A stretch of 64,000 bases of DNA from an uncultured Lachnospiraceae bacterium (GTDB lineage Bacteria; Bacillota; Clostridia; Lachnospirales; Lachnospiraceae). The stretch covers positions 1-64,000 of the forward strand of contig CAOKOL010000011.1 of assembly GCA_948470335.1 (NCBI GenBank). Reading direction: 5' to 3'. Numbering within the stretch: position 1 is the stretch's first letter; each line of letters opens with the position of its first letter. A program made the translations under genes and the position numbers. The notes beneath the pieces were generated by a model that was given only the letters and a program-made list of their open reading frames with translations, was not told where the DNA came from and did not search any database. This document shows, one piece after another, positions 1 to 64,000 of this stretch.

Positions 1-156
1 CGGCCGGAAATTCTTCCAGGTCTAAGGGGCTCGGAAGGACTGTAGCGGAACTACACAGCGGAAGTCCGTACGAGCCCCGGAAGGATTTTCGGACGTGCAT
101 ACGGCCGGAAATTCTTCCAGGTCTAAGGGGCTCGGAAGGACTGTAGCGGAACTACA
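1..156. repeat. Two copies of a 55-bp direct repeat, 101 bp apart
   Basis: Bases 1-55 and 102-156 are identical, separated by a 46-bp spacer, so the period is 101 bp and the array may continue off the left edge. Each repeat contains a short hairpin (TGTAG, loop CGGAA, CTACA). The spacer carries the reverse complement of the repeat's GGGGCTCG (as CGAGCCCC) and of its GGAC (as GTCC). Repeat plus spacer can therefore fold as one long imperfect hairpin. The second copy ends four bases before the ribosome binding site of the next gene. It could be a structured leader, a duplicated regulatory element or a dispersed intergenic repeat. Confidence 0.85.
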
Positions 157-174
157 ATTGGAGGATATGCTGCA

Positions 175-1599
175 ATGAATCAGATTACGCCGGAAAACAG
201 AAAGGCGTTGGAAGCATTGGTTGCGCAAATTATGGAAGAAAGCGAGGCCCGCGGCATAGCCGTGGGCTTCACCGACGCTTCCGGCGCCATCTTATATGAA
301 AACTATTTCGGATACCGGGACGCGGAAAACAAGCTGCCCATTGACCGGGACACCATCTTCGGCATGGCATCGGTTTCAAAATCCTTTACGGCCCTGGCCA
401 TTATGCAGATGCAGGCAGACGGCCTTCTCTCCCTGGATGATCCGATTAAAGATTACATTCCGGAATTTACCAACCAAAACCAGAAAGAACCGGTCCGCAT
501 CTGGCATCTGTTATGCCACAGCGGCGGCTATTTCCCCCTTCCCCGGATCGTGGTGGACAAGACCGCAAAGGAAATGGGCATCGCCGATTCCCTGGAAAGC
601 CCGCTGATTTACCGGGAAGATTTCGCCGATGAAGGCATCCGGCGGGTGGCCGGGCGGCTGGATAACCAGACCGCTTTCGTGGGACGGCCGGGTCAGCGGT
701 TAAGCTACTGCAATGACGGTTACGGCCTGCTGTCCGATATCGTCCGCCGCCATTCCGGCTGCGGCTCCTTCGCCGCATACCTGGAAAAACGCATTTTAGG
801 CCCTCTGGGCATGAAACGGAGCAACATCGACTTTCTCCGCAACACCCTGGATAACAATGCCGCCGTCCTCTATTCCAAAGAAGACGGCCTGTGGCGCTGC
901 GACCGTGACTACGAAAACAACGCTTTCGTCCTTCACGGCGGCGGCGCGCTGAAATCCACCCTGGGCGACATGCTGCATTACGCCGCCATGTATCTGAACG
1001 AGGGCGCTGCCGCCGACGGAACCAGAATCATCGACCGCTATTCCATTCAGGAAATGTGCAAACCCCGCCAGGTGATGAAGCCGGGCATCTATTACGGCTA
1101 CGGGTTGGAGACAAGACAACTGGGCGATATGACGGTAATCGAGCACGGAGGCAGCCTTCCCGGCGTTTCCTCCAATTTCTCTTTCTGTCCTCAGACCGGC
1201 ATAGGTATCGTGGTTCTGTGCAATACCATGGATGTGCCCGTCTATGCCATCGCCGAGACCGCTATGCGCATCTGCTGCGGCTTCCCTTTGGAAGAAGAAC
1301 GAATCGCCCACCAGCCCCGCCAGTGGACGTCAGAAGAAGCCGGACAACTGGCAGGCAGCTACCAGTCCGGCGAAGGAGACGCTTTCACACTGACACCGGA
1401 ATCCGACGGCTCTCTGTCTATGGTCTGCAACGGAAAAAAGGAGGAACTGCAATCCATTTACCCCTGGCAGGGCATGGTACGGAAGAAATATACGGACGTT
1501 TACCTCACCGCCGTCAGAGATGAGGAAGGAAACGTGTTTGCCGCTCAGTATGGGAGCAGGGTGTTCCCGAAAACCATACTTTCATCCAAAACCCGGTAA
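175..1599 (+). CDS. Class C beta-lactamase-like serine hydrolase
   Basis: A 474-residue member of the AmpC/penicillin-binding-protein-like serine hydrolase superfamily. The nucleophile motif S-x-x-K is SVSK at residues 66-69, the Y-x-N motif is YCN at 178-180, and the third motif is HGG at 324-326, standing in for KTG. All three are in the usual order and spacing. Residues about 380-474 form the small C-terminal beta domain often attached to EstB/peptidase-like members. No signal peptide is visible, so it is probably cytoplasmic. The start is set by GGAGG about ten bases upstream of ATG 175. Members cleave esters, D-amino peptides or beta-lactams; the substrate here is unknown and antibiotic resistance should not be assumed. 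It stands alone between a repeat array and a degraded region. Confidence 0.9.
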   Translation: MNQITPENRKALEALVAQIMEESEARGIAVGFTDASGAILYENYFGYRDAENKLPIDRDTIFGMASVSKSFTALAIMQMQADGLLSLDDPIKDYIPEFTNQNQKEPVRIWHLLCHSGGYFPLPRIVVDKTAKEMGIADSLESPLIYREDFADEGIRRVAGRLDNQTAFVGRPGQRLSYCNDGYGLLSDIVRRHSGCGSFAAYLEKRILGPLGMKRSNIDFLRNTLDNNAAVLYSKEDGLWRCDRDYENNAFVLHGGGALKSTLGDMLHYAAMYLNEGAAADGTRIIDRYSIQEMCKPRQVMKPGIYYGYGLETRQLGDMTVIEHGGSLPGVSSNFSFCPQTGIGIVVLCNTMDVPVYAIAETAMRICCGFPLEEERIAHQPRQWTSEEAGQLAGSYQSGEGDAFTLTPESDGSLSMVCNGKKEELQSIYPWQGMVRKKYTDVYLTAVRDEEGNVFAAQYGSRVFPKTILSSKTR

Positions 1600-1984
1600 C
1601 ATGCGTCATCGGCGCCTTTTGCCGAATCCTTTATAATCGAGCAGGAGACAGGTGATTCGTTCACCTGCCGGCCTCTCACACCAGATTGCGTGTCCGGATT
1701 GATACAATTTTCGCGTGGGTGCTATCGTTTTTACATTTATGGGAAATGCCCGAAAATCAGCACTTTTCATAATGGCAGATGCACCCATGCATGGGCGGCT
1801 ATCGTTTTCTTAATTGGATTTGCCACATTTTCGACATTTCATAGTGTAAAAAATAACGATAGCCTGCTTTTTAGAGTAGCTATCGTTATTTTTTGCACCC
1901 AAAAAATTATTACAAATTTAATACAACAATCTCGCTCAACTGAAATTTGTCTCTATATGATTTTACATCGTCTCAAACTATTGT
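1600..1984. other. Gene-free AT-rich stretch with repeated GCTATCGTT motif
   Basis: No convincing gene is seen. A perfect hairpin (CAGGTGA, loop TTCGT, TCACCTG) lies at 1649-1667. The nine-base motif GCTATCGTT occurs forward near 1719, 1798 and 1879 and once inverted near 1855. A 12-bp palindrome CCCATGCATGGG sits near 1785-1796. The density of inverted and repeated motifs in under 200 bp resembles a decayed miniature element or a duplicated terminator. Confidence 0.6.
1844..1898. terminator. Probable bidirectional intrinsic terminator
   Basis: Twenty-base arms 1844-1863 and 1879-1898 are inverted copies with one mismatch around a 15-base loop. The inner stem is GCTATCGTT, flanked by an A run on one side and a T run on the other. 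This gives a stem followed by a T tract on both strands. It lies between the forward serine hydrolase and the reverse-strand HEPN remnant, a sensible place for convergent termination. Confidence 0.65.
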
Positions 1985-2227
1985 TTAAGAATTATCCCTT
2001 TGATTCATTACATTTCTTACAATCCAATTAATAATTGTTTTCCTTATTATTTTTCGATATTCCGTATATTTTTCTGAGAGATGTTCAAATATCGGATTCA
2101 AATATGGATTCATACTAATGTCAAATTCAAAAAAAGAAAATTCTCCAGAATGAAATAATTTTGAGCGTATTTCATACATTTCATCAACATCATTTTTATC
2201 AGCAGATTGACAATATTCTTTCACAAA
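1985..2227 (-). pseudogene. 3' remnant of an Apea-like HEPN-domain protein
   Basis: The reverse frame ending at the TAA at 1985 encodes about 80 plausible residues. They include an R-x4-H motif (RSKLFH) followed by S-G-E-F, the signature of Apea-like HEPN domains, which are often RNases in defence or toxin systems. Upstream of about 2227 the same frame turns into GC-rich sequence without protein-like character, which is the antisense of the neighbouring HNH gene. Composition changes sharply at the same place. I read this as the surviving C-terminal end of a larger gene cut by a recombination event, and not as a functional start at 2362. The HEPN assignment rests on one motif and general character. 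Confidence 0.55.
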
Positions 2228-2446
2228 ATCAGGGCATGGAAACAAATCCGTGACCGTTATGCCGCAAAACATCCCTTCTGCGAGGAGTGCCAGAGGAAAG
2301 GGCTGCGGCGGCCGGTGGAAGAAGTACACCACAGGCTGCCGCTGGCAGAGGGCGGGAGGCATGACGAGGCAAACCTTGTGTCACTGTGCCAGCCCTGCCA
2401 TGCGAGGATTCATGCGGAGCGTGGCGACCGCTGGCAGAAAAAGTAA
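2207..2446 (+). pseudogene. HNH endonuclease, probably 5'-truncated
   Basis: The 79-residue frame has a phage-type HNH fold: a first cysteine pair (CEEC), the histidine pair VHH, the asparagine in EANLVSLC, the second pair C-x-x-C, then HARIH and the GDRW tail. This family usually has an N-terminal segment of 20-40 residues, often with another zinc knuckle, before the W-K-x-x-R-D helix. Here homology starts almost at the first codon, no ribosome binding site precedes ATG 2207, and the first codons lie in AT-rich sequence belonging to the HEPN remnant. The catalytic core looks intact but expression is doubtful. Such genes usually sit next to phage terminase genes; none is present here. Confidence 0.65.
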
Positions 2447-2486
2447 CAGGCAGGAAACCCAACAAAGATGGAATTACCTGCCTGTG
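2446..2486 (-). terminator. Probable terminator of the dinJ-yafQ operon
   Basis: Nine-base arms ACAGGCAGG (2446-2454) and CCTGCCTGT (2478-2486) lie immediately after the yafQ stop on the reverse strand and are followed there by a short T-rich stretch. The 23-base loop makes it a modest terminator. Confidence 0.45.
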
Positions 2487-2488
2487 CG

Positions 2489-2767
2489 TTATTTCCTGAA
2501 AAGATCTGAGTGTGAACCGGTATCAATTAGGGTCAGTGTTAAAATATCATTTTCGATGAGATAGATTAACAGCCAGTCCGGCTTGATATGGCATTCCCGA
2601 AAACCTGCAAGGTCTCCGGTCAACCCATGGTCGCGGTAGCGTTCTTCGAGATGCCTACCCTGACGCAGCAAATCGACAACTTCATCCAGCAAAGAGATAT
2701 CCAGCCCACGTTTTTTCATGAGTTTATAAGCCTTTTTATAGGCTGTGGTAAATTTGACCTGGTACAT
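2489..2767 (-). CDS. yafQ: YafQ-family RelE-like mRNA interferase toxin
   Basis: A 92-residue basic protein of the RelE/YafQ superfamily, predicted to cut mRNA on the ribosome when freed from its antitoxin. The family pattern is clear: F-x-x-x-Y-K-K-x-Y-K near the N terminus, L-L-x-x-G near residue 35, Y-R-D-H-x-L-x-G-x-x-x-G-x-R-x-C-H-I in the middle, and I-D-T-G-S-H-S-D-L-F at the C terminus. That last segment includes the conserved histidine and the terminal phenylalanine of YafQ toxins. ATG 2767 shares one base with the antitoxin stop (TGATG), a sign of translational coupling. A TTG one codon upstream is possible but less likely. Confidence 0.92.
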   Translation of the reverse strand: MYQVKFTTAYKKAYKLMKKRGLDISLLDEVVDLLRQGRHLEERYRDHGLTGDLAGFRECHIKPDWLLIYLIENDILTLTLIDTGSHSDLFRK

Positions 2768-3039
2768 CAATCATCAAGAGCCGCTTTTAAATCTTCCATA
2801 CTGGAATATCCTTTGACGTCAGGATCGCGGGAAATACGGCGGGCTTCTGCCATAGCATCAAGGGTTTTCTGGCTGTACGCTGGCATCTCCACGGCAAAAG
2901 GAAGCCCGCCGCGAAGGACGCATTGATACAGGAACATATTTACTGCGCTGGACATATCCAGTCCGAGCCGACTGAAAAGAGCCGAAGCTTCTTGTTTTAT
3001 GCTGGCATCAATTCGAATCTGAGTTGGTGTTGTTGCCAT
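2767..3039 (-). CDS. dinJ: DinJ/RelB-family antitoxin
   Basis: A 90-residue ribbon-helix-helix antitoxin. Residues 1-45 match the DinJ DNA-binding domain (T-Q-I-R-I-D, then K-x-E-A-x-x-L-F-x-x-L-G-L-D-M-S-S-A-V-N-M-F-L). The C-terminal half, including Y-S-S-M-E-D-L-K-A-A-L, is the toxin-wrapping tail. The start at 3039 is chosen because AAAGGAGGTGG lies just upstream; the longer open frame has no such site. DinJ normally neutralises YafQ and represses its own promoter together with it. The A/T-rich stretch just upstream of 3039 is the likely promoter and operator region. Confidence 0.93.
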   Translation of the reverse strand: MATTPTQIRIDASIKQEASALFSRLGLDMSSAVNMFLYQCVLRGGLPFAVEMPAYSQKTLDAMAEARRISRDPDVKGYSSMEDLKAALDD

Positions 3040-3272
3040 TTGACCACCTCCTTTTCCTTTATTGTATACGATATGATTTACAATGTCAATCAAAATAAAA
3101 GCAAAATGATGGCAGGGGCGGTAGAAATCTTTGGAACCAATCAGCCGGGGAACGGGCGTGGGGTCACACGCATAAAAGCCGGAAAAGATATTCTCTTGAT
3201 TATATCTCAAATCCTTGAGAATGGGGTGTCAACTTTTTTTATACCACATCACGCCCTTTCTGTGTCATCTGC

Positions 3273-4262
3273 TTAAAACATCTCCTTGCTGCAAAGATCA
3301 ATCTCCTCGGAAAGCGCCTCATACACGCCCTCAAAGGTGGACACATCCAGTCCCTGAGAAGCACATGGAATAAAATACAGTTTTCCGCATTCCCCGCATG
3401 CTCTGCGTACCTCCTGCTTGATCTCATCGCGGGTCCAGCCCGGATGATCTACGGAAGCAGAGTCAATACCGCCCATGAAAGAGATCTGGCCGCCATATTT
3501 CCGGATCAGTTCCGGTATATTGTTCGTGGTCATAACGCCCTGCCAGATATCAATCCCCATATCAATCATGTAAGGAACCAAAGTGGCCGCATAGGAATCG
3601 GAATGATGAACAATCAGCTCCACTCCCTGACTTTTATAGTATCCATAAATTTCCTTATAGGCGTCCACAAAAAATTCCGCAAACATGTCAGGGGAAATAA
3701 AGGTGGATATCTGGCTTCCCCAGTCATCATGATGGAACAGCGCGTCAGGATGAATGTGGCTGCAGAGCGTCTCGGCATATTGAAGCTCCCATTCCGTCAG
3801 GTATTTGATCAGATCTGCCACCGCCTCCGGTTCATCATAAAAATTCACCAGTGAGTCCTCAATCCCCATAAAATAATGAAGCCGCTCAAACAGCCCCGGC
3901 GCAATCATCGGCGTCACAAACTGATCGGCCCGGTCAACAGCTTCCGCCTCTTTGACCGCCGTTTCCCACTGCTCCTCCGAAAATATCAGATTGGGCGCTT
4001 TAATCACATTTTTCCACTCCGTAATGTCCTTCAAAACACGATGGGCATCATCATGTACCGGAAAAGGCCCCGGCGTACCTTCCGGCCAGGAAAGGGTAAC
4101 TCCCCAGCGATTTGTCACATTATGCTGGCCGTACTCCGGATAGGGATCCGTCATATTAAACGGATCTGTCAGCACAAATCCCAAATATTCGTACTGATTT
4201 ACAAACCGGTCCGGATGGCCTCCATGAATGGTCTCTAAAAGGTTCTGTTTCTTTGTCAGCAT
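3273..4262 (-). CDS. URO-D/MtaA-family protein, HHSDS subtype (paralogue A)
   Basis: A 329-residue TIM-barrel protein of the uroporphyrinogen decarboxylase superfamily, which also holds the MtaA/CmuA-type cobalamin methyltransferases. It starts with M-L-T-K-K-Q-N-L-L-E-T-I and has HDDWG at 178-182. Where methyltransferases have the zinc motif H-x-C, it has H-H-S-D (219-222). It is clearly the sister of the gene at 20397, with motifs at the same residue numbers. It is not HemE: the heme-type N terminus is absent and there are no haem genes nearby. The start at 4262 is preferred to an upstream ATG because GGAGAGA precedes it. It is last in an apparent operon with an MFS and an NhaC-type carrier. 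Substrate and reaction are unknown; demethylation or decarboxylation is inference. Confidence 0.85.
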   Translation of the reverse strand: MLTKKQNLLETIHGGHPDRFVNQYEYLGFVLTDPFNMTDPYPEYGQHNVTNRWGVTLSWPEGTPGPFPVHDDAHRVLKDITEWKNVIKAPNLIFSEEQWETAVKEAEAVDRADQFVTPMIAPGLFERLHYFMGIEDSLVNFYDEPEAVADLIKYLTEWELQYAETLCSHIHPDALFHHDDWGSQISTFISPDMFAEFFVDAYKEIYGYYKSQGVELIVHHSDSYAATLVPYMIDMGIDIWQGVMTTNNIPELIRKYGGQISFMGGIDSASVDHPGWTRDEIKQEVRRACGECGKLYFIPCASQGLDVSTFEGVYEALSEEIDLCSKEMF

Positions 4263-4307
4263 AATACTTCTCTCTCCTATCTGCAGTTTATCTGCCTTCA
4301 TACAAAT

Positions 4308-5648
4308 TTACCATTGCATCCATAAACCTGCCGCCCCATACGTCACGGCAGCAGCAGCAGCGCCGATCAGCACATAAGGCAGTGCTGTTTTAAACTGTGT
4401 GTCATTGGGCACGTCCGTTCCCGCCGCCACCATGAAAATCGCATCCGAATACAGACAGGCCTGGCTGCCCAGCGCTACGCCGGACATAATCGCCGCAATC
4501 ACCAGAGACGGATTTACACCCATCCGGACCGCCATCGGCAGAAAAATCGGAAAAGCGATAACGATCAGCGACCAAAAGGATGCCGCAAAAAATGTGATGG
4601 ATGCCACCGACACGAAAGCGATCAACGGAATGCTCCACGCCGGAAATGTCCTGGATATCAGGCCGGTCAGATACGTCATAAAGCCCATCTCCTCCACGGC
4701 CGCCTCCATAATAAATGTTACATACATCGTAATCAAGAGCGGCATGATCGTAGACGCTCCCGCTGTAAACGTATCTAAAATATCATTCAGTTTCATTCTT
4801 TTTTCCAGCAAAAGCATCACAGCCATCACGGCCAGGCCGGTCAGCATACCTGCGATAATGTTCTGCCCAAATGCCAGCATTCCCACAATCAGCGCTGCCA
4901 TCGGCAGCAGAAAATGACGGGGAGACGCGGCTTTCACAGGCTCCTTTGCGTCTTTTGGCATTTTCACGCTGTTTTCCAGCAGCGGACCGCCGCATTCTGC
5001 CCGGTCATAAGCCTTTTTCAGTGTCCCCAGCTTCGGAAGCTTTCCCGCCGTCAGCAGCAGACTGATGATAATCGCGTAAATCGGATAAAACATCAGCGGA
5101 ACCGCAGCCAGATATTCCTTCATGCCCATTCCATGTCCGGCAGCGCAGGACACGGCAAAAGCGGCCCAGCTGGACACAGGCAGCAGCACACAGACACAGG
5201 CTCCCATACAGTTCACCGTATACGCCAGGTGCTCTCTGGGAATCCGCATTTTATCCGAGATTCCTTTCATTGACTCCGATACGGCCAGTGCGTTCAGATA
5301 ATCATCGATAAAAATAACGGCGCCCAGCAGCCAGGTACAGAACAGCGTTGCCGCCCTCGTTTTGCAGAATTTCTCCAGAATCCTGCGAAACCCCAGTGTC
5401 GCTCCGGATTTCTCCAGCAGCGCTGACATACCCGCAAACCCGGTTCCGACAATCACCAGAAGCTGAAAAGATTCGTCTGTCAGAACCTGATACATTTTTT
5501 CTATATATACCGTCATAAAATCGGCGCCCGCAAGCATGGCTACCGCCGCCACGGAACTAATCACCGCCGGCTCAATAATTCTTCTGGTCGCCAAAGCGCC
5601 CACAATCAGAAGCAGGAACGGAATTCCGGCCATCAACTGCGTATTCAT
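4308..5648 (-). CDS. NhaC-type Na+/H+ antiporter family permease
   Basis: A 446-residue integral membrane protein with about eleven or twelve hydrophobic segments. The highly conserved NhaC-family segment F-I-D-D-Y-L-N-A-L (about 115-123), followed by the P-R-E-H-L-A-Y loop and V-S-S-W-A-A-F, supports the family. The family exchanges Na+ for protons or for organic acids (malate-lactate type), so it may carry an organic acid for the neighbouring URO-D protein. ATG 5648 overlaps the stop of the upstream MFS gene by four bases (ATGA), indicating coupled translation. The URO-D gene follows 45 bp downstream. Confidence 0.85.
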   Translation of the reverse strand: MNTQLMAGIPFLLLIVGALATRRIIEPAVISSVAAVAMLAGADFMTVYIEKMYQVLTDESFQLLVIVGTGFAGMSALLEKSGATLGFRRILEKFCKTRAATLFCTWLLGAVIFIDDYLNALAVSESMKGISDKMRIPREHLAYTVNCMGACVCVLLPVSSWAAFAVSCAAGHGMGMKEYLAAVPLMFYPIYAIIISLLLTAGKLPKLGTLKKAYDRAECGGPLLENSVKMPKDAKEPVKAASPRHFLLPMAALIVGMLAFGQNIIAGMLTGLAVMAVMLLLEKRMKLNDILDTFTAGASTIMPLLITMYVTFIMEAAVEEMGFMTYLTGLISRTFPAWSIPLIAFVSVASITFFAASFWSLIVIAFPIFLPMAVRMGVNPSLVIAAIMSGVALGSQACLYSDAIFMVAAGTDVPNDTQFKTALPYVLIGAAAAAVTYGAAGLWMQW

Positions 5649-6841
5649 TGTTCGTCAGCCTTTTTATTCATTACTTTATAAACTGCCGCAGCAGCAAAGA
5701 CAACTGCCATAATCCCGGCATAAACCGGCAGAATCGCCGTAATGTTATCAGACTTCACTGCCGACATCAGAAATGTCAGAAGATAGGGCATCGGAAAATA
5801 CGACAGAGAATTGGCCGTGGTCACAAGACCCGTAGCCGTACCCACCATATTTTCCGGAACCACCACCGTACTTCTGAAAAACCAGTAGGTGTATGCGGTT
5901 CCCCAGGCCGCGCCCATTATGCCGCTGACGATCATGGCCGTAGTCCTTCCCGGCGCCAGATAAAGCACCAGAATACCGACTGCCAGCAATGCGTAAGCAG
6001 GCAGCGTAATTTTCGTTTTCAGCTTCCCATAAGTAAAACCAAAGGCGGAACATGCCACGAAAGAACACAGCGTTCCGATTGATGCCAGCAAACCGGTAAA
6101 AGCGGCATCTCCCAGTCCGTTTCCGGACACATACAGGTCAATATAGGTATTTACCGTCATGTAGGCCAGGCTGACAAAAAAAAATGCCAGAAGGATCGGA
6201 ATCAGACGGTTTGCCCATCCCTTCTCTCCTTTCACCTTTTCTGCGCTGCCCGCAGCCCCTGCGCTCTGGGGCGGGCAGGCCGGCACAAAGAAAACCGCCA
6301 GAACGGCTACGACCAGCGCCAGCCAGTTTACCTGGAAGGCATACGTCCATTTGATTACAGCCAAGTTGCCGTAAAGCAATGCCAGCACTGCTCCCACGGC
6401 CGCCATGGCACCATTGTACCAGCCCATTACCTGACTTCTCTGTTCTTCATTATGGAAACAGTCCGTAATCAGACCAATTGAAGATACGGATACCATGGCA
6501 TAACAAATCCCGCCGTTTAAACATGCCGCCACAACTTGTCCCACATTGCTGTATGCCAGCAGTCCGCCGAATACGGAACCTGTAATGGCAAATAAAATCA
6601 GACCTGACACAAACATCAGCTTTTTGTCAATTTTATCGGATATTTTCCCTGCTGCCAGACAGGCTGCCAGACCTATGACGCCGGGCAGAGCCATTGTCAG
6701 GTTAATTGCCCATTCTTCCAGATTGGCATACATCTCCGTCATAACCATAGCGTATACCGTGCTGCCCATAATGCCGATATTGCTCAGAAAAAGAATCAGG
6801 ATCAGCATGATGGTTTTGATGTCATATTTTCTTTTCTCCAT
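5645..6841 (-). CDS. Major facilitator superfamily transporter
   Basis: A 398-residue permease with about twelve transmembrane segments. Between the second and third helices it has the MFS signature A-G-K-I-S-D-K-I-D-K-K (about residues 51-61). The cytoplasmic mid-loop lies near residues 190-210. The start at 6841 has GGAAGGAAAAA directly upstream; the open frame continues 90 codons further but that part reads as promoter sequence. It is the first gene of a three-gene operon (MFS, NhaC, URO-D) divergent from a PucR regulator, so its substrate is probably the inducer or a related compound. Confidence 0.88.
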   Translation of the reverse strand: MEKRKYDIKTIMLILILFLSNIGIMGSTVYAMVMTEMYANLEEWAINLTMALPGVIGLAACLAAGKISDKIDKKLMFVSGLILFAITGSVFGGLLAYSNVGQVVAACLNGGICYAMVSVSSIGLITDCFHNEEQRSQVMGWYNGAMAAVGAVLALLYGNLAVIKWTYAFQVNWLALVVAVLAVFFVPACPPQSAGAAGSAEKVKGEKGWANRLIPILLAFFFVSLAYMTVNTYIDLYVSGNGLGDAAFTGLLASIGTLCSFVACSAFGFTYGKLKTKITLPAYALLAVGILVLYLAPGRTTAMIVSGIMGAAWGTAYTYWFFRSTVVVPENMVGTATGLVTTANSLSYFPMPYLLTFLMSAVKSDNITAILPVYAGIMAVVFAAAAVYKVMNKKADEQ

Positions 6842-6960
6842 TTTTTCCTTCCTTTCTCCAGTTATTGATTTACATTTTCCTCCAGAATCAGGCCGGGACC
6901 TCCGTCCGGACAAATAGGAAAGCCCCGATCGTACAAACATTTTGTATGGGAGTATTTGCC

Positions 6961-6991
6961 GGTAATACTGCCATGGCAATACCGTATTACC
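6961..6991. promoter_or_regulatory. Palindromic candidate operator in the MFS/PucR divergent promoter
   Basis: GGTAATAC (6961-6968) and GTATTACC (6984-6991) are perfect inverted arms. Between them lies a further 10-bp palindrome, TGCCATGGCA (6969-6978). It sits in the 293-bp divergent region between the MFS operon and the pucR-like gene, about 120 bp from the MFS start. A TATAAT at 7045-7050 lies on the forward strand towards the regulator. The likely binder is the PucR-family protein encoded next door. Confidence 0.5.
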
Positions 6992-7134
6992 ATATATTTT
7001 TATATGTTTTGAATGTTTTACTCCCCTTTTCCCGTGTTTTATTGTATAATAATACTGAAATCCACAAAAAAACAATCTAACAAAATACGTATAAAGAAAA
7101 AATTTTTTCATACAAAATGTATAGGTGGCTGCTT

Positions 7135-8769
7135 ATGAAAGTAAATCTCTATCTGATTGCCGATTACCTGAAAGATATTCCTTTTGAAAAACATCTGACC
7201 GCCGACCCCCAGATTTGCGGTCTGACTCATGTATCCTGGTATACCTTCGATCTTCCCCCCGATCCTCATACACTGTATCTGATCTGCCGGGAACATCTGG
7301 CGGAAATTCCTCCTCATCAGGAAGCATTGTCCTTTCTCTGCATCGGAAATGTCCCTCCGGCGTATTTTGTTCCAAAGGTTTTTTCCGGGGAAACGCCGCC
7401 GGTCTCCCAGGATCAGTTCCTGTTGTTCCCGGAGGATACCAACGGCGCCTTGCTGTTACGGCAGATACAGCAGATTTTCCTTTTCTTCGACGACTGGGAA
7501 AAGAGGATGTATGAACTGCTCTGCCGCAGAGGCTCCCTGATGGAGTTATGTGAACACTGTCTGGAGCTGACGGACAATCCGCTCTGCCTGGCATCTTCTG
7601 ACCTGCGCATCCTGGCCTATGGAGAACATCAAAATAAGTCGGCGGAACTGAAAATGTTTTTTGAAAAAGATATCGGAGAGTACCTTACGGACGAGGAAAT
7701 AGACGCATTCCGGCTGGACAATGATTATCTGCGGGGCATAGCCGCCCGCAGTCCCTGTATTCTGAATAATGATTATTTTGGCTTTCGCCATTTCTATAAC
7801 AATATTTATATCGATGATATCTATATGGCCAGAATGGTTATATGTGAAGTAGAACGGCCAATCCGGCCCGGTGATTACGCAGTGCTGCTGAGAATCTGTG
7901 ACTTTTTTAAAATTGCACTGGAAAATATGGATATTGTCCTGAACAACCACCCAAAAAACTTTGACCGGCTGGTGAATCGGATGCTGAGGCAAGAATCAAT
8001 TCCTGACGAAGAAATGGATAAAACGCTGTCCGAAATCGGCTGGAACCATTTTGGCCTGTATTTCTGCGGCATAATCGAAAGTGATCTGGACCGCATCATG
8101 CACAGCTACCAGACCCTTTGCGGGCAGCTGGAAAAATTTTTAAAGGATGCTATGGCCATCCCGTTAGAAAACCGGATCCTTCTGATTGTGAATCTGGACT
8201 CCGCCTCTTTCACAAAGGAATCTGTCCGTTCTGCTCTGTCACCCTTTATACGGGAAAATCTGCTGCGGGTGGGGCTGAGTAATTGTTTCCGGCATTTCAG
8301 CGATCTGCCCATGTTTGTCGGACAGGCACAGGATACGCTGCACATGGGGCTCTCTATGGACGACACCATATGGTGCTACGATTTTGACTCGTACGCCCTG
8401 CCGATCCTGTTAGAACGCTGCGGCAAAGGACATAAGCCGGAAGACCTCTGCCTGGAAAAGCTGCAGACACTGATCAATTACGACAAAGCACACAACCGAA
8501 GCTATGTCCATACCCTGAATGTTTATCTCCGGCACAATATGAGCGTCGCGAAAACCATGCGAAGTCTCTATGTCCAGCGGGCGACTCTTTTATACCAGCT
8601 AAAACGCATTGTGGAAATATCTCAGCTAAACCTGCAGGACTATCAGACCCGGCTGTACCTGATGATTTATTTTGCGCTGGTTTCCCGTCCGCTTATCCAA
8701 TCCGCCAATTCAGCCGATATATCTTATATAGACCATGACGAATCCTGCGCCAAATCAAGAGGAAAATAA
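7135..8769 (+). CDS. PucR-family transcriptional regulator
   Basis: A 544-residue regulator. The last 70-80 residues form the PucR C-terminal helix-turn-helix: L-x-T-L-x-x-Y-L-R-H-N-M-S-V-A-K-T-M-R-S-L-Y-V-Q-R-A-T-L-x-Y-Q-L-K-R-I. The large upstream part has no DNA-binding signature and would hold ligand-sensing domains. PucR relatives control purine, allantoin and other small-molecule catabolism. ATG 7135 is preferred to ATG 7117 because AGGTGG lies eight or so bases ahead of it. It is divergent from the MFS-NhaC-URO-D operon, which it probably controls. One base separates its stop from the next gene's ATG, so the two may be co-transcribed. Confidence 0.85.
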   Translation: MKVNLYLIADYLKDIPFEKHLTADPQICGLTHVSWYTFDLPPDPHTLYLICREHLAEIPPHQEALSFLCIGNVPPAYFVPKVFSGETPPVSQDQFLLFPEDTNGALLLRQIQQIFLFFDDWEKRMYELLCRRGSLMELCEHCLELTDNPLCLASSDLRILAYGEHQNKSAELKMFFEKDIGEYLTDEEIDAFRLDNDYLRGIAARSPCILNNDYFGFRHFYNNIYIDDIYMARMVICEVERPIRPGDYAVLLRICDFFKIALENMDIVLNNHPKNFDRLVNRMLRQESIPDEEMDKTLSEIGWNHFGLYFCGIIESDLDRIMHSYQTLCGQLEKFLKDAMAIPLENRILLIVNLDSASFTKESVRSALSPFIRENLLRVGLSNCFRHFSDLPMFVGQAQDTLHMGLSMDDTIWCYDFDSYALPILLERCGKGHKPEDLCLEKLQTLINYDKAHNRSYVHTLNVYLRHNMSVAKTMRSLYVQRATLLYQLKRIVEISQLNLQDYQTRLYLMIYFALVSRPLIQSANSADISYIDHDESCAKSRGK

Positions 8770-8770
8770 G

Positions 8771-10417
8771 ATGTCAAAAATCAAAGACACAGCCACCCGC
8801 CCCGAAGTGTCACCCCTGGCGGGAAAAGATGTTCAACTGGCAAAACAGCAGATGGAAATGAAAGCCGGGCAGACCATAATCCGGGAAACTGCCAGAGCCA
8901 TCAGAGAACAGAGGGAACAGACAAAACAGACGGAACAAAAACAGTCTGCTGACTGCCAGACGGAAAACGACACCGCAAAGGACACCTCTGAAATCTCTGA
9001 AATCCACAGACGGCCCGGCGCAGACAGCACCGCCGGAACAAATGCTGCTTCCGGATGGTGTCTGGAAATGGACAAAAAAAACTGGGATGCCCTTCTTGCA
9101 TGGACCCCTACTCCCGGCGCAGATCTTTCCGCACAGGTGCAGGAGCTGTCCAAATTATATCTTGCTCTGCTGGAATCCATCCTGAAATATACGGAGGGAG
9201 AATGGCAGGCCCTTCAACTGGAACAGTTGGACACTCTGCTGGCGGAAAAGCTGCAGCTTCTGATGGATGCGGATCTGGAAGAAGTGGCACGGCTTCTGGA
9301 ACAGACCGGACAGAACGCGGCGTTAGACGGCATCAAATCCAGTATATACCGGCAGACCACCGGACAGTCCATTTCCGCCAGGGCGGTCAATGCCCTTTTT
9401 ACCCGCGCACGACGGTTTGGCGCTGGCAGCGGGTTTGATTTTATCGGAAATACCTCCGCCCGCAGCGCACAGGGAAAAAGCGGTTTGGGATCCGGATCCG
9501 GAGCCGGAGCCGGTTCTGCTTCCCGGTCATTCTCTTTCTCCGGTTCTTCTTCTGCCGCCCCATCTTCTTCCAAAGAAGGTCAGATCTACAACCGGACGGG
9601 CGAAAGAAGCCCGCACTTTTCACAGGCCTCTGCCGCCAGTCAGAAAAACTGGAAAGCCCAGATCCGGCAGCGGACCGAAGTCATCAGTCAGGCCCGAAAG
9701 GGCATCGCCGGAAACAGCCTGACACGGGGCGCCTCCGTCTCCTACACCGGAAAAGAGCTGGCACGGGCCAACCGGTTCGCCGCTCATATTAACGGCAGCG
9801 GCAACCTGTTTAAAAATCCGAAGATCAGCGCCCGAAACGAAGAAGTAACCGGACTGATGGCCGCCGTTATGTCCATCAAGGGACGCGTATTTGCCGCCGG
9901 CGCAGGAAAAGAAAACGCCATCGCCTTTCCGATGCAGAATGCCATTGATAAAATCATCGATCAGTATCTGCGGCAGAAAGATGCTTCCAGAGTTTATTAT
10001 TACACCATCTCCGCCTACGAAAAACAGAAAGACCCCGGACAGGCCATGAAAGACGGGCAGGCCTTTGCCTACCGGCAGTTTAAAGAAAAACAGGAGAATC
10101 CCGCCTGGCAGAAATCTCCTCATTATTCCAGGCAGGCCGGTTTTTTCCAGGCTCTGCTAAAAGGTCAGAGCCCGGAAAAAGAACAGGCCTTCGGTTTCCA
10201 TGTTCTGCAAAAAGACTGGCAGAGCTTTCTGAATACACTGGCAAAAAGCGGCGGGTTCTCCTATCGGTCAGAGCCTGAGCGGTACAGTCCGTGGGGCGCC
10301 ATGGCCAGTTCCGGAAGATCCCATACGGACAGCGGCGACGGAAATCTCGGAAAACTCCTGCTGGCTGCGGCGGTGATACTGATCGGGCTGGGAATCGTTT
10401 ATTTTTGGGTGCTTTAA
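8771..10417 (+). CDS. Unknown protein with a C-terminal membrane anchor
   Basis: I do not recognise this 548-residue protein. Residues 1-100 are polar, rich in Q, E, K and T, and probably disordered or coiled coil. Residues about 105-210 are a leucine-rich helical stretch. Residues about 215-285 are a low-complexity Gly/Ser/Ala linker. The region about 285-500 is basic and mixed. The final 23 residues are one hydrophobic helix with no charged tail after it, so this looks tail-anchored with the bulk in the cytoplasm. No signal peptide is present. The start at 8771 follows GAGGAAAATAAG and lies one base after the PucR stop; an earlier in-frame ATG at 8735 overlaps that gene. The 3' end overlaps the convergent MerR gene by four bases. 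Confidence 0.75.
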   Translation: MSKIKDTATRPEVSPLAGKDVQLAKQQMEMKAGQTIIRETARAIREQREQTKQTEQKQSADCQTENDTAKDTSEISEIHRRPGADSTAGTNAASGWCLEMDKKNWDALLAWTPTPGADLSAQVQELSKLYLALLESILKYTEGEWQALQLEQLDTLLAEKLQLLMDADLEEVARLLEQTGQNAALDGIKSSIYRQTTGQSISARAVNALFTRARRFGAGSGFDFIGNTSARSAQGKSGLGSGSGAGAGSASRSFSFSGSSSAAPSSSKEGQIYNRTGERSPHFSQASAASQKNWKAQIRQRTEVISQARKGIAGNSLTRGASVSYTGKELARANRFAAHINGSGNLFKNPKISARNEEVTGLMAAVMSIKGRVFAAGAGKENAIAFPMQNAIDKIIDQYLRQKDASRVYYYTISAYEKQKDPGQAMKDGQAFAYRQFKEKQENPAWQKSPHYSRQAGFFQALLKGQSPEKEQAFGFHVLQKDWQSFLNTLAKSGGFSYRSEPERYSPWGAMASSGRSHTDSGDGNLGKLLLAAAVILIGLGIVYFWVL

Positions 10418-11139
10418 TGACAGTAAATTTCAATCGCCCTGTATGCAAATTCTGCCGTGCCTTTGCCGCCGGCCCGGTTGATATTTTCTGTCATGCTGCC
10501 GCCCCCGGCATACATCTGTCCCAGGGAAAGCAGAATTTTTTCCGAGCAGGTGTAGAAATGCTCCGTGATATAGTCCTGCAGCTTTTTCACCTGCTCCTGC
10601 GCTGCCTGACCGGCAGGGTCAGATTCTTTCATGCCGCCGAATTCTCTGAAAATTTCCATCATTCCGGCGGAAATCCGATTATTTTCCTCCACTGTTCGTC
10701 CTTTCGATTTCTCCTCAAACTCCCTGTATTCCGGCGTCTGGCCCCAGAACGCTTTCGCCTGTCTGGCATATTCGTCCATCTTCTTTGTGTCAAATGCCTC
10801 AAAACTCAAATTTTTCACTCCTGTCATCTTCATTTTCCGGGCCAGATCAATCAGATTCTCCAGGTGCTCTTTTTTCATCTCCAGCAAAGTAATCTGCTGA
10901 TCGAGCGCTCTGTCCCTGTCAAATGCCGAACTGCCAAGAATCTCTTTAATGTCCTTCAGCGGAAACTGCAGCTCCTTGAACAGCAGAATGCATTGCAGCC
11001 GTTCCAAATCTCCGTCATCATACAGCCGATATCCCGCCTCCGTAACCCTGGCAGGACGAAACAGCCCGATCCGGTCATAGTGATGAAGGGCCCGGATGCT
11101 TACCCCTGTCAGCCGGCTCACCTCATGGACGGTCATCAT
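10414..11139 (-). CDS. MerR-family regulator, TipA type
   Basis: A 241-residue regulator. Residues 2-72 are the MerR winged helix (V-H-E-V-S-R-L-T-G-V-S-I-R-A-L-H-H-Y-D, then the G-Y-R-L-Y wing). Residues about 73-120 form the dimerisation coiled coil. The C-terminal part (about 130-241) matches the TipAS-like ligand domain with its F-W-G-x-x-x-E-Y pattern. Family members sense thiopeptides or other bulky drugs and autoactivate. The start has AAGGAG upstream. It is convergent with the tail-anchored protein gene and has its own promoter (see 11224-11254). Confidence 0.9.
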   Translation of the reverse strand: MMTVHEVSRLTGVSIRALHHYDRIGLFRPARVTEAGYRLYDDGDLERLQCILLFKELQFPLKDIKEILGSSAFDRDRALDQQITLLEMKKEHLENLIDLARKMKMTGVKNLSFEAFDTKKMDEYARQAKAFWGQTPEYREFEEKSKGRTVEENNRISAGMMEIFREFGGMKESDPAGQAAQEQVKKLQDYITEHFYTCSEKILLSLGQMYAGGGSMTENINRAGGKGTAEFAYRAIEIYCH

Positions 11140-11223
11140 GATTGCCCATCTCCTTTCCTGTGGTCTGAAATTGATGAAAGCGAATGTATTACTCCATTGT
11201 CACCGGTGCGCTTTCATCGGTTT

Positions 11224-11254
11224 ATCATATACTATGACGTAATGTCAGAGTCAA
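11224..11254 (-). promoter_or_regulatory. MerR-type promoter with 19-bp spacer and operator
   Basis: Read on the reverse strand: TTGACT (-35), a 19-bp spacer, then TATGAT (-10). The spacer contains the inverted repeat TGAC-ATTAC-GTCA between the two boxes. An over-long spacer with a dyad between the boxes is the hallmark of MerR-activated promoters. It lies about 85 bp upstream of the MerR gene on the same strand, so it is very probably its autoregulated promoter. Confidence 0.75.
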
Positions 11255-11386
11255 GAGGAGAGAGAAAAAAATTTTCAGGAAAAAATTTTGTTCCACTTAA
11301 AAGGAGCTGTCTGCTTTTCAGCAGGCCAGCCCCTTCCGGTTTTGTATAATATTTATCCCAATAACATCATAAAGCGTCCGACAGGA

Positions 11387-12139
11387 TTATTTTTTCCAGT
11401 GATACTTTCTTCTCATAAAGACATAGGCAGAGCCCAGCGTACCGCCCCCAAGCACACTCACAACGGATACGATCACTCCAGTGTTCTTTTTATCTGACTG
11501 GCTGGCGTCTTCGGCCTTTATTTCTCCGTCGGGCACCTGCTGTATTTCATCGCCCTCCGATAACGCATCCGACGCCGGTTCGGTTTCTTCTTCCTGAGGC
11601 GGCAGGCTTTCCTCATCTGCGTCAGATTCATCTTCGTCGTCAGAACGCCGTTCCTCTCCGTCTCCTTCAGATAATGCGTCCGATGCCGTATCGTCCTTTT
11701 CCGGTTTTGCGGCAACAGGCAGATTCCCCGTATTGGCAGATCCGCTTCTGCTGACAGGATACACCCCGGAACCGGCACGCTGATTTCCCGCAGCAAGCGA
11801 TTCCTGCGGCTTCTGTAATTCCGCATACCCGTTTCCCTGATTGCCGGACGCGCCGTTCCCGCCGGTATTGCCGGATTCATCCGGACTGTCGGAATGATCG
11901 TTCGAGCTGCCGTCATTCTCATTCGAATCATCTGCATGATCGCCTGAGCCGCCGGCGTTGTCGTTCGAACCGCCTGTGCTGCCTCCCGAACTTCCGGTAT
12001 CATCGTTTGATCCGCCTGTGCTGCCTCCTGAACTTCCGGTATTATCGTTTGATCCGCCTGTGCTGCCTCCCGAATTTCCGGTATCACCGTTTGATCCGCC
12101 TGCGTTATCGCCTGAACCGGCTGCCGGGATACGCTCGGT
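11387..12139 (-). pseudogene. C-terminal part of the interrupted surface protein
   Basis: This 251-codon open stretch continues in exactly the same frame as the gene ending at the amber codon 12142-12140. It begins T-E-R-I-P-A, then runs through a Gly/Ser/Asn-rich repeat region (several copies of a G-S-S-G-G-S-T-G-G-S-N-D type unit) and a strongly acidic stretch with two copies of A-S-D-A-L-S-E-G-D. It ends in a hydrophobic helix and a short basic tail (R-R-K-Y-H-W-K-K). That is the usual linker and membrane anchor of a Gram-positive surface protein; I see no LPXTG. It has no ribosome binding site of its own, so it is expressed only by readthrough or reversion. Confidence 0.8.
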
Positions 12140-14437
12140 CTAACGATAGCTGCAAACCGTACAATCCCGATGCCTGCTGCCGTCCTGGGAAGCCGTGGCC
12201 TTTACATCGACCACCCAGCTTCCGTAGCTGTGTACTCCGTAACCATCTTTATTACGATTGTCGGTTATGGAGCAGCCGGTGCCGCACTCGTGCCAGTGGC
12301 CGGTTTCGTCGCTGCTCCAGGCTGCGGACCAGTTGTGTTTGTGAGCAGAATCCCCATCGTCAGGCTCAACCGGATCTTTTCCGTCCTCATCAGGCCAGAA
12401 ATCACCCGGATCATCGGGGTCCGGGGCGAAGGGGTCGTCAAATGCGGCGTTGAAAATTACCGTTGTCCCTTTAGACTGCAAAGCCAATTTTAATGGTACA
12501 CTCGCCATACTGTTCCATTCATCCTCGGTGCCGCCAAAATATATATACTTCAAAAATACACACGAAACAAACGGATTTTCCCCAATACTCGTAACGCTTG
12601 CCGGAATATACAGCGTAGGAAGCGCTGTGCAGGACTCAAACATGTTATCACTAATGCAATCCGCCGTTTGCGGCAACGTCACACTTATCAACCTTTGGCA
12701 CCGCGCAAATAGTCCACCCCCTAATATTGCCTTCCCGCTGCCAGGCATAAATCTCACGCGAGTCATATTTACACAATCCATAAAAGCGCCTGAACCCACC
12801 GACGTAATACTTGCCGGAAAATCAATATGAGTCAGGCTCGTACAGCCTCGGAAAGCGTTATTTCCGATCGTTTTTACTCCCTCCGAAACAGTCACGGAAG
12901 CGAGATTCCCACAACCATGGAAAGCATTATCTCCGATCACTCCAACTGTGCCGGGAATCGTCACGGAAATCAATGCCGACCCATCAAAGGCATTCTGACC
13001 TATCCTCGTTATGCCTTCAGGAAGATATATGCTGAGAGCGGTACTCTGGTAAAAAGCATAATCCCCTATGCTCGTCACGCCATTCTCAATAACAACCGCA
13101 CTGACGCCGTATCCGTTCCACGACGGAAGCTGTGCAGCGGAGTAATTCGGCATCATTCCGCTGCCGGAAATCGTCAGTTTCCCTCCCTTTGTCAGTGACC
13201 AGTGCAGATTCCCTTCCGTTCCTTCTTCCACTACCGTGTCAGCATCCGATTCATCGGAAGGAACATAGCCTTTCGGATAACGCGTTATCACATAGTCTGC
13301 GTTTAAAACTTCCGCTCTGGTCAGCACGCGTCCCCAGTGAACGCTCTTGTTATAGTTTCCTTCGGCGACTACCACGCCTCCTTCGCTCTTCTGCAGGACA
13401 ATCACACTATGGCTGTTGCCATTTACCCGAAGGATATCGCCGACTTTCACGTCCTCCAGCGTAAAGCCGCCTCTTTCGATGACTCTTGCAGGCAGACTGT
13501 CAAAGGCCGCATCACTGAGCAGGAAAGAAAAAGCCGCACAGCCTACGCCGCGGTTTGAACCATAAATCCTTCCGCCTTTCCAGACATAGGAATCGCCAAG
13601 CTCACCCTGGCTCCCGTAGGGCGTAAAATTTGTCCACGCCATTCCTTCGGGATATTTATCCTTTAAAGCAATCATGGCCTCATAGGCTTCCTGGTAGGTG
13701 GGAACAGCTCCCGCGGCTGTTCTGGCAGGCCGGCTGTCCGGTCCCAGGCAGCCGCATACGGTACATACGCCGTCATCACCATAGATGTGCTCCCCATAAC
13801 CATCTTTCTCGCCGCAGACAGTCACAGGACAGTCTTCGGCCCCGCACTCATGCCAATGGAAGTTTTCATCACAGCTCCACTCCGCAGACCAGCTATGCTC
13901 ATGGGCGGCAGCGGTCAAATCTTCAGGTGAAATACTGCCGGGAAATTCAGGATCCGCAGTCACTTCATCATCTGAATTATCAGTCAGACTGTCCGACTCG
14001 CTCTCTATTTCCGTTTCATCCCCGGCGCCATCTTCGGCTGCTGAATCAGTGTCTTTTTCGTCCGCCGGTTCGGCTGCTGTTTCGGTTTCTGATTCCGTCG
14101 CCTGTTCGGTTTCCGATTCGTCTGTCTGTTCAGTCGCCGATTCAGTCGCTGTTTCGGTTTCTGATTCCGTTGCCTGTTCAGTCACCGATTCCGTTGCTTG
14201 CTCGGTCGCTTTTTCAACTGCCTGTTCAGTTTCTGAATCGGTGTCCTTTTCGGCCGCCGACTCCGTCTCTCTTTCAGCCGCTGATCCGGCCGCCTGTTCG
14301 GCCGTCGATCCCGCATCCGCCATTACGGCAGATGGGACATCCGGTTCGGTCGCCGCTGCCGTCAGCACGGCAGAAAACAGCATCGTAAAAATCACCACCA
14401 GCGAAATCGGCCATTTTTGTTTCCAGTTCCAGTTCAT
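12140..14437 (-). CDS. Leucine-rich-repeat surface protein, cut short by amber codon
   Basis: A 765-residue secreted protein. Residues 1-30 are a signal peptide. Residues about 45-150 are a Thr/Glu/Ser repeat region with many T-E-Q-A-T-E-S-E-type units. Residues about 175-220 hold a histidine/cysteine module. A cysteine-peptidase-like domain follows (conserved G-V-G-C-A-A-F, later H-S-V-I-V-L). Then come BspA-type leucine-rich repeats (about 415-610) with I-G-x-x-A-F units. A second H-x-W/E-C-G module ends at C-T-V-C-S-Y-R and stops at TAG. The start at 14437 has AAGGAG upstream. The frame continues after the amber codon into a linker and membrane anchor, so this product would be released from the cell, not anchored. 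A single CAG-to-TAG change would explain it. Confidence 0.85.
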   Translation of the reverse strand: MNWNWKQKWPISLVVIFTMLFSAVLTAAATEPDVPSAVMADAGSTAEQAAGSAAERETESAAEKDTDSETEQAVEKATEQATESVTEQATESETETATESATEQTDESETEQATESETETAAEPADEKDTDSAAEDGAGDETEIESESDSLTDNSDDEVTADPEFPGSISPEDLTAAAHEHSWSAEWSCDENFHWHECGAEDCPVTVCGEKDGYGEHIYGDDGVCTVCGCLGPDSRPARTAAGAVPTYQEAYEAMIALKDKYPEGMAWTNFTPYGSQGELGDSYVWKGGRIYGSNRGVGCAAFSFLLSDAAFDSLPARVIERGGFTLEDVKVGDILRVNGNSHSVIVLQKSEGGVVVAEGNYNKSVHWGRVLTRAEVLNADYVITRYPKGYVPSDESDADTVVEEGTEGNLHWSLTKGGKLTISGSGMMPNYSAAQLPSWNGYGVSAVVIENGVTSIGDYAFYQSTALSIYLPEGITRIGQNAFDGSALISVTIPGTVGVIGDNAFHGCGNLASVTVSEGVKTIGNNAFRGCTSLTHIDFPASITSVGSGAFMDCVNMTRVRFMPGSGKAILGGGLFARCQRLISVTLPQTADCISDNMFESCTALPTLYIPASVTSIGENPFVSCVFLKYIYFGGTEDEWNSMASVPLKLALQSKGTTVIFNAAFDDPFAPDPDDPGDFWPDEDGKDPVEPDDGDSAHKHNWSAAWSSDETGHWHECGTGCSITDNRNKDGYGVHSYGSWVVDVKATASQDGSRHRDCTVCSYR

Positions 14438-14466
14438 ACTTAATCTCCTTATTACATTAAAATACA

Positions 14467-14517
14467 CCCCGGTTCGGCCAAATGACGAGCCATCCGGGCT
14501 ACACCCCTTTTATGGGG
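14467..14517 (-). other. Structured 5' leader of the surface protein gene
   Basis: On the reverse strand, 30-80 bases before the start codon, two hairpins lie back to back. The first is CCCC-ATAAAA-GGGG (14517-14504). The second is CCCGG...CCGGG (14498-14468) with an inner GGC...GCC pairing. The five bases TGTAG join them. The layout looks like a small cis-acting RNA, but I cannot match it to a known riboswitch; the c-di-GMP-I core GACGCAAAGC is absent. Confidence 0.45.
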
Positions 14518-14707
14518 ACAAAACCCTCCTTCCTCCCCAGCGCCGTTCCTGTCTTTAATAAACATCAAAACACATTTTCGCAATGACAGACGCTGATTTC
14601 CTCAAACCTATTATACAAAAATGCAATCTTTCAGGCAATCAGATTTTCAAACAACTGACCGGTTGAACATATTCTGCGAAACCGACACACCATATGCGGC
14701 GAATAAG

Positions 14708-14746
14708 AATCTGCCCTTGGCAGATTCTCCGCCTGCGGCGGGTCGC
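14708..14746. repeat. REP-like dispersed repeat, copy 1
   Basis: A hairpin AATCTGCC-CTT-GGCAGATT is followed by CTCCGCCTGCGGCGGG and TCGCCCC. The second half is shared almost exactly with the element at 27484-27522, and the first half is a hairpin of the same size and position with compensating changes. It lies in the 466-bp gap between the surface protein start and the next operon. That gap otherwise shows only the leader and terminator structures listed separately and no gene. Confidence 0.7.
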
Positions 14747-14837
14747 CCCAGCGACATTCTACCTTACCGCCGCAGTGTGATCCTGCCCGGAGGGCTTTTT
14801 ATATCATGGGAAAGTTCGAAGGACTTTCCTATGGTAT

Positions 14838-14873
14838 AAAAAAAACGGACCCGATTATATAAAACCGGATCCG
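14838..14873 (-). terminator. Terminator of the transporter/URO-D operon
   Basis: On the reverse strand the stem CGGATCC / GGGTCCG (14873-14867 with 14852-14846, one G-U pair) is followed by eight T residues. It lies about 30 bp after the small membrane protein gene that ends the operon. Confidence 0.7.
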
Positions 14874-14903
14874 GATGTTAAATCGGTCGACCGCCTGATA
14901 CGA

Positions 14904-15176
14904 TCAACGACTTTTTTTCTTTTTCTGCTCTTTCATTGCCCGCTGTCGGCTCAGAAAGGTGCTGAGCCGCTCGGCTCCAAACAGACAGACAAAACAGCAG
15001 AGCAGGGGCAGAACCGTCGTCAGAAAGCCCTCCTCTGCCTCTATCCTGGTTACCAGAACAGAGGCACCCAGCCCTCCCGCGATCATCAGCAGACTCCATC
15101 TGACCTGCGCGGCAGCAAAAAAGGCTTTCCAGTGGAAGGAACCGTCCTCATGATAACAATAGGGCATTTCTCCCAT
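14904..15176 (-). CDS. Small two-helix membrane protein
   Basis: A 90-residue protein of unknown family. It has two hydrophobic segments (about 28-42 and 52-69), joined by a short loop with E-A-E-E, and a lysine-rich C-terminal tail (K-K-K-K-S-R), which by the positive-inside rule should be cytoplasmic. It starts three bases after the stop of the URO-D gene, with GGGAGGAG overlapping that stop, so it is the last gene of the same operon. It may be an accessory membrane subunit, but nothing in the sequence shows it. Confidence 0.75.
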   Translation of the reverse strand: MGEMPYCYHEDGSFHWKAFFAAAQVRWSLLMIAGGLGASVLVTRIEAEEGFLTTVLPLLCCFVCLFGAERLSTFLSRQRAMKEQKKKKSR

Positions 15177-15179
15177 AGG

Positions 15180-16223
15180 CTACTCCTCCCGCCCGTAAAA
15201 TTCTCTGCTCTTTACATACATAAGCTCACGGGCCGTTTCATTCATACAGCGGCGGGAAACAATCAGCTGCTTGCCTTTCTCCAGATGCGCGATGATATTG
15301 TCCACCCAGCGTTCCGCCTCTTCTTTGGACACATCCAGTACTTTCTCATTCAGCGTCATTGTCAGCCGGTCGCCGTATTTTGCGTACAGTCCCCATATAT
15401 CGTTCAGAGGCTGCCCGTCCCAGGCATCCGCTCCGGCCTCAATCATCAGCGGAACAAATTCTTCCACCCTGCCGCAACAGTGGAAATTCAGGAAGATATT
15501 CCGGCTGTGAGCAGATTCCGCCACCCGTTTCAGATAAGGCAGCAGCATCTCCCGGCATACCTGCTCCGAAAAAAACGGACTTCTCTGAGCGCCCCAGTCG
15601 TCATGGAACACGATATACTCCATACCCATATGCTTTTTCATCCGGTCAAACAGCCGGTCATAGTAAATACAGAGCCGGTCAAACAGCCGGTGAACCGCTT
15701 CTTTCTGATCTTCGTCGATCAGGGCCACCGCAGCATCTTCAAAACCTATAAAAGAGATCAGCCGCTCAAAAAATCCCGTGTATACCATGGTGGAAGTAAT
15801 CAGATCGGGGCGGATTACTTTTCTGCTGCTTTCCTCAATGACTGCCCAGTCCCACTGATCCGGATCGGGAAATACAACGTCTGCCTCCCAGTTCTCAATA
15901 TCCTTTACCAGCCGCACACCCGGTTTTTCCATGGAACCTCTTGCCACCGGCACATATACCCATTCCACACCAAAGCTGTCCGGGCCGCCCATCTCTCCTT
16001 CAAAAGGACGGCCGTCCATCACAAAGCCTCTTGCCACATTATCTTTAATTTCCCGGGGAAACACATGGTTCAGCTCCTGCCCCAGCCAGGCAGGATCCCT
16101 GTGGGAGGCAACCAAAATATCATTCTCTCTGGGTGTAATCGGGGTACGGAAATTCGCCCCCCGGGCAGTCCGCTCCGCTGCGCCCACTTCTTTTTCATAA
16201 TCAAATGGATAGTTTGCCATCAT
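15180..16223 (-). CDS. URO-D/MtaA-family protein with full zinc motif (paralogue B)
   Basis: A 347-residue URO-D superfamily protein. It has T-P-I-T-P-R-E-N near residue 30, G-G-P-D-x-F-G-V near 79-86, HDDWG at 207-211, and H-C-C at 248-250. The last of these reproduces the H-x-C of MtaA/CmuA methyltransferases, and Cys326 in R-R-C-M-N sits where the third zinc ligand is expected. It is the only one of the five paralogues with all three ligands. That makes it the best candidate for a true zinc-dependent methyltransferase. It lies 57 bp after an IT-superfamily carrier gene. Its closest relative in the window is the gene at 21454. No corrinoid-binding protein is seen nearby, so the methyl acceptor is unknown. 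Confidence 0.87.
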   Translation of the reverse strand: MMANYPFDYEKEVGAAERTARGANFRTPITPRENDILVASHRDPAWLGQELNHVFPREIKDNVARGFVMDGRPFEGEMGGPDSFGVEWVYVPVARGSMEKPGVRLVKDIENWEADVVFPDPDQWDWAVIEESSRKVIRPDLITSTMVYTGFFERLISFIGFEDAAVALIDEDQKEAVHRLFDRLCIYYDRLFDRMKKHMGMEYIVFHDDWGAQRSPFFSEQVCREMLLPYLKRVAESAHSRNIFLNFHCCGRVEEFVPLMIEAGADAWDGQPLNDIWGLYAKYGDRLTMTLNEKVLDVSKEEAERWVDNIIAHLEKGKQLIVSRRCMNETARELMYVKSREFYGREE

Positions 16224-16280
16224 TTATCTTCCTTTCTGTTTAAAGTCCCATATCCGTTCTTACATTGCCCCTTACACATT

Positions 16281-17585
16281 TCAATCTAACAGTCCGTACA
16301 ACCCGGTCACACCAAACAGGATAAAAAATCCCCAAACCACAAAAGTGACCATCAACTGCCAGTTGACCATTTTTGTCCGTTTTTCTTCATCGGGCATCCC
16401 CGCCACTACCAGGCTGCCGCCGGTGGAGAAAGGCGACATTCCCGTGGCCAGCGCGCCGAGAGCTGCCGCCGAGGTCATCAGCGTCAGATTTGCGTCCCTG
16501 GCGGCCGTCACTGACAGGGCGATGGGCATCAGAAGCGGAATCACCACCGTAACGCCTCCGGTGAAAAAGCTCAGAAAGCCTCCGCACACAATTAATACCA
16601 GTACGATCAGGCCCATGCTGATATCACTGTGCAGAAATGTTTCCACCAGCTCCATAATGCCGGCCTCCGTGGCCACGCCCAAAAGCATATTGATACCGCA
16701 GACAGACAGAATGGTTCCCCAGGGAATCACATCCCGGATAATCTTTTTCTCATCTCCCAGCCCCAGGGCCGAGCAGGCGATGGCGCCCAGAATCGAAATC
16801 ATCTGCGGGTCAAAATACCGGTTCAGATACCCGGTCACCGGATTTGGCGCCACGATCTCCGTCAGAGCCGGAATCAGCATCACGGCCAGGGCAGTCAGCA
16901 CGATCAGCAGATTTGTCTTCTGCACCTTATTCAGCGTTTCGGGCTTTTTCAAGTACATGGGGCGGGCTTCATATCCCTTCAATGCCATATATAAAACAAT
17001 CAGGACCAGCAGTGCGCCCGCAAAAAAATTAAAGCAGATTTTCATGGATATTCCAAAGGCATGCTCGGAAAACTGGGTATCCTTTGCCATTCCGCAGATC
17101 ACCGCGCCGGCAGTGCCCCAGGGCACACAGGCGCCCGCACCGGAACCCGTGGCGATCAGCATTCCCATTATGGCAGGATGAATACCGGTTTTTGCCGCAA
17201 TGGCAAAGCAAATGGGCGCCATAAATGAACAGACCACCGGCGGCGACGCCCCGAATACCGCAAGAATAAAACAGACAAAATATAGAATAAATGGAATGAT
17301 TTTTGCCCGGTTCTGAAATCGGTAAATAATCTGGCTGGCCAGCACCTGCAGCGTGCCGTTATCTACCGCATAGCCGTAAAACAGGCTGACCGACATCAAT
17401 AGGAACAAAATCTTTACGGAAAAAAGCTGCGTCAGAGCAGATACTTTCATTCCCATGCCAAAACAGCCAATGAGATACGCAAAAGCAATGGCATACAGAC
17501 CTGTATTTCGTTTCGTCTTATTATTAAGCACAATGGCGACAAATACCGCCGCCAGACTGAAAATCATGAACCCGTGGTTATTCAT
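16281..17585 (-). CDS. Dicarboxylate carrier-like (MatC/IT superfamily) permease
   Basis: A 434-residue membrane protein with about twelve hydrophobic segments. Two related halves are visible, as in the ion transporter superfamily (SLC13, CitM, ArsB, MatC): P-x-V-x-x-F near residue 115-120 and G-M-S-P-F-S-T-G-G-S near 385-394. The start M-N-N-H-G-F and the general character resemble malonate/dicarboxylate carriers of the MatC type. It sits between an FCD-type GntR regulator and a URO-D gene, all on the reverse strand. MatC-like carriers are often controlled by FCD regulators. A carboxylated substrate is likely but not proven. Confidence 0.78.
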   Translation of the reverse strand: MNNHGFMIFSLAAVFVAIVLNNKTKRNTGLYAIAFAYLIGCFGMGMKVSALTQLFSVKILFLLMSVSLFYGYAVDNGTLQVLASQIIYRFQNRAKIIPFILYFVCFILAVFGASPPVVCSFMAPICFAIAAKTGIHPAIMGMLIATGSGAGACVPWGTAGAVICGMAKDTQFSEHAFGISMKICFNFFAGALLVLIVLYMALKGYEARPMYLKKPETLNKVQKTNLLIVLTALAVMLIPALTEIVAPNPVTGYLNRYFDPQMISILGAIACSALGLGDEKKIIRDVIPWGTILSVCGINMLLGVATEAGIMELVETFLHSDISMGLIVLVLIVCGGFLSFFTGGVTVVIPLLMPIALSVTAARDANLTLMTSAAALGALATGMSPFSTGGSLVVAGMPDEEKRTKMVNWQLMVTFVVWGFFILFGVTGLYGLLD

Positions 17586-17700
17586 CTAAGAATTTCCTCA
17601 TCTTGCCAACGGGGTCCGTCGTTCCAGTTTCTCCATCTTTGTAACAGCATATCAGAACCACATGGAAAAAATCAATTGGCAAATCAGACAAAATCAATTT

Positions 17701-17728
17701 TTTTGAAAAAAAGTACATTTTTTCAAAA
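17701..17728. promoter_or_regulatory. 28-bp near-perfect palindrome upstream of the carrier gene
   Basis: TTTTGAAAAAA and TTTTTTCAAAA arms flank a central GTAC; 26 of 28 bases are symmetric. It lies 116 bp upstream of the carrier start at 17585, in the 286-bp gap after the GntR gene. The half-site AAATGTA on the reverse strand is shared with the palindrome at 18767-18780, so both could bind the same GntR protein. Confidence 0.5.
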
Positions 17729-17871
17729 TTGCTTGTATTTTTGCAAAAATGCACTTTTTATTCTGTTTATATGGATTATATTGGCTTTCTTTTTTTACGA
17801 AACATCTGACAAATGTACCTGCAGTACGTTTGCCGGATTGATGGGCATACCGGGAAAATTCGCATCAGGCC

Positions 17872-18567
17872 TCACTGCATTTTACTGTCGCTGTAGATAC
17901 TTTTCAGCAGATTGAGATCCACTTTCATCCACAGCTTCGCCCCTTCCGGATCTCTGGCATTCAGCGCCTCCAGCAGCTTGTCATGACAGGGCGTAATGGT
18001 ATCCAAATATACCGACGGCCGGGCATGTTCGTCGTTGCTGTGCATCCGCATCAGGCTGCGCAGTTCCACCACTTCTTTATACAAAAAACGGTTTCCCGAC
18101 ATTTTGGCAATCATTAGGTGAAACTGCAGATGAAGGTCCCGGACCCCTTTCAGCTCCGTATTGTTTTTTACGCTTTCATAATGGAAATGTCTGATCGTGT
18201 CGTTGATCTCAAAGAGCGTGTCAATATCCTCCTGAGAGCCGTTTGTGGCCGCCAGATAAGCGGCGGTGCTTTCAAGCACTTCGTCCATATAAAGGAGACC
18301 CGCTTTATCGGAACGGCTTAACTGCTTTACGCCAACCCCGTTTTTGGAAACACTGTCCAGTATGCCCTCGCTTTTTAACTGGGACAGCGCCGCACGCACC
18401 GGCGTACGGCTGATTCCCAAAGCCTGGGCCACTCCCACTTCCGTTAGCCGGTCCATGGAAGCAGTCTGCCCGCTAAGAATCTCCGCTTTCAGGATATTGT
18501 ACACTTTTTTATAGGCCGGCTTCGTATTTGCATACATTTTAAGAATATCATCGGAAAATGTTAACAT
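17872..18567 (-). CDS. GntR-family regulator with FCD ligand domain
   Basis: A 231-residue regulator. Residues about 15-80 are the GntR winged helix (L-T-E-V-G-V-A-Q-A-L-G-I-S-R-T-P-V-R-A-A-L-S-Q-L). Residues about 95-220 are an all-helical FCD domain. The usual metal-binding pattern is partly visible (D at about 143, H at about 147 in D-L-H-L-Q-F-H, H near 191 in C-H-D-K-L). FCD regulators bind small organic acids. Two ATGs are adjacent; the second (18567) has the better distance to AAGGAGG. It is divergent from the GPH transporter and two URO-D genes and upstream of the carrier/URO-D operon, so it can control both. Confidence 0.9.
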   Translation of the reverse strand: MLTFSDDILKMYANTKPAYKKVYNILKAEILSGQTASMDRLTEVGVAQALGISRTPVRAALSQLKSEGILDSVSKNGVGVKQLSRSDKAGLLYMDEVLESTAAYLAATNGSQEDIDTLFEINDTIRHFHYESVKNNTELKGVRDLHLQFHLMIAKMSGNRFLYKEVVELRSLMRMHSNDEHARPSVYLDTITPCHDKLLEALNARDPEGAKLWMKVDLNLLKSIYSDSKMQ

Positions 18568-18766
18568 CATATTCCTCCTTCTGTCATTTCTGATCTTTTC
18601 TTCGCATTTCTTTTATTTATTATACCATATATATACTTTTTATAAATAACTTACATATTTTTCTATGTTTTGCACAAAAAACATTCTTTGTCAATCAGAA
18701 AACCAACACAAAAAAATGTATTTTTCGACAAACAAAAGCCTTTTATGCAAAACAGAGATTCCATAT

Positions 18767-18780
18767 AAATGTATACATTT
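18767..18780. promoter_or_regulatory. Perfect palindrome AAATGTATACATTT, likely GntR operator
   Basis: A 14-bp perfect palindrome lies in the 420-bp divergent region between the GntR gene and the GPH transporter. Its core TGTATACA is the kind of site reported for FCD-type regulators such as MatR. The rest of the gap is AT-rich on the GntR side. The last 200 bp before the transporter form a long leader with a small CCGC/GCGG hairpin, in which I recognise no riboswitch. Confidence 0.65.
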
Positions 18781-18987
18781 TTAATTTACAACCAATCTTT
18801 CCTGTGTTACGCTTTAACTGCAAAGCCGCGGTGAAGCGGTGGAATTTCTGACGCAGGTACGTCGTTCCATCCATCTATAAAGCTTCTGAAATCACACACC
18901 GTACGGAAAGCGCCGGAATTTTCACAGCCATTGCCGCAGGATGACATTTTACCATTTATATTTCATTATTTTACGGGAGGTAGAACT

Positions 18988-20379
18988 ATGAGTGACAAGA
19001 AAAGCACCTATTCCGGACTCGCATGGCGTTATGGTATGACCAACGGATTTTCCACATTGCTGACAACCGTAGCCAGCACTTACTGGGCATTATTCCTGAC
19101 CGGCGCCGTGGGCATGGAGCCCGCCGTTATGGACACCATTTTATCCATCAGCAGCACGGTAGACCTGGTTTCAATTCCGGTCTGCGGCGTTGTAATGCAG
19201 AAGGTACGTCTCGGCGGCGGCAAATGGGGTGTGTTCCGTCCCTGGCTGCTGGCAGGCGGCGCCGTTGCGGCTCTCTGCCGCTGGCTGAGCTTCACAAATC
19301 TGGGACTGACCGGCACGGCTGCCGCAGCCTGGTTCGGCGGCATGTATATTCTCTGTTATCTGGCATTTAATCTTTGCTATTCCGCATTTACGGGTATCCT
19401 GCCTCTGATGGCAAAAGATCCCACCGACCGTGTCAGCTTTGCATCTGCAAGAACCACCTGCAATTCCGTAGGTAAATTCGTATTCTCACTGACATCCGTG
19501 GCGCTGGTCGGCTTCTTTGGCCAGGGCAATGACGCAAAAGGCTATTCCATGCTGGCCGGCCTGATCTCCATTCTGGTTTTCGTCGGATTTACCCAGTTGT
19601 TCTTTGCGGCCAAGCCTTATGACGTGCTGAAAAAAGATGACGGCGCAGAGACAAAAGCAGCCAAAAAAGACCAGTACTCCGCTTCTTTCTGGGAAATGCT
19701 GAGATTTTCCATTACCAAGCCTTTTGTACTGTATCTGCTGGGCTCCACCTGTAAGGGAACGATATTCTTTATCATTACTTCCCTGGCCCCTTATTACTAC
19801 TCTTATGTGGTAGGCGACAAGTCCATGCTGACCGTTTATATGTCCGCTTCCACATTCCTGATGATCGGCGGTTCCTTTATCGCGCCTTACGTGAGCAAAC
19901 TGTGTAAGGGCAGCCGGAATACGTTTGCCACCGGTGTCGCCATCTACGGCGCATGTCTGGGCGTTGCCTATTTCTGCGGCGCCAATGCGACGATGTTCAC
20001 CATTTTCTTAAGCGTCGGCTATGTGGGATATTCTATCGCCCATGCCGCGGAAGCCGCTCTGTACTCCTGCGTGGTTGACTATACGGAATGGAAGCACGAC
20101 AAGGATCTGAAACCGTTTATGATGACTTTATTCTCTCTGACGCCGAAGATCGGCACCACCGTGGGCTCCATGGTATTCGGTTTCGGTCTGGTAGCCGTAG
20201 GCTTCAACGCGGACAATGTAACCGCTTCCGCCGCGAACGGTATCCGGATGCTGTTATCCGGCCTGCCTGCGATCCTGGCCATTATGTCCGTAATCTTTAT
20301 GGCTCTCTGCCCGCTGTCCGATCAGAAGGTAAAAGAGATGAGCGCCGAGCTGAAAGCAAGAAGAGAAGCAAGACAGTAG
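18988..20379 (+). CDS. GPH-family (MFS_2) sodium:sugar-type symporter
   Basis: A 463-residue membrane protein with about twelve helices. Hallmarks of the glycoside-pentoside-hexuronide family are present: D-L-V-S-I-P-V-C-G near residue 55-63, G-K-W-G-V-F-R-P-W-L-L-A-G-G (about 75-90), N-L-C-Y-S-A-F-T-G near 130, and Y-S-C-V-V-D-Y-T-E-W-K near 355-365. The family imports sugars, glycosides and sometimes other small organics with Na+ or H+. The start at 18988 follows GGGAGG; 19 codons of upstream open frame have no such site. Two URO-D genes follow within 75 bp each, so this is the uptake gene of that operon. Confidence 0.9.
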   Translation: MSDKKSTYSGLAWRYGMTNGFSTLLTTVASTYWALFLTGAVGMEPAVMDTILSISSTVDLVSIPVCGVVMQKVRLGGGKWGVFRPWLLAGGAVAALCRWLSFTNLGLTGTAAAAWFGGMYILCYLAFNLCYSAFTGILPLMAKDPTDRVSFASARTTCNSVGKFVFSLTSVALVGFFGQGNDAKGYSMLAGLISILVFVGFTQLFFAAKPYDVLKKDDGAETKAAKKDQYSASFWEMLRFSITKPFVLYLLGSTCKGTIFFIITSLAPYYYSYVVGDKSMLTVYMSASTFLMIGGSFIAPYVSKLCKGSRNTFATGVAIYGACLGVAYFCGANATMFTIFLSVGYVGYSIAHAAEAALYSCVVDYTEWKHDKDLKPFMMTLFSLTPKIGTTVGSMVFGFGLVAVGFNADNVTASAANGIRMLLSGLPAILAIMSVIFMALCPLSDQKVKEMSAELKARREARQ

Positions 20380-20396
20380 CCTGAAAGGAATTTTCT

Positions 20397-21389
20397 ATGC
20401 TGACAAAAAGACAAAATCTGCTGGAAACCATCCGGGGAGGCAATCCCGACCGGTTTGTAAACCAGTTCGAACCTTTCGCCATGATCAGGCAGACGCCGGT
20501 CACGGCAAATAATCCAAAACCTGTCAAGGGAGGGCCCAATGTGGTAAACAACTGGGGCATCACCCTGCAGTTTCCGGAAAATACCCCCGGCTCTTTCCCC
20601 GTACATGACGAAGATCATATCGTAATCAAGGATATCGCCCGGTGGCAGGAATATGTCCATGCGCCCCGGATGGATTACACGAAAAACGACTGGGCCCCCT
20701 ATATTGCCGCGGCAGAGCAGATCGACCGGAATGACCAGTTTCTCACGCTGTCGGTAAGCCCCGGTATTTTTGAACAGTGCCACAATCTGATGAAAATGGA
20801 AAACTGTCTGATTTCCTTTTATGAATATCCCGATGAAATGCATGGACTGATCGATTATATCGCAGAATGGGAACTGGAATACGCAAGACAGGCCTGCGCC
20901 TGGCTAAAGCCTGATGCCCTGTTCCATCATGACGACTGGGGCAGCATGATCTCCTCTTTCATGTCTCCGGACATGTTCCGGGAGTTTATGGTTCCCGCTT
21001 ATCAGAAAGTATACGGATATTACCGGGACCATGGCGTGGAAATCATCGTTCACCACAGCGATTCCTATGCCGCCAATCTGGTTCCCGCCATGATTGAGAT
21101 CGGCATTGATATCTGGCAGGGCTGCGCCACCACCAATCAGGTTCCGGAGCTGATCCGCCAATACGGAGGACAGATCTCCTTTATGGGCAATATCGACAAC
21201 GGCGTGGTGGACCGGGCTGACTGGAGCCGGGAGATAATCGAGCGGGAAGTACGCCGGGCCTGCGAAACCTGCGGGCGGCACTACTTTATTCCCAACACCA
21301 TTATGGGCGGGCCGGCCAGCACTTATCCCGGTGTTTATGAGGCCGTCACCGAAACCATTGATATGATCAACCGGGAATCAGACCTGTAA
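20397..21389 (+). CDS. URO-D/MtaA-family protein, HHSDS subtype (paralogue C)
   Basis: A 330-residue protein, clearly the sister of the gene at 3273-4262. Both start M-L-T-K-x-Q-N-L-L-E-T-I, both have F-P-V-H-D near 67-71, F-H-H-D-D-W-G-S at 176-183, I-V-H-H-S-D-S-Y-A-A at 217-226 and I-D-I-W-Q-G. The zinc-type H-x-C is replaced by H-H-S (219-221), so if a metal is bound the ligand set must differ. It follows the GPH transporter by 17 bp with AAAGGA upstream. The next URO-D gene starts 64 bp after its stop. Two structurally different URO-D proteins made from one operon suggest successive steps or a heteromeric complex. Confidence 0.86.
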   Translation: MLTKRQNLLETIRGGNPDRFVNQFEPFAMIRQTPVTANNPKPVKGGPNVVNNWGITLQFPENTPGSFPVHDEDHIVIKDIARWQEYVHAPRMDYTKNDWAPYIAAAEQIDRNDQFLTLSVSPGIFEQCHNLMKMENCLISFYEYPDEMHGLIDYIAEWELEYARQACAWLKPDALFHHDDWGSMISSFMSPDMFREFMVPAYQKVYGYYRDHGVEIIVHHSDSYAANLVPAMIEIGIDIWQGCATTNQVPELIRQYGGQISFMGNIDNGVVDRADWSREIIEREVRRACETCGRHYFIPNTIMGGPASTYPGVYEAVTETIDMINRESDL

Positions 21390-21453
21390 ACAGTAATCAA
21401 CGGTCTAAGGATCCCCACTGACTATTTACCTGCAAAGCAAAAAGGAGGATTAT

Positions 21454-22518
21454 ATGAAAAAAATACCGTTTTCCCCTGATGAATTAAAAGAAGTAGGCCG
21501 TTACTATGTGGCAGGCCGCACCGACGGCGGAAAAATCAAACTGGACACTCCCATCACCCCACGGGAAAATATGCAGGCTTTTCTGAACAGTGAAACCCCC
21601 TGCTGGATGCCCAACGGCGACCTGATTACCATCACCCCTGAGATCGTTCCCGATAATGTTGCCCGGGCCTTTATTCAGGAAGCGGACCCCTCGGACCGCA
21701 AAGGCGGCCCGGATATGTTCGGCGTAAACTGGATTTTTGACGAAGCTGCCAACGGCTCTATGGTGGTTCCCGGCAGTCCGATTCTGGAGGATGCCAATGA
21801 CTGGAAAGAGGTTATCAAATTCCCCGATGTGGATTCCTGGGACTGGGAAGGCTCCGCAAAGAAAAACGCCCGGTACGTATCCGGAAACGACCCGGTTTGG
21901 ACCGTACAGTTTTCCGGTCTGTTTGAACGGCTGATCTCTTTTATGGACTTTGAATACGCCGCCGTGGCGCTGATCGACGAAAGCCAGAAAGAAGCGGTAA
22001 AGGATCTGTTCGAAGCCGTTACCGATACTTATATCAAAATTCTTGACCACAGCATCGAGGCATACCATGTGGACGGCTATCTGCTCCATGACGACTGGGG
22101 TTCTCAGCGGGCGCCTTTCTTCTCCAAGGCAACCTGGCTGGAAATGATTGCGCCTTATGTGAAAAAAATGGTGGACTACTGCCATTCCAAAGGCATTATT
22201 TTCGAGCTTCACTCCTGCGGACGTACGGAATCCATGATTGATGTGATCAGCTCCATCGGCATCGACATGTGGCGTCCTCAGCCCATGAACGACCTGAAAA
22301 AGATGTATGAGGAATACGGCGACCGGATCAAGCTGGGCGTACGCGCACCCATGTTCCCGCCGGGAACGCCGGACGACGTACAGATCCAGGCCGCAAAGGA
22401 TCTGGTATCCCAGTTTAACATCCCCGGCAAATATGTGTTTACCAGCAACTTTATGGAATCCGACATTTTCAGAAAAGCTTTATATGAAGCGAGCCGGAAA
22501 GCATATCTGGAACACTGA
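21454..22518 (+). CDS. URO-D/MtaA-family protein, H-x-C subtype (paralogue D)
   Basis: A 354-residue protein related to paralogue B at 15180. Shared features are T-P-I-T-P-R-E-N (32-39), P-D-N-V-A-R (66-71), G-G-P-D-M-F-G-V, L-F-E-R-L-I-S-F and A-L-I-D-E-S-Q-K-E-A-V. HDDWG is at 212-216. H253-S254-C255 matches the first two zinc ligands, but the third cysteine position (Cys326 in paralogue B) appears to be Phe333 here (S-N-F-M-E-S). Activity may therefore use a different third ligand. AAAGGAGGATTAT precedes the start. It is the last gene of the GPH/URO-D/URO-D operon, and a strong terminator follows. Confidence 0.86.
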   Translation: MKKIPFSPDELKEVGRYYVAGRTDGGKIKLDTPITPRENMQAFLNSETPCWMPNGDLITITPEIVPDNVARAFIQEADPSDRKGGPDMFGVNWIFDEAANGSMVVPGSPILEDANDWKEVIKFPDVDSWDWEGSAKKNARYVSGNDPVWTVQFSGLFERLISFMDFEYAAVALIDESQKEAVKDLFEAVTDTYIKILDHSIEAYHVDGYLLHDDWGSQRAPFFSKATWLEMIAPYVKKMVDYCHSKGIIFELHSCGRTESMIDVISSIGIDMWRPQPMNDLKKMYEEYGDRIKLGVRAPMFPPGTPDDVQIQAAKDLVSQFNIPGKYVFTSNFMESDIFRKALYEASRKAYLEH

Positions 22519-22593
22519 GCAGCCGGTCAGAAACAATCGTATATCAAAACGGACCATATACCATTATCGTACCCCCTTAATCAAACATAGAAC

Positions 22594-22637
22594 CAGCGCC
22601 CTGCCGGACATTTATGTCGGCAGGGCGCCGGTTTTTT
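22594..22637 (+). terminator. Strong intrinsic terminator after the URO-D operon
   Basis: GCGCCCTGCCG (22596-22606) pairs with CGGCAGGGCGC (22618-22628), extended by an inner GACA/TGTC, and is followed by six T residues at 22632-22637. It lies between the forward URO-D operon and the convergent URO-D gene at 22649. Confidence 0.85.
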
Positions 22638-22648
22638 ACATGATCTGC

Positions 22649-23902
22649 TCACTTCTTCCCATAATTCCGCACCGTATCCATCAGTGCTTCCACATTCTCT
22701 TTCTTTGCCAGATCCATACCGCAGGAAGTCTCAAAAATAAAACCGCCTCCGGCCGCACAGCCGTCGATCAGCCGTTTCGCCTCATCCACTACCTGCTCCT
22801 TTGTGCCATAATCCAGCAGATACACTGGAAAACCGCCGGAAATACAAGCCGTGTCCCCCAATACCTTTTTCGCCCGTACCATATCAACTTCTTCAAAATG
22901 ATAGATCACCTTGCCTGCCGGCACCTCTTTTAAGCACTCCAGACGGCTGTCATATCTGCCTTCCGTGTAAATATAAGGCACCATTCCGGAATCAATAATA
23001 CAGTTGATAATCGTACGCAGATGATCCCAGTAGAATTCCCGGTAATGCTCGTCGCTCATAAAACCGTCCATGCCTTTATGAAGCGCCATAAACACATGCC
23101 TGCCGGGAATCATATTTCCCTGCATTTTAACCAGCTCCAGCGTCGCTGCCAGTTGTTCCTCACAGTATGCCTTTACCTCATCAGGACGCTCATACAGGTC
23201 CGCCAGCCCGTCCAGCGTGCCGCGCAGGAAATCGCTGTATCCGTCATAGGGAACCCCGGCAAATCCCGTGGCCAGCACAGGATACCCATATTCCTCAATC
23301 TCCGCGTCCAGGCGGTGCAGACGGCCGTTCAATTCCTCATTCATGTCATTGACTTCCCAGAGCGTCCGCATCATATCCTTAAATTCCGGCGTGCTGACCG
23401 CTGCCGCCACCATGCCGTGGCTGTTGAACACCCCCATGCTGCCGGCGGCAAAACCGGCGAAAGGCTCAAACAGTCCGTTGGTTTTAGGCAGGCCCTTATT
23501 CAGAACCCATCCGGCCCGGTCCGTAAAAAACTGTCCAAATTCTTCCTCTTCCAGTACCGGAAATTCAACAAACTGATGAATAGAATTTTTGTTGATTATA
23601 TTTCCCGGCATCCCGGCCCAGCGGATCGTTTTCGGCCGCACCTTTTCCAAAATAGGCCCCTGACCGATATTCACATAGCTGTGGCCAAACATGGCATCCG
23701 GCGTATAGGTATCCAGATATTGAAACAGACTCTTCCGGGTTTTGCTCAGGTCTGTGTCATATAAAATATCTGCCATGGAATATCCTGCCTGCAGATAGGG
23801 AAAGCACTGTACAATCGGCATAAAGGGAATCGTATCCGGCTCCTTCAATGCGATGGCATCATTCACCCTGTTTAAACGTCTCCGGTAATCTTCTCTGCTC
23901 AT
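22649..23902 (-). CDS. URO-D superfamily protein, divergent subtype (paralogue E)
   Basis: A 417-residue member, longer than the other four. It starts with the R-V-N-D-A-I-A-L-K-E-P-D-T-I-P-F-M-P pattern common to MtaA-like proteins. The HDDWG segment is replaced by M-A-L-H-K-G-M-D-G-F-M-S. The H-x-C position reads Y-I-Y-T-E-G-R-Y-D-S-R, and the end has E-T-S-C-G-M-D. It therefore lacks the methyltransferase zinc site. The start at 23902 follows AAGGAGG; 48 codons of upstream open frame read as promoter. It is alone on the reverse strand, convergent with the operon ending at 22518, and divergent from the VWA/MoxR pair. Function unknown; a binding or accessory role is as likely as catalysis. 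Confidence 0.82.
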   Translation of the reverse strand: MSREDYRRRLNRVNDAIALKEPDTIPFMPIVQCFPYLQAGYSMADILYDTDLSKTRKSLFQYLDTYTPDAMFGHSYVNIGQGPILEKVRPKTIRWAGMPGNIINKNSIHQFVEFPVLEEEEFGQFFTDRAGWVLNKGLPKTNGLFEPFAGFAAGSMGVFNSHGMVAAAVSTPEFKDMMRTLWEVNDMNEELNGRLHRLDAEIEEYGYPVLATGFAGVPYDGYSDFLRGTLDGLADLYERPDEVKAYCEEQLAATLELVKMQGNMIPGRHVFMALHKGMDGFMSDEHYREFYWDHLRTIINCIIDSGMVPYIYTEGRYDSRLECLKEVPAGKVIYHFEEVDMVRAKKVLGDTACISGGFPVYLLDYGTKEQVVDEAKRLIDGCAAGGGFIFETSCGMDLAKKENVEALMDTVRNYGKK

Positions 23903-24221
23903 ATAAATCCTCCTTTTTAAAGCTCCGCCGCGTGAGAAACGCCCCCTCTCTCTGCCTTTCCACGCCCGCAGTATCCTTGCCCGCAGTTTTATTTTACTAT
24001 AATACGGAGCAGGAAACGCTGTTGCGAATGCACAAAAATTCATCAATCAGCCGAAAAGATATACGTGCAGAAAGTCCAAACAAAACCCCCATTTACTTTA
24101 TAGTCGCAAAATATGAAAAAATGCTGTATACTTATGGTACCACTGTCAGCGAATCCGGACAAATGTCTCGTTTTCGCATTCAGTCAAATCAATTGTAATA
24201 ACAGTATTCCGGGAGAATCTT

Positions 24222-25916
24222 ATGCACCCTTCAGATGACAAATTCCTGCAAAGCAAACTGCCTCAGAGAAAACTGGAAATCGCCCTGGAACGGCTTTTCG
24301 GCAGAGATACCTTAACGCCGCACTGGCAGAAAACCTATTCGGACTATATCCGCACCCGGATCTATCCATCCCTTTTATATCTGGCCGGTCAGAAGGATTA
24401 TGAGCGCCTGCAAAGGCTGCTGGCCGCCGGATGGGCCGATACGAAGGTGCGGCTCCGTCTGGTTCAGGAAGAAAAAATCAAGGATGTACAGGTCCGTGCC
24501 ATGCTGCTGACGGCGGGACAGGCCGAAGCATTCCGGGATTTTCATATTACGTCCGCATCCGGGCGGAAACAGCTGCTGGCCGCACCCGCACTGCTCACTC
24601 TCTGGGGCAGGCGGCTGGGTCTGGAGCATCCGGCCCTGCGGAATGTCTTATCCGCTCTCCGGTTTCAGGAGGTCCCGGACAGGCGGCTGCCGGGAACGGA
24701 CGGAGAAACGATTTATTATCACGGAAAATATCTGGAGGAACTTGCCGCATCGGGAACGGGCTACCCCGCCTACCTGCATATGATTCTCCACTGTCTGTTC
24801 TTTCATATCCTTCCGCCGAAAGATGCGGACAGGCCATTATGGGACCTGTCCTGCGATATCGCTGCGGAAATGCTGGGGGAGCAGATGTTTCCCGAACAGT
24901 TCGGGGGCAGAACATTTTCCGGCGAAGTGCATTCCGCCCGGTCCTTTTCCGCCGTAAAAAAAGAACTGCGCGCCGCCCTGAACGCAGAGGGACAATTTCC
25001 GCTGACCAGCGCCCCCGCCGTTTACCGGCTGCTTGAGAGCCATCCGGAGCGGGCCGAAGTTTTTATGGGACAATTGCTGCGGGACGACCATGAACAATGG
25101 TATCAGAGAACGACTCGTTCACATGAAAAAAAACAGAAAGAACAACGCTGCACCGCCTCACAACTTTGCTGCCGCCGGCATATGCTGCGCCAATGGGCCC
25201 AGGCAGCCCATAACAGCAGAGGCAGCCAGCGGACGGCTTCGCCCCGCTTCGGCCTGATGCCCGGCAGCCGCCAGGACCGGATGGAAAAAAAAGAGGAAGG
25301 GCAGTACAATTTCGGGCGATACCTGAAACGATTTTCCGTCACCGGAGAAGAAATGCAGTTGGATACCGACAGTTTTGACTATATTCCTTATCATTACGGA
25401 ATGGAACATTACGGAAACCTGCCTTTTCTGGAACCGCTGGAATATACGGAGACCAATAAAGTGGAGGAGCTGGTGATTGCCATTGACACCTCCGGCTCCT
25501 GCTCTCTGGAGCTGGTCCGGCGCTTTTTAGGCGAAACACGGAAGATGCTGACGGAAAAAGAACACTTTTTTGCCCGGATGCGGGTCCATATCTTCCAGTG
25601 TGACTCTATCATTCAGGACTACCGGCTGATTCATTCCAGGGAGGAATGGAGCCGCTACGAAGACCGGCTGTCCGTGGCAGGCCGGGGCGGCACAAATTTC
25701 ATCCCTGTCTTCGACCGGGTCGGCCGGATGCTTAAAACCGGCAGCATCAAAAAGCTGAAAGGGCTGTTATACTTTTCGGACGGAGACGGAATTTATCCCC
25801 GAGAACGTCCGCCCTATGAAACCGCATTTATTTTTCCTGACTTTCGTTTTCTGGAGCTTAAGATTCCGGAATGGGTCGTGAAGATTTGTATTGAACAGAG
25901 GAGTCCCCAACCATGA
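24222..25916 (+). CDS. VWA-like domain protein (DUF2201 type)
   Basis: A 564-residue cytoplasmic protein. The N-terminal two thirds resemble the putative-metallopeptidase-like part of DUF2201 proteins, with a short H-x4-H-x5-H stretch (Y-L-H-M-I-L-H-C-L-F-F-H, near residue 195). The C-terminal part (about 415-560) is a von Willebrand A-like fold with the MIDAS motif D422-T-S-G-S, a second site at G-R-G-G-T-N and a third at F-S-D-G-D. Residues about 290-360 are a basic, probably flexible linker. Its stop overlaps the start of a MoxR ATPase gene by four bases. MoxR/VWA pairs act as chaperone machines that insert cofactors or activate enzymes; the client here is not known. Confidence 0.85.
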   Translation: MHPSDDKFLQSKLPQRKLEIALERLFGRDTLTPHWQKTYSDYIRTRIYPSLLYLAGQKDYERLQRLLAAGWADTKVRLRLVQEEKIKDVQVRAMLLTAGQAEAFRDFHITSASGRKQLLAAPALLTLWGRRLGLEHPALRNVLSALRFQEVPDRRLPGTDGETIYYHGKYLEELAASGTGYPAYLHMILHCLFFHILPPKDADRPLWDLSCDIAAEMLGEQMFPEQFGGRTFSGEVHSARSFSAVKKELRAALNAEGQFPLTSAPAVYRLLESHPERAEVFMGQLLRDDHEQWYQRTTRSHEKKQKEQRCTASQLCCRRHMLRQWAQAAHNSRGSQRTASPRFGLMPGSRQDRMEKKEEGQYNFGRYLKRFSVTGEEMQLDTDSFDYIPYHYGMEHYGNLPFLEPLEYTETNKVEELVIAIDTSGSCSLELVRRFLGETRKMLTEKEHFFARMRVHIFQCDSIIQDYRLIHSREEWSRYEDRLSVAGRGGTNFIPVFDRVGRMLKTGSIKKLKGLLYFSDGDGIYPRERPPYETAFIFPDFRFLELKIPEWVVKICIEQRSPQP

Positions 25917-27457
25917 ACATCCAAGAAGCAAAAACCGAAATCATCCATACCTTCCGCGCCTACATGAAACAGGGCCCGGACGGCACATACCGCATCCCCA
26001 TCCAGAAGCAGCGGCCCCTGCTGCTGATCGGCCCGCCCGGCATCGGCAAAACCGCCGTGATGGAACAGATCGCCCGGGAAGAAAAGATCGGTCTGGTTTC
26101 CTATACCATGACCCATCATACCCGCCAGAGCGCCGTGGGGCTGCCCTTGATACAGGAAAAAGAATATGCGGGAAAAACCTATTCCGCCACCGAATATACG
26201 ATGAGTGAAATCATCGCCTCCATCTATGATTGTATGGCCGAAACCGGCAGAAAACAGGGCATTTTATTTTTAGATGAGATCAACTGTGTCTCCGAAACCC
26301 TGTCTCCTGTTATGCTGCAGCTTCTGCAGAACAAAATGTTCGGCACTTACGCCATCCCCGACGGCTGGATGATCGCAGCCGCCGGAAATCCGCCGGAATA
26401 CAATAAATCGGTGCGGGAACTTGATATGGCCACGCTGGACCGGGTAAAGCATATGGAAATCCAGGCTGATCCGGATGTGTGGATGGACTATGCGTTTGCC
26501 CACCAGGTCCACCCCTGCGTCACCGCTTATCTCACGGCACACCCGGATCACTTTTATCAGATTCAGGATACGCTCCGGGGACAGTTGTTCGTTACGGCCA
26601 GAGGGTGGGAAGATTTATCCTGCATCATCCGGGCATATGAAGAAGATCAGATTCCCGTTCAGGAATCACTGATGATTCAATATCTGCAGCACGATGAAAT
26701 TGCCCGCAGTTTCTATCTGTTCTATGATTTGTTCCGGCATTTCGAAAACAAGACAAAACCGTATGCAAAAGCAGACATAAGCTCCGGGGGCCTGTGGAAT
26801 CTGAATCTTGCCCATGCCGATATCAGCCAGGGACTGGCCGTGGCCTCCCATCTGATGGCTTGCATCCGCCATGAAGCGCTTTATTGGAAAGAACAGAGTA
26901 TCCTAGAAAAAGAACTGAAAGAGGCCCTTACCTCCTGGCGCCAGAAGACAACCCAAAGGATAGAAAATACGGAAAATAGGAACTCGGCCAAAAGCACGGA
27001 AACTTCCGAGAATTCCAGAACTTCCCTCATGCTGCTCTCTCAGCTTATTGAAAGCCGCCGGGCCGCTCTGAAAATCAAAGAAAGCAAACAGCTTATCGAA
27101 AAAGAGGATGCCCACAAGGAACAGCTCCTGATCCGAAAACTGGAAGACCTGCTGCAGAAACAGACAAAAAAGATCCGGACAGAAACCGAAGCCGTTTCGG
27201 AAATCTTAGCAGAAGCCGAAGCTGCGTGCGGGCAGGCCCGAAGTCAGCTGCTGGACACCATCGCCCGCTCCTACCGTCTCCTGGAAACCTTCCCCGGCGA
27301 CGAGCCTCTTTTGTACTTCACCGCAGACCTGACCGGAGAACCGGACTGTGCGGAACTTCTGGCTGCGGGGCCCTGCCCGGAGTATGTATATCATTCCCAG
27401 AAACTTCTGCTGGCCAGGCAGGAACATAAACTGCTGCAAACACTGGCAAAAGAATAA
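25913..27457 (+). CDS. MoxR-like AAA+ ATPase
   Basis: A 514-residue protein. Walker A G-P-P-G-I-G-K-T is at residues 40-47, Walker B L-F-L-D-E-I-N near 120-126, and a sensor-like A-A-A-G-N-P-P segment follows. The AAA module ends near residue 330. The rest is a long charged helical region, about 330-470, with many E, K and Q (likely coiled coil), and a small C-terminal domain. The start codon shares ATGA with the stop of the VWA gene, so the two are made together and almost certainly work as a complex. Confidence 0.9.
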   Translation: MNIQEAKTEIIHTFRAYMKQGPDGTYRIPIQKQRPLLLIGPPGIGKTAVMEQIAREEKIGLVSYTMTHHTRQSAVGLPLIQEKEYAGKTYSATEYTMSEIIASIYDCMAETGRKQGILFLDEINCVSETLSPVMLQLLQNKMFGTYAIPDGWMIAAAGNPPEYNKSVRELDMATLDRVKHMEIQADPDVWMDYAFAHQVHPCVTAYLTAHPDHFYQIQDTLRGQLFVTARGWEDLSCIIRAYEEDQIPVQESLMIQYLQHDEIARSFYLFYDLFRHFENKTKPYAKADISSGGLWNLNLAHADISQGLAVASHLMACIRHEALYWKEQSILEKELKEALTSWRQKTTQRIENTENRNSAKSTETSENSRTSLMLLSQLIESRRAALKIKESKQLIEKEDAHKEQLLIRKLEDLLQKQTKKIRTETEAVSEILAEAEAACGQARSQLLDTIARSYRLLETFPGDEPLLYFTADLTGEPDCAELLAAGPCPEYVYHSQKLLLARQEHKLLQTLAKE

Positions 27458-27483
27458 ATTCATATGAACGGTTTATGCAAAAG

Positions 27484-27522
27484 AATCCTGCTTCGCAGGA
27501 TTCTCCGCCTGCGGCGGGCCGC
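27484..27522. repeat. REP-like dispersed repeat, copy 2
   Basis: The hairpin AATCCTGC-TTC-GCAGGATT is followed by CTCCGCCTGCGGCGGG and CCGCCCC, matching the element at 14708-14746. It lies 26 bp after the MoxR stop. The remaining 150 bp up to the antiporter gene show no further feature. Confidence 0.7.
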
Positions 27523-27678
27523 CCCGGATACATTATCTTACTAATTCCCCATAACGCACTTCATCAACCAATTCCTGTACGTCATCCTCTGTTTTCAAGC
27601 TTTATTTCAAATGCAAACTTCGCTTACATGCCCATTCAAAAGGCAAAAAAGGAAACAGGTTCCGGCAACAGAAACACT

Positions 27679-28920
27679 TTACTCCGCCCCAGGAACAATC
27701 TCCCCGGCTCTGGTCAGTGCAATCTTCGTCAGCGTCGGCCCTACCAGCTCATAGATCAGCACGGCAAACAGCACGATATTCCGGATAATCATCCCTTCCG
27801 GTCCCAGGCTCTCCGCCATAATGGACATGCCCAGAGCCACGCCGGCCTGGGGCAGCAGCGTAACGCCCAGATATTTCACGATAGTGGGCTCACATTTCAT
27901 CGCCTTTGCGCCGAGTCCCGCGCCCAGATACTTTCCGGCAGAACGGCTGAGGATGTAGACCAGGCCGATCCCGATAATCGTCACGTCCATAATCACGCTG
28001 AAATCCAGCTCCGCCCCGCTCAGGACGAAGAACAGAATACTTAACGGGTCGGTCCAGTTTTCCGTCCGCTCCATCAGATCCTCCGATACGTCGCACATAT
28101 TGCAGAACACCGTTCCCAGCATCATACAGGTCAGCAGGGAAGAAAAGCTGATATGTACCCCTCCGATATCAAATTCCAGCATGGTAATGGCCGCCACCAT
28201 CAGCACATAGGTAATGGAGATTTCCAGCCGGTTGCTGCTGGACTGGAACAAAGTCTCCGTAAAGCTGAACAGAAGACCCATAACAAACCCCAGCGCCAGA
28301 GAGAGCACCACCTCCAGAAGCGGCTCCGCCAGAACCGAAACCACGTCGATCTGTCCGTGCTCAATAGACTGTGCGATTCCAAAGGAAACGGCAAAGATAA
28401 TCAGCCCAACCGCATCGTCCAGCGCCACGATGGGCAGCAGAATATTCGTCAGAGGCCCTTTGGCCTTATACTGCCGCACCACCATCAGGGTAGCCGCCGG
28501 CGCCGTAGCCGCCGCAATGGCGCCCAGGGTGATGGCCGTGGACAGGGACAGTTTGTCCGGCATCAGGAAATGCAGGCCAATCAGCACCGCATTCACCAGT
28601 ATACAGGCACCTGTTGACTCACAGATGCCCACAATCGTAGCCTGCACGCCGTTTTTTTTCAGTTGAGACAGCCGGAATTCATTGCCGATCGAAAAGGCGA
28701 TAAATCCCATGGCCGCATCAGAGATAATGCCCAGAGACCGTACCTGATCCAGAGAATTGAAGCCCAGTCCGGGAATCTGAAGCCGTCCCAGGCAAAAAGG
28801 CCCGATCAGGATTCCGGCCACCAGATATGCAGTCACGGCAGGCAGTTTCACCATTTTTGCCACCCGTGACATAAACAGCCCCGCCAGCAGGGCAATTGAA
28901 ATAACCAACAACGTTTCCAT
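27679..28920 (-). CDS. Kef-type cation:proton antiporter (CPA2 family)
   Basis: A 413-residue membrane protein with about twelve helices, matching the Na+/H+ exchanger domain of the CPA2 family. Features are L-P-A-V-T-A-Y-L-V-A-G-I-L-I-G-P near residue 27-42, A-T-A-P-A-A-T near 138-144, and L-D-D-A-V-G-L near 165-171, which carries the ion-binding Asp-Asp. There is no TrkA-N nucleotide-binding domain after the membrane part, so regulation by KefC-like ligands is unlikely. The start has GAGGAGG upstream. It stands apart from the polyphosphate genes by 60 bp on the same strand and may be their last operon member. Confidence 0.88.
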   Translation of the reverse strand: METLLVISIALLAGLFMSRVAKMVKLPAVTAYLVAGILIGPFCLGRLQIPGLGFNSLDQVRSLGIISDAAMGFIAFSIGNEFRLSQLKKNGVQATIVGICESTGACILVNAVLIGLHFLMPDKLSLSTAITLGAIAAATAPAATLMVVRQYKAKGPLTNILLPIVALDDAVGLIIFAVSFGIAQSIEHGQIDVVSVLAEPLLEVVLSLALGFVMGLLFSFTETLFQSSSNRLEISITYVLMVAAITMLEFDIGGVHISFSSLLTCMMLGTVFCNMCDVSEDLMERTENWTDPLSILFFVLSGAELDFSVIMDVTIIGIGLVYILSRSAGKYLGAGLGAKAMKCEPTIVKYLGVTLLPQAGVALGMSIMAESLGPEGMIIRNIVLFAVLIYELVGPTLTKIALTRAGEIVPGAE

Positions 28921-28980
28921 ACTCTTTTTTCCTCCTCATTCGTTCCGCCGTGGTTCTGCCAAACCGTTTCCGCCGGATGC

Positions 28981-31101
28981 TTACGCCATAGGCGTAAATT
29001 TTCTTCCTTTTAATATATCGTCTTTTTTCGGTACCGCCGCTTTTGCCATCTGACAGAACAGCTTCTGCGAATTCACCGGGGATTTTTCCTCCCGGCGCAC
29101 CTTCGCATATCTTCCATCGGGCATCAGGATATGCGCCTTCACGTTATCTTCCAGTTCAAGGTCCAGGATTTCCCGCACCCGCTCCCTGAGCGTTTCGTCG
29201 TCCACCGGAAACAGAATCTCCACGCGGCGGTCCAGATTCCTGGGCATCCAGTCGGCGCTGGCCAGATATACTTCCGGATGGCCGTCATTGTTAAAACAGT
29301 AGATACGGCTGTGTTCCAGAAAATTGCCCACGATGGAACGGACCGTAATATTTTCACTGACGCCCGGAATCCCCGTTTTCAGGCAGCAGATTCCCCTGAC
29401 CACCAGATCAATTTTTACCCCGGCGGCGCTGGCCTCGTAAAGAGCGGCGATAATCTCAGGATCGCTCAATGAGTTCATCTTTGCCTTAATGCCGGCTTCC
29501 CTGCCCGTCCGGGCATGCTCCTGCTCCCGCCGGATCAGCTTCAAAAACTTTCCTTTCAGCCACAGCGGCGCCAGGGACAGACGGTTCCAGGACAACGGCT
29601 CCGAGTATCCGGACAGCATATTAAACACTGCGGTGGCATCTTCTCCCACCGACCGGCGGCAGGTAAACATCCCCAGATCCGTGTACAGCTTTGCCGTGGA
29701 ATCATTGTAATTTCCCGTTCCCAGATGGACATAACGGCAGATGCCTTCTTCCTCTCTGCGCACGATCAGGGTAATCTTGCAGTGGGTTTTTAACCCCAGC
29801 AGCCCGTAGATCACGTGACATCCCGCTTTTTCCAGCATCTTCGCCCAGTTAATATTATTTTCCTCGTCGAATCTGGCTTTCAGCTCCACCAGCACCGTCA
29901 CCTGCTTGCCGTTCTCCGCCGCCTGAGCCAGTGAAGCGATAATCGGGGAATTGCCGCTGACCCGGTACAGGGTCTGTTTGATGGCAAGCACATCCGGATC
30001 TCTGGCCGCTTTCCTGATAAAGTCCACCACCGGCTCAAATGTCTCGTAAGGGTGATGCATCAGAATATCGCCTTTTTTAATATTGTCAAATATACTGTCC
30101 TCATTGGCAAAAGCCGGCACCGGCTTGGGCGTATATTTCTCACTGCGCAGATGATCGTAACCTTCCAGACCGCTGAGCTTCATGGCAAAGGTAAGGTCAA
30201 GAGGACCGTCGATCAGGTAAATATCCTCGTCCCTGATGGAAAAGTCTTTCTTTAAAATCTTCAAAAGCCTTTTGTCAATACCGTCCTCTACCTCCAGTTT
30301 GATCACTTCGCCCCACTGACGTTTTTTCAACTGCTTTTCGATGGTTTCCAGCAGATCCTCCGCTCCGTCCTCGTCGATGGACAGGTCCGCATTTCTCATA
30401 ACCCGGTAGGGATGGGCACAGACCACGTTATAGTTGAGGAACAGCTTGCCCATATGCCGCTCGATGATTTCTTCCAGAAGAATCAGCCTGACGGCCTCGC
30501 CGTCCCGCTTCACCTCGTAAACTCTCGGCAGCACGGAGGGCACCTGCACCGTGGCAAATTCCAGCTCCTGATCCCCTTTCTTTTTCTGCAGCAGCGCCGC
30601 AATGTTCAATGATTTGTTGCGGATCAGCGGAAAGGGCCGGGAAGGGTCCACCGCCATAGGGGTCAGCACCGGATACACCGACTCCATAAAATACCGGTCC
30701 ACGCTGGCCGCTTCTTCCTCGGTCAGATCCTCATACCGGGTAATCACATGAATGCCGTTTTTCTTTAATGCCGGAAGGAGGGATACATTATAGGTATGAT
30801 ACTGGGTATCCGTCAGCTCATGAACCGCTTTTCCGATCAGCTCTAACTGTCTGGCCGGCTTCATCCCCGCAATATCCGTTTTGTGATAACCGGCATGAAC
30901 CATATCTTTCAGAGACGCCACCCGCACCATTACAAATTCATCCAGATTTGAGGCGGTGATCGCCAGAAACTTCATCCGCTCCAGAAGGGGAATGTGCTCA
31001 TCCATCGCCTCCGCCAATACCCGGTAATTAAAAGCAATCCAGCTTAATTCCCGGTTCTGGTAATACTCCGGGCGGGTAAAATTTATTTTTTCATCAGACA
31101 T
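28981..31101 (-). CDS. ppk1: Polyphosphate kinase
   Basis: A 706-residue PPK1 that makes polyphosphate from ATP. The N domain (R-E-L-S-W-I-A-F-N-Y-R-V-L-A-E-A near residue 18) and head domain (about 110-320) are full length. Catalytic residues are visible: the phospho-histidine in G-L-K-T-H-C-K near residue 440, and the second histidine in the G-N-F-L-E-H-S-R-I-Y motif near 595. It starts three bases after the ppx stop. Synthesis and degradation genes are thus in one operon with a DUF815 ATPase. Confidence 0.96.
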   Translation of the reverse strand: MSDEKINFTRPEYYQNRELSWIAFNYRVLAEAMDEHIPLLERMKFLAITASNLDEFVMVRVASLKDMVHAGYHKTDIAGMKPARQLELIGKAVHELTDTQYHTYNVSLLPALKKNGIHVITRYEDLTEEEAASVDRYFMESVYPVLTPMAVDPSRPFPLIRNKSLNIAALLQKKKGDQELEFATVQVPSVLPRVYEVKRDGEAVRLILLEEIIERHMGKLFLNYNVVCAHPYRVMRNADLSIDEDGAEDLLETIEKQLKKRQWGEVIKLEVEDGIDKRLLKILKKDFSIRDEDIYLIDGPLDLTFAMKLSGLEGYDHLRSEKYTPKPVPAFANEDSIFDNIKKGDILMHHPYETFEPVVDFIRKAARDPDVLAIKQTLYRVSGNSPIIASLAQAAENGKQVTVLVELKARFDEENNINWAKMLEKAGCHVIYGLLGLKTHCKITLIVRREEEGICRYVHLGTGNYNDSTAKLYTDLGMFTCRRSVGEDATAVFNMLSGYSEPLSWNRLSLAPLWLKGKFLKLIRREQEHARTGREAGIKAKMNSLSDPEIIAALYEASAAGVKIDLVVRGICCLKTGIPGVSENITVRSIVGNFLEHSRIYCFNNDGHPEVYLASADWMPRNLDRRVEILFPVDDETLRERVREILDLELEDNVKAHILMPDGRYAKVRREEKSPVNSQKLFCQMAKAAVPKKDDILKGRKFTPMA

Positions 31102-31104
31102 TTT

Positions 31105-32640
31105 TTACACACCTCTTTTCCGTTTTAACACCGGCTTGATTCCGAAAACTTCCTCAAAGAAATACGACCGTTTTTCAAAGGTGCTCTGCTCCAGGGAAAT
31201 ATCTTCCGACGTCTCCGTGACAATCAAAAGCTGCCGGTCTTTCAGGGTGATTTTCACATGATCGAACTTTTGCTTATGGCTTTTGTCCAGAGCGTTGCCC
31301 ACCCGCATAATCGCCACCAGCTTGGCGATCACATTGCTGATCTTGTGGTTGCGCACCTCGTTCATAATCTTTTCATATTCATATGTGGTGGTATTGTATT
31401 TTACGATATAGGCCACGATCTCCCGCTCAATATGGGAAATGCCGATGATTTCCGTAGCTTTGATAATATGATAGGAACTTTCCGCCGGCTCCCGCATACT
31501 GATATATTTGCCGCAGTCATGCAGGATAACGGACAATTGCAGCAAAAGCCGCTCCCGCTGTCCCAGACCGTGGTATTTTTTCATGCTGTCAAAAATATCC
31601 AGAACCAGTTTTTCCAGACTCTGGTTATGTTTTTTATTGCCCTGATACCGCTTGGAAATATTTCTGGCGGCCACCAGAATATCCTCGGTAAAATCATGGG
31701 TAAAGCTGATCAGCCGTTTTTCCTCGCCGTATTCCGCCACGATGCCGTCGCACAGGTTCACCCCCGGAATCCACAGAAGCTCCGCCCCGGTAATCTCAAT
31801 CATCTTACGGAAAATCATTACCGACGGCTGCATCAGATAGGCGTGCTCAATGGGAATGTCCATCTCCAGCGACAGCTTCTCCGGACTCATTTTCTCAATC
31901 CGGTGATAAAAATCCATAAATTCCCGGACCGTCATCTTGTCCGCCTGTCTGTCCCCGCCGCCTTTTCTGTTCAGATACAGGGCACACAGTCCTGTGGCGA
32001 TAATATTCTTAATATCCCGGTCTTTCAGGAACATTTTCCGGAATGTGTCGATATCGCTGTCCACCAGCTCCCGGATCAGGGTGCGGTAATTCACCCTGTC
32101 ATAGTCCAGATGTCCCAGCGTCTCCTTAATCCGCAGCGCGCCCAGTTTCAGATACTGGGTCGTTACCAGCGCATCCTTGTCAAAAAGAGAAAGCTGGGTG
32201 CTGCCCGATCCCACGTCCACGATAGCCGTTCCTTTTTTGATAATGGACTGGAACTCATTTTCCTTGACGGCAATCGCCTTATAACACAGGAATCTCTGCT
32301 CGGAATTGCTCAGTACCTTGACTTCGATGCCGGTGCGCACCAGGATCTGATCCAATACAATCTGGCTGTTGCCCGCTTCTCTGAGCGCGCTGGTGGCATA
32401 AGCCCGGCAGTCTTTCACCTGATATTCCTCCATCACCCGGCAAAAGCCTTTCAGGATCGTACACATGGCGTCGATCAGATGGGAACTGATCTTTCCTTCC
32501 ATATAAGTGTCGGTTCCCACCCCTGCCGTCTTCCGCATATGGTCCAGACACCGGATCCCGTTTTTCTGTGAAATCTCATAAATTGCCAGCTGCAGGTCAA
32601 AAGAACCCACGTCAATGGCAGCAAATGTGGTGATAGCCAT
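31105..32640 (-). CDS. ppx: Ppx/GppA-type exopolyphosphatase with HD domain
   Basis: A 511-residue protein. Residues 1-310 are the two-lobed ASKHA phosphatase: phosphate loop D-V-G-S-F-D near residue 9-14, and second loop V-D-V-G-S-G-S-T-Q near 138-146. Residues about 320-500 carry an HD-type domain with I-L-H-D-C-G-K-Y. Members remove terminal phosphates from polyphosphate or hydrolyse pppGpp. The start at 32640 has AAGGAGG upstream; the earlier open frame reads through the preceding gene's end. It lies between the DUF815 ATPase and ppk1. Confidence 0.92.
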   Translation of the reverse strand: MAITTFAAIDVGSFDLQLAIYEISQKNGIRCLDHMRKTAGVGTDTYMEGKISSHLIDAMCTILKGFCRVMEEYQVKDCRAYATSALREAGNSQIVLDQILVRTGIEVKVLSNSEQRFLCYKAIAVKENEFQSIIKKGTAIVDVGSGSTQLSLFDKDALVTTQYLKLGALRIKETLGHLDYDRVNYRTLIRELVDSDIDTFRKMFLKDRDIKNIIATGLCALYLNRKGGGDRQADKMTVREFMDFYHRIEKMSPEKLSLEMDIPIEHAYLMQPSVMIFRKMIEITGAELLWIPGVNLCDGIVAEYGEEKRLISFTHDFTEDILVAARNISKRYQGNKKHNQSLEKLVLDIFDSMKKYHGLGQRERLLLQLSVILHDCGKYISMREPAESSYHIIKATEIIGISHIEREIVAYIVKYNTTTYEYEKIMNEVRNHKISNVIAKLVAIMRVGNALDKSHKQKFDHVKITLKDRQLLIVTETSEDISLEQSTFEKRSYFFEEVFGIKPVLKRKRGV

Positions 32641-32684
32641 ACCTAAATCCTCCTTGGGCCCGTCAGGTTCGTCTGTTTTCCGTT

Positions 32685-34001
32685 TTATTCCGGCTCTGCT
32701 GACTTCCTTCCGGACCGTATATGTGTCACAAACTGCTCCGCCGTCCTGCCGGACAGTCCGCCGTGGTTCAGCTCCCATATGTTGGCTTCCGCCAGAAGCT
32801 GCTCCTCGGACATATCAATCCGATACCGCAGGGCCAGTTGTCTGACGATTTCCCGGAACTCTTTCTGATCCGGCTTCCCGTAATAAATCTGGATACCGAA
32901 CCGGGACACCAGGGAGAGCTTTTCCTGCACCGTGTCGTTTACGTGAAGGTCATCCTGAAGCTCACGTTTATCGCTGTATTTTTCCCGGATCAGATGGCGG
33001 CGGTTGGAGGTGGCATAGATCAGCACATTGTCCGGCCGCTTTTCCAGACCGCCCTCAATGATCGCTTTCAAATATTTATATTCTACCTCAAAATCTTCAA
33101 AAGACAAGTCGTCCATCATCAGAATAAACTTATAATTTCTGTCTTTGATCTGGGCGATGATATAGGGCAGCTCCTCCAACTGATGCTTGTATACCTCAAT
33201 CATCCGCAGCCCACGGTCATAATATTCATTCATCAGCGCTTTTATGCTTGAGGACTTGCCGGTGCCGCTGTCGCCGTATAAAAGGCAGTTATTGGCCCTG
33301 CGCCCTTCCACAAAAGCTTCCGTGTTGGCCCTCAGCTTGGCCTTCTGCCGCTCATAGCCGATCAGATCTTTCAGATAAATATGGGCGATATTCGGAATGG
33401 GCCTGATCTGTGCCGCCGCCCCTTTTCCCTCAATGCGGAATGCCTTGTGAAGCCCCAGCCTGCCCACGCCGCAGTCCTTATAAAAGCCGGTTACGATATC
33501 CAGATATTCCTCCGGACTTCCCGCCCCAGCCAGTTGAACGCTCAGCGCTTCAATCCGGTCCCGGATACGGCTGTTAAATATCTTGCTGTTCCCTCCGGCG
33601 CCGTCATAATCCGCCGTCATTTTCATCAGATCCGTATGAAAAACCCGGTCAATCTGCTCCAGCGGATAGTCAAACAGTGCCTTGAAAATTTTAAAATCAT
33701 GGCAGGCAAACGTATTAATGCTGCCCTCTACCCTGCCTTTCACCTCACAGGCCATACTGAATGCATTTTCATGGCAGGCCAGCTCATAGGCCAGATAGCT
33801 GTGCCAGAGATTGCCTCCGAAGCCGTGGGAGCCGGCCAGCTCAAGAAGGCCGTTTACCACAGCGTAAAGCCGCTCCTCTCCTTCTCTTGTCGGACTGTTC
33901 TTCTCGGCCTGTTCCATCACACAGACCATACCGTCATAAATATCCTGACATTCCAAAGTGCGGTAAATGATTCTGTCGTTTATGCGCAAATGATTCAACA
34001 T
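32685..34001 (-). CDS. DUF815-family AAA+ ATPase
   Basis: A 438-residue protein. The C-terminal half holds a P-loop, G-D-S-G-T-G-K-S-S (about 245-253), a Walker B-like I-L-M-M-D-D-L-S-F, and A-T-S-N-R-R-H-L-I-R, a sequence typical of DUF815. The N-terminal 200 residues are helical and specific to this clostridial version. The family has no firm role. Here it is directly upstream of ppx and ppk1 with 44 bp spacing, hinting at a function connected to polyphosphate or stress. ATG 34001 lies just after the stop of the preceding membrane protein, with AAAGGA inside that gene's end. Confidence 0.85.
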   Translation of the reverse strand: MLNHLRINDRIIYRTLECQDIYDGMVCVMEQAEKNSPTREGEERLYAVVNGLLELAGSHGFGGNLWHSYLAYELACHENAFSMACEVKGRVEGSINTFACHDFKIFKALFDYPLEQIDRVFHTDLMKMTADYDGAGGNSKIFNSRIRDRIEALSVQLAGAGSPEEYLDIVTGFYKDCGVGRLGLHKAFRIEGKGAAAQIRPIPNIAHIYLKDLIGYERQKAKLRANTEAFVEGRRANNCLLYGDSGTGKSSSIKALMNEYYDRGLRMIEVYKHQLEELPYIIAQIKDRNYKFILMMDDLSFEDFEVEYKYLKAIIEGGLEKRPDNVLIYATSNRRHLIREKYSDKRELQDDLHVNDTVQEKLSLVSRFGIQIYYGKPDQKEFREIVRQLALRYRIDMSEEQLLAEANIWELNHGGLSGRTAEQFVTHIRSGRKSAEPE

Positions 34002-34002
34002 G

Positions 34003-35349
34003 TTATTTTCCTTTATAATCGTCTATCGCAATACTGTTGACGCCATAGTAACTGGCCATTCCTCCGTTTGCCCAGTTTGAGCTGTCCGGCGACAGATCGC
34101 TGGTATCGGCGCATCCGGTATATTTCGTCTGTGACTGCAGCGCATAAGTTGTAATATCCAGATTCCCCATGGCCTTCTGTTCATAGATATAATTTTCTCT
34201 CTGCATAAAGAGAACATGTATATTCATAATATCCATCACGCCGAACGTAAACCAGATACAGAAATAAAAGGTAATAATTCCCCCGGCAGCCATAAGCGCC
34301 GGCTTCCACTGGGTCTGAAACAGCGCCGCTGCCAGCATCAGGCAGGAAGCCAGCATAAAGACAACCGGACCAAACATGGCTCTCGTCTCTATATACGGCG
34401 TGCCGATCAGCGCATAATTGGAAGCCAGACCGCCCAGAAAGACCAGAGAAGCGGATACCAGCAGCTCTTTCTGCCTTTTATAATACCAGCAAAACACAAA
34501 CAGTATAATAAATGCGATCACCAGCCAGGAACAATGGGCTCTGGTCGCATCAATACAGGCTGCCAGCCGGCCGGCATATTTGATCAAAAAGGGCGTGTCA
34601 TCCTGGTACAAAGACAGGCGCGCCAGATTTCCCGGCGCCAGAATCAGAATCAGCCAGCTGATCAGTCCGCTGACAATCGCCGTTACGGACCATACCGGAA
34701 CTTTGCGCTTTGCGTATATAAAATAAACTACAAACAGCCCCTGCACCAGAAGACATGCCGCCGAAGAATTCTCGCTGAATCCCCCGGCCAGCGCGGACAG
34801 CACCGTAATCCCAATCCCCCGGCCCACACCGGAAAAGTCACAGATTTCCATCTGATAACAGCGGTAAACCAGCAGTACTGCCAGCATCAGCGTCGTTCCC
34901 CACACATAATTGACCGAACAGGCCTCCGTAAAAAACATCATTCCGTACCAGGGAATCAGCAGCCATAAGATAAAATGGATGCACCAGTACAATACGCCGT
35001 TAAACTTTCCCCGGGGATTTCCATGAAAATACAGCAAAGCCCCGAATATGGTGTAAATTATGCCGTTCAGAACATTAAACATTTCCTCGCCGTGCCCACT
35101 GGCCAGAATCAGCTGCAGAAAAAAATGCGGATAGGTCCGGCCGGACCAGGTCTGATAGTGACTTTTCATGGACTCGATCACACTGCCAAGCCCGGTCAGT
35201 CTTTCTCCCGTAGCAAAGCTGAAATGATAATTAAAAGCATCCCCCACGAAATGGCTGTAATGGTTTAACATAATTGCAGCGACACAGGTAACGGCCATGC
35301 ATACTGCCAGTTTTTTCTGGTCTTTTGTAATCGAAAATTTTGATAACAC
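34003..35349 (-). CDS. DUF6056-like polytopic membrane protein
   Basis: A 448-residue protein with about ten to eleven hydrophobic segments. It resembles the DUF6056 / glycosyltransferase-like membrane family: D-A-F-N-Y-H-F near residue 37-43, the W-S-G-R-T-Y segment near 68-73, and a conserved F-S-E-N-S-S motif near 195. The extracytoplasmic W-S-G-R loop is where lipid-linked sugar transferases of the GT-C type carry functional residues, but no clear D-D/E catalytic pair is seen. The start is GTG with GGGAGGG five bases ahead. It lies between the FolC-PheA fusion and the DUF815 gene. Confidence 0.75.
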   Translation of the reverse strand: MLSKFSITKDQKKLAVCMAVTCVAAIMLNHYSHFVGDAFNYHFSFATGERLTGLGSVIESMKSHYQTWSGRTYPHFFLQLILASGHGEEMFNVLNGIIYTIFGALLYFHGNPRGKFNGVLYWCIHFILWLLIPWYGMMFFTEACSVNYVWGTTLMLAVLLVYRCYQMEICDFSGVGRGIGITVLSALAGGFSENSSAACLLVQGLFVVYFIYAKRKVPVWSVTAIVSGLISWLILILAPGNLARLSLYQDDTPFLIKYAGRLAACIDATRAHCSWLVIAFIILFVFCWYYKRQKELLVSASLVFLGGLASNYALIGTPYIETRAMFGPVVFMLASCLMLAAALFQTQWKPALMAAGGIITFYFCIWFTFGVMDIMNIHVLFMQRENYIYEQKAMGNLDITTYALQSQTKYTGCADTSDLSPDSSNWANGGMASYYGVNSIAIDDYKGK

Positions 35350-35363
35350 TTCTTCCCTCCCCG

Positions 35364-37838
35364 TTAATAATTCCCCAGAATCTTCATACTGACAGCTTCC
35401 TCCGAAATCCCGGTCAGCGCATTGCAGACGCCGCTGTCGCTTAAATTCCCGGTAAACTCCACGAAAAACCGATATTCCCAGGTCTGGCCCGGCACCGGTC
35501 TGGACTCGATCTTGAACATATTCAGCCCGTTGAAAATAAAATGGGACAGGATATTGTACAGAGAGCCGCTTTCATGGGCCACTTCGAAGCAGATACAGAT
35601 TTTGGAAGCCGTTTTCGCATACACTTTGCGGCTGCTGGTAATCACAAACCGGGTGGTATTGCTGCTGTTAAAATTCAGGGGCGCCTTAACCACTGACAGC
35701 CCGTAGATGCTGCCGGACATGGCGCTGGCAATGGCTGCCTTGCGGGGATCTCCCTCTTTCACCACCCGCTGGGCCGCCACCGCCGTATTCTCCACGCTGA
35801 CCTGATGCCAGCCTTTATGCTCGTTTAAAAATTTCTGGCACTGCATCAGCGCCTGGGGATGGGAATAAACCAGTTCGATTTCCTCCATAGAAGCCCCCGG
35901 CAGTCCCAGCAGGGCATGGTCTACCTTAACTTCAACCTCACCCACAATATAATTGTCATACTTCGCCAGCAGATCGTACACGTCCCCCACCGTTCCGGCC
36001 GTGGAATTCTCGATAGGCAGAACGGCAAAATCGGCCCGTCCTCCCGACAGGGCGTTCATGGCGTCCTCCCAGGTTTTTACATAAAATCCCTTGAAGTCCT
36101 CTCCGAAATATTCCATGGCCGCCATATGGGCGTAAGCGCCGGGAACACCCTGATATACCACCCGGGCCCCCTCTTTTGGCAGCCTTTCGATCTGTTCAAA
36201 AGGAAGCCTGCTGCCCATGCCTTCTTCCTCCAGCATCTGATACTGGCGTTTTCTGCTGATGGCCATCATCTGCCGCATCAGCTCCCGCATGCCGGCTTTA
36301 TTAAACGGATTCTCTGCCAGCGCTTCCACCCTGGAAAGTTTTTCCTGCTCTCTGGACAGATCCCGGACCGGTTTGCCGGTAGTCATCTTATACCGGGCCA
36401 CCTGATCTGACAGCTCCATCCGCCGCTCAAAAATTTCCACCAGACGGCCGTCCAGCTCATCCAGCTCCTGACGGATCAGAGACAGATCCCGGACCGATTC
36501 CGGTCCGCAGACTTGCTCCTGATTCAGACAGGCCTTTTTTTTTAACCTCTCCAGTATCCCGGACAGCTCATGAAGAAAGGTCAGAGAACCAAATACGACG
36601 ATTACCCCTTCCGGGCCGGCCGCCGAAAGTGCTTTGCGGGCCGCTTCCTCATAGGAATCCGACGCCTCCGCCTTTCCGCCCTGCCGCCGGATCACCTCCG
36701 CCAGCTTTTGGGCCGAAAGGGCCCTGGGGCTGTCGGGCGTCAGCGTAAAAATCCGCTCCGCCGCGCCGTGGGTAATGGACACCACCTGCTCATAATCTTT
36801 ATCTGCCAGAATCCCCATGATATAAACCACATGATCCCGGTCGAAATAGTAATCCACAGACTCCCGCAGCTTTTTGGCCGCAGGCGGATTATGAGCCCCG
36901 TCGATCACCACCCTGGGATTCTGACCCACCATCTCAAACCGGCCGTGCCACTGCGCCCCGGCCAGTCCCGCATAGATATGTTCCTTCCTGATTTCAAATC
37001 CGTTCCGGGCCAGCGCCTCGGCCACCTCCACCGCCAGACTGGCATTTTCCGTCTGATAACGCCCCAGCAGGCCGATTCGAAGCCCCTGATACTCTTTATA
37101 ATCAAACACCATAAAGGACCTTCCGTCAGCCTCCGTCAGTCCCTCGCAAACCGTCAGCCGGTCCGGCGCCGTCTTTGTCAGGGAAACGCCCACGGCGGCG
37201 CACTGCTCCTCCACCGCCCGCTCCGCTTCTTCTGACTGGGCGCACATCACGGCTTCCATGCCGGATTTGATAATGCCGGATTTGGTATGGGCGATCTCAT
37301 ACACCGTGTTCCCCAGATACTGCATATGGTCAAGGCCCACGGCGGTAATCACGGCGCAGACTGCCGTGGTAATCACATTGGTGGCATCCTCCCTGCCGCC
37401 CAGGCCGCACTCCAGCGCCACGATATCGCACTGATGGCCGGTAAAGTGCAGAAAGCCGATGGCAGTCTCCACTTCAAACAGGGTAGGCTGGGCAAACCCG
37501 TCCGCAATCATGGACCGGCAGGCCTCCCGAACCTGCTCCGTATACCGGCAGAATTCCTCTCTGGTGATCATTTCCCCGTTAATCTGTACAAATTCTTCAT
37601 ATTCAAATACTCGGGGAGAGATATACCGTCCCACCCGGTATCCCGCTTCGCTTAAAATCTGGCTGACAAAGGCAAGAACGGACCCTTTTCCGTTGGTGCC
37701 TGCGATATGGACGAATTTCAGCCGGTCCTGGGGATTCCCAAGCCGCCGAAGCAGCTCCCCCATGGAATCCAGGCCCAGCACCCATCCCAAAGACAGCTCC
37801 ACCTCCCTTAAATATGCCCTCGCTTCCTCGTAATTCAT
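35364..37838 (-). CDS. FolC :: chorismate mutase :: prephenate dehydratase fusion
   Basis: An 824-residue three-part protein. Residues 1-430 are folylpolyglutamate/dihydrofolate synthase (P-loop H-I-A-G-T-N-G-K-G-S near 44-53, Y-I-S-P-R, I-D-G-A-H-N-P near 311-317). Residues about 445-535 are an AroQ-type chorismate mutase (R-x-E-L-D-x-L-D, R-R-M-E-L, K). Residues about 560-735 are prephenate dehydratase (Y-Q-G-V-P-G-A-Y, E-N-S-T-A-G-T-V, N-T-T-R-F). Residues about 745-824 are the ACT domain for phenylalanine feedback (H-E-S-G-S-L-Y, I-E-S-R-P). No in-frame ATG, GTG or TTG lies between the folC and pheA parts, so one polypeptide is expected. A run of nine A residues sits at the joint (36535-36543). 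It joins folate tail synthesis to phenylalanine synthesis in one chain. Confidence 0.9.
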   Translation of the reverse strand: MNYEEARAYLREVELSLGWVLGLDSMGELLRRLGNPQDRLKFVHIAGTNGKGSVLAFVSQILSEAGYRVGRYISPRVFEYEEFVQINGEMITREEFCRYTEQVREACRSMIADGFAQPTLFEVETAIGFLHFTGHQCDIVALECGLGGREDATNVITTAVCAVITAVGLDHMQYLGNTVYEIAHTKSGIIKSGMEAVMCAQSEEAERAVEEQCAAVGVSLTKTAPDRLTVCEGLTEADGRSFMVFDYKEYQGLRIGLLGRYQTENASLAVEVAEALARNGFEIRKEHIYAGLAGAQWHGRFEMVGQNPRVVIDGAHNPPAAKKLRESVDYYFDRDHVVYIMGILADKDYEQVVSITHGAAERIFTLTPDSPRALSAQKLAEVIRRQGGKAEASDSYEEAARKALSAAGPEGVIVVFGSLTFLHELSGILERLKKKACLNQEQVCGPESVRDLSLIRQELDELDGRLVEIFERRMELSDQVARYKMTTGKPVRDLSREQEKLSRVEALAENPFNKAGMRELMRQMMAISRKRQYQMLEEEGMGSRLPFEQIERLPKEGARVVYQGVPGAYAHMAAMEYFGEDFKGFYVKTWEDAMNALSGGRADFAVLPIENSTAGTVGDVYDLLAKYDNYIVGEVEVKVDHALLGLPGASMEEIELVYSHPQALMQCQKFLNEHKGWHQVSVENTAVAAQRVVKEGDPRKAAIASAMSGSIYGLSVVKAPLNFNSSNTTRFVITSSRKVYAKTASKICICFEVAHESGSLYNILSHFIFNGLNMFKIESRPVPGQTWEYRFFVEFTGNLSDSGVCNALTGISEEAVSMKILGNY

Positions 37839-37873
37839 AGCTCCTTTATTCCTCCAAAGAATGATTTTTAAAA

Positions 37874-40800
37874 TTATTTTTTCCTGCCGTAAATCATTTC
37901 ATCCAGTGTCCGATACAGTTTTTCTACCTCCACAGGCTTGGACAGATGCCCGTTCATGCCGCACTCCACCGACTTTTTCAGATCGTCGTCAAAGGCATTT
38001 GCCGACATGGCGATAATCGGCACGGTATGACAGTCTTCCCGTTCCATGCTCCGAATCGCACGGGCGGCATCCAGTCCGTCCATCACCGGCATCATAATAT
38101 CCATTAAAATCACGTCATAGGTACCCGGCTCCGTAGTGCGGATACGCTCCACGGCCTGGGCGCCGTCATAAACGCAGTCCACCTCAAAATCCCGTTCTTC
38201 CAGCAGACACTGGGCGATCTCGGCATTCAGCTCATTATCCTCCACCACCAGGACACGGCAGCCCGCAAAAGAAATCTCGCGGGTTTCCTCCGCTGCGGTT
38301 TCCATATCCTCACCCAGCGCCAGCGGAATGGAAAAGCTGAACGTACTGCCCTTTCCCGGTTCGCTTTCCAGCTGAATATTGCTCCCCATCATCTGTACCA
38401 GACGATTACTGATGGAAAGTCCCAGACCGGTTCCCTTCTGCTTGGAAGGATTTGCGCCGGATGCCTGCTCAAAGGACCGGAACACCCGCTCCTGTTCTTC
38501 CTTCACGATACCGACGCCCGTATCGCTCACTCCGAAATACAGGACGGCCTCCCCGTTTTTCTCACCGGTTTCCTCTACGGTCAGGATCACTTTTCCTTTC
38601 TCCGGCGTAAATTTTACCGCATTGCCCAGCAGATTAATCAGTACCTGGCTGATTCTCATTCTGTCCGCCACAAACCATCGGTGACGCAGATTGATCCTGC
38701 ATACAAAATCAATCTCCTTGGCAGACGCCTGGGGCGTGATCAGCTCTCTGGCAGTGTCCAGCATTTCATTCATATTGAAATTGAAGGGCTCCAGTTTCAT
38801 CTTTCCGCTCTCAATTTTGGACATATCCAGAATATCATTAATCAGACCCAGCAGATAATCTGAAGAAGACCGTATTTTCTGCAGACAGTCCATCACCCGC
38901 TCCTGGCTCTGCCCCTGCTGCAGGGCGATGGCGGTCATGCCGATAATGCCGTTCATCGGCGTACGGATCTCGTGGCTCATACGAGACAGAAATTCCGATT
39001 TGGCCTTGCTGGCAATATCGGACTGCCGCTGGTTCAGCTGACTCTGAATCATGCTGGCAAGCTCCGCAAGGTTCTGATACTCCTCGGAGTTTTCCAAAAG
39101 CTCCGGTCCGATTCCGAGAATACAGATATTGCCCATATAACTGCCGCTGTCATACAGAGGCAGCACCACGCCCCGCTGCCCGGGTCCGATGCCCAGAAAG
39201 CACCGAATCACCGGTTCTGCGCTGTCCTCCTCGGAAAAACAGCGGACCTCCTTTTCTCCCAGCCAGTCATAAAAGGCTTTCTTATCTTTTTCCCTGTATT
39301 TTCTCACAGTCTCCTGTGTGTTCTCTCTCTCCCTGTGCCACTGATAATTCAGATAGCTGGAATTAAAATCAGGCCGCAGAAGAGAAACCAGCACGCCCTC
39401 CGCCTGATAAAACCGGCCGATCTTGCGGATCATCAGCATCATCTGGGCCGGGAAATCATCTCCCTTTCCAAACAAATTCAGCGCCACGGACACCAGATTC
39501 ACGTCTTTGGTATAATCAAGAGAACTGACCTCCTGCCCCAAAAGCGCAGGCAGATCCGTCCGGTCTTTTTCAGATATATCCTCATAGGACATGTACTGCC
39601 TTTTTGCGCCGGCAGGTACAGAATTCCAGGCCAGCTTTGCCATGCGGATCAGCCGTTCTCCGCTCTGTTTTTGTTTCCCCAGGGCCAGGCCGGCCCGTAT
39701 GCGCAGGGCAAAGGTTTCTTCCCCAAATTCGGCCCCGGCCTTCTCAAGAAGCCCCAGGACAAATGCCTTACCCTGTTCCCCGGACTGATCTTCCAGCCAC
39801 AGCGCAATCTCATCTCTGTTCAGCCGCAGCGCCACCGTCCGGCAGCCGGTTTTTTCGGTCAGTGTCCGGCAGTCCTCACGGATTATCCCGCCGATTTCTT
39901 CCAGAATCATATCGCCAAACACAATGCCGTTTTTTTCGTCGCTCTCTTTCAGCCGATCCAGATACAGACTGAGCATAACGCCTTCCGGCCGTTCTTTCCT
40001 GCATTCCTCCAGATATTCGAGCCCGGCTCTGAAACCGTAAAGACCGGTTACGCCGTCCGTCGTATTTTTTCTGTACTGCTCCGCTTCTCTTTCTTTCTGT
40101 TCCTGAATATTCCGGATACTTCCCACCAGTTTCCACCGTCTGCCGTCCGTATCATAAACAGTCGTTCCCGACAGCGCCACCCAGACGTAATCCGCATCGC
40201 TTGGCCATTTCAGCCGAAACTCCGCATACCGCTGATCCGTCTTTCTGTGCAGATCCCGGATGACCGCTTCCCGATCTTCCTCATGGATATAGCTGGGATT
40301 GATAAATCCGCTCTCAAATTCCTCGCACTGCCACTGGCCGCTCATTGTCTTATGGTTCACAATATCCAGTATATGATTCTGAATATCATAGGAAAAAAAG
40401 ATATCCTGAGAGGATTCCAGCGCCACTCTGTACCGCTCCTTTTCCTCCAGCAGAATATTTTCCGCTTCTTTCTGCCGGTCCGTCAGATCCGATACCACGT
40501 CATATAAAGCGTCTATCTCCAAAATATTGGACGGCTTGAATTCCCGAAGGCCGGACTGTCCTTTGCTGATACACCGCATCAGTTTCCGAATCGGCCCGGT
40601 GAGATGTTTTACCAGTATATAGATGCCCAGAACGCCAAACAGAAGGCCAACCAAAACAGCGAACAGCATCCAGACATAAAGCCTGCGGCTCATTCCAAAC
40701 AGATCATCCTCCGTATCCAGCCCGAGAAGCACCCATTCCGTATTTTCATAAGGTACGTGGCTGCCGTACAGTCTCAGCGGGCAGACCACGGCATAAATGC

Positions 40801-41812
40801 CCTGTCCGCCGGTCCTGACATCCCGTACCCGGGAAAGACTTCTGTAATTCGTTTCTTCCAGAGCAAACCGATTGTCTGCGGACCGGACCAGATCATAAAG
40901 AATGCCTTTGCCGGTCAGCGGCATATACCGGCCGTCTTCTTCCCGGACTGCCAGCATATACCCGGACTGCTGGGCAGCGTTCAGCTCCGACACCGGAAAG
41001 TAATCATACAGGCTTTTGCAGGAAATTTCCACGCCAAGTACGCCGTACACCTGACCCTGATGCCGAAGCGGCAGAGAATATGTAATCATCTCATAGGGAT
41101 CGGCTATGTTTTTTTCCAGGGAAAAAGGCAGCGACCAGTATCCCAGATCCTCCGTGTCCGCATCACCGTACTCCGCTCCGGCCCGCCAGGGCTCATAAAA
41201 ATAATTGTCGGAAGCATTCTGTCCCCGGCCGTCCATACGAAACCGGGTGGTCCAGTTTGTGTCCAGCGGAATGCTGAAAGATCTGGAAAGCCGCTTGTTT
41301 CCCCGTTCCAGCAACAGATCCGTATTGTTAACCGGATTGGTATTCGGATCGGAATCACGGATAAAAAAGCCGTCGAACTCCCCGGCCGTTTCCATGTCTC
41401 TGTCTGTCAGCACCAGAAAAATTCCCGTTACGGTTTGATTGTGCAGAACATCCAGACATTCCGGAACAAGTAAATCCAGCAGCTCCCCTTTCCTCTCATC
41501 AGAAAGAAAGAACTCCTCCTGCGTCATACCGGCCTGCTGCAGACACTGGCCAAACAGGTCGTTCATCCGTTCTTCCTGCTCATGGATGGAGGACCAGCGC
41601 TGGTTCATTTCATTCTCCAGAATCACCTTGCGGTTTTCTACCAGCCGGTTCATCATGCCGCCGGAATATTCCGCCAGCGTTCCTGCCGTCCGTCTGACCA
41701 CCAGAGTGCCTATGGTAATAACGCCCTGTACAAGCATAATGGCAATCAAAGGTATCAGGAATATCCTGAAAATCGTCGATTTTTTTCTTTTATTGCCTTT
41801 TTCTTTTATCAT
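37874..41812 (-). CDS. Hybrid sensor histidine kinase with degenerate GGDEF and receiver
   Basis: A 1312-residue membrane protein. In order: first helix (about 15-38), extracytoplasmic Cache-like sensor (about 45-370), second helix (about 385-405), HAMP, PAS (about 465-575), GGDEF-like domain (about 585-740), GAF-like domain, histidine kinase A, ATPase, and receiver. The phospho-accepting histidine is at about residue 947 (S-H-E-I-R-T-P-M-N-G) and the receiver aspartate at about 1238 (L-M-D-I-M-M-P). The GGDEF signature reads L-N-R-D-E-I, so cyclic-di-GMP synthesis is not expected. No separate output regulator is adjacent. ATG 41812 lies three bases after the stop of a solute-binding lipoprotein gene, with a weak ribosome site, implying coupled expression and a sensing partnership. 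Confidence 0.92.
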   Translation of the reverse strand: MIKEKGNKRKKSTIFRIFLIPLIAIMLVQGVITIGTLVVRRTAGTLAEYSGGMMNRLVENRKVILENEMNQRWSSIHEQEERMNDLFGQCLQQAGMTQEEFFLSDERKGELLDLLVPECLDVLHNQTVTGIFLVLTDRDMETAGEFDGFFIRDSDPNTNPVNNTDLLLERGNKRLSRSFSIPLDTNWTTRFRMDGRGQNASDNYFYEPWRAGAEYGDADTEDLGYWSLPFSLEKNIADPYEMITYSLPLRHQGQVYGVLGVEISCKSLYDYFPVSELNAAQQSGYMLAVREEDGRYMPLTGKGILYDLVRSADNRFALEETNYRSLSRVRDVRTGGQGIYAVVCPLRLYGSHVPYENTEWVLLGLDTEDDLFGMSRRLYVWMLFAVLVGLLFGVLGIYILVKHLTGPIRKLMRCISKGQSGLREFKPSNILEIDALYDVVSDLTDRQKEAENILLEEKERYRVALESSQDIFFSYDIQNHILDIVNHKTMSGQWQCEEFESGFINPSYIHEEDREAVIRDLHRKTDQRYAEFRLKWPSDADYVWVALSGTTVYDTDGRRWKLVGSIRNIQEQKEREAEQYRKNTTDGVTGLYGFRAGLEYLEECRKERPEGVMLSLYLDRLKESDEKNGIVFGDMILEEIGGIIREDCRTLTEKTGCRTVALRLNRDEIALWLEDQSGEQGKAFVLGLLEKAGAEFGEETFALRIRAGLALGKQKQSGERLIRMAKLAWNSVPAGAKRQYMSYEDISEKDRTDLPALLGQEVSSLDYTKDVNLVSVALNLFGKGDDFPAQMMLMIRKIGRFYQAEGVLVSLLRPDFNSSYLNYQWHRERENTQETVRKYREKDKKAFYDWLGEKEVRCFSEEDSAEPVIRCFLGIGPGQRGVVLPLYDSGSYMGNICILGIGPELLENSEEYQNLAELASMIQSQLNQRQSDIASKAKSEFLSRMSHEIRTPMNGIIGMTAIALQQGQSQERVMDCLQKIRSSSDYLLGLINDILDMSKIESGKMKLEPFNFNMNEMLDTARELITPQASAKEIDFVCRINLRHRWFVADRMRISQVLINLLGNAVKFTPEKGKVILTVEETGEKNGEAVLYFGVSDTGVGIVKEEQERVFRSFEQASGANPSKQKGTGLGLSISNRLVQMMGSNIQLESEPGKGSTFSFSIPLALGEDMETAAEETREISFAGCRVLVVEDNELNAEIAQCLLEERDFEVDCVYDGAQAVERIRTTEPGTYDVILMDIMMPVMDGLDAARAIRSMEREDCHTVPIIAMSANAFDDDLKKSVECGMNGHLSKPVEVEKLYRTLDEMIYGRKK

Positions 41813-41815
41813 ATC

Positions 41816-43279
41816 TTATTTATTCACCGCCGCTTCCAGCGCCTCGCAAAAAGAAAGGTACCATGCCTCAAAAGCCTCGTCCGTTACATAAGCCGCCGAC
41901 GCTTCTTCCAGACTTTTTCCCTGTTTCAGCGCCTCCATAACGCCGGCACGGTCCTCCGCCGCCTTATCGGCAAGATGATATTCCAGCACCTTTCTCGCCG
42001 CAGAACCGTTTTCAAAGCTCTTGTTCGTATAAAGGGTGGTTTCCTCCATCTCATTGAAAATGGTAGTCAGACAGTCATAGGTTTTGGGCGCTACCGTCAG
42101 CCCTTTTTCCGCCGCCACCTGATCCAGCATCTCGCTGCTGTTTGCCTCCTTCGTCACCGGCAGATATCCGGACACACAGCCAAACTGCAAATTGTTCTCT
42201 GCCTGGGTAAACCATTTTAAAAATTCCACGGCAGCATATTCATGGGTTTCGTCAGACTTGCTGACCACCATTCCGGCGCCCTGCTGCACGGCATAATGTT
42301 TTCCGCCTTCAAACACGGGAGCCGTCATCACGGCATAGTCGATGGGACGGCTGCCGCTGTCCATCTCCACCTGATCGGGAAAATACATGGCCGAGGAGGT
42401 AGAACCCGTATAAGCCAGCAGCTCCCCGGTCTTCACATCATCGGAACGGAAGGAACCGTAAGCGCCGAAATACCCCTTCACCATGGGAACATAATAGTTC
42501 TCCCAGAGACGGCGCAGTTCTTCTTTGGGCACGTTTAACGTCAGTTCTCCGTTCTCCACCTGAAAGATCTCCACGCCCAGCTGCTGCATGCCGATAATAA
42601 AGTAATTGGCCACCGCATCCCTGCCGTAAAAAGCCATGCCATCCTCCGGTATGTCCGGCGTCAGGCTGTCTGTCCACTCATAATAGGACTGCGCCGTGGA
42701 AACCACGCCCTCTATGGTTTTCAGATCTTCCAGAGAAGCGCCCGTAGCCTGGGCAAAAGGCTCCCAGTCCGTTTTGTTCACCATCATAATCTCCGTGGAC
42801 TTTGCCGTGGGGAAAATTCTCAGGCTGCCGTCGGCGGCAATCCGTCCTTCTTCAATGTAGGAGTCCACATATTTGCTCAGTTCTTCCTCATCCAGATAGT
42901 CGGACAGATTTGCCAGCGCGCCGGCCTGCTCTACCTCATAAGCGGTGTCCGCATAGGAAGAAAAGATATCCGGCATCTCGTCCGCTCCCACCTTTCCTTC
43001 GATGGCGTCTCTCACCGCCGTTTCCAGATCAGAAACCGACCCCTGGGAATACCCCTGGACATATATGCCCATCTCCTTGCCTGCGGTATCATTAAATTCC
43101 TCTACCAGTGCGTCAAATGCCGCCTGCTGAGAGCCGTTATAATAATGCCAGACTGTCAGAGATACCGGATTTTTGGGGTCCAGGAGACTTTTCTTTCCGC
43201 ACCCCGCCCCGCAGAATACCAAAACCGCTGTCAGACATAACAGAGATACTTTTTTCATGCTTCTTTTTTTACCACTCAT
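41816..43279 (-). CDS. Extracellular solute-binding lipoprotein
   Basis: A 487-residue substrate-binding protein of the family-1, sugar-type class. A basic start and hydrophobic segment end in a lipobox (C-G-A-G-C), so it is anchored to the outer face of the membrane. The mature part begins with S-L-T-V-W-H-Y-Y-N-G-S-Q-Q-A-A-F, which is characteristic of this class. ATG 43279 has GGAGAG ahead; an internal ATG seven codons later is possible. No ABC permease or ATPase genes are adjacent. Instead it is coupled to the hybrid kinase, so it may serve as a ligand receptor for the kinase's outer domain. Confidence 0.9.
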   Translation of the reverse strand: MSGKKRSMKKVSLLCLTAVLVFCGAGCGKKSLLDPKNPVSLTVWHYYNGSQQAAFDALVEEFNDTAGKEMGIYVQGYSQGSVSDLETAVRDAIEGKVGADEMPDIFSSYADTAYEVEQAGALANLSDYLDEEELSKYVDSYIEEGRIAADGSLRIFPTAKSTEIMMVNKTDWEPFAQATGASLEDLKTIEGVVSTAQSYYEWTDSLTPDIPEDGMAFYGRDAVANYFIIGMQQLGVEIFQVENGELTLNVPKEELRRLWENYYVPMVKGYFGAYGSFRSDDVKTGELLAYTGSTSSAMYFPDQVEMDSGSRPIDYAVMTAPVFEGGKHYAVQQGAGMVVSKSDETHEYAAVEFLKWFTQAENNLQFGCVSGYLPVTKEANSSEMLDQVAAEKGLTVAPKTYDCLTTIFNEMEETTLYTNKSFENGSAARKVLEYHLADKAAEDRAGVMEALKQGKSLEEASAAYVTDEAFEAWYLSFCEALEAAVNK

Positions 43280-43327
43280 TGGCTGTTCTCTCCTTCCCCT
43301 GGTGTGACTGTCTTCATTCTTGCAGAA

Positions 43328-43366
43328 ACGACTCTGGAATGGGATTTTTCTCCATTCCAAAGTCGT
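43328..43366. terminator. Inverted repeat between purL and the lipoprotein operon
   Basis: ACGACTCTGGAATGG and CCATTCCAAAGTCGT form a 15-bp stem with one mismatch around a nine-base loop. It starts 10 bp after the purL stop in the direction of transcription. The T tract is poor on the reverse strand, so termination may be partial. Confidence 0.5.
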
Positions 43367-43376
43367 CCTGTCCCTT

Positions 43377-46300
43377 TTATTTAAAATATTCCACGCCTGA
43401 CCGGAATAGTTTCATATCCTGCTCGCCGTAAGTGTTTACGGCCACTGACTGGCCGATCCGCTCGCTGTGGGCCATCTTGCCCAGAATTCTTCCGTCCGGG
43501 CTGGTGATTCCTTCAATGGCACAGTAAGAGCCGTTGGGATTCCACTCGTCGTCCATAGTGGGCACGCCCTGGAGATTGACATACTGGGTAGCTGCCTGAC
43601 CGTTGGCAAACAATTTTTCGATCCACTGGCTGCTGGCCACAAACCGGCCTTCTCCGTGGGATACGGGGGTACAGTATATGCCGCCCAGCTCCGCCTTTGA
43701 CAGCCAGGGGGACTTGCTGCTGACCACTTTGGTATATACCATCTTGGACACATGGCGGCCGATCTGGTTATAGGTCAGCGTAGGCGCATCCTCTGCCTGG
43801 TCCCGAATGGTTCCGTAGGGCAGCAGCCCCAGCTTAATCAGCGCCTGGAATCCGTTGCAGATACCCAGCATCAGGCCGTCCCGTTCCTTTAACAGCCGGT
43901 TCACCGCTTCCTTCACTTTCTCATTGCGGAAAACGGCGGCAATAAATTTTGCGGAGCCCTCCGGCTCGTCGCCTGCGGAAAATCCGCCGGGCAGCATAAT
44001 AATCTGAGACTGGTCGATATTCTCCGCAAAGCAGTCTACGGAATCTCTGATATTTTCCGCGGTCAGATTCCGGAACACCTTCGTGATAACGGAAGCCCCG
44101 GCCAGCTCAAAAGCTTTGCCGCTGTCATACTCACAGTTGGTTCCCGGAAATACCGGGATAAACACGGTGGGCGCGCCGATCTTATGGGTACAGATATGAA
44201 CGGATTCTTCTCTGTACAGCGGTTTTTCCGCCGTTTCCGCTTTCACACCCGTATGGGTGGGGAACACCTGCTCCAGCGGAGCGGTCCAGGCTTTCGTCAC
44301 CTCATCCATGGACAGCTTCATATCCTGATAGATAAACGCTTCTTCCCTGATTACCTCGCCGATAATCATGCCCGGCGCCTCCAACTGATATGCATAGTCC
44401 TGATAGACTTCCGCCACAATACAGCCCCAGCCGGCTCCGAACAACTGCTCCGGCTTCACGGCGTCGGTCAGCTTTACGCCCAGTCTGTTTCCCATAGCCA
44501 TCTTGGACAGTGCCTCGCACAATCCGTTCCGCTCCAGTTCATATGCGGAAATAATCTTTCTGGCCTTGATATCTTCATGAATCTTTCCGTAGATATCCAT
44601 GGCGCTCTGATAATCCGGCAGATCATTCTCATCTTTTTTAATCACGAACAGTACCAGCTTATTCCCCGCCTTTTTCAGTTCCGGCGTGATAATGTGACGG
44701 CTGCTGGCCACGTCAACCGCAAAGGATACCAGAGTAGGCGGCACATCCAGCTCGTTAAAGGTGCCCGACATACTGTCTTTGCCGCCGATAGAGGGAAGGC
44801 CGAAGCCCATCTGTGCTTCATAAGCCCCCAGCAGGGCGGAGAAAGGCGTTCCCCACCGCTGGCTGTCCTCCGTCATGCGCTTGAAGTATTCCTGGAAGGT
44901 AAACCGGATCTTTCTGTAATCGCCTCCGGCAGCCACCACCTTGGCCACCGAAGATACCACCGCATAGACTGCGCCGTGGTAAGGACTCCAGGAGGACAGA
45001 TACGGGTCAAAGCCATAGCTCATCATCGTCACCAGGTCTGTCGTTCCCTTCTGCACCGGCAGCTTGGCCACCATCGTCTGGGTTTCCGTCATCTGATACT
45101 TTCCGCCGTAAGGCATATATACGGAGCCTGCGCCGATGGAGCCGTCAAACATTTCCACCAGTCCCTTCTGGGAGCAGACATTCAGATCTTTCATCGTATC
45201 CAGCCACCGGGCTTTTACATCCTCTACGGGGTGAAGCACAAAAGGATTTCCCTCTTTTACCGGAACCTCCACCGTCACATCCGTCTCCTGATGGGCGCCG
45301 TTGGTATCCAGAAATGCGCGGCTTAAATCCACGATGGTCTTTCCCCGCCATTCCATCACCAGACGGGGACTTTCGGTCACGGTGGCCACCGCCACCGCTT
45401 CCAGATTTTCTTCCTCGGCAAACGCCATGAATTTTTCCACGTCGGCGGGGTCCACCACCACCGCCATCCGCTCCTGGGACTCGGAGATGGCGATTTCGGT
45501 TCCGTCCAGACCGGCATATTTTTTCGGCACCTTGTCCAACTGGATGGACAGACCGTCCGCCAGCTCGCCGATGGCCACCGAAACGCCGCCCGCGCCGAAG
45601 TCATTGCACTTTTTAATCAGAAAGCTGACTTCTTCTCTGCGGAACAGCCTCTGTACTTTCCGCTCCGTGGGCGCATTGCCCTTCTGCACCTCCGCGCCGC
45701 AGGTTTCAATGGATGCCTCCGTATGTACCTTGGAGGAACCCGTGGCGCCGCCCAGGCCGTCACGGCCCGTTCTTCCGCCAAGAAGGATAATCACGTCTCC
45801 CGGATCGGAAGTCAGTCTGCGAACCGCCCGTCTGGGCGCCGCCCCCATCACTGCGCCAATCTCCATCCGCTTGGCCGCATAGTTGGGATGATAAATTTCT
45901 TTTACATAGCCTGTGGCCAGCCCCACCTGATTGCCGTAGGAGCTGTAGCCGCCGGCTGCGCCCCGCACCAGCTTCTTCTGGGGCAGCTTGCCCTTCATGG
46001 TCCGGGATACAGGCACGGTGGGGTCCGCCGCCCCGGTAATACGCATGGCCTGATACACATAGGTACGGCCCGACAGCGGATCTCTGATGGCGCCGCCCAG
46101 ACAGGTGGCCGCACCGCCGAAAGGCTCAATCTCCGTGGGATGGTTGTGGGTTTCGTTTTTAAAATTCACCAGCCATTCTTCCGTCTCTCCGTCGATTTCC
46201 ACGGGCACCACAATGCTGCAAGCATTGATCTCGTCGGACTCCTCCTGATCTTTTAGCTTTCCTTCTTTTTTCAGCTTCCGCATGGCCATCAGCGCCAGGT

Positions 46301-47126
46301 CCATCAGGCAGACAAACTTGTCGGGACGGTCGCCGAGCACTTCCTGACGGTCGGCGATATATTTATGATACGTTCCTTCGATGGGTCCGTTGTAATCCCC
46401 TTTGGTAAAGGTAACGTTTTTCAGCTCCGTATTAAAAGTGGTATGACGGCAGTGGTCGGACCAGTAGGTATCCAGCACCCGGATTTCCGTCATGGTAGGA
46501 TCCCGCTTTTCTTCTCCGGCAAAATAGTTCTGAATGTGAAGAAAGTCCTTGAAAGTCATCGCCAGATTCAGAGAATCATACAGACTTTTCAGTTCCGCCT
46601 CCGGCATAACGGTAAAGCCGCCGAAGATTTTTACGTCCTCCGGCTCCTCGAATACGGTCACCAGCGTTTCGGGCACATCCATGGACGCCTCTCTGGAATC
46701 CACGGGGTTGATGCAGTAAGATTTAATGGCCTGCATCTGTCCTTCGTCCAGGCTTCCGCTGATCACATAGGTGGTAGCGGAACGGATCACCGGTTCCTCG
46801 CTTTCTTTCAGCAGCTTTACACACTGCTCGGCGGAATCGGCCCGCTGGTCAAACTGCCCCGGCAGAAATTCCACGGAGAATACACTGTCGCCGTAGCTGA
46901 CCGGGAATGTTCCCTCGTATACCATGTCCAGCGGCGGTTCGGAAAAAATTGTTTTCACCGCCTCCTGATAAATTTCTTCGGACAGATTTTCCACATCATA
47001 CCGGATCAGCACCCGGACGTTCTTCACTGTCCCGATTCCCAGATAACTGCCAATCTCCTCTTTCAGCTCATTGGCCCTGACTGCATAAGGCGCTTTCTTT
47101 TCCACATAAATCCTTTTAACGCTCAT
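43377..47126 (-). CDS. purL: Phosphoribosylformylglycinamidine synthase, single chain
   Basis: A 1249-residue FGAM synthase, the fourth step of purine synthesis (FGAR + Gln + ATP to FGAM). The synthase part carries D-T-Y-W-S-D-H-C-R-H-T-T-F (about 220-232) and E-T-H-N-H-P-T-E (about 325-332). The C-terminal glutamine amidotransferase has F-P-G-T-N-C near 1000, the nucleophile cysteine in G-I-C-N-G-F-Q near 1100, and the V-S-H-G-E-G histidine near 1175. It is the long enterobacterial-style form, not the three-subunit PurSQL form of Bacillus; many Clostridia have the long form. AGGAGG lies ahead of ATG 47126. It is not in a pur operon here; no purine riboswitch was recognised in the 160-bp leader. 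Confidence 0.97.
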   Translation of the reverse strand: MSVKRIYVEKKAPYAVRANELKEEIGSYLGIGTVKNVRVLIRYDVENLSEEIYQEAVKTIFSEPPLDMVYEGTFPVSYGDSVFSVEFLPGQFDQRADSAEQCVKLLKESEEPVIRSATTYVISGSLDEGQMQAIKSYCINPVDSREASMDVPETLVTVFEEPEDVKIFGGFTVMPEAELKSLYDSLNLAMTFKDFLHIQNYFAGEEKRDPTMTEIRVLDTYWSDHCRHTTFNTELKNVTFTKGDYNGPIEGTYHKYIADRQEVLGDRPDKFVCLMDLALMAMRKLKKEGKLKDQEESDEINACSIVVPVEIDGETEEWLVNFKNETHNHPTEIEPFGGAATCLGGAIRDPLSGRTYVYQAMRITGAADPTVPVSRTMKGKLPQKKLVRGAAGGYSSYGNQVGLATGYVKEIYHPNYAAKRMEIGAVMGAAPRRAVRRLTSDPGDVIILLGGRTGRDGLGGATGSSKVHTEASIETCGAEVQKGNAPTERKVQRLFRREEVSFLIKKCNDFGAGGVSVAIGELADGLSIQLDKVPKKYAGLDGTEIAISESQERMAVVVDPADVEKFMAFAEEENLEAVAVATVTESPRLVMEWRGKTIVDLSRAFLDTNGAHQETDVTVEVPVKEGNPFVLHPVEDVKARWLDTMKDLNVCSQKGLVEMFDGSIGAGSVYMPYGGKYQMTETQTMVAKLPVQKGTTDLVTMMSYGFDPYLSSWSPYHGAVYAVVSSVAKVVAAGGDYRKIRFTFQEYFKRMTEDSQRWGTPFSALLGAYEAQMGFGLPSIGGKDSMSGTFNELDVPPTLVSFAVDVASSRHIITPELKKAGNKLVLFVIKKDENDLPDYQSAMDIYGKIHEDIKARKIISAYELERNGLCEALSKMAMGNRLGVKLTDAVKPEQLFGAGWGCIVAEVYQDYAYQLEAPGMIIGEVIREEAFIYQDMKLSMDEVTKAWTAPLEQVFPTHTGVKAETAEKPLYREESVHICTHKIGAPTVFIPVFPGTNCEYDSGKAFELAGASVITKVFRNLTAENIRDSVDCFAENIDQSQIIMLPGGFSAGDEPEGSAKFIAAVFRNEKVKEAVNRLLKERDGLMLGICNGFQALIKLGLLPYGTIRDQAEDAPTLTYNQIGRHVSKMVYTKVVSSKSPWLSKAELGGIYCTPVSHGEGRFVASSQWIEKLFANGQAATQYVNLQGVPTMDDEWNPNGSYCAIEGITSPDGRILGKMAHSERIGQSVAVNTYGEQDMKLFRSGVEYFK

Positions 47127-47288
47127 TCCAACCTCCTGCGTGTTCTGCTTTCACTGTCAAACCAGTTGACGCATCATAAGCAATTGCGATAATACTTTAT
47201 CTTCTCATATAAATTTTATTTACAAACTGCCCTGCCGGCATAGGACAGCGGCACATTTTGTCGAACGTATCAATATCCCTCACAGTTT

Positions 47289-48230
47289 TCATTCCCGGCT
47301 CTCAAAGGCGTCCGGGTTTCCCGATGCCTTGGCCAGATTGATCACATCCAGGGAAATCTTCATAATATCCCTCACTTCTTCCTCGGTGATGTGCAGAAGT
47401 TCGGCCAACTGGGCCACCGTGGCCTGCGTGCCCTGCTCTCTGGCGATTTCTTGCGTCAGATCCATAATCCGGTTGGCTCTTCGCGCCACTTTTTCTCCGA
47501 TTCCCTTATGGCTTTCCTGCTGCCGGATCGCTTCTTCCATGGCCGCATCGCTTTTTTTCTTTAAAATATAGAGAAAATCCTCCGCATCCAGACGGGGGTA
47601 CTGAGATTTCAGCAGATGGATCTCCTCCATCAGCACCATGTTACCCTCCTGAATCAGATCGGAGATTACCACGCCGCGGCCTATAAACGGTTTGGCCCAC
47701 TCCGCCACCCGATGAAGGTTTCCCTCCGCAAGCCTATCGGCCGCGGCCAGCTCGCCTTCCAATACCCGTGGCATCAGATGCTCCATTTCCTCCGGCGTAC
47801 AGGGCGGCACCGCCGCAAGATCCGACAGATACATCCGGTAATAGCGGTTTTCTTCTTCCGGCACCTGTCCTTTTTCCGGCCCGGTTTCCGCCGGTGCTTT
47901 CTTCCTGCCTCCGGCCCGCACCGCCGTCCGGCCCGGTTTCACAGGCCCCGGCCCCGTACCGGATACCCGGTTTTCCTCCGTGTCTTCCTCGGCCAGCTTT
48001 TCCCCGGTCCGCTGTTCTTCGGCCCCATTCTCCCAGGCGGCGCTTTCTTCCAGTCCTGTAATCCGTACCTGATTTTCCTCCAGATAACGGTACACCAACC
48101 ATAGCTGCTCCCGATTCAGGGACAGTTCTTCAAACCACTGGTCAATCTGTGTTTTTGCGATTCTGTTATCCCTGACTGCCGCCAGCTCCAAAAGCTCCGC
48201 CAGCAGTCCCATAAACGTTCCCTGTTCCAT
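47289..48230 (-). CDS. Sigma-70-like protein lacking DNA-binding regions
   Basis: A 313-residue protein. Residues 1-130 are an acidic, low-complexity N-terminal extension (G-A-E-E, E-E-D-T-E-E-N, P-G-R-T-A). Residues about 130-215 match sigma regions 1.2 and 2.1-2.2 (Y-L-S-D-L, then G-R-G-V-V-I-S-D-L-I-Q-E-G-N), the part that grips core RNA polymerase. The promoter-melting and -10 recognition motif (F-S-T-Y-A-x-W-W-I-R-Q-A-I) is missing, and region 3-like helices close the protein with no region 4. It may bind core polymerase without reading promoters. ATG 48230 is chosen because AAGGGG lies six bases upstream. The same strand holds purL, 160 bp downstream. Confidence 0.8.
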   Translation of the reverse strand: MEQGTFMGLLAELLELAAVRDNRIAKTQIDQWFEELSLNREQLWLVYRYLEENQVRITGLEESAAWENGAEEQRTGEKLAEEDTEENRVSGTGPGPVKPGRTAVRAGGRKKAPAETGPEKGQVPEEENRYYRMYLSDLAAVPPCTPEEMEHLMPRVLEGELAAADRLAEGNLHRVAEWAKPFIGRGVVISDLIQEGNMVLMEEIHLLKSQYPRLDAEDFLYILKKKSDAAMEEAIRQQESHKGIGEKVARRANRIMDLTQEIAREQGTQATVAQLAELLHITEEEVRDIMKISLDVINLAKASGNPDAFESRE

Positions 48231-48461
48231 CGTCAACCCCTTGTGTTTTTATTGTCCTGTTTTTGGACATGCATATTCTTATTATATAATTTTCCCATCT
48301 ATGACACAAGTACTAATCCCATAAAAATCGCAAGTGAAAAACAGAAAAAGGCGAAAAAACGCCAAAGGACTAAAAACGCCTGTCATTCCCCCGGAATTTA
48401 TGATATAATTTTAACATGCCGGTCAGACCTATGAGCATACCTGGCTTTCAAGGAGGTTTTC

Positions 48462-49283
48462 ATGAAAAAAATATTGTGGTTCTTTTTATCCGCCGCGCCC
48501 CTGATTATCTACGGCATTCTGACGGCCCTTTTTTATTTTCTTTTTACTCTGATCGTGTTCCGCATGGGATGGTTTCAGGATTCCTGGCTGTTCTCGGAGG
48601 AAAATATTGACGCTTCGCTGATGCTGGCCATCTCCGCCGCCTCGGGTGCCGTTTCCTATCTCATTTACCGGTGCCTGAAAACGGACCGCCGCCGCACCCG
48701 CCCGTTCCGCTTTTCCTTTGCCTCTGTTCTGGTGCTGGCGGCACTGGCTTTTGTCTGCCAGTATTTAACCACGCTGCTGATCAATGTCATATCAATGCTG
48801 ATGCCCCAGGCCCTTGACCAGTATACGGAACTGCTGGAATCGGTGGGCATGGCAAGCCCCGGTCTTTTGCTGATCCTCTATACGGTAATCGTGGGACCCA
48901 TCCACGAAGAACTGATGATGCGGGGCGCCACCCTCTCCATAGCAAAAAAAGCCCTTCCTTTCTGGGCGGCCAATCTGGTTCAGGCCCTGCTGTTCGGCAT
49001 ATTCCATATGAATCTGCTGCAGGGATGCTATGCCTTTTGTCTGGGACTGGTGCTGGGATATCTGGCACATCGGTATCACTCCCTGGTCCCGGCATACTTT
49101 TTTCATATCTTTTTCAACCTGCTGGGTATGCTGGCGCTGACGCCCGGCAATCTGATCGCTTTCCTTCTTTCCCTGGCGCTGTTTTCCGCTCTGCTGGCGG
49201 CAGCCCTGAACTATCAGAAAAAGAAGGAACCGGAACAGGCGTTGTTTCCGTCCCGGCAGGATTTTTTCTCCGGCGATTTGTAG
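48462..49283 (+). CDS. CPBP-family intramembrane metalloprotease
   Basis: A 273-residue membrane protein with about seven helices. The CPBP/Abi motif 1, H-E-E-L-M-M-R-G, lies near residue 148-155 and supplies the two glutamates and the arginine. The second histidine motif is in A-Y-F-F-H-I-F-F-N near 210-218. The family includes prenyl-protein proteases and bacteriocin-immunity proteins. The N-terminal three helices are variable. AAGGAGG precedes ATG. It is a single gene with its own upstream region, divergent from the sigma-like gene. Confidence 0.9.
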   Translation: MKKILWFFLSAAPLIIYGILTALFYFLFTLIVFRMGWFQDSWLFSEENIDASLMLAISAASGAVSYLIYRCLKTDRRRTRPFRFSFASVLVLAALAFVCQYLTTLLINVISMLMPQALDQYTELLESVGMASPGLLLILYTVIVGPIHEELMMRGATLSIAKKALPFWAANLVQALLFGIFHMNLLQGCYAFCLGLVLGYLAHRYHSLVPAYFFHIFFNLLGMLALTPGNLIAFLLSLALFSALLAAALNYQKKKEPEQALFPSRQDFFSGDL

Positions 49284-49336
49284 GCAGCAGCCTCCTGACA
49301 GAATCAGAACATTTGGCAAGGGGCGTCCTATTTGCA

Positions 49337-49365
49337 TTGACAACAATCCGGCAAAATGATAAGAT
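49337..49365 (+). promoter_or_regulatory. Consensus promoter upstream of tRNA-Leu
   Basis: TTGACA, a 17-bp spacer and TAAGAT lie about 65 bp ahead of the tRNA start on the forward strand. No other gene begins in between, so it should drive the tRNA. Confidence 0.7.
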
Positions 49366-49428
49366 GAATCACATCGGATGGAATCACTGCCGCCGTAAAA
49401 GGCGTGATGAAACCGGACCAATACATTT

Positions 49429-49510
49429 GCGGATATGGCGGAATTGGCAGACGCGATAGATTTAGGTTCTATTGTCAACAGACGTGCAGGTTCGAGTCCT
49501 GTTATCCGCA
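49429..49510 (+). tRNA. tRNA-Leu (anticodon UAG)
   Basis: The acceptor arms GCGGATA (49429-49435) and TATCCGC (49503-49509) pair perfectly, with A as discriminator at 49510. The anticodon stem ATAGA/TCTAT holds the loop TTTAGGT with anticodon TAG. A long variable arm follows, as in class II tRNAs, and the T loop TTCGAGT is standard. CCA is not encoded. Confidence 0.95.
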
Positions 49511-49525
49511 TGGTTTAATAAGCTG

Positions 49526-49563
49526 CCGAATCAGTTTCCGCCGGAGACAGATTCGGTTTTTTT
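49526..49563 (+). terminator. Intrinsic terminator after tRNA-Leu
   Basis: CCGAATCAGTTTCC pairs with GGAGACAGATTCGG with two mismatches, followed by seven T residues from 49557. Confidence 0.85.
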
Positions 49564-49647
49564 ATTTTCATAATTGAATTTCATAACCGAAAAATCATTA
49601 TTCAGAAAGTTTATCATCAGAAATTTTTATAACGCAGGAGGTCTTCT

Positions 49648-50850
49648 TTGAACTGGAAACAATTCACCCCAAAAAACGTATTTTTTTTAGTATTCGGCGC
49701 CGTTTTGTTCTACTGCTGCCTGCAGAATCCGCAGTTGATCCTGTCATCCGCCGGTTTTGTCACCGGAATCATCCTGCCTTTCGCCCTTGGATTTGCCATC
49801 GCCTTTATTTTTAATGTTCCGATGAAAAAAATTGAGGCCGGACTGACCCGTCACACCCGGCTCCGAAAAAAACTGCGTCGCCCGGCCGCTTACCTTCTCA
49901 CGCTGACCGCAGTGATCGGCGTCCTGCTGCTGGCCTTTTTTGTGGTTATCCCTGAGCTGACCGCCACCATTATGAGCCTGATGGACCAGATCCCGAAAGG
50001 TCTGGACAACCTGCTCCTTCTGCTGGACGATACCAACATCGACTGGCCCGAAATAGAAACCTTTATGGCCCAGTTGGAGCTGGACTGGAATAATCTGGGA
50101 CAGAAGCTGCTTGGCGCTCTGCAGACCGGTGCTTTCGGCGTGGTGCAGTCCACTTTCAGCATCGTAGGCGGCATTGTCAGCGGATTTGCCACCTTTTTTA
50201 TCGGCTTCACCTTCTCCGTCTATCTGCTGTTCCAGAAGGAAGCGCTGATCCGGCAGTGTAAAAAGCTGGTCTATGCCTTTCTTCCGACGGCTGCGGCAGA
50301 CCGTCTGGTCTATATCGGCGGCCTGTCTGCCACCGTATTTTCTAACTTTCTGGCCGGCCAGTGTACGGAGGCCGTAATCCTGGGCATGATGTTTTTCGTG
50401 TCCATGCTGGCCCTCAGGATGCCCTATGCGCTGCTGGTAGGCGTTCTGATCGCCATCACGGCACTGATTCCCATATTCGGTGCTTTTATCGGCTGTGTGG
50501 TGGGATTCTTCCTGATCGTCGTGGTCAATCCCATGCAGGCCCTGGTGTTCCTGATTTTATTCCAGGTACTGCAGCAGATCGAGGGAAACCTGATCTACCC
50601 CCATGTGGTGGGCGGCACGGTGGGACTTCCTTCCGTCTGGGTACTGGCGGCGGTCAGTGTGGGCGGCAGCCTGATGGGCATTGTAGGCATGCTTCTGTTT
50701 ATCCCAGGGTGCTCCGTATGCTATGCCCTTTTGCGGGAACAGGTAGGGAAACGGCTGGAAAAGCGGCAGATTCCCAGCGAAAAATGGACCGGAGAAGAAG
50801 CGGTTTCACAGAAAACCGGTTCCTCACAGAATACCGGCGCTGATAAATGA
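49648..50850 (+). CDS. AI-2E-family (YtvI/PerM-like) permease
   Basis: A 400-residue membrane protein of the AI-2E transporter family. It has two N-terminal helices, a cytoplasmic segment, and the conserved core near residue 270-345 with I-P-I-F-G-A-F-I-G, then Q-Q-I-E-G-N-L-I-Y-P-H-V-V-G. The family includes proteins for autoinducer-2 export and Na+/H+ exchange, so the name does not fix the substrate. The C-terminal 40 residues are polar and basic. The start is TTG at 49648, with AGGAGG ending five bases before it. The next gene follows after 15 bp and may be in the same operon. Confidence 0.9.
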   Translation: MNWKQFTPKNVFFLVFGAVLFYCCLQNPQLILSSAGFVTGIILPFALGFAIAFIFNVPMKKIEAGLTRHTRLRKKLRRPAAYLLTLTAVIGVLLLAFFVVIPELTATIMSLMDQIPKGLDNLLLLLDDTNIDWPEIETFMAQLELDWNNLGQKLLGALQTGAFGVVQSTFSIVGGIVSGFATFFIGFTFSVYLLFQKEALIRQCKKLVYAFLPTAAADRLVYIGGLSATVFSNFLAGQCTEAVILGMMFFVSMLALRMPYALLVGVLIAITALIPIFGAFIGCVVGFFLIVVVNPMQALVFLILFQVLQQIEGNLIYPHVVGGTVGLPSVWVLAAVSVGGSLMGIVGMLLFIPGCSVCYALLREQVGKRLEKRQIPSEKWTGEEAVSQKTGSSQNTGADK

Positions 50851-50865
50851 TAAGGGGAGTGTCAA

Positions 50866-51819
50866 ATGATTTATAAAAAACAGCAATGGACCGAACAAGC
50901 TTCCCCAGATCTGGGAGAGGAATTGCGGAAATGGCAGGAGGAAGCACAGATGACAGGCTATGAATGCCACGGACATATCGTATTAGACGGAAATGATTAT
51001 CAAAAAGCCATGGCGCTGCACCGGACAGGCCTTGACAGGGACGTAATCCGGCGGCGGCTTGCGGCATGTGCGGACCAGGGCATCCGGTTTTACCGGGACG
51101 GCGGCGACTGCGTCGGCGCTTCCGAATATGCGGCCGGCATCGCGGCGGAATTTGACATGAATTACCGGACTCCCATCTTTGCCATACATAAAAAAGACCA
51201 TTACGGCGGCATGTTCGGAAAGGGATTCGGCAGATTCGCCGAATATGAACAACTGGTTCACGAGGTAAAGGAACGAGGCGGAAACTTTATCAAAATTATG
51301 ATCAGCGGCATTATGGATTTCAATCGCTACGGAGCGCTGAGCGGAGGCACGCTGGAACGGTCGCTGATTCAGGACATGGTTGCCGCCGCCCACGAGGCGG
51401 GATACGGGGTAATGGCCCATGTAAACACCGCCGAACAGATCGCCTGGGCGCTGGAAGCCGGAGCCGACAGCATCGAACACGGATATTATATGGACGACCG
51501 GTGTCTGGAATTGCTGGCGCAGAAAGACGCCGTATGGGTCCCCACTTTCGCCCCGGTGGAAAACGCCCGGAAAAGCAGCCTGTTTTCCGACACGGTTTTA
51601 AGCCGGATCTTAGAACTTCACAGAGACAATCTGCGGAAAGCCGTGGAAAGGAGTCTCCCGGTGGCCTGCGGCAGCGACGCCGGTTCCTTTATGGTTCCGC
51701 CGGCCAAGGGCAGTTCCATTGAGGAAGCATATCTGGAACAGGCCGCCGGACCGGAGCAGGCGGAAAAGCTTAAAGATGTCATACAAAAAGGAAATAAAAA
51801 AATCAGGGAACGGTTTTAA
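50866..51819 (+). CDS. Amidohydrolase-superfamily enzyme
   Basis: A 317-residue metal-dependent hydrolase. Ligands are visible in order: C-H-G-H at residues 34-37, the lysine in F-I-K-I-M-I-S-G near 145, histidine in M-A-H-V-N-T near 185, histidine in I-E-H-G-Y near 204, and aspartate in C-G-S-D-A-G-S near 268. The N-terminal beta-sandwich normally flanking the barrel is very short, so the protein is compact. The substrate is not shown; imidazolonepropionase and prolidase-like enzymes are the nearest types. AAGGGGAG precedes ATG. The stop codon lies inside the stem-loop repeated at 54657. Confidence 0.85.
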   Translation: MIYKKQQWTEQASPDLGEELRKWQEEAQMTGYECHGHIVLDGNDYQKAMALHRTGLDRDVIRRRLAACADQGIRFYRDGGDCVGASEYAAGIAAEFDMNYRTPIFAIHKKDHYGGMFGKGFGRFAEYEQLVHEVKERGGNFIKIMISGIMDFNRYGALSGGTLERSLIQDMVAAAHEAGYGVMAHVNTAEQIAWALEAGADSIEHGYYMDDRCLELLAQKDAVWVPTFAPVENARKSSLFSDTVLSRILELHRDNLRKAVERSLPVACGSDAGSFMVPPAKGSSIEEAYLEQAAGPEQAEKLKDVIQKGNKKIRERF

Positions 51820-51837
51820 ACGGTTCCCTGATTTTTC
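51796..51837. repeat. Left copy of 42-bp direct repeat (att-like, includes terminator)
   Basis: This 42-bp stretch covers the last codons and stop of the amidohydrolase gene and its terminator (AAATCAGGGAAC stem, GTTCCCTGATTT, then T run). It recurs at 54657-54698 with one mismatch. The 2.8 kb in between is AT-rich and carries defence and toxin-antitoxin remnants. This is the pattern of a direct repeat formed on insertion at the 3' end of a gene. Confidence 0.75.
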
Positions 51838-51839
51838 GT

Positions 51840-51986
51840 CTATATTCTAACAAATGTGATTCCCTGTCTTTCTTCCGCGCCCAGTTTCTCAAAAAGAATG
51901 GCGGCTGAGGTATATGTTTTTGACATATTTACAGTGCCACTTTCAATGCCATTTACAGTGCCATTTGTCTTATTTTCCTCTGCCAT
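51840..51986 (-). CDS. Small hypothetical ORF (48 aa)
   Basis: A reverse frame of 48 codons, starting M-A-E-E-N and ending in G-I-T-F-V-R-I just inside the left repeat. It contains two adjacent copies of a (N/S)-G-T-V-N unit (residues about 9-20) and a helical segment S-A-A-I-L-F-E-K-L. An ATG two codons upstream is also possible. The ribosome binding site is weak (AGAAATAAGAAACG). I do not recognise it. It lies between the hsdR remnant and the repeat and could be the tail of a lost gene. Confidence 0.4.
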   Translation of the reverse strand: MAEENKTNGTVNGIESGTVNMSKTYTSAAILFEKLGAEERQGITFVRI

Positions 51987-52032
51987 AGACATCGTTTCTT
52001 ATTTCTGAACATTCTGGCACAGTGCAGCTTTT

Positions 52033-53946
52033 TTATGATTTTTCCCCGTATGGCGTTTTTGGTTCTGCCACCATCGACAGCGGTTGCTGTCTATCAAAAT
52101 CATAAGTAATCACCTTCTCTTCCTGCCCGGTAAAGGATGCCTGACCGCCAATACCAAAGTATTTTTCAAAAAAGATCTTTAACTTATCAATGACGCCCTG
52201 TTTCTTCTTAGCTCTCCCACCACCGCCAAATCTCGAAATCGATGGCATGAGCCTGTCAATGTCTGTTCCGGATGTTTTTATCTCCCCATCCCGAAATGCA
52301 TTCTCTATAAATTTGCGGGTATCTTCCGGCTTCAGTTTTTCCTCTGCTATAATTTTATCAAGGTCATGCACCCTCTGCTCCACCACATAGCTGTGCCATT
52401 CATTCATAACATCATCCACATCGTTGATTCCTGCAATAAAGTTTTCAATAAGCTGTTTCTTACTGCGCAGTTCCGGGCTGGCATCAATCGCTTTATGAAT
52501 GGTAATCAGCACTTCCTTATCCTCGCAGTGGGTCTCATGGTACTTCTTTACGAGCATAAGAATATAATCAATGTTGATTTCTATCTGCCGGATCAATTCA
52601 ATTTCAAATACAACATCATCAGTGATATCCGCACTTTCCTGTCGTTTCTGTTTCCATTCATCCCGTAAGTCCTGATAACGTCCAAGGTAATCCTGCAGAT
52701 CACGCTCTGAAATCAATTCATTCCCCTTGAAATCATCAAAGGACAACAGCAAGTTCCGCATACGGAGAATCGCGCCAAACAGGGCAATGAAGTCTTTCTG
52801 GTTCTGTTCTCCAACAATCTGCGGCTCTGATAATGGAAACTTATGATTCAACTCCTCCATCAAACCCACATAACCTGGCATTTGTTTTCCGTCCACAGAC
52901 TCATATCCATAATAGTAATCCTTGAAACTCTGCAGAAGAACAATTCCCCCGGCATTTTTATCCCCGAACAGGGAAATCGCGCTGTCCACACGCTTTTGCA
53001 GATTGCGGAAACATACGATATTGCCAAATGTTTTAATGGAATTGAGGATGCGGTTGGTACGGGAAAATGCCTGTATCAGTCCGTGCATCTTCAAATTCTT
53101 ATCCACCCACAAGGTATTCATAGTAGTGGCGTCAAAACCCGTAAGGAACATATTGACAACAATCAGAATATCCAGTTCTTTATTTTTCATCCGAAGCGAT
53201 ACATCTTTATAATAATTCTGAAATTTATCGCTGGAAGTATCGTAGTTCGTATGGAATATTTCATTATAATCCTTGATGGCTTCTTCAAGAAATTCTCTGG
53301 ACGGTTGGTCAAGAGCAGATGTGTCCTCTGAATTTTCTTCATCCAAAATACCGTCCGCTTCTTCCTCATTTGCACCATAACTGAAAATCGTTGCGACGCG
53401 CAGCTTCTTCGTTGGATCTGCTGTCATCTGCTTCTTAAATTCTTGATAATACAGTTTTGCCATCGGTACGCTCGATACCGCAAAGATAGAATTAAACCCG
53501 CTGATGCGCTGCTTTCGCTTGATTTCCTCCACATCATCATCACGCTTAGCCGTTGCCACCTCTTCGATATTGGTCAGCGTATTGTAGATGTATGTTTTAT
53601 CTCCCCGGTAAGTCTTCTGGTCAAAATGTTCCAGTATGTACTGCGTCACAATACGGATGCGCTCAGGAGCCATCATAACCTTCTCCCGGTTAATGTCCCA
53701 TACCATCTCGTCTGTGATTTCTTCATCCGTGTCCATCGTCTTAATATAATCTACCCGGAACGGAAGGACATTCTTATCATTGATTGCATCCACAATCGTG
53801 TAACTATGCAACTGATCGCCAAAAGTCTGCCCTGTCGTAAAAAACTCCGGATTCTTCGCTCTGCCGGAATTTACGGAAAAAATCGGAGTTCCCGTAAAGC
53901 CAAATAGATGATATTTCTTGAAATTCTTTACAATGGCTGTGTGCAT
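52033..53946 (-). pseudogene. hsdR: 5'-truncated type I restriction subunit HsdR
   Basis: About 637 codons encode the C-terminal two thirds of HsdR, the motor and nuclease subunit of a type I restriction enzyme. The sequence opens in helicase motif III (L-F-G-F-T-G-T-P-I-F), continues through the second RecA-like lobe (D-I-L-I-V-V-N-M-F-L-T-G-F-D, then I-Q-A-F-S-R-T-N-R) and ends with the helical C-terminal region. The nuclease domain and helicase motifs I and II are missing. Coding similarity continues in frame a few codons upstream (G-S-Q-V-G-D) to a junction with the doc gene near 53950-53970. There is no hsdM or hsdS. Not functional as a restriction enzyme. Confidence 0.85.
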
Positions 53947-54128
53947 ATCTCCAACCTGGCTGCCTTTCGTGGAATGGTTGGGTATAATTCCTCTCCGCCA
54001 AAAGATTGAAAGGGTACAGATAACGCAGACTCCAATAAACCTTCATCCCGTATTCCATCAATACCACCAGTTTCCTGTATCAGCTTACCATGGAGATGCT
54101 TTATCTGTTCTTTGTTTAATAAAATCAT
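53928..54128 (-). pseudogene. doc: Truncated Doc toxin
   Basis: A 66-codon frame. Residues 1-58 match the N-terminal half of death-on-curing kinases (L-N-K-E-Q-I, T-G-G-I-D-G-I-R-D-E-G-L-L-E-S-A-L, F-G-G-E-E-L-Y-P-T-I, K-A-A-R-L). The remaining residues come from read-in to hsdR sequence and end at a stop. The Fic-type catalytic motif H-P-F-x-D-G-N-K-R is absent, so no toxin activity is expected. It overlaps the Phd stop by four bases, the normal arrangement of phd-doc operons. Confidence 0.85.
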
Positions 54129-54367
54129 TTGGCCAATTCCTCAAATGCTTTCCTATGCTTCCGTAATAATCGAATTGCCACCTCCTCCAATGTTTCATTA
54201 TCCGCTTCTACATCTGCCTGCAATTTGCCATAATCAATCAACACATACCGTGGCGCATTATTCTTTAATATTACAGCCGCACCATTTTCATCCACCATTC
54301 TTGCAACTTTTGAGAAATTCTGATTTGCCTCTGATATTGATACAAGATTTTTCAAATTAACATTCAT
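54125..54367 (-). CDS. phd: Phd/YefM-family antitoxin
   Basis: An 80-residue antitoxin. It has V-S-I-S-E-A-N-Q-N-F-S-K-V-A-R-x-V-D-E-N-G near residue 9-28, then A-V-I-L-K-N-N-A-P-R-Y-V-L-I-D-Y, the Phd DNA-binding fold, followed by an acidic helical tail that would hold Doc. It looks intact while its toxin is truncated, so it may persist as an orphan repressor or protect against Doc from elsewhere. AAAGGAAA precedes the start. Confidence 0.9.
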   Translation of the reverse strand: MNVNLKNLVSISEANQNFSKVARMVDENGAAVILKNNAPRYVLIDYGKLQADVEADNETLEEVAIRLLRKHRKAFEELAK

Positions 54368-54393
54368 AAATTGCGTTTCCTTTCTTTTTTTAT

Positions 54394-54423
54394 ATTATAC
54401 ACCATTTATTAGGATAAATTCAA
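54394..54423 (-). promoter_or_regulatory. Promoter of the phd-doc remnant
   Basis: On the reverse strand TTGAAT (-35), an 18-bp spacer and TATAAT (-10) lie about 27 bp before the phd start. Confidence 0.75.
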
Positions 54424-54522
54424 CCTAATTTTTTCCGCTGCCTTATTTCTTTCGTAAAGTTACTGTTTACTCCGTGACCAGCAACACTTTGCAGTGGTCA
54501 TCCTTATTTGAAAGGCAACAAA

Positions 54523-54575
54523 AAAGGGATTCCCGAACACCGCCCATTTCAGAGCATTATCCGCAGAATCCCTTT
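54523..54575. repeat. Inverted repeat inside the island's right flank
   Basis: AAAGGGATTC (54523-54532) and GAATCCCTTT (54566-54575) are perfect inverted arms with a 33-base loop. The interval 54424-54656 has no gene; besides this stem it shows only short inverted motifs. It may be a terminator or recombination-related structure. Confidence 0.5.
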
Positions 54576-54656
54576 ATTTCAAGCCTTTTCAGCCCTCTTT
54601 ATTTCGTTACTCGTGACATCAAGACCACACACTCCACATGGACAGCCGGGCACACC

Positions 54657-54698
54657 AAAAAAATCAGGGAACGGTTTTAAACGGTCCCCTGATTTTTC
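54657..54698. repeat. Right copy of 42-bp direct repeat
   Basis: It matches 51796-51837 with one difference (GGTC for GGTT). It keeps the codons for K-I-R-E-R-F and the stop of the amidohydrolase as a non-functional copy. Its stem-loop lies just beyond the cooT stop and could terminate transcription on either strand. Confidence 0.75.
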
Positions 54699-54730
54699 TC
54701 TACAATATTGAATCCCTGCCCTGTAAAACG

Positions 54731-54922
54731 CTACGCCGGACAGCAGATCTCCACAGTGTTTTTGGAAAGGTCCACATTTTTCAGCATCCCTTCCACTACT
54801 GTCTCCTGTCCCAGAATATCTGTCAGGATCACGTTTCCGTCCTTAAACTCCACCTTTGCCACATACTGGGCAACGACGGTCTCAACGCCTTCTTTATTTG
54901 TAAACGCGGTTGCCAAACACAT
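54731..54922 (-). CDS. cooT: CooT-family nickel-binding protein
   Basis: A 63-residue protein starting M-C-L-A-T-A, the signature of CooT, in which Cys2 takes part in nickel binding. The rest is a small beta protein (V-E-F-K-D-G-N-V-I-L-T-D-I-L-G-Q) ending in I-C-C-P-A. CooT was described beside carbon monoxide dehydrogenase maturation genes. Here it stands about 100 bp from a histidine-rich protein, supporting a nickel role, although no CO dehydrogenase or hydrogenase gene lies in this window. Confidence 0.88.
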   Translation of the reverse strand: MCLATAFTNKEGVETVVAQYVAKVEFKDGNVILTDILGQETVVEGMLKNVDLSKNTVEICCPA

Positions 54923-55018
54923 CTTCTCTACCTCCTGTTATCAGTCTCCTGCACCTTTGCCGGCAGATACGGCCACCCCGCTTCTGCCGTAAAAACTCCT
55001 GATTTCAGAAATCTGTTT

Positions 55019-55549
55019 TTACAGTTCCTTCACCAGTTTCAGCGCCTCGGCCAGCTTTGCGTTCGCTTTTGCGAATTCCGCTACGCCCTCGGCGATCTTG
55101 TCCGCTGCCTCTGTCTTGCCCAGGCCGCGCAGCTTTTCGCCCATATCGGCCAGTTCGGAAGCATGGTGCTCATTATGGTCCGCCATATAAGTCAGCAGGG
55201 CAATCACCTCGGCCGGAGTGCCGGTTCCGGTTCCATGACCGTGAGTGTGACCATCATGACTGTGCGTATGGCTGTGTCCGCCATGATCGTGAGTATGGGT
55301 ATGGCCGTCATGGCTGTGACTGTGCCCCCCATGATCGTGTTCATGGCTGTGTACATGTTCATGCTCATGGGTATGGGTTTCCCCATCATGGGTATGTTCA
55401 TGGGTGTGGGTATGTGTGTGTTCATGGCTGTGCTCATGAGCATGGCCGCAGCAGCCCTCGTGGGTATGGGCGTGATCCGCTCCGAATTCATGGGAATGTG
55501 CCTCATCATGGGTATGATGATCGTGACAGCATTTTTCTTTCTCGTCCAT
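55019..55549 (-). CDS. Histidine-rich metal-binding protein
   Basis: A 176-residue protein. Residues about 8-110 are made almost only of H with D, G, S, T and E, in H-T-H-E-H and D-H-G-G-H-S-H type runs. The last 60 residues form a helical domain (E-V-I-A-L-L-T-Y-M-A-D-H-N-E-H-H, then repeated A-K-A-N-A-K-L-A-E-A-L-K-L). Such tails store or deliver nickel or zinc, as in HypB or UreE. The helical domain also occurs beside CooT proteins. ATG 55549 follows AAAGGAG; the longer frame is unlikely. The likely partner is CooT, next in the same orientation. Confidence 0.85.
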   Translation of the reverse strand: MDEKEKCCHDHHTHDEAHSHEFGADHAHTHEGCCGHAHEHSHEHTHTHTHEHTHDGETHTHEHEHVHSHEHDHGGHSHSHDGHTHTHDHGGHSHTHSHDGHTHGHGTGTGTPAEVIALLTYMADHNEHHASELADMGEKLRGLGKTEAADKIAEGVAEFAKANAKLAEALKLVKEL

Positions 55550-55670
55550 TTTTGAATTTCTCCTTTCCAAACCGTATCAGGTGCGGCCGAAACAATCCCC
55601 GAAAAGTTTCCCCCTTTTCCTGTAAGCCGGCCTCCCTTATTATAATGACATCATGACATGTAGATAATCG

Positions 55671-55910
55671 TCATCCGATTTCCGTAAACGTATACCTTTG
55701 CAGAAGTCCGTGGGCATCCACATGATAGACAAGGCTTCCGTCCGACAGGACCTCTTTTTCAATCTTCGCTTCTTCATCCTTGCAAAGTTCTTCCACTCTG
55801 GCGTCCACTGCCGCCTCTCCGTCCAGGCAAATCTCCTCAATAAATACGTCTCTCATCTGGTTATTTGCACACTCATTAAAGATTTCCCTGACCATCTCGT
55901 ACTCTTTCAT
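55671..55910 (-). CDS. Small acidic protein, unknown
   Basis: A 79-residue protein with a helical first half (M-V-R-E-I-F-N-E-C-A-N-N-Q-M-R-D-V-F-I-E-E) and a second half ending Y-H-V-D-A-H-G-L-L-Q-R-Y-T-F. It has two or three cysteines and is rich in Glu. AAGGGGGG precedes ATG. It is the first of three small reverse-strand genes with the His-rich protein and CooT, so a metal-related role is likely, but I do not recognise the family with certainty. Confidence 0.7.
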   Translation of the reverse strand: MKEYEMVREIFNECANNQMRDVFIEEICLDGEAAVDARVEELCKDEEAKIEKEVLSDGSLVYHVDAHGLLQRYTFTEIG

Positions 55911-56140
55911 AAAAGCGCCCCCCTTCCGACAGGTATTTGACGGATACCATTATACAATATCCCGCCTTTGGATACAAGGGGGGAAGGGGGATAAAATTCA
56001 CCATAAAATCCACCATAAAATCCGGCGAAATTTTATGAAAAAGGGAACCTTCTCCGCCGGCTCTGATATGCCAGCCATTGAGAAGGCTCTCTTTTCATTT
56101 TTTCAATCTTTTTTTATCTGACGTATTTTAAAAATTTTTC

Positions 56141-56572
56141 TTACCGTTTTCCTCCGGATGTCCCGGTAGTTGTTCTTTCCATATCGTCGACGGCATCGCC
56201 TACGCCGTCAACGGCGTCGCCCACACCGTCGATTACGCCGTCCTCAATGTCGTCCAGCACACCGCCGGTTCCGTCCATGGTGCCGTTTATTCCGTTTGCG
56301 TCTCCGTTTCTGTCAGTGGTTCCTTCCGTGGCCCCGCTGGTTCCGGCGCCGGTTGTGCCGTTCGTACCCTTTTCCGTACTGTCGGTTCCGTTTCCGTCAG
56401 AGTTATTGTTCTCCTTACCCGATGTAGTGGAAGCCGCACCGGAGGTCTGTCCTGTCTGACTGCTGCTCTCGTTGTCATTTTTTCTGTTTCTGCATGCCGT
56501 TAAAGACATGGAAGCCAGCGCAAGCACAAGGGTCAGACACAATAATGAAATATACTTTTTAGTCCCTTTCAT
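56141..56572 (-). CDS. Low-complexity lipoprotein
   Basis: A 143-residue secreted lipoprotein. After a basic start and a hydrophobic segment comes the lipobox S-L-T-A-C (Cys near residue 27). The mature part is disordered, rich in G, T, N, S and D. Near the end, G-V-G-D-A-V-D is repeated two or three times within a D-D-I-E-D-G-V-I-D segment. Similar small lipoproteins with acidic G-V-x-D-A-V repeats are common in Lachnospiraceae and have no known role. AAGGAG precedes the start at 56572; the upstream frame is not coding. Confidence 0.8.
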   Translation of the reverse strand: MKGTKKYISLLCLTLVLALASMSLTACRNRKNDNESSSQTGQTSGAASTTSGKENNNSDGNGTDSTEKGTNGTTGAGTSGATEGTTDRNGDANGINGTMDGTGGVLDDIEDGVIDGVGDAVDGVGDAVDDMERTTTGTSGGKR

Positions 56573-56826
56573 TCTGCACACTCCTTCTTCACTGGATTTA
56601 CTCGCTACAAGGTTAATATGCACCGATTCGGATAGCATTATTGAACCAATTGTTCCCAGATTTTCAGCGAAATTTTTTCGGTGATAACCTGTCGGGACAC
56701 TGGATTTCTTCCCTGTTCTATGCTATACTTCTCCCATATCCATAATATATATTTTCATTTGTAAATAAGGAACTGCAAACAAAGTTCCTGTAGTCATATA
56801 AAAATTTTCAGAAAGGAAAACATGAC

Positions 56827-58335
56827 ATGAAAAACAGAACACGGAAAACCCTGCTCTCTCTCCTGCTGGCTCTGACGATGCTTACCGCCACAGCCTGCTC
56901 TTCCAAAGGAGACGGCGGCACAACGACAAAAGCGCCCCAGGACGAATCTACCCAGGCCGAAAGCACCGAAGAAACCACCAAGGCCAAATCGGATGCTGCC
57001 GACGCCGGCGACGCCAAAGCGAATTTTGAAGGCCAGACCTTTGCCCAGGCGCACGACGCGTTCCGGACCAAGCTAAAAACGGAAAACAATGACGATGATC
57101 CGATCCCGGACCCGCCGGAAGGTCTGTTCGATCTGATTTCCTACCCCTCTACCGTAGGTGATCTGGCAGCTTATGTTTCCAGCGATCCCGGCGACGGCGA
57201 AAAACACCCGATGATTATCTGGGTTGTAGGCGGATGGGGCAATGGTATCGACGACTTCCCCTTTACCTACCCCGAATGGGACAATGACCAGACAGGCTCT
57301 GCATTCTGGCAGGCCGGCGTGCTGACCATGTACCCCTCCTTCCGGGGCGGCAACGGAAATCCCGGCAATTATGAAACGCTGTTCGGCGAGGTGGACGATA
57401 TCGCCGCAGCCTACGACTATGCGGCATCCCTGCCCTATGTAGATCCCAACCGCATCTACCTGGGCGGCCACAGCACCGGAGCTACCCGCGCCCTGCTGGC
57501 TGCGGAATACACGGACAAGTTCCGCTCCGTATTCTGTTTCGGCGCAGTGGACGAGATCAAGTATCACAACAACACGCAGTTTACCTTTGATACCACGGAC
57601 GACGACGAGTATACCATGCGTTCTCCGATCTATTGGCTGGACGACGTAAAAACGCCCACCTTCTTAATTGAAGGCAGCGAGGGCAACGGGGATAATCTGC
57701 TCCGTATGAAGGAAGCTACGCAAAACGAAAACATCCACTGTTATCTTATGGAAGACGCCGACCATTTCGCTCCGCTTGCGCCTCTGACCCGGCTGCTGGC
57801 TCAGAAAATACTGGAGGACACCGGGGAAGAACCTTCCATCGCGCTGACGCAGGAGGAGCTGGACGCAGCCATGGCTCAGGAACCTGTCGTTCCCCAGCCG
57901 GTTCTCACCCAGCTTACCGTAGAAGAGCTGGGACTTACCCTTTCTTACCCTTATCTCTGGGGTGTGGATGACGAATCGGCAGACGGTACGGTAGAACTGT
58001 CCCTGATGTCTCCGTATGACGGGGATAACGTTTGGGATATGGGCACCCTGTATATCACCTCCTATCAGGAGGAAAGCGACTATCTTGAGGGGATGACCGA
58101 ATACCTGAGAGAAGAAGGCTACGAAGTTCAGGACGCCACGGTAAACGGCCTGCCCGCATTAGACGCTACGGGCACCGCGGAAAACAACAACGGCAGCATA
58201 TTCAATAACCGCTATATTCTGGTCAGAAACGGCGATACTTATGTGGATTTTGATTTCTATATCCATGAAGACTTTGGAAATGACGCAGATGAGCTGTTCC
58301 AGACTATTATAGACAGTATTTCTTTCGGACAATAA
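56827..58335 (+). CDS. Alpha/beta-hydrolase lipoprotein
   Basis: A 502-residue secreted lipoprotein. Residues 1-24 are a signal peptide ending in the lipobox T-A-C. A Thr/Glu/Ala-rich spacer (about 30-75) leads to an alpha/beta hydrolase domain (about 85-335): oxyanion segment W-V-V-G-G-W-G-N-G, nucleophile G-G-H-S-T-G-A near residue 215-221, an acid residue after F-L-I-E-G-S-E-G-N, and the histidine in D-A-D-H-F-A-P. It resembles prolyl oligopeptidase-type esterases. Residues about 365-502 form a separate beta-rich domain. It is divergent from the lipoprotein at 56141. A strong terminator follows. Confidence 0.87.
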   Translation: MKNRTRKTLLSLLLALTMLTATACSSKGDGGTTTKAPQDESTQAESTEETTKAKSDAADAGDAKANFEGQTFAQAHDAFRTKLKTENNDDDPIPDPPEGLFDLISYPSTVGDLAAYVSSDPGDGEKHPMIIWVVGGWGNGIDDFPFTYPEWDNDQTGSAFWQAGVLTMYPSFRGGNGNPGNYETLFGEVDDIAAAYDYAASLPYVDPNRIYLGGHSTGATRALLAAEYTDKFRSVFCFGAVDEIKYHNNTQFTFDTTDDDEYTMRSPIYWLDDVKTPTFLIEGSEGNGDNLLRMKEATQNENIHCYLMEDADHFAPLAPLTRLLAQKILEDTGEEPSIALTQEELDAAMAQEPVVPQPVLTQLTVEELGLTLSYPYLWGVDDESADGTVELSLMSPYDGDNVWDMGTLYITSYQEESDYLEGMTEYLREEGYEVQDATVNGLPALDATGTAENNNGSIFNNRYILVRNGDTYVDFDFYIHEDFGNDADELFQTIIDSISFGQ

Positions 58336-58413
58336 ACAGACAGCCGTGCAACATAAACACACAAAGGGACTGTCCGGTTAATAACGTATTTTTAGCAGTT
58401 CCTGACGTGAAAA

Positions 58414-58467
58414 AACCTGCCGGGATTGAAAGGTTATAAAAGCCTGATTCCCGGCAGGGTTTTTTTA
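58414..58467. terminator. Bidirectional terminator
   Basis: The arms CCTGCCGGGA (58416-58425) and TCCCGGCAGG (58449-58458) pair perfectly and are flanked by an A run on the left and a T run on the right. It serves both the forward hydrolase and the reverse wecB. Confidence 0.85.
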
Positions 58468-58533
58468 TTCGTCATTCCTCACAAGCAAACTTTCTCAACC
58501 CGACACAACCTGAAAAAAACGCTGAAAGGAACA

Positions 58534-59667
58534 TTATACATTTGTCCGGCCTTTTAAGATAATATCCGCGATACGAACCGACGCCCTGCCGTCGCCATAA
58601 GGATTTGAAGCACACGCCATTGAATCATAGACTGCTTTGTCATCCAGCAGCTCCGTAAAAGAACGGTAAATCACAGCTTCTTCCGTTCCCACAAGCTTTA
58701 AAGTCCCGGCCTTTATTCCTTCCGGCCGCTCCGTTGTATCCCGCATCACCAGCACCGGCTTTCCAAGGCCGGGGGCTTCTTCCTGAATGCCGCCGGAATC
58801 CGTAAGAATTAAATAGGAAGCTTTCATAAAATTGTGAAAATCAAGAACGTCCAACGGCTCGATCAGATGAAGCCGTTCCTCTTTTCCTCCCGGCGACGCC
58901 TCACCGAATACATCCTCCGCCGCCCGCCGGACAGCCGGGTTCAGATGAATCGGATAAATCGCTTTCACGTCATCATGCTCATCCAGCACCCGTCGGATTG
59001 CCCGGAACATGCCATACATCGGTTCTCCCAGGTTTTCTCTGCGGTGGGCCGTAATCAGAATCAGTCTGGAGCCGGAAGCCCAAGTTAATTCCGAATGGAC
59101 ATAATCCTCCCGCACGGTTGTTTTCAGAGCGTCTATCGCCGTATTGCCGGTTACAAAAATGCTGCTTTCTTTTTTGCCTTCCCGGATCAGATTTCCTCTG
59201 CTGATCTCTGTCGGGGCAAAATGAAAGGAAGCGATAGAGCCTACCGCTTCCCGATTGAATTCTTCCGGATAAGGGGAATAGATGTTATAGGTGCGAAGAC
59301 CGGCTTCTACGTGGCCGACAGGGATCTGTAGATAAAAAGCCGCCAGCGCCGAAGCAAAAGTGGTGGTGGTGTCACCGTGAACCAGGACGATGTCGGGCCT
59401 GATTTCTTCCAATATGGCTTTCATGCCGTTTAATACACCCGATGTTATATCAAAAAGCGTCTGCTTGTCTTTCATGATACTCAGATCATAATCAGGGGTG
59501 ATATGAAATGTTTTCAAAACCTGATCCAGCATCTGGCGGTGCTGTCCCGTCACGCAGACAAGAGTGCGGATGGACGGGCGGGTTTGAAGTTCTTTTACCA
59601 GAGGGCACATTTTGATGGCTTCGGGACGGGTGCCGAAGACCAGTAGGACGGTTTTTTTATTTCTCAT
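58534..59667 (-). CDS. wecB: UDP-N-acetylglucosamine 2-epimerase
   Basis: A 377-residue non-hydrolysing epimerase that converts UDP-GlcNAc to UDP-ManNAc for surface polysaccharide. The family hallmarks are present: V-F-G-T-R-P-E-A-I-K-M-x-P-L near residue 8-21, V-H-G-D-T near 90-94, the G-H-V-E-A-G-L-R-T motif near 110-118, P-E-E-F-N-R near 126-131 and T-D-S-G-G-I-Q-E-E near 290-298. The start at 59667 has AAGGAG ahead. It stands at the end of the reverse-strand polysaccharide group. Confidence 0.95.
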   Translation of the reverse strand: MRNKKTVLLVFGTRPEAIKMCPLVKELQTRPSIRTLVCVTGQHRQMLDQVLKTFHITPDYDLSIMKDKQTLFDITSGVLNGMKAILEEIRPDIVLVHGDTTTTFASALAAFYLQIPVGHVEAGLRTYNIYSPYPEEFNREAVGSIASFHFAPTEISRGNLIREGKKESSIFVTGNTAIDALKTTVREDYVHSELTWASGSRLILITAHRRENLGEPMYGMFRAIRRVLDEHDDVKAIYPIHLNPAVRRAAEDVFGEASPGGKEERLHLIEPLDVLDFHNFMKASYLILTDSGGIQEEAPGLGKPVLVMRDTTERPEGIKAGTLKLVGTEEAVIYRSFTELLDDKAVYDSMACASNPYGDGRASVRIADIILKGRTNV

Positions 59668-59753
59668 AAATGTATTTCTCCTTCTGCCCAATTCTCCACA
59701 TGGGAAAATATGTCACTTTCTATTCTTATACCAATATAATCATTTACATGTAA

Positions 59754-61655
59754 TTATACATAATTTTTATAAAAATCATCCCATATCTGAAACACCAGAA
59801 ACGACCATACCAGCTCTGAAACTTCTTCCTGAACTCTATCGGTAAATACACCATTAACATAATCCCGCACAAATTTACAGACATATTCAGCGTCAAACAG
59901 CCCCTGTTTGTATAAATAAGCCATGTCGCTATAATCTGTCAGCATTCCTTTTAAAGAGCTTTGCAGCCATTTTTTTCTTGGAACCCCAAACCCCTTTTTC
60001 GGACGATTCAGTAATTCTGCCGGCACATACTCATAGGCAATTTCTTTTAATATACGTTTTTTATCTCCATGATAACACTGATATCTCATCGGTATTCGAA
60101 ATGATGTCTCCATCACCTCCATGTCAAGAATCGGACATCTGGCCTCCAGAGAATATCTCATAGAAGACCGATCAGTCTTACACAAAATATCACCAGGTAA
60201 ATATGTCTCCATATCTAAAAGCATTTTTCTTCTACGCCAATCTTTATACTTTCGTTCTTCATATTTACAAGAAATATACGAAATATTTTTCCCCCTTTTT
60301 TGTTCTCCAACAAACCTTTTCGCAACCATTTCTAAAATGGATGGTGAAAATTGAACTTTTTTAGACGGATCTCTGTTCTCCATAACCATTTTTACTTGTT
60401 CAGGCAATCTGCTACATATAGGATTCCCCATTTTTGTTTTTGATACATTCCATAGAATATTTCCTATTCTATCCATTCGCTGCGCCATAAATGCCGAATC
60501 ATATGCTTTATAACCGCAAAAGAACTCATCTCCTCCGTCTCCGGTCAAAACTACCGTGACATTTTCGCAAGCCAGCTCGGACACCAGCATTGTCGGTATC
60601 TGAGAAGAATCTGCAAATGGTTCGTCAAAATATTGTGGTATGGAATACATAAGATCTAACATCTGTTTTTCAGAAATAATCATTTCTCTATGTTTTGTCC
60701 CAATTGCTTTAGCCACATCACGCGCAAAACCAGCTTCATTGAAATGTTCATCTTCAAAACCTATACAGAATGTCTCAAGCTGTGTTCCCAACATTTCCTG
60801 TGCTATTGCTGTCACAATTGTAGAATCAATCCCGCCGCTTAAAAATGCCCCGATTGGTACATCTCCGATCAAACGCCTCTTAACCGCATTTACAATAGCC
60901 GTTTTAACAGTTCTCTTTGCCTCATCATAATGATTAAAAGGGTCTTTCATCTTTGAAATACATACCGAATTTATATCCCAGTAACACCAACTTTCCATAT
61001 TTAGTGATTTTGTATCAGTTAAGGAAATATCGACAATGGAGCCCGGAGCCACCTTATAAACATTTTCATAAATCGAATCAGGAGCATTAATATACCCCTG
61101 ATATAAATACCTTGACAAAACATCTTCTCTTATCCTTTTTTTAAATAACGGACAAACCAGTATCGGCTTCAATTCCGAAGAAAAAATAATATCTTCTCCC
61201 ATCCGAAAATAATACAAAGGCTTCTTTCCTACTCTGTCCCTGATCAAATAAATTTTTTGTTTGTTTTTATCATAAAGCGCTATTGCATACATCCCATTAA
61301 TTTTTTCAACAAATCGTATTCCCCATTTAATATATGCCGCAATAATAACTTCCGTATCAGTTTGAGTTCGAAACAGATATTCACTTATTTCATTTTTAAG
61401 TGCTTTAAAATTATAGATTTCTCCGTTAAATATAACTGCAATTCGGCGGTCCGCAGAATACATTGGCTGATGGCCTTGCAGGGAAAGATCATTAATGGAT
61501 AATCGTCTATGAGCAAATCCTATATAAAAATCTCCATATTGATAAATTTCAGCACCACTGTCATCGGGGCCCCTATGAATCATTCGATTATTCATATCCT
61601 GTAGTTTCAATATATCTATTTGCTTTTTAGAAATAAATCCACATATTCCACACAT
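59754..61655 (-). CDS. asnB: Asparagine synthase, glutamine-hydrolysing
   Basis: A 633-residue class II amidotransferase. Cys2 (M-C-G-I-C-G) is the glutaminase nucleophile; R-G-P-D-D-S-G and F-N-G-E-I-Y-N are present in the N-terminal domain. The synthetase domain has the pyrophosphate loop F-L-S-G-G-I-D-S and G-D-G-G-D-E. The sequence after the leader is AT-rich, unlike the bulk of the window. In polysaccharide loci such enzymes amidate sugar acids or amino groups, so this copy may modify a surface polymer instead of making free asparagine. The start at 61655 is fixed by the processed N-terminal Cys and AGGAG upstream. Confidence 0.92.
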   Translation of the reverse strand: MCGICGFISKKQIDILKLQDMNNRMIHRGPDDSGAEIYQYGDFYIGFAHRRLSINDLSLQGHQPMYSADRRIAVIFNGEIYNFKALKNEISEYLFRTQTDTEVIIAAYIKWGIRFVEKINGMYAIALYDKNKQKIYLIRDRVGKKPLYYFRMGEDIIFSSELKPILVCPLFKKRIREDVLSRYLYQGYINAPDSIYENVYKVAPGSIVDISLTDTKSLNMESWCYWDINSVCISKMKDPFNHYDEAKRTVKTAIVNAVKRRLIGDVPIGAFLSGGIDSTIVTAIAQEMLGTQLETFCIGFEDEHFNEAGFARDVAKAIGTKHREMIISEKQMLDLMYSIPQYFDEPFADSSQIPTMLVSELACENVTVVLTGDGGDEFFCGYKAYDSAFMAQRMDRIGNILWNVSKTKMGNPICSRLPEQVKMVMENRDPSKKVQFSPSILEMVAKRFVGEQKRGKNISYISCKYEERKYKDWRRRKMLLDMETYLPGDILCKTDRSSMRYSLEARCPILDMEVMETSFRIPMRYQCYHGDKKRILKEIAYEYVPAELLNRPKKGFGVPRKKWLQSSLKGMLTDYSDMAYLYKQGLFDAEYVCKFVRDYVNGVFTDRVQEEVSELVWSFLVFQIWDDFYKNYV

Positions 61656-61715
61656 ATATACTCCTGCATTCTCATTAAAATTATATAACGAATTTACCTG
61701 TGTATACACAGTTGA

Positions 61716-62837
61716 TTAACGATCCGGGTTATAAAAGCATAAATTACTGTATCTGTTTTCCAATAATGCATTGAGCTTATCAATATTTACGTAATCATCC
61801 AGTATACTGTCTTTTTCAATCATATTCTTTATAATATATGCATAAGCGATACTCGACCCATGAAAACCATCCACAAAATAATCATCCGATAAACCCAAAT
61901 TCCCACCATTCAGATAATCATAAAACTCATAATCGTATTTATCAAAATATTTTTTACAAATCGGAGCTATCTCATACATATATCCATACATGCCCAAAGC
62001 ATCCATTTTATCATACACACCGGGTGCCAAAGGACAGAGCACTCCTACGACCATAATATCTTTGTTTTTACAATACTCCAAAAAGTCACCTAATAAACAT
62101 ATGGTTTCATCATCAATATGTTTTCCATATTCAAATCTATTACTCCCCGTTTCAATTCTCCAAAATGTACTTTTAAAATGATAGTCATCCTGCCTTTCCG
62201 GATTTCTATATGTATCTCCATAATAATAAGAACCGTCATATAAAAATCCATTATCCTTTACCCGCCCATTCATTCCAAAATTTTCAGGATAATTATTTAA
62301 TTCTCCATACTTCCATTTCCCTTTACTATAATCCGTTTTGATATCTTTAATAATAGAATGACTGTCTCGCTCCAATACTTCTATATTTTTATAATTTGTA
62401 TAATCAATACAAGCATATGAGTTCCAACTATCATTAAATACCCACAGGTCCAAACCCAGTATGATAACCTCCGGAATATAATTAAGATTTTCCAAAAAAT
62501 TAATATATTCATCATAATTTCCTGACACCGCACCACCGGCATTATAGAAATCTGTTGAAAAAAAATCCGCCTGGAACTGCATCACTCTGGAAGTTCCAAG
62601 CGCCATAACATCTGCCTGATAATAGTTTGCATTTTGAAGCTTTAAATATCTCCCCTGTTCATTGTAAGCCATACCGATTAATATATTATGATCAGCCCTT
62701 TGTTTTTGAATCACACTGTCAGGCACAGCCAGTTCACCTATATAATAACCGGCAATCCAATATCTTCCAATTATCGCCGCCATAATAAAAATTGGGATTG
62801 TATATAAAATAAAATTCCGATAAAATTTACCTAACAT
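61716..62837 (-). CDS. SGNH-like membrane-anchored protein (AlgJ/DltD-like)
   Basis: A 373-residue protein with one N-terminal helix (about 10-28) and an outer domain. D-V-M-A-L-G-T-S-R-V-M-Q-F holds the block I serine of SGNH-type acyl-transfer proteins. The C-terminal D-G-F-H-G-S-S-I-A-Y carries the Asp and His of the last block (D-x-x-H). It lies next to an MBOAT gene, the usual two-part system for O-acylating a polymer outside the cell. ATG 62837 is preferred to GTG 62849 because AGGTGG is then at a good distance. AT-rich. Confidence 0.8.
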   Translation of the reverse strand: MLGKFYRNFILYTIPIFIMAAIIGRYWIAGYYIGELAVPDSVIQKQRADHNILIGMAYNEQGRYLKLQNANYYQADVMALGTSRVMQFQADFFSTDFYNAGGAVSGNYDEYINFLENLNYIPEVIILGLDLWVFNDSWNSYACIDYTNYKNIEVLERDSHSIIKDIKTDYSKGKWKYGELNNYPENFGMNGRVKDNGFLYDGSYYYGDTYRNPERQDDYHFKSTFWRIETGSNRFEYGKHIDDETICLLGDFLEYCKNKDIMVVGVLCPLAPGVYDKMDALGMYGYMYEIAPICKKYFDKYDYEFYDYLNGGNLGLSDDYFVDGFHGSSIAYAYIIKNMIEKDSILDDYVNIDKLNALLENRYSNLCFYNPDR

Positions 62838-62849
62838 CCGCCATACCAC

Positions 62850-64000
62850 CTAAAATTGAAAATAAACAAACTGGTTGTCGCCTCCACCATTTAAAGCAAA
62901 ATATAGTATATCCGCAATTATAATATATCCAAATATCACCCGAATGAACAAAGGCTTTTCTCCAATTAAAAGTATTCCTTCTTTTTTTACAGACAAATAA
63001 TCATATACAGCAACCAACATAATATTTAATATCAGAAAAAAAGCCTCTGTCATACTTAATCCAATATTAATATCCATAACAGTTTGCAATTTCAACATGC
63101 CACAAAACAAATTTTTCAGTACATATACAGCATCTTCAAGCGTTTCGGCACGAAAAAAAATCCATGTAATATTAACAAAAACAAACACGCCAATACACTT
63201 TAATACAGATAATTGTTTTGATATATTTAATATTTTCCTTCTTTTAAGAAACATATTTTCAATTATCTGTGCTAACCCATGTACCCCCCCCCATATAAAA
63301 AATGTCCAATTTGCCCCATGCCATAATCCTGATGCCAGAAACGTAATCAATAAATTCACGCTTCGTTTAACTCCTGAACATCGGCTCCCGCCAAGTGGGA
63401 TATAAACATAATCCCTAAACCATGTAGAAAGAGAAATGTGCCATCGTCTCCAATATTCCTTAATCGAAACGGAAAAATATGGGCTTTTAAAATTTTCTAT
63501 CAAATCAATACCAAGTAATGCTGCAGAACCACGAGCAATATCAGAATAACCGGAAAAATCACAATAAATCTGAACCGAAAAAAGAAACACCGCCAGGATC
63601 AACGGCAAACCCTGATAAATATCTAACGACTGGTATACGGAATCAACATATCTTGCGGCAATATCCGCTACCGCAATCTTTTTAAACAGCCCCCACACTA
63701 TCAGTCTGCATCCATAGACTGATTTCTCATAGCAAAATCTCTTATCGGAATGAAACTGCGGTAATAAATTTTCCGGGCGTTCAATAGGGCCTGCCACTAA
63801 CTGAGGAAAAAAAGATACAAATGTAGCATATATACAAAAATTACGCTCTGCTTTTATCTGACCCCTATACACATCAATCACATAGCTCATTGTCTGGAAT
63901 GTGAAAAAAGAGATTCCAACCGGTAAAAGCAGTGATAATGAAATAGGCTGTCTATTAATACCCGTTATAGAAAACAGCTTGTTTAATGATTCAAAAAAGA
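62850..64000 (-). CDS. MBOAT-family O-acyltransferase (5' end beyond window)
   Basis: The reverse frame runs open to the right edge, so the gene is partial; about 383 residues are visible of a usual 470-500. Beyond the internal ATG at 63890 it continues with P-V-G-I-S-F-F-T-F-Q-T-M-S-Y-V-I-D-V-Y-R-G, the standard MBOAT opening. Then come F-F-P-Q-L-V-A-G-P-I, Y-C-D-F-S-G-Y-S-D-I-A-R-G and W-R-R-W-H-I-S-L-S-T-W-F-R-D-Y-V-Y-I-P-L-G-G, followed by the conserved histidine in S-G-L-W-H-G-A-N-W-T-F. It transfers acyl groups across the membrane to a surface polymer, working with the SGNH-like neighbour downstream. Confidence 0.92.
   Translation of the reverse strand, partial: FFESLNKLFSITGINRQPISLSLLLPVGISFFTFQTMSYVIDVYRGQIKAERNFCIYATFVSFFPQLVAGPIERPENLLPQFHSDKRFCYEKSVYGCRLIVWGLFKKIAVADIAARYVDSVYQSLDIYQGLPLILAVFLFSVQIYCDFSGYSDIARGSAALLGIDLIENFKSPYFSVSIKEYWRRWHISLSTWFRDYVYIPLGGSRCSGVKRSVNLLITFLASGLWHGANWTFFIWGGVHGLAQIIENMFLKRRKILNISKQLSVLKCIGVFVFVNITWIFFRAETLEDAVYVLKNLFCGMLKLQTVMDINIGLSMTEAFFLILNIMLVAVYDYLSVKKEGILLIGEKPLFIRVIFGYIIIADILYFALNGGGDNQFVYFQF

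Follow-up and report, generated by a model that had tools for sequence, protein, structure and literature searches.

What five paralogous URO-D proteins do beside four transporters, and on which partner protein they act, is the question raised by positions 3273 to 23902 of the window, the 64,000-nucleotide stretch of DNA from an uncultured Lachnospiraceae bacterium analysed here. The initial annotation, made from the sequence alone, had listed five URO-D superfamily genes, four unrelated permeases (NhaC, MFS, MatC-like and GPH), a PucR and an FCD-GntR regulator. A Pfam search of the window's open reading frames (ORFs) confirmed the five intact URO-D genes, the four transporters, the PucR and the GntR-FCD regulator at the positions below, all five URO-D proteins scoring above the PF01208 cut-off of 23.9 bits (28.6–66.9 bits).

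3273..4301, minus strand: URO-D paralogue of clade A (PF01208, 46.4 bits; motifs HDD and H-x-D), predicted substrate-specific first corrinoid methyltransferase (MT I)
4308..5648, minus strand: module 1 permease of the NhaC-type Na+/H+ antiporter family (PF03553, Na_H_antiporter, 51.9 bits)
5645..6841, minus strand: MFS transporter of module 1 (PF07690, MFS_1, 94.9 bits); ORF open to 7111
7135..8769, plus strand: PucR-family regulator, divergent from module 1 (PF13556, HTH_30; PF17853, GGDEF_2); ORF open from 7117
15180..16223, minus strand: URO-D paralogue of clade B (PF01208, 28.6 bits; motifs HDD and H-x-C-G), predicted MT I
16281..17585, minus strand: MatC/CitMHS-type organic anion permease (PF07158, MatC_N, 90.4 bits; PF03600, CitMHS, 78.7 bits)
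17872..18570, minus strand: GntR-FCD regulator (PF07729, PF00392)
18988..20379, plus strand: GPH-family cation symporter (PF13347, MFS_2, 210 bits); ORF open from 18931
20397..21389, plus strand: URO-D paralogue of clade A (PF01208, 66.9 bits; AlphaFold model with mean pLDDT 95.7), predicted MT I
21454..22518, plus strand: URO-D paralogue of clade B (PF01208, 36.6 bits), predicted MT I
22649..23902, minus strand: URO-D paralogue of clade C, CdmB relative, predicted O-demethylase/haloalkane-type MT I; ORF open to 24046

Layout of the locus and family of the five proteins

The arrangement as two modules, each with a divergent regulator, is real and can be refined. In module 2, the GntR-FCD regulator lies on the same strand as the MatC permease and URO-D gene 15180, the three forming one run on the minus strand, and the GPH symporter (201.9 bits with TIGR00792, under its cut-off of 231.35) is followed in the opposite direction by URO-D genes 20397 and 21454; URO-D gene 22649 is a separate gene on the minus strand. 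The modules are separated by a gene for a BspA-type LRR protein and by ORFs that match no Pfam family. Judging from the length of its relatives, the true start of the first URO-D gene is likely at about 4265, and ribosome-binding-like sequences upstream make 6841 (MFS), 7135 (PucR), 18988 (GPH) and 23902 (last URO-D gene) the likely starts of four others; the homologues listed for 22649, mostly of 413–420 aa, are consistent with the last of these.

The PucR gene belongs to a cluster of 19 ORFs, some of them partial, among the stretches taken from the source genome. PucR distances show a weak correlation with URO-D distances (Mantel r 0.42, p 0.0004; 14 units, with clade C mixed with the rest), and transporter distances show none (r -0.18, p 0.89; nine units, of which two have a GPH gene in common). 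Given these correlations, duplication of whole modules was set aside, and the units look reassorted rather than copied wholesale.

All five proteins appear to fit the broad URO-D superfamily of corrinoid MT I enzymes by their fold and family, the linkage of their relatives and the partners present in the genome, and methyl transfer is their predicted activity. In a sequence search of the PDB, 22649 matched the CdmB chain 9rui (E 3e-25; of OdmB, VdmB, MtvB, MtoB and CdmB, the direct comparison covered CdmB), 20397 a HemE chain (0.0076), 21454 an unrelated protein (0.0056), and 3273 and 15180 had no match at 0.01. Profiles of clades A and B likewise retrieved nothing from the PDB at E 0.01; at E 10, the clade B profile gave two weak matches, both to other proteins, and these were the only ones. 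In a fold search, the models of 20397 and 21454 matched the M. mazei methyltransferase 4ay7/4ay8 as well as URO-D, the fold being equally close to the latter.

Likely corrinoid partners in the genome and beside relatives

The initial annotation had listed no corrinoid protein, MtaB-like protein or activator at the locus, and for the corrinoid protein and the RACo activator this holds: PF02310 and PF14574 have no match anywhere on the window's contig, and none of the five URO-D genes has a corrinoid match within 10 kb. Genome-wide, both are present. The source genome (86 contigs, 93.4% complete) contains no fewer than 40 intact URO-D genes beside five corrinoid proteins of the cap type, the kind that these enzymes are predicted to use (37:5 in the counts compared across genomes), together with two acetyl-CoA synthase (ACS) matches, an ACS/CFeSP/MeTr/RACo operon and two intact RACo activators (contigs C12 and C8). 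One cap-type corrinoid protein (C17:34212–34886), an orphan whose contig has no PF01208 match, is accompanied by a methyl-H4folate methyltransferase (MeTr, C17:35024–35836) and a PucR gene. Another, on contig C21, adjoins a clade C URO-D gene, a transporter and a MeTr. Most URO-D units of the source genome have no local corrinoid gene, and several of their transporters belong to organic-anion families. Of the two options raised at the outset, partners encoded elsewhere or new chemistry, the former is supported by the C17 pair (34212–35836) and the activators; the latter, a reaction that needs no corrinoid, was set aside because of what surrounds the relatives described below.

The five-gene locus stands as it was seen, but it makes up little of a set found across the genus, three genomes of the genus having 37, 40 and 27 PF01208 matches. 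The genus mates with high URO-D counts have 6 and 1 cap-type corrinoid matches. URO-D and cap-type corrinoid matches number 27 and one in genome G002, 24 and one in G170, and 17 and one in G186, and Sporobacter termitidis DSM 10068 has 32 URO-D against 5 corrinoid matches. In Acetobacterium and Alkalibacter, by contrast, the corresponding ratios are roughly 1:1 (28:36, 26:29, 33:26, 33:23 and 31:31), and 24 and 27 URO-D proteins per single cap-type corrinoid protein therefore support a hub-and-spoke model, in which many URO-D enzymes share one corrinoid protein. A match of the C17 type is found at 65–93% identity in 16 of 22 relatives and at 42–55% in the remaining six, and 13 of the 16 hub stretches (from 15 of the 22 relatives plus the source genome) have no URO-D match in the 6–17 kb that they span. 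Among 200 family genomes, RACo is present in all 36 with a clade B profile match versus 80 of the 164 others (p = 3.8e-10).

The neighbourhoods of relatives were surveyed for the best 80 of 538 confirmed relatives of 20397 in other genomes. Clade and family labels of the locus ORFs came from HMMs built from the source genome's own proteins; families unlike these are therefore unlabelled, and the transporter counts span just six types. A corrinoid-protein match occurs in 27 of the 80 loci (a strong one in 25), MeTr in 22, RACo in 22, PucR in 36 and GPH in 15. The initial annotation had asked whether the genes belong to unrelated conserved contexts elsewhere; mostly they do not, as the recurring contexts are often corrinoid methyltransferase operons, but 53 of these 80 clade A loci have no corrinoid match, and Pfam analysis of ten neighbours of clade A genes at seven loci likewise found no corrinoid partner. 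Where strong corrinoid matches occur, 30 of 31 are nearest to the C17:34212 protein (22 at 64–81%, eight at 45–48%), and the MeTr proteins (20/20) are all nearest to C17:35024.

The type of corrinoid protein follows the URO-D clade. In a sample of 20 Acetobacterium and Alkalibacter regions, in which the corrinoid protein nearest each URO-D gene was typed, the C17 type was nearest to clade A (14/14), B (1/1) and D (3/3) genes and the C42/C21 type to clade C genes (3/3). Relatives of four of the window's genes directly adjoin the C17 type in these two genera, and those of 22649 adjoin another type. In the URO-D tree, each of clades A to D includes corrinoid-adjacent members; for clade E, linkage to corrinoid or MT II genes was not seen in the same neighbourhood data. 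Clade B members stand beside corrinoid proteins at three loci (L176, L100 and L275). Four long corrinoid frames are MetH-sized (G152, G004, G181 and G043). The one in G152 is a fusion, combining a MeTr (56% to C17:35024) and a corrinoid protein (65% to C17:34212) in a single polypeptide with a weakly URO-D-like C-terminal part (E 3.7e-5, to a clade D member), and in G004 and G181 MeTr and corrinoid matches fall within one long frame, as in MetH.

Proposed mechanism and competing explanations

We consider it probable that the five URO-D proteins are substrate-specific, corrinoid-dependent MT I enzymes whose B12 protein is encoded elsewhere and is common to many such enzymes; most of the five are likely "spokes" of a common corrinoid "hub". 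What was observed is which genes are present, what surrounds them, how many each family has and how the partners are related in sequence, and from this we infer partner binding, reaction, induction and substrates. Each transporter/URO-D unit with its regulator would be a plug-in spoke, in which the regulator senses a methylated compound, the permease imports it and the URO-D protein transfers its methyl group to the corrinoid protein. The demethylated product would exit again and therefore need no further catabolic enzyme. The predicted acceptor is the C17:34212–34886 protein for 3273, 15180, 20397 and 21454, and a C21/C42-type protein, best the C21 one, for 22649. The MeTr at C17:35024–35836 would pass the methyl group on to tetrahydrofolate, from which it would enter the Wood-Ljungdahl pathway, and the RACo-type activators (C12, C8) would keep the cobalt reduced.

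Of the inducible uptake with demethylation or decarboxylation proposed initially, inducible uptake and demethylation through corrinoid systems are favoured by the context of relatives, and decarboxylation found no support, although the fold alone would permit it. A role as decarboxylases, or as URO-D-fold enzymes of another corrinoid-independent kind, with imported carboxylic acids as substrates, would suit the models' closeness to URO-D, the organic-anion transporters and the many units without a local corrinoid gene. This is nevertheless very unlikely, as relatives from each of clades A to D adjoin corrinoid proteins, mostly of the matching type, and the HemE model TIGR01464 gives 22649 26.8 bits against a cut-off of 302.95 and does not list the other four; on these grounds a decarboxylase or HemE identity was set aside. 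Loss of corrinoid genes from an incomplete or contaminated assembly, which the 86 contigs and 93.4% completeness of the source genome might suggest, is an extremely improbable source of the URO-D excess, since the genus mates and Sporobacter termitidis share it, as do family genomes 97–98% complete (G170, G194 and G195 among them).

It is also unlikely, if less so, that clade B represents a second, thiol-methylating MtaA-like methyltransferase and that A/B neighbours form a substrate-to-thiol relay bypassing tetrahydrofolate. The H-x-C-G motif is retained in clades B, D and E and resembles two of the three zinc ligands of MtaA; genes of clades A and B stand as pairs both in the window (20397/21454) and on contig C32, and a metagenomic polypeptide (P0179) joins one A unit to a partial B unit. 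Against such a relay, clade B has no common third cysteine column, and the MtaA/CmuA model TIGR01463 gives four of the proteins 21–36 bits (maximum 35.8) against a cut-off of 235.4, with no listed match for 15180. Moreover, L275 has a corrinoid/URO_B pair and L176 a MeTr-corrinoid-URO_B run, in which clade B occupies the MT I position because the sole A gene there stands apart on the other strand.

Relation to known systems and implications

Among the closest known systems are the clade A cassettes of Acetobacterium and Alkalibacter, which have the same URO-D type (HDD, mostly HSDS), the same corrinoid type (60–64% to C17) and sometimes an adjoining GPH or PucR gene, but near 1:1 rather than 37:5 proportions. 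In MttB-family quaternary amine systems of Eubacterium limosum, several MT I enzymes reportedly share the corrinoid protein MtqC, although these belong to another MT I superfamily and are said to comprise only a handful of enzymes. The acetogen O-demethylase and Cdm systems (OdmB/VdmB/MtvB, CdmBCA and archaeal MtoB) are alike in combining a URO-D MT I, a corrinoid protein, MT II and an activator in a Wood-Ljungdahl host. They differ in being cassettes with their own corrinoid gene, as described for CdmBCA (PMC13222342) and for the four-protein systems of E. callanderi, one of which has two MT I (PMC12915777); the spokes here carry a transporter and a regulator but no corrinoid gene. Type 1 mlp clusters (Kountz and Balskus) also combine several URO-D paralogues per locus with partner corrinoid and activator proteins, but are defined by Mlps linked within 2 kb, on one strand, to genes for corrinoid and Ram proteins (PMC10418091), which leaves out the present locus, whose contig has no corrinoid or RACo match. 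The enzyme class is known already, and the new part is the many-to-one layout at this scale; the open literature searched describes no hub-and-spoke URO-D system.

A tentative and rather doubtful extension is that, in a gut-type acetogen lineage, one or two B12 hubs serve 30–40 separately regulated demethylases, whose GPH- or sugar ABC-fed branches would take O-methylated sugars and glycosides, not just methoxylated aromatics. We know of no assignment of such substrates to corrinoid enzymes, and a restrictively worded literature search returned no paper making one.

Gut bacterial demethylation of plant compounds and drugs can be traced through the MT I genes that complete corrinoid systems contain. 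In a 2026 study of etoposide O-demethylation by Eubacterium limosum, the search started from the MT I of the E. callanderi systems; disruption of three of the four close homologues had no effect, and less similar MT I proteins are among the possible explanations that the authors name (PMC12915777). If MT I proteins are often orphan spokes sharing a hub, searches based on complete systems would therefore overlook many such proteins. The C17-type corrinoid protein would then be a single handle, the removal of which should stop many demethylations together, and the spokes would form a large set of regulator/permease/enzyme units for substrate screens with a single reconstituted hub.

URO-D genes in the window and across the genome

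All five URO-D genes claimed for this locus in the initial annotation were found in the window as ORFs with Pfam matches, as were the two regulators and four transporters; likely starts are slightly off those of the longest ORFs for the MFS transporter (6841), the PucR regulator (7135), the GPH cation symporter (18988) and the last URO-D gene (23902). In a tree of the URO-D paralogues of the source genome (3.87 Mb, 86 contigs, 93.4% complete, with the window occupying the initial 64 kb of contig C11), three clades cover the five window genes:

3273, minus strand: clade A, 55.7% identical to 20397
15180, minus strand: clade B
20397, plus strand: clade A
21454, plus strand: clade B
22649, minus strand: clade C

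An HDD motif is common to clades A and B; clade A carries H-x-D at the place where clades B, D and E carry H-x-C-G, and clade C has neither. The product of 22649 has a match to CdmB (9rui, E 3e-25), a haloalkane methyltransferase in whose crystal structure no zinc was seen (PMC13222342). The window also has a RelB-type antitoxin match (2767-3210), located immediately past the first URO-D gene on its 3' side. The PucR gene is followed by two partially overlapping ORFs (8735-11349; 560 and 352 aa), for which Pfam gave nothing above cut-off. Directly behind the last URO-D gene begins a MoxR-like pair (24222-27457), in which a VWA-like/DUF2201 protein is accompanied by an AAA ATPase.

The window locus accounts for a minor share of the URO-D set found across the genome. 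The source genome has 37 matches to PF01208 (URO-D), one with an internal stop, and four further intact paralogues detected by similarity, one of them at C66, giving at least 40 intact genes; two genus mates have 40 and 27 PF01208 matches. In the stretches taken from the source genome, the PucR cluster comprises 19 ORFs and the GPH cluster 12, some partial. A regulator (PucR or window-like GntR) and a transporter of any of six types lie within 6 kb of 25 of 40 URO-D rows (39 intact genes and one fragment, with C1:19732 left out for want of a matching model), and a corrinoid protein lies within 10 kb of one. Among the subset of neighbours checked with Pfam, PucR/GntR units with such transporters contain no other catabolic enzyme except at C32, where an Orn/Lys/Arg decarboxylase lies downstream. 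This scarcity of catabolic neighbours would fit enzymes that take a small group off a compound and leave the rest of the molecule unused.

In the source genome, the region C1:123100-124800 (L034) holds an intact clade C gene immediately preceded by a clade C URO-D fragment, with PucR adjoining, and at C3:172269-180520 (L036) the cobalt chelatase gene CbiK accompanies a PucR/DcuC/DASS unit that includes two URO-D genes. The metagenomic protein P0179 (604 residues) joins a full clade A unit to a truncated clade B unit, as a genuine fusion or through an assembly error.

A proposed shared corrinoid hub

We identified five cap-type corrinoid proteins (PF02607) in the source genome; a further profile, PF02310, recovered the same five plus one 607-residue frame above cut-off. 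Their genes are placed as follows:

C21: with a clade C URO-D gene, DASS transporter, Pterin_bind methyl-H4folate methyltransferase (MeTr) and PucR
C42, first: beside an MttB gene and MeTr
C42, second: beside a BCCT transporter
C17:67419: beside MttB and BCCT cluster members
C17:34212: MeTr C17:35024 and PucR C17:36212 adjoining

Contig C17 has no PF01208 match over its whole length. The corrinoid protein C17:34212-34886 and MeTr C17:35024-35836 are referred to here as the hub. The closest solved relatives of the former are 1y80 (cobalamin-binding protein), 7xcn (trimethylamine corrinoid protein) and 4jgi, and those of the latter 4o0q/4o1e; 4O1E is the entry by which the CdmB authors placed CH3-H4folate in their second methyltransferase, MT II (PMC13222342). 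The corrinoid activator RACo is represented by two intact genes and one split into two short matches (C2:108853-109423; L031, L032, L060), the latter looking like a pseudogene. One of two acetyl-CoA synthase matches lies in an operon with CFeSP subunits, MeTr and RACo.

The excess of URO-D genes over corrinoid proteins was followed in two genus mates and in 21 of the 36 family genomes that match the clade B profile, 23 genomes in all. The URO-D:PF02607 ratio ranges from 1:2 (G144) to 27:1 (G002), with 24:1, 17:1, 13:1 and 11:1 in G170, G186, G194 and G195; the median is 7.4, with at least 8 in 11 of 23 genomes, when three MetH-sized matches are taken out, and 7.0, with at least 8 in 10 of 23, when none is. 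With MetH-sized frames kept, the cassette builders are near 1:1 (Acetobacterium dehalogenans 28:36, A. wieringae 26:29, A. tundrae 33:26, an A. woodii MAG 31:31, Alkalibacter mobilis 33:23), against 32:5 in Sporobacter termitidis and 15:7 in Blautia schinkii. For Desulfitobacterium hafniense, 20 odmA homologues are reported (PMC3306737).

For the best match to the C17 corrinoid protein, identity is 65-93% in 16 of 22 relatives and falls to 42-55% in the remaining six; in G144 this match contains an internal stop. Among 16 hub surroundings read (15 of the 22 relatives and the source genome), MeTr is next to the corrinoid gene in 13, and 13 have no URO-D match; outside these 16, G062 has a clade B gene beside its hub, within a MeTr-corrinoid-URO_B run (L176). 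RACo is present in all 36 family genomes that match the clade B profile at 1e-15, versus 80 of 164 that do not (200 genomes, the two lists paired by hand; Fisher p 3.8e-10).

In G152, a single 951-residue frame (contig C3, L238:100-2955, minus strand) has three parts: an N-terminal MeTr (Pterin_bind, 56% to C17:35024), a cap-type corrinoid protein in the middle (65% to C17:34212) and, at the C-terminus, a segment with weak similarity to clade D URO-D (E 3.7e-5 to C56:13871; URO_D model 12.5 bits) and no match in Pfam. The first two parts link the two hub members, and the third gives a lead that they work with a URO-D-fold enzyme.

Pairing of corrinoid types with URO-D clades

Scanning 84,980 species genomes with clade A gave at least 538 confirmed relatives, of which the best 80, including Acetobacterium species, Blautia schinkii, Sporobacter termitidis and Alkalibacter mobilis, were kept and their neighbours labelled by models made from source-genome proteins. 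These loci do not represent 80 independent events because a few arrangements (Blautia, Oscillospiraceae) recur almost unchanged in many of them; a corrinoid match occurs in 27 (25 strong) and none was seen by these models in 53, MeTr and RACo occur in 22 each, PucR in 36 and GPH in 15. A directly adjoining corrinoid gene on the same strand is rarer (5/80). Of 31 strong corrinoid matches in these best 80 loci, 30 resemble C17:34212 more than any of the other four corrinoid proteins of the source genome, and for each of the 20 MeTr counted there the nearest relative is C17:35024. In L100, RACo, MeTr, a corrinoid gene, three clade B genes and one clade A gene stand in a row.

As a specificity control, we used 20 regions from A. 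wieringae, A. tundrae and Alkalibacter, chosen for a corrinoid match near URO-D. There, a corrinoid gene lies within 400 bp on the same strand for 14/17 clade A, 1/1 clade B, 3/6 clade C, 2/6 clade D and 0/2 clade E genes. The nearest corrinoid protein within 1.5 kb is of the C17 type for clades A (14/14), B (1/1) and D (3/3) and of the C42/C21 type for clade C (3/3, all Alkalibacter). Exceptions beyond this set are L121, with a C42-type protein (45%) beside a clade A gene, and G195, with a C17-like protein (52%) beside a clade C gene. Corrinoid-adjacent URO-Ds are placed inside clades A, B, C and D of the tree. From these pairings and neighbourhoods, the predicted partner of 3273, 15180, 20397 and 21454 is the C17 hub, and that of 22649 is a C21/C42-type corrinoid protein.

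Novelty and candidate substrates

The enzyme class is already known, as are its expansions; 20 paralogues served as queries in the CdmB study (PMC13222342). In the literature searched, we found no description of orphan substrate-specific methyltransferase (MT I) spokes, that is, transporter/URO-D units with a regulator and without a corrinoid gene, around a shared hub on such a scale; this predicted large-scale sharing of one hub is what would be new here.

Four URO-D genes of the source genome adjoin sugar-type ABC transporters (C53:3614-14348, C8:37925-43472, C1:19732-24687 and C49:2164-7514; L054, L037, L033 and L053). On C53 the neighbours further include FGGY, PfkB and ROK kinases and a pair of zinc dehydrogenases. 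Such surroundings suggest demethylation inside a sugar pathway. Since GPH symporters as well as sugar ABC transporters lie beside URO-Ds, O-methylated sugars are a live option as substrates alongside methoxylated aromatics. In L187 (G170) and L189 (G171), clade B URO-Ds lie near matches to the MttB and BCCT models, as if URO-D and quaternary-amine systems shared loci.
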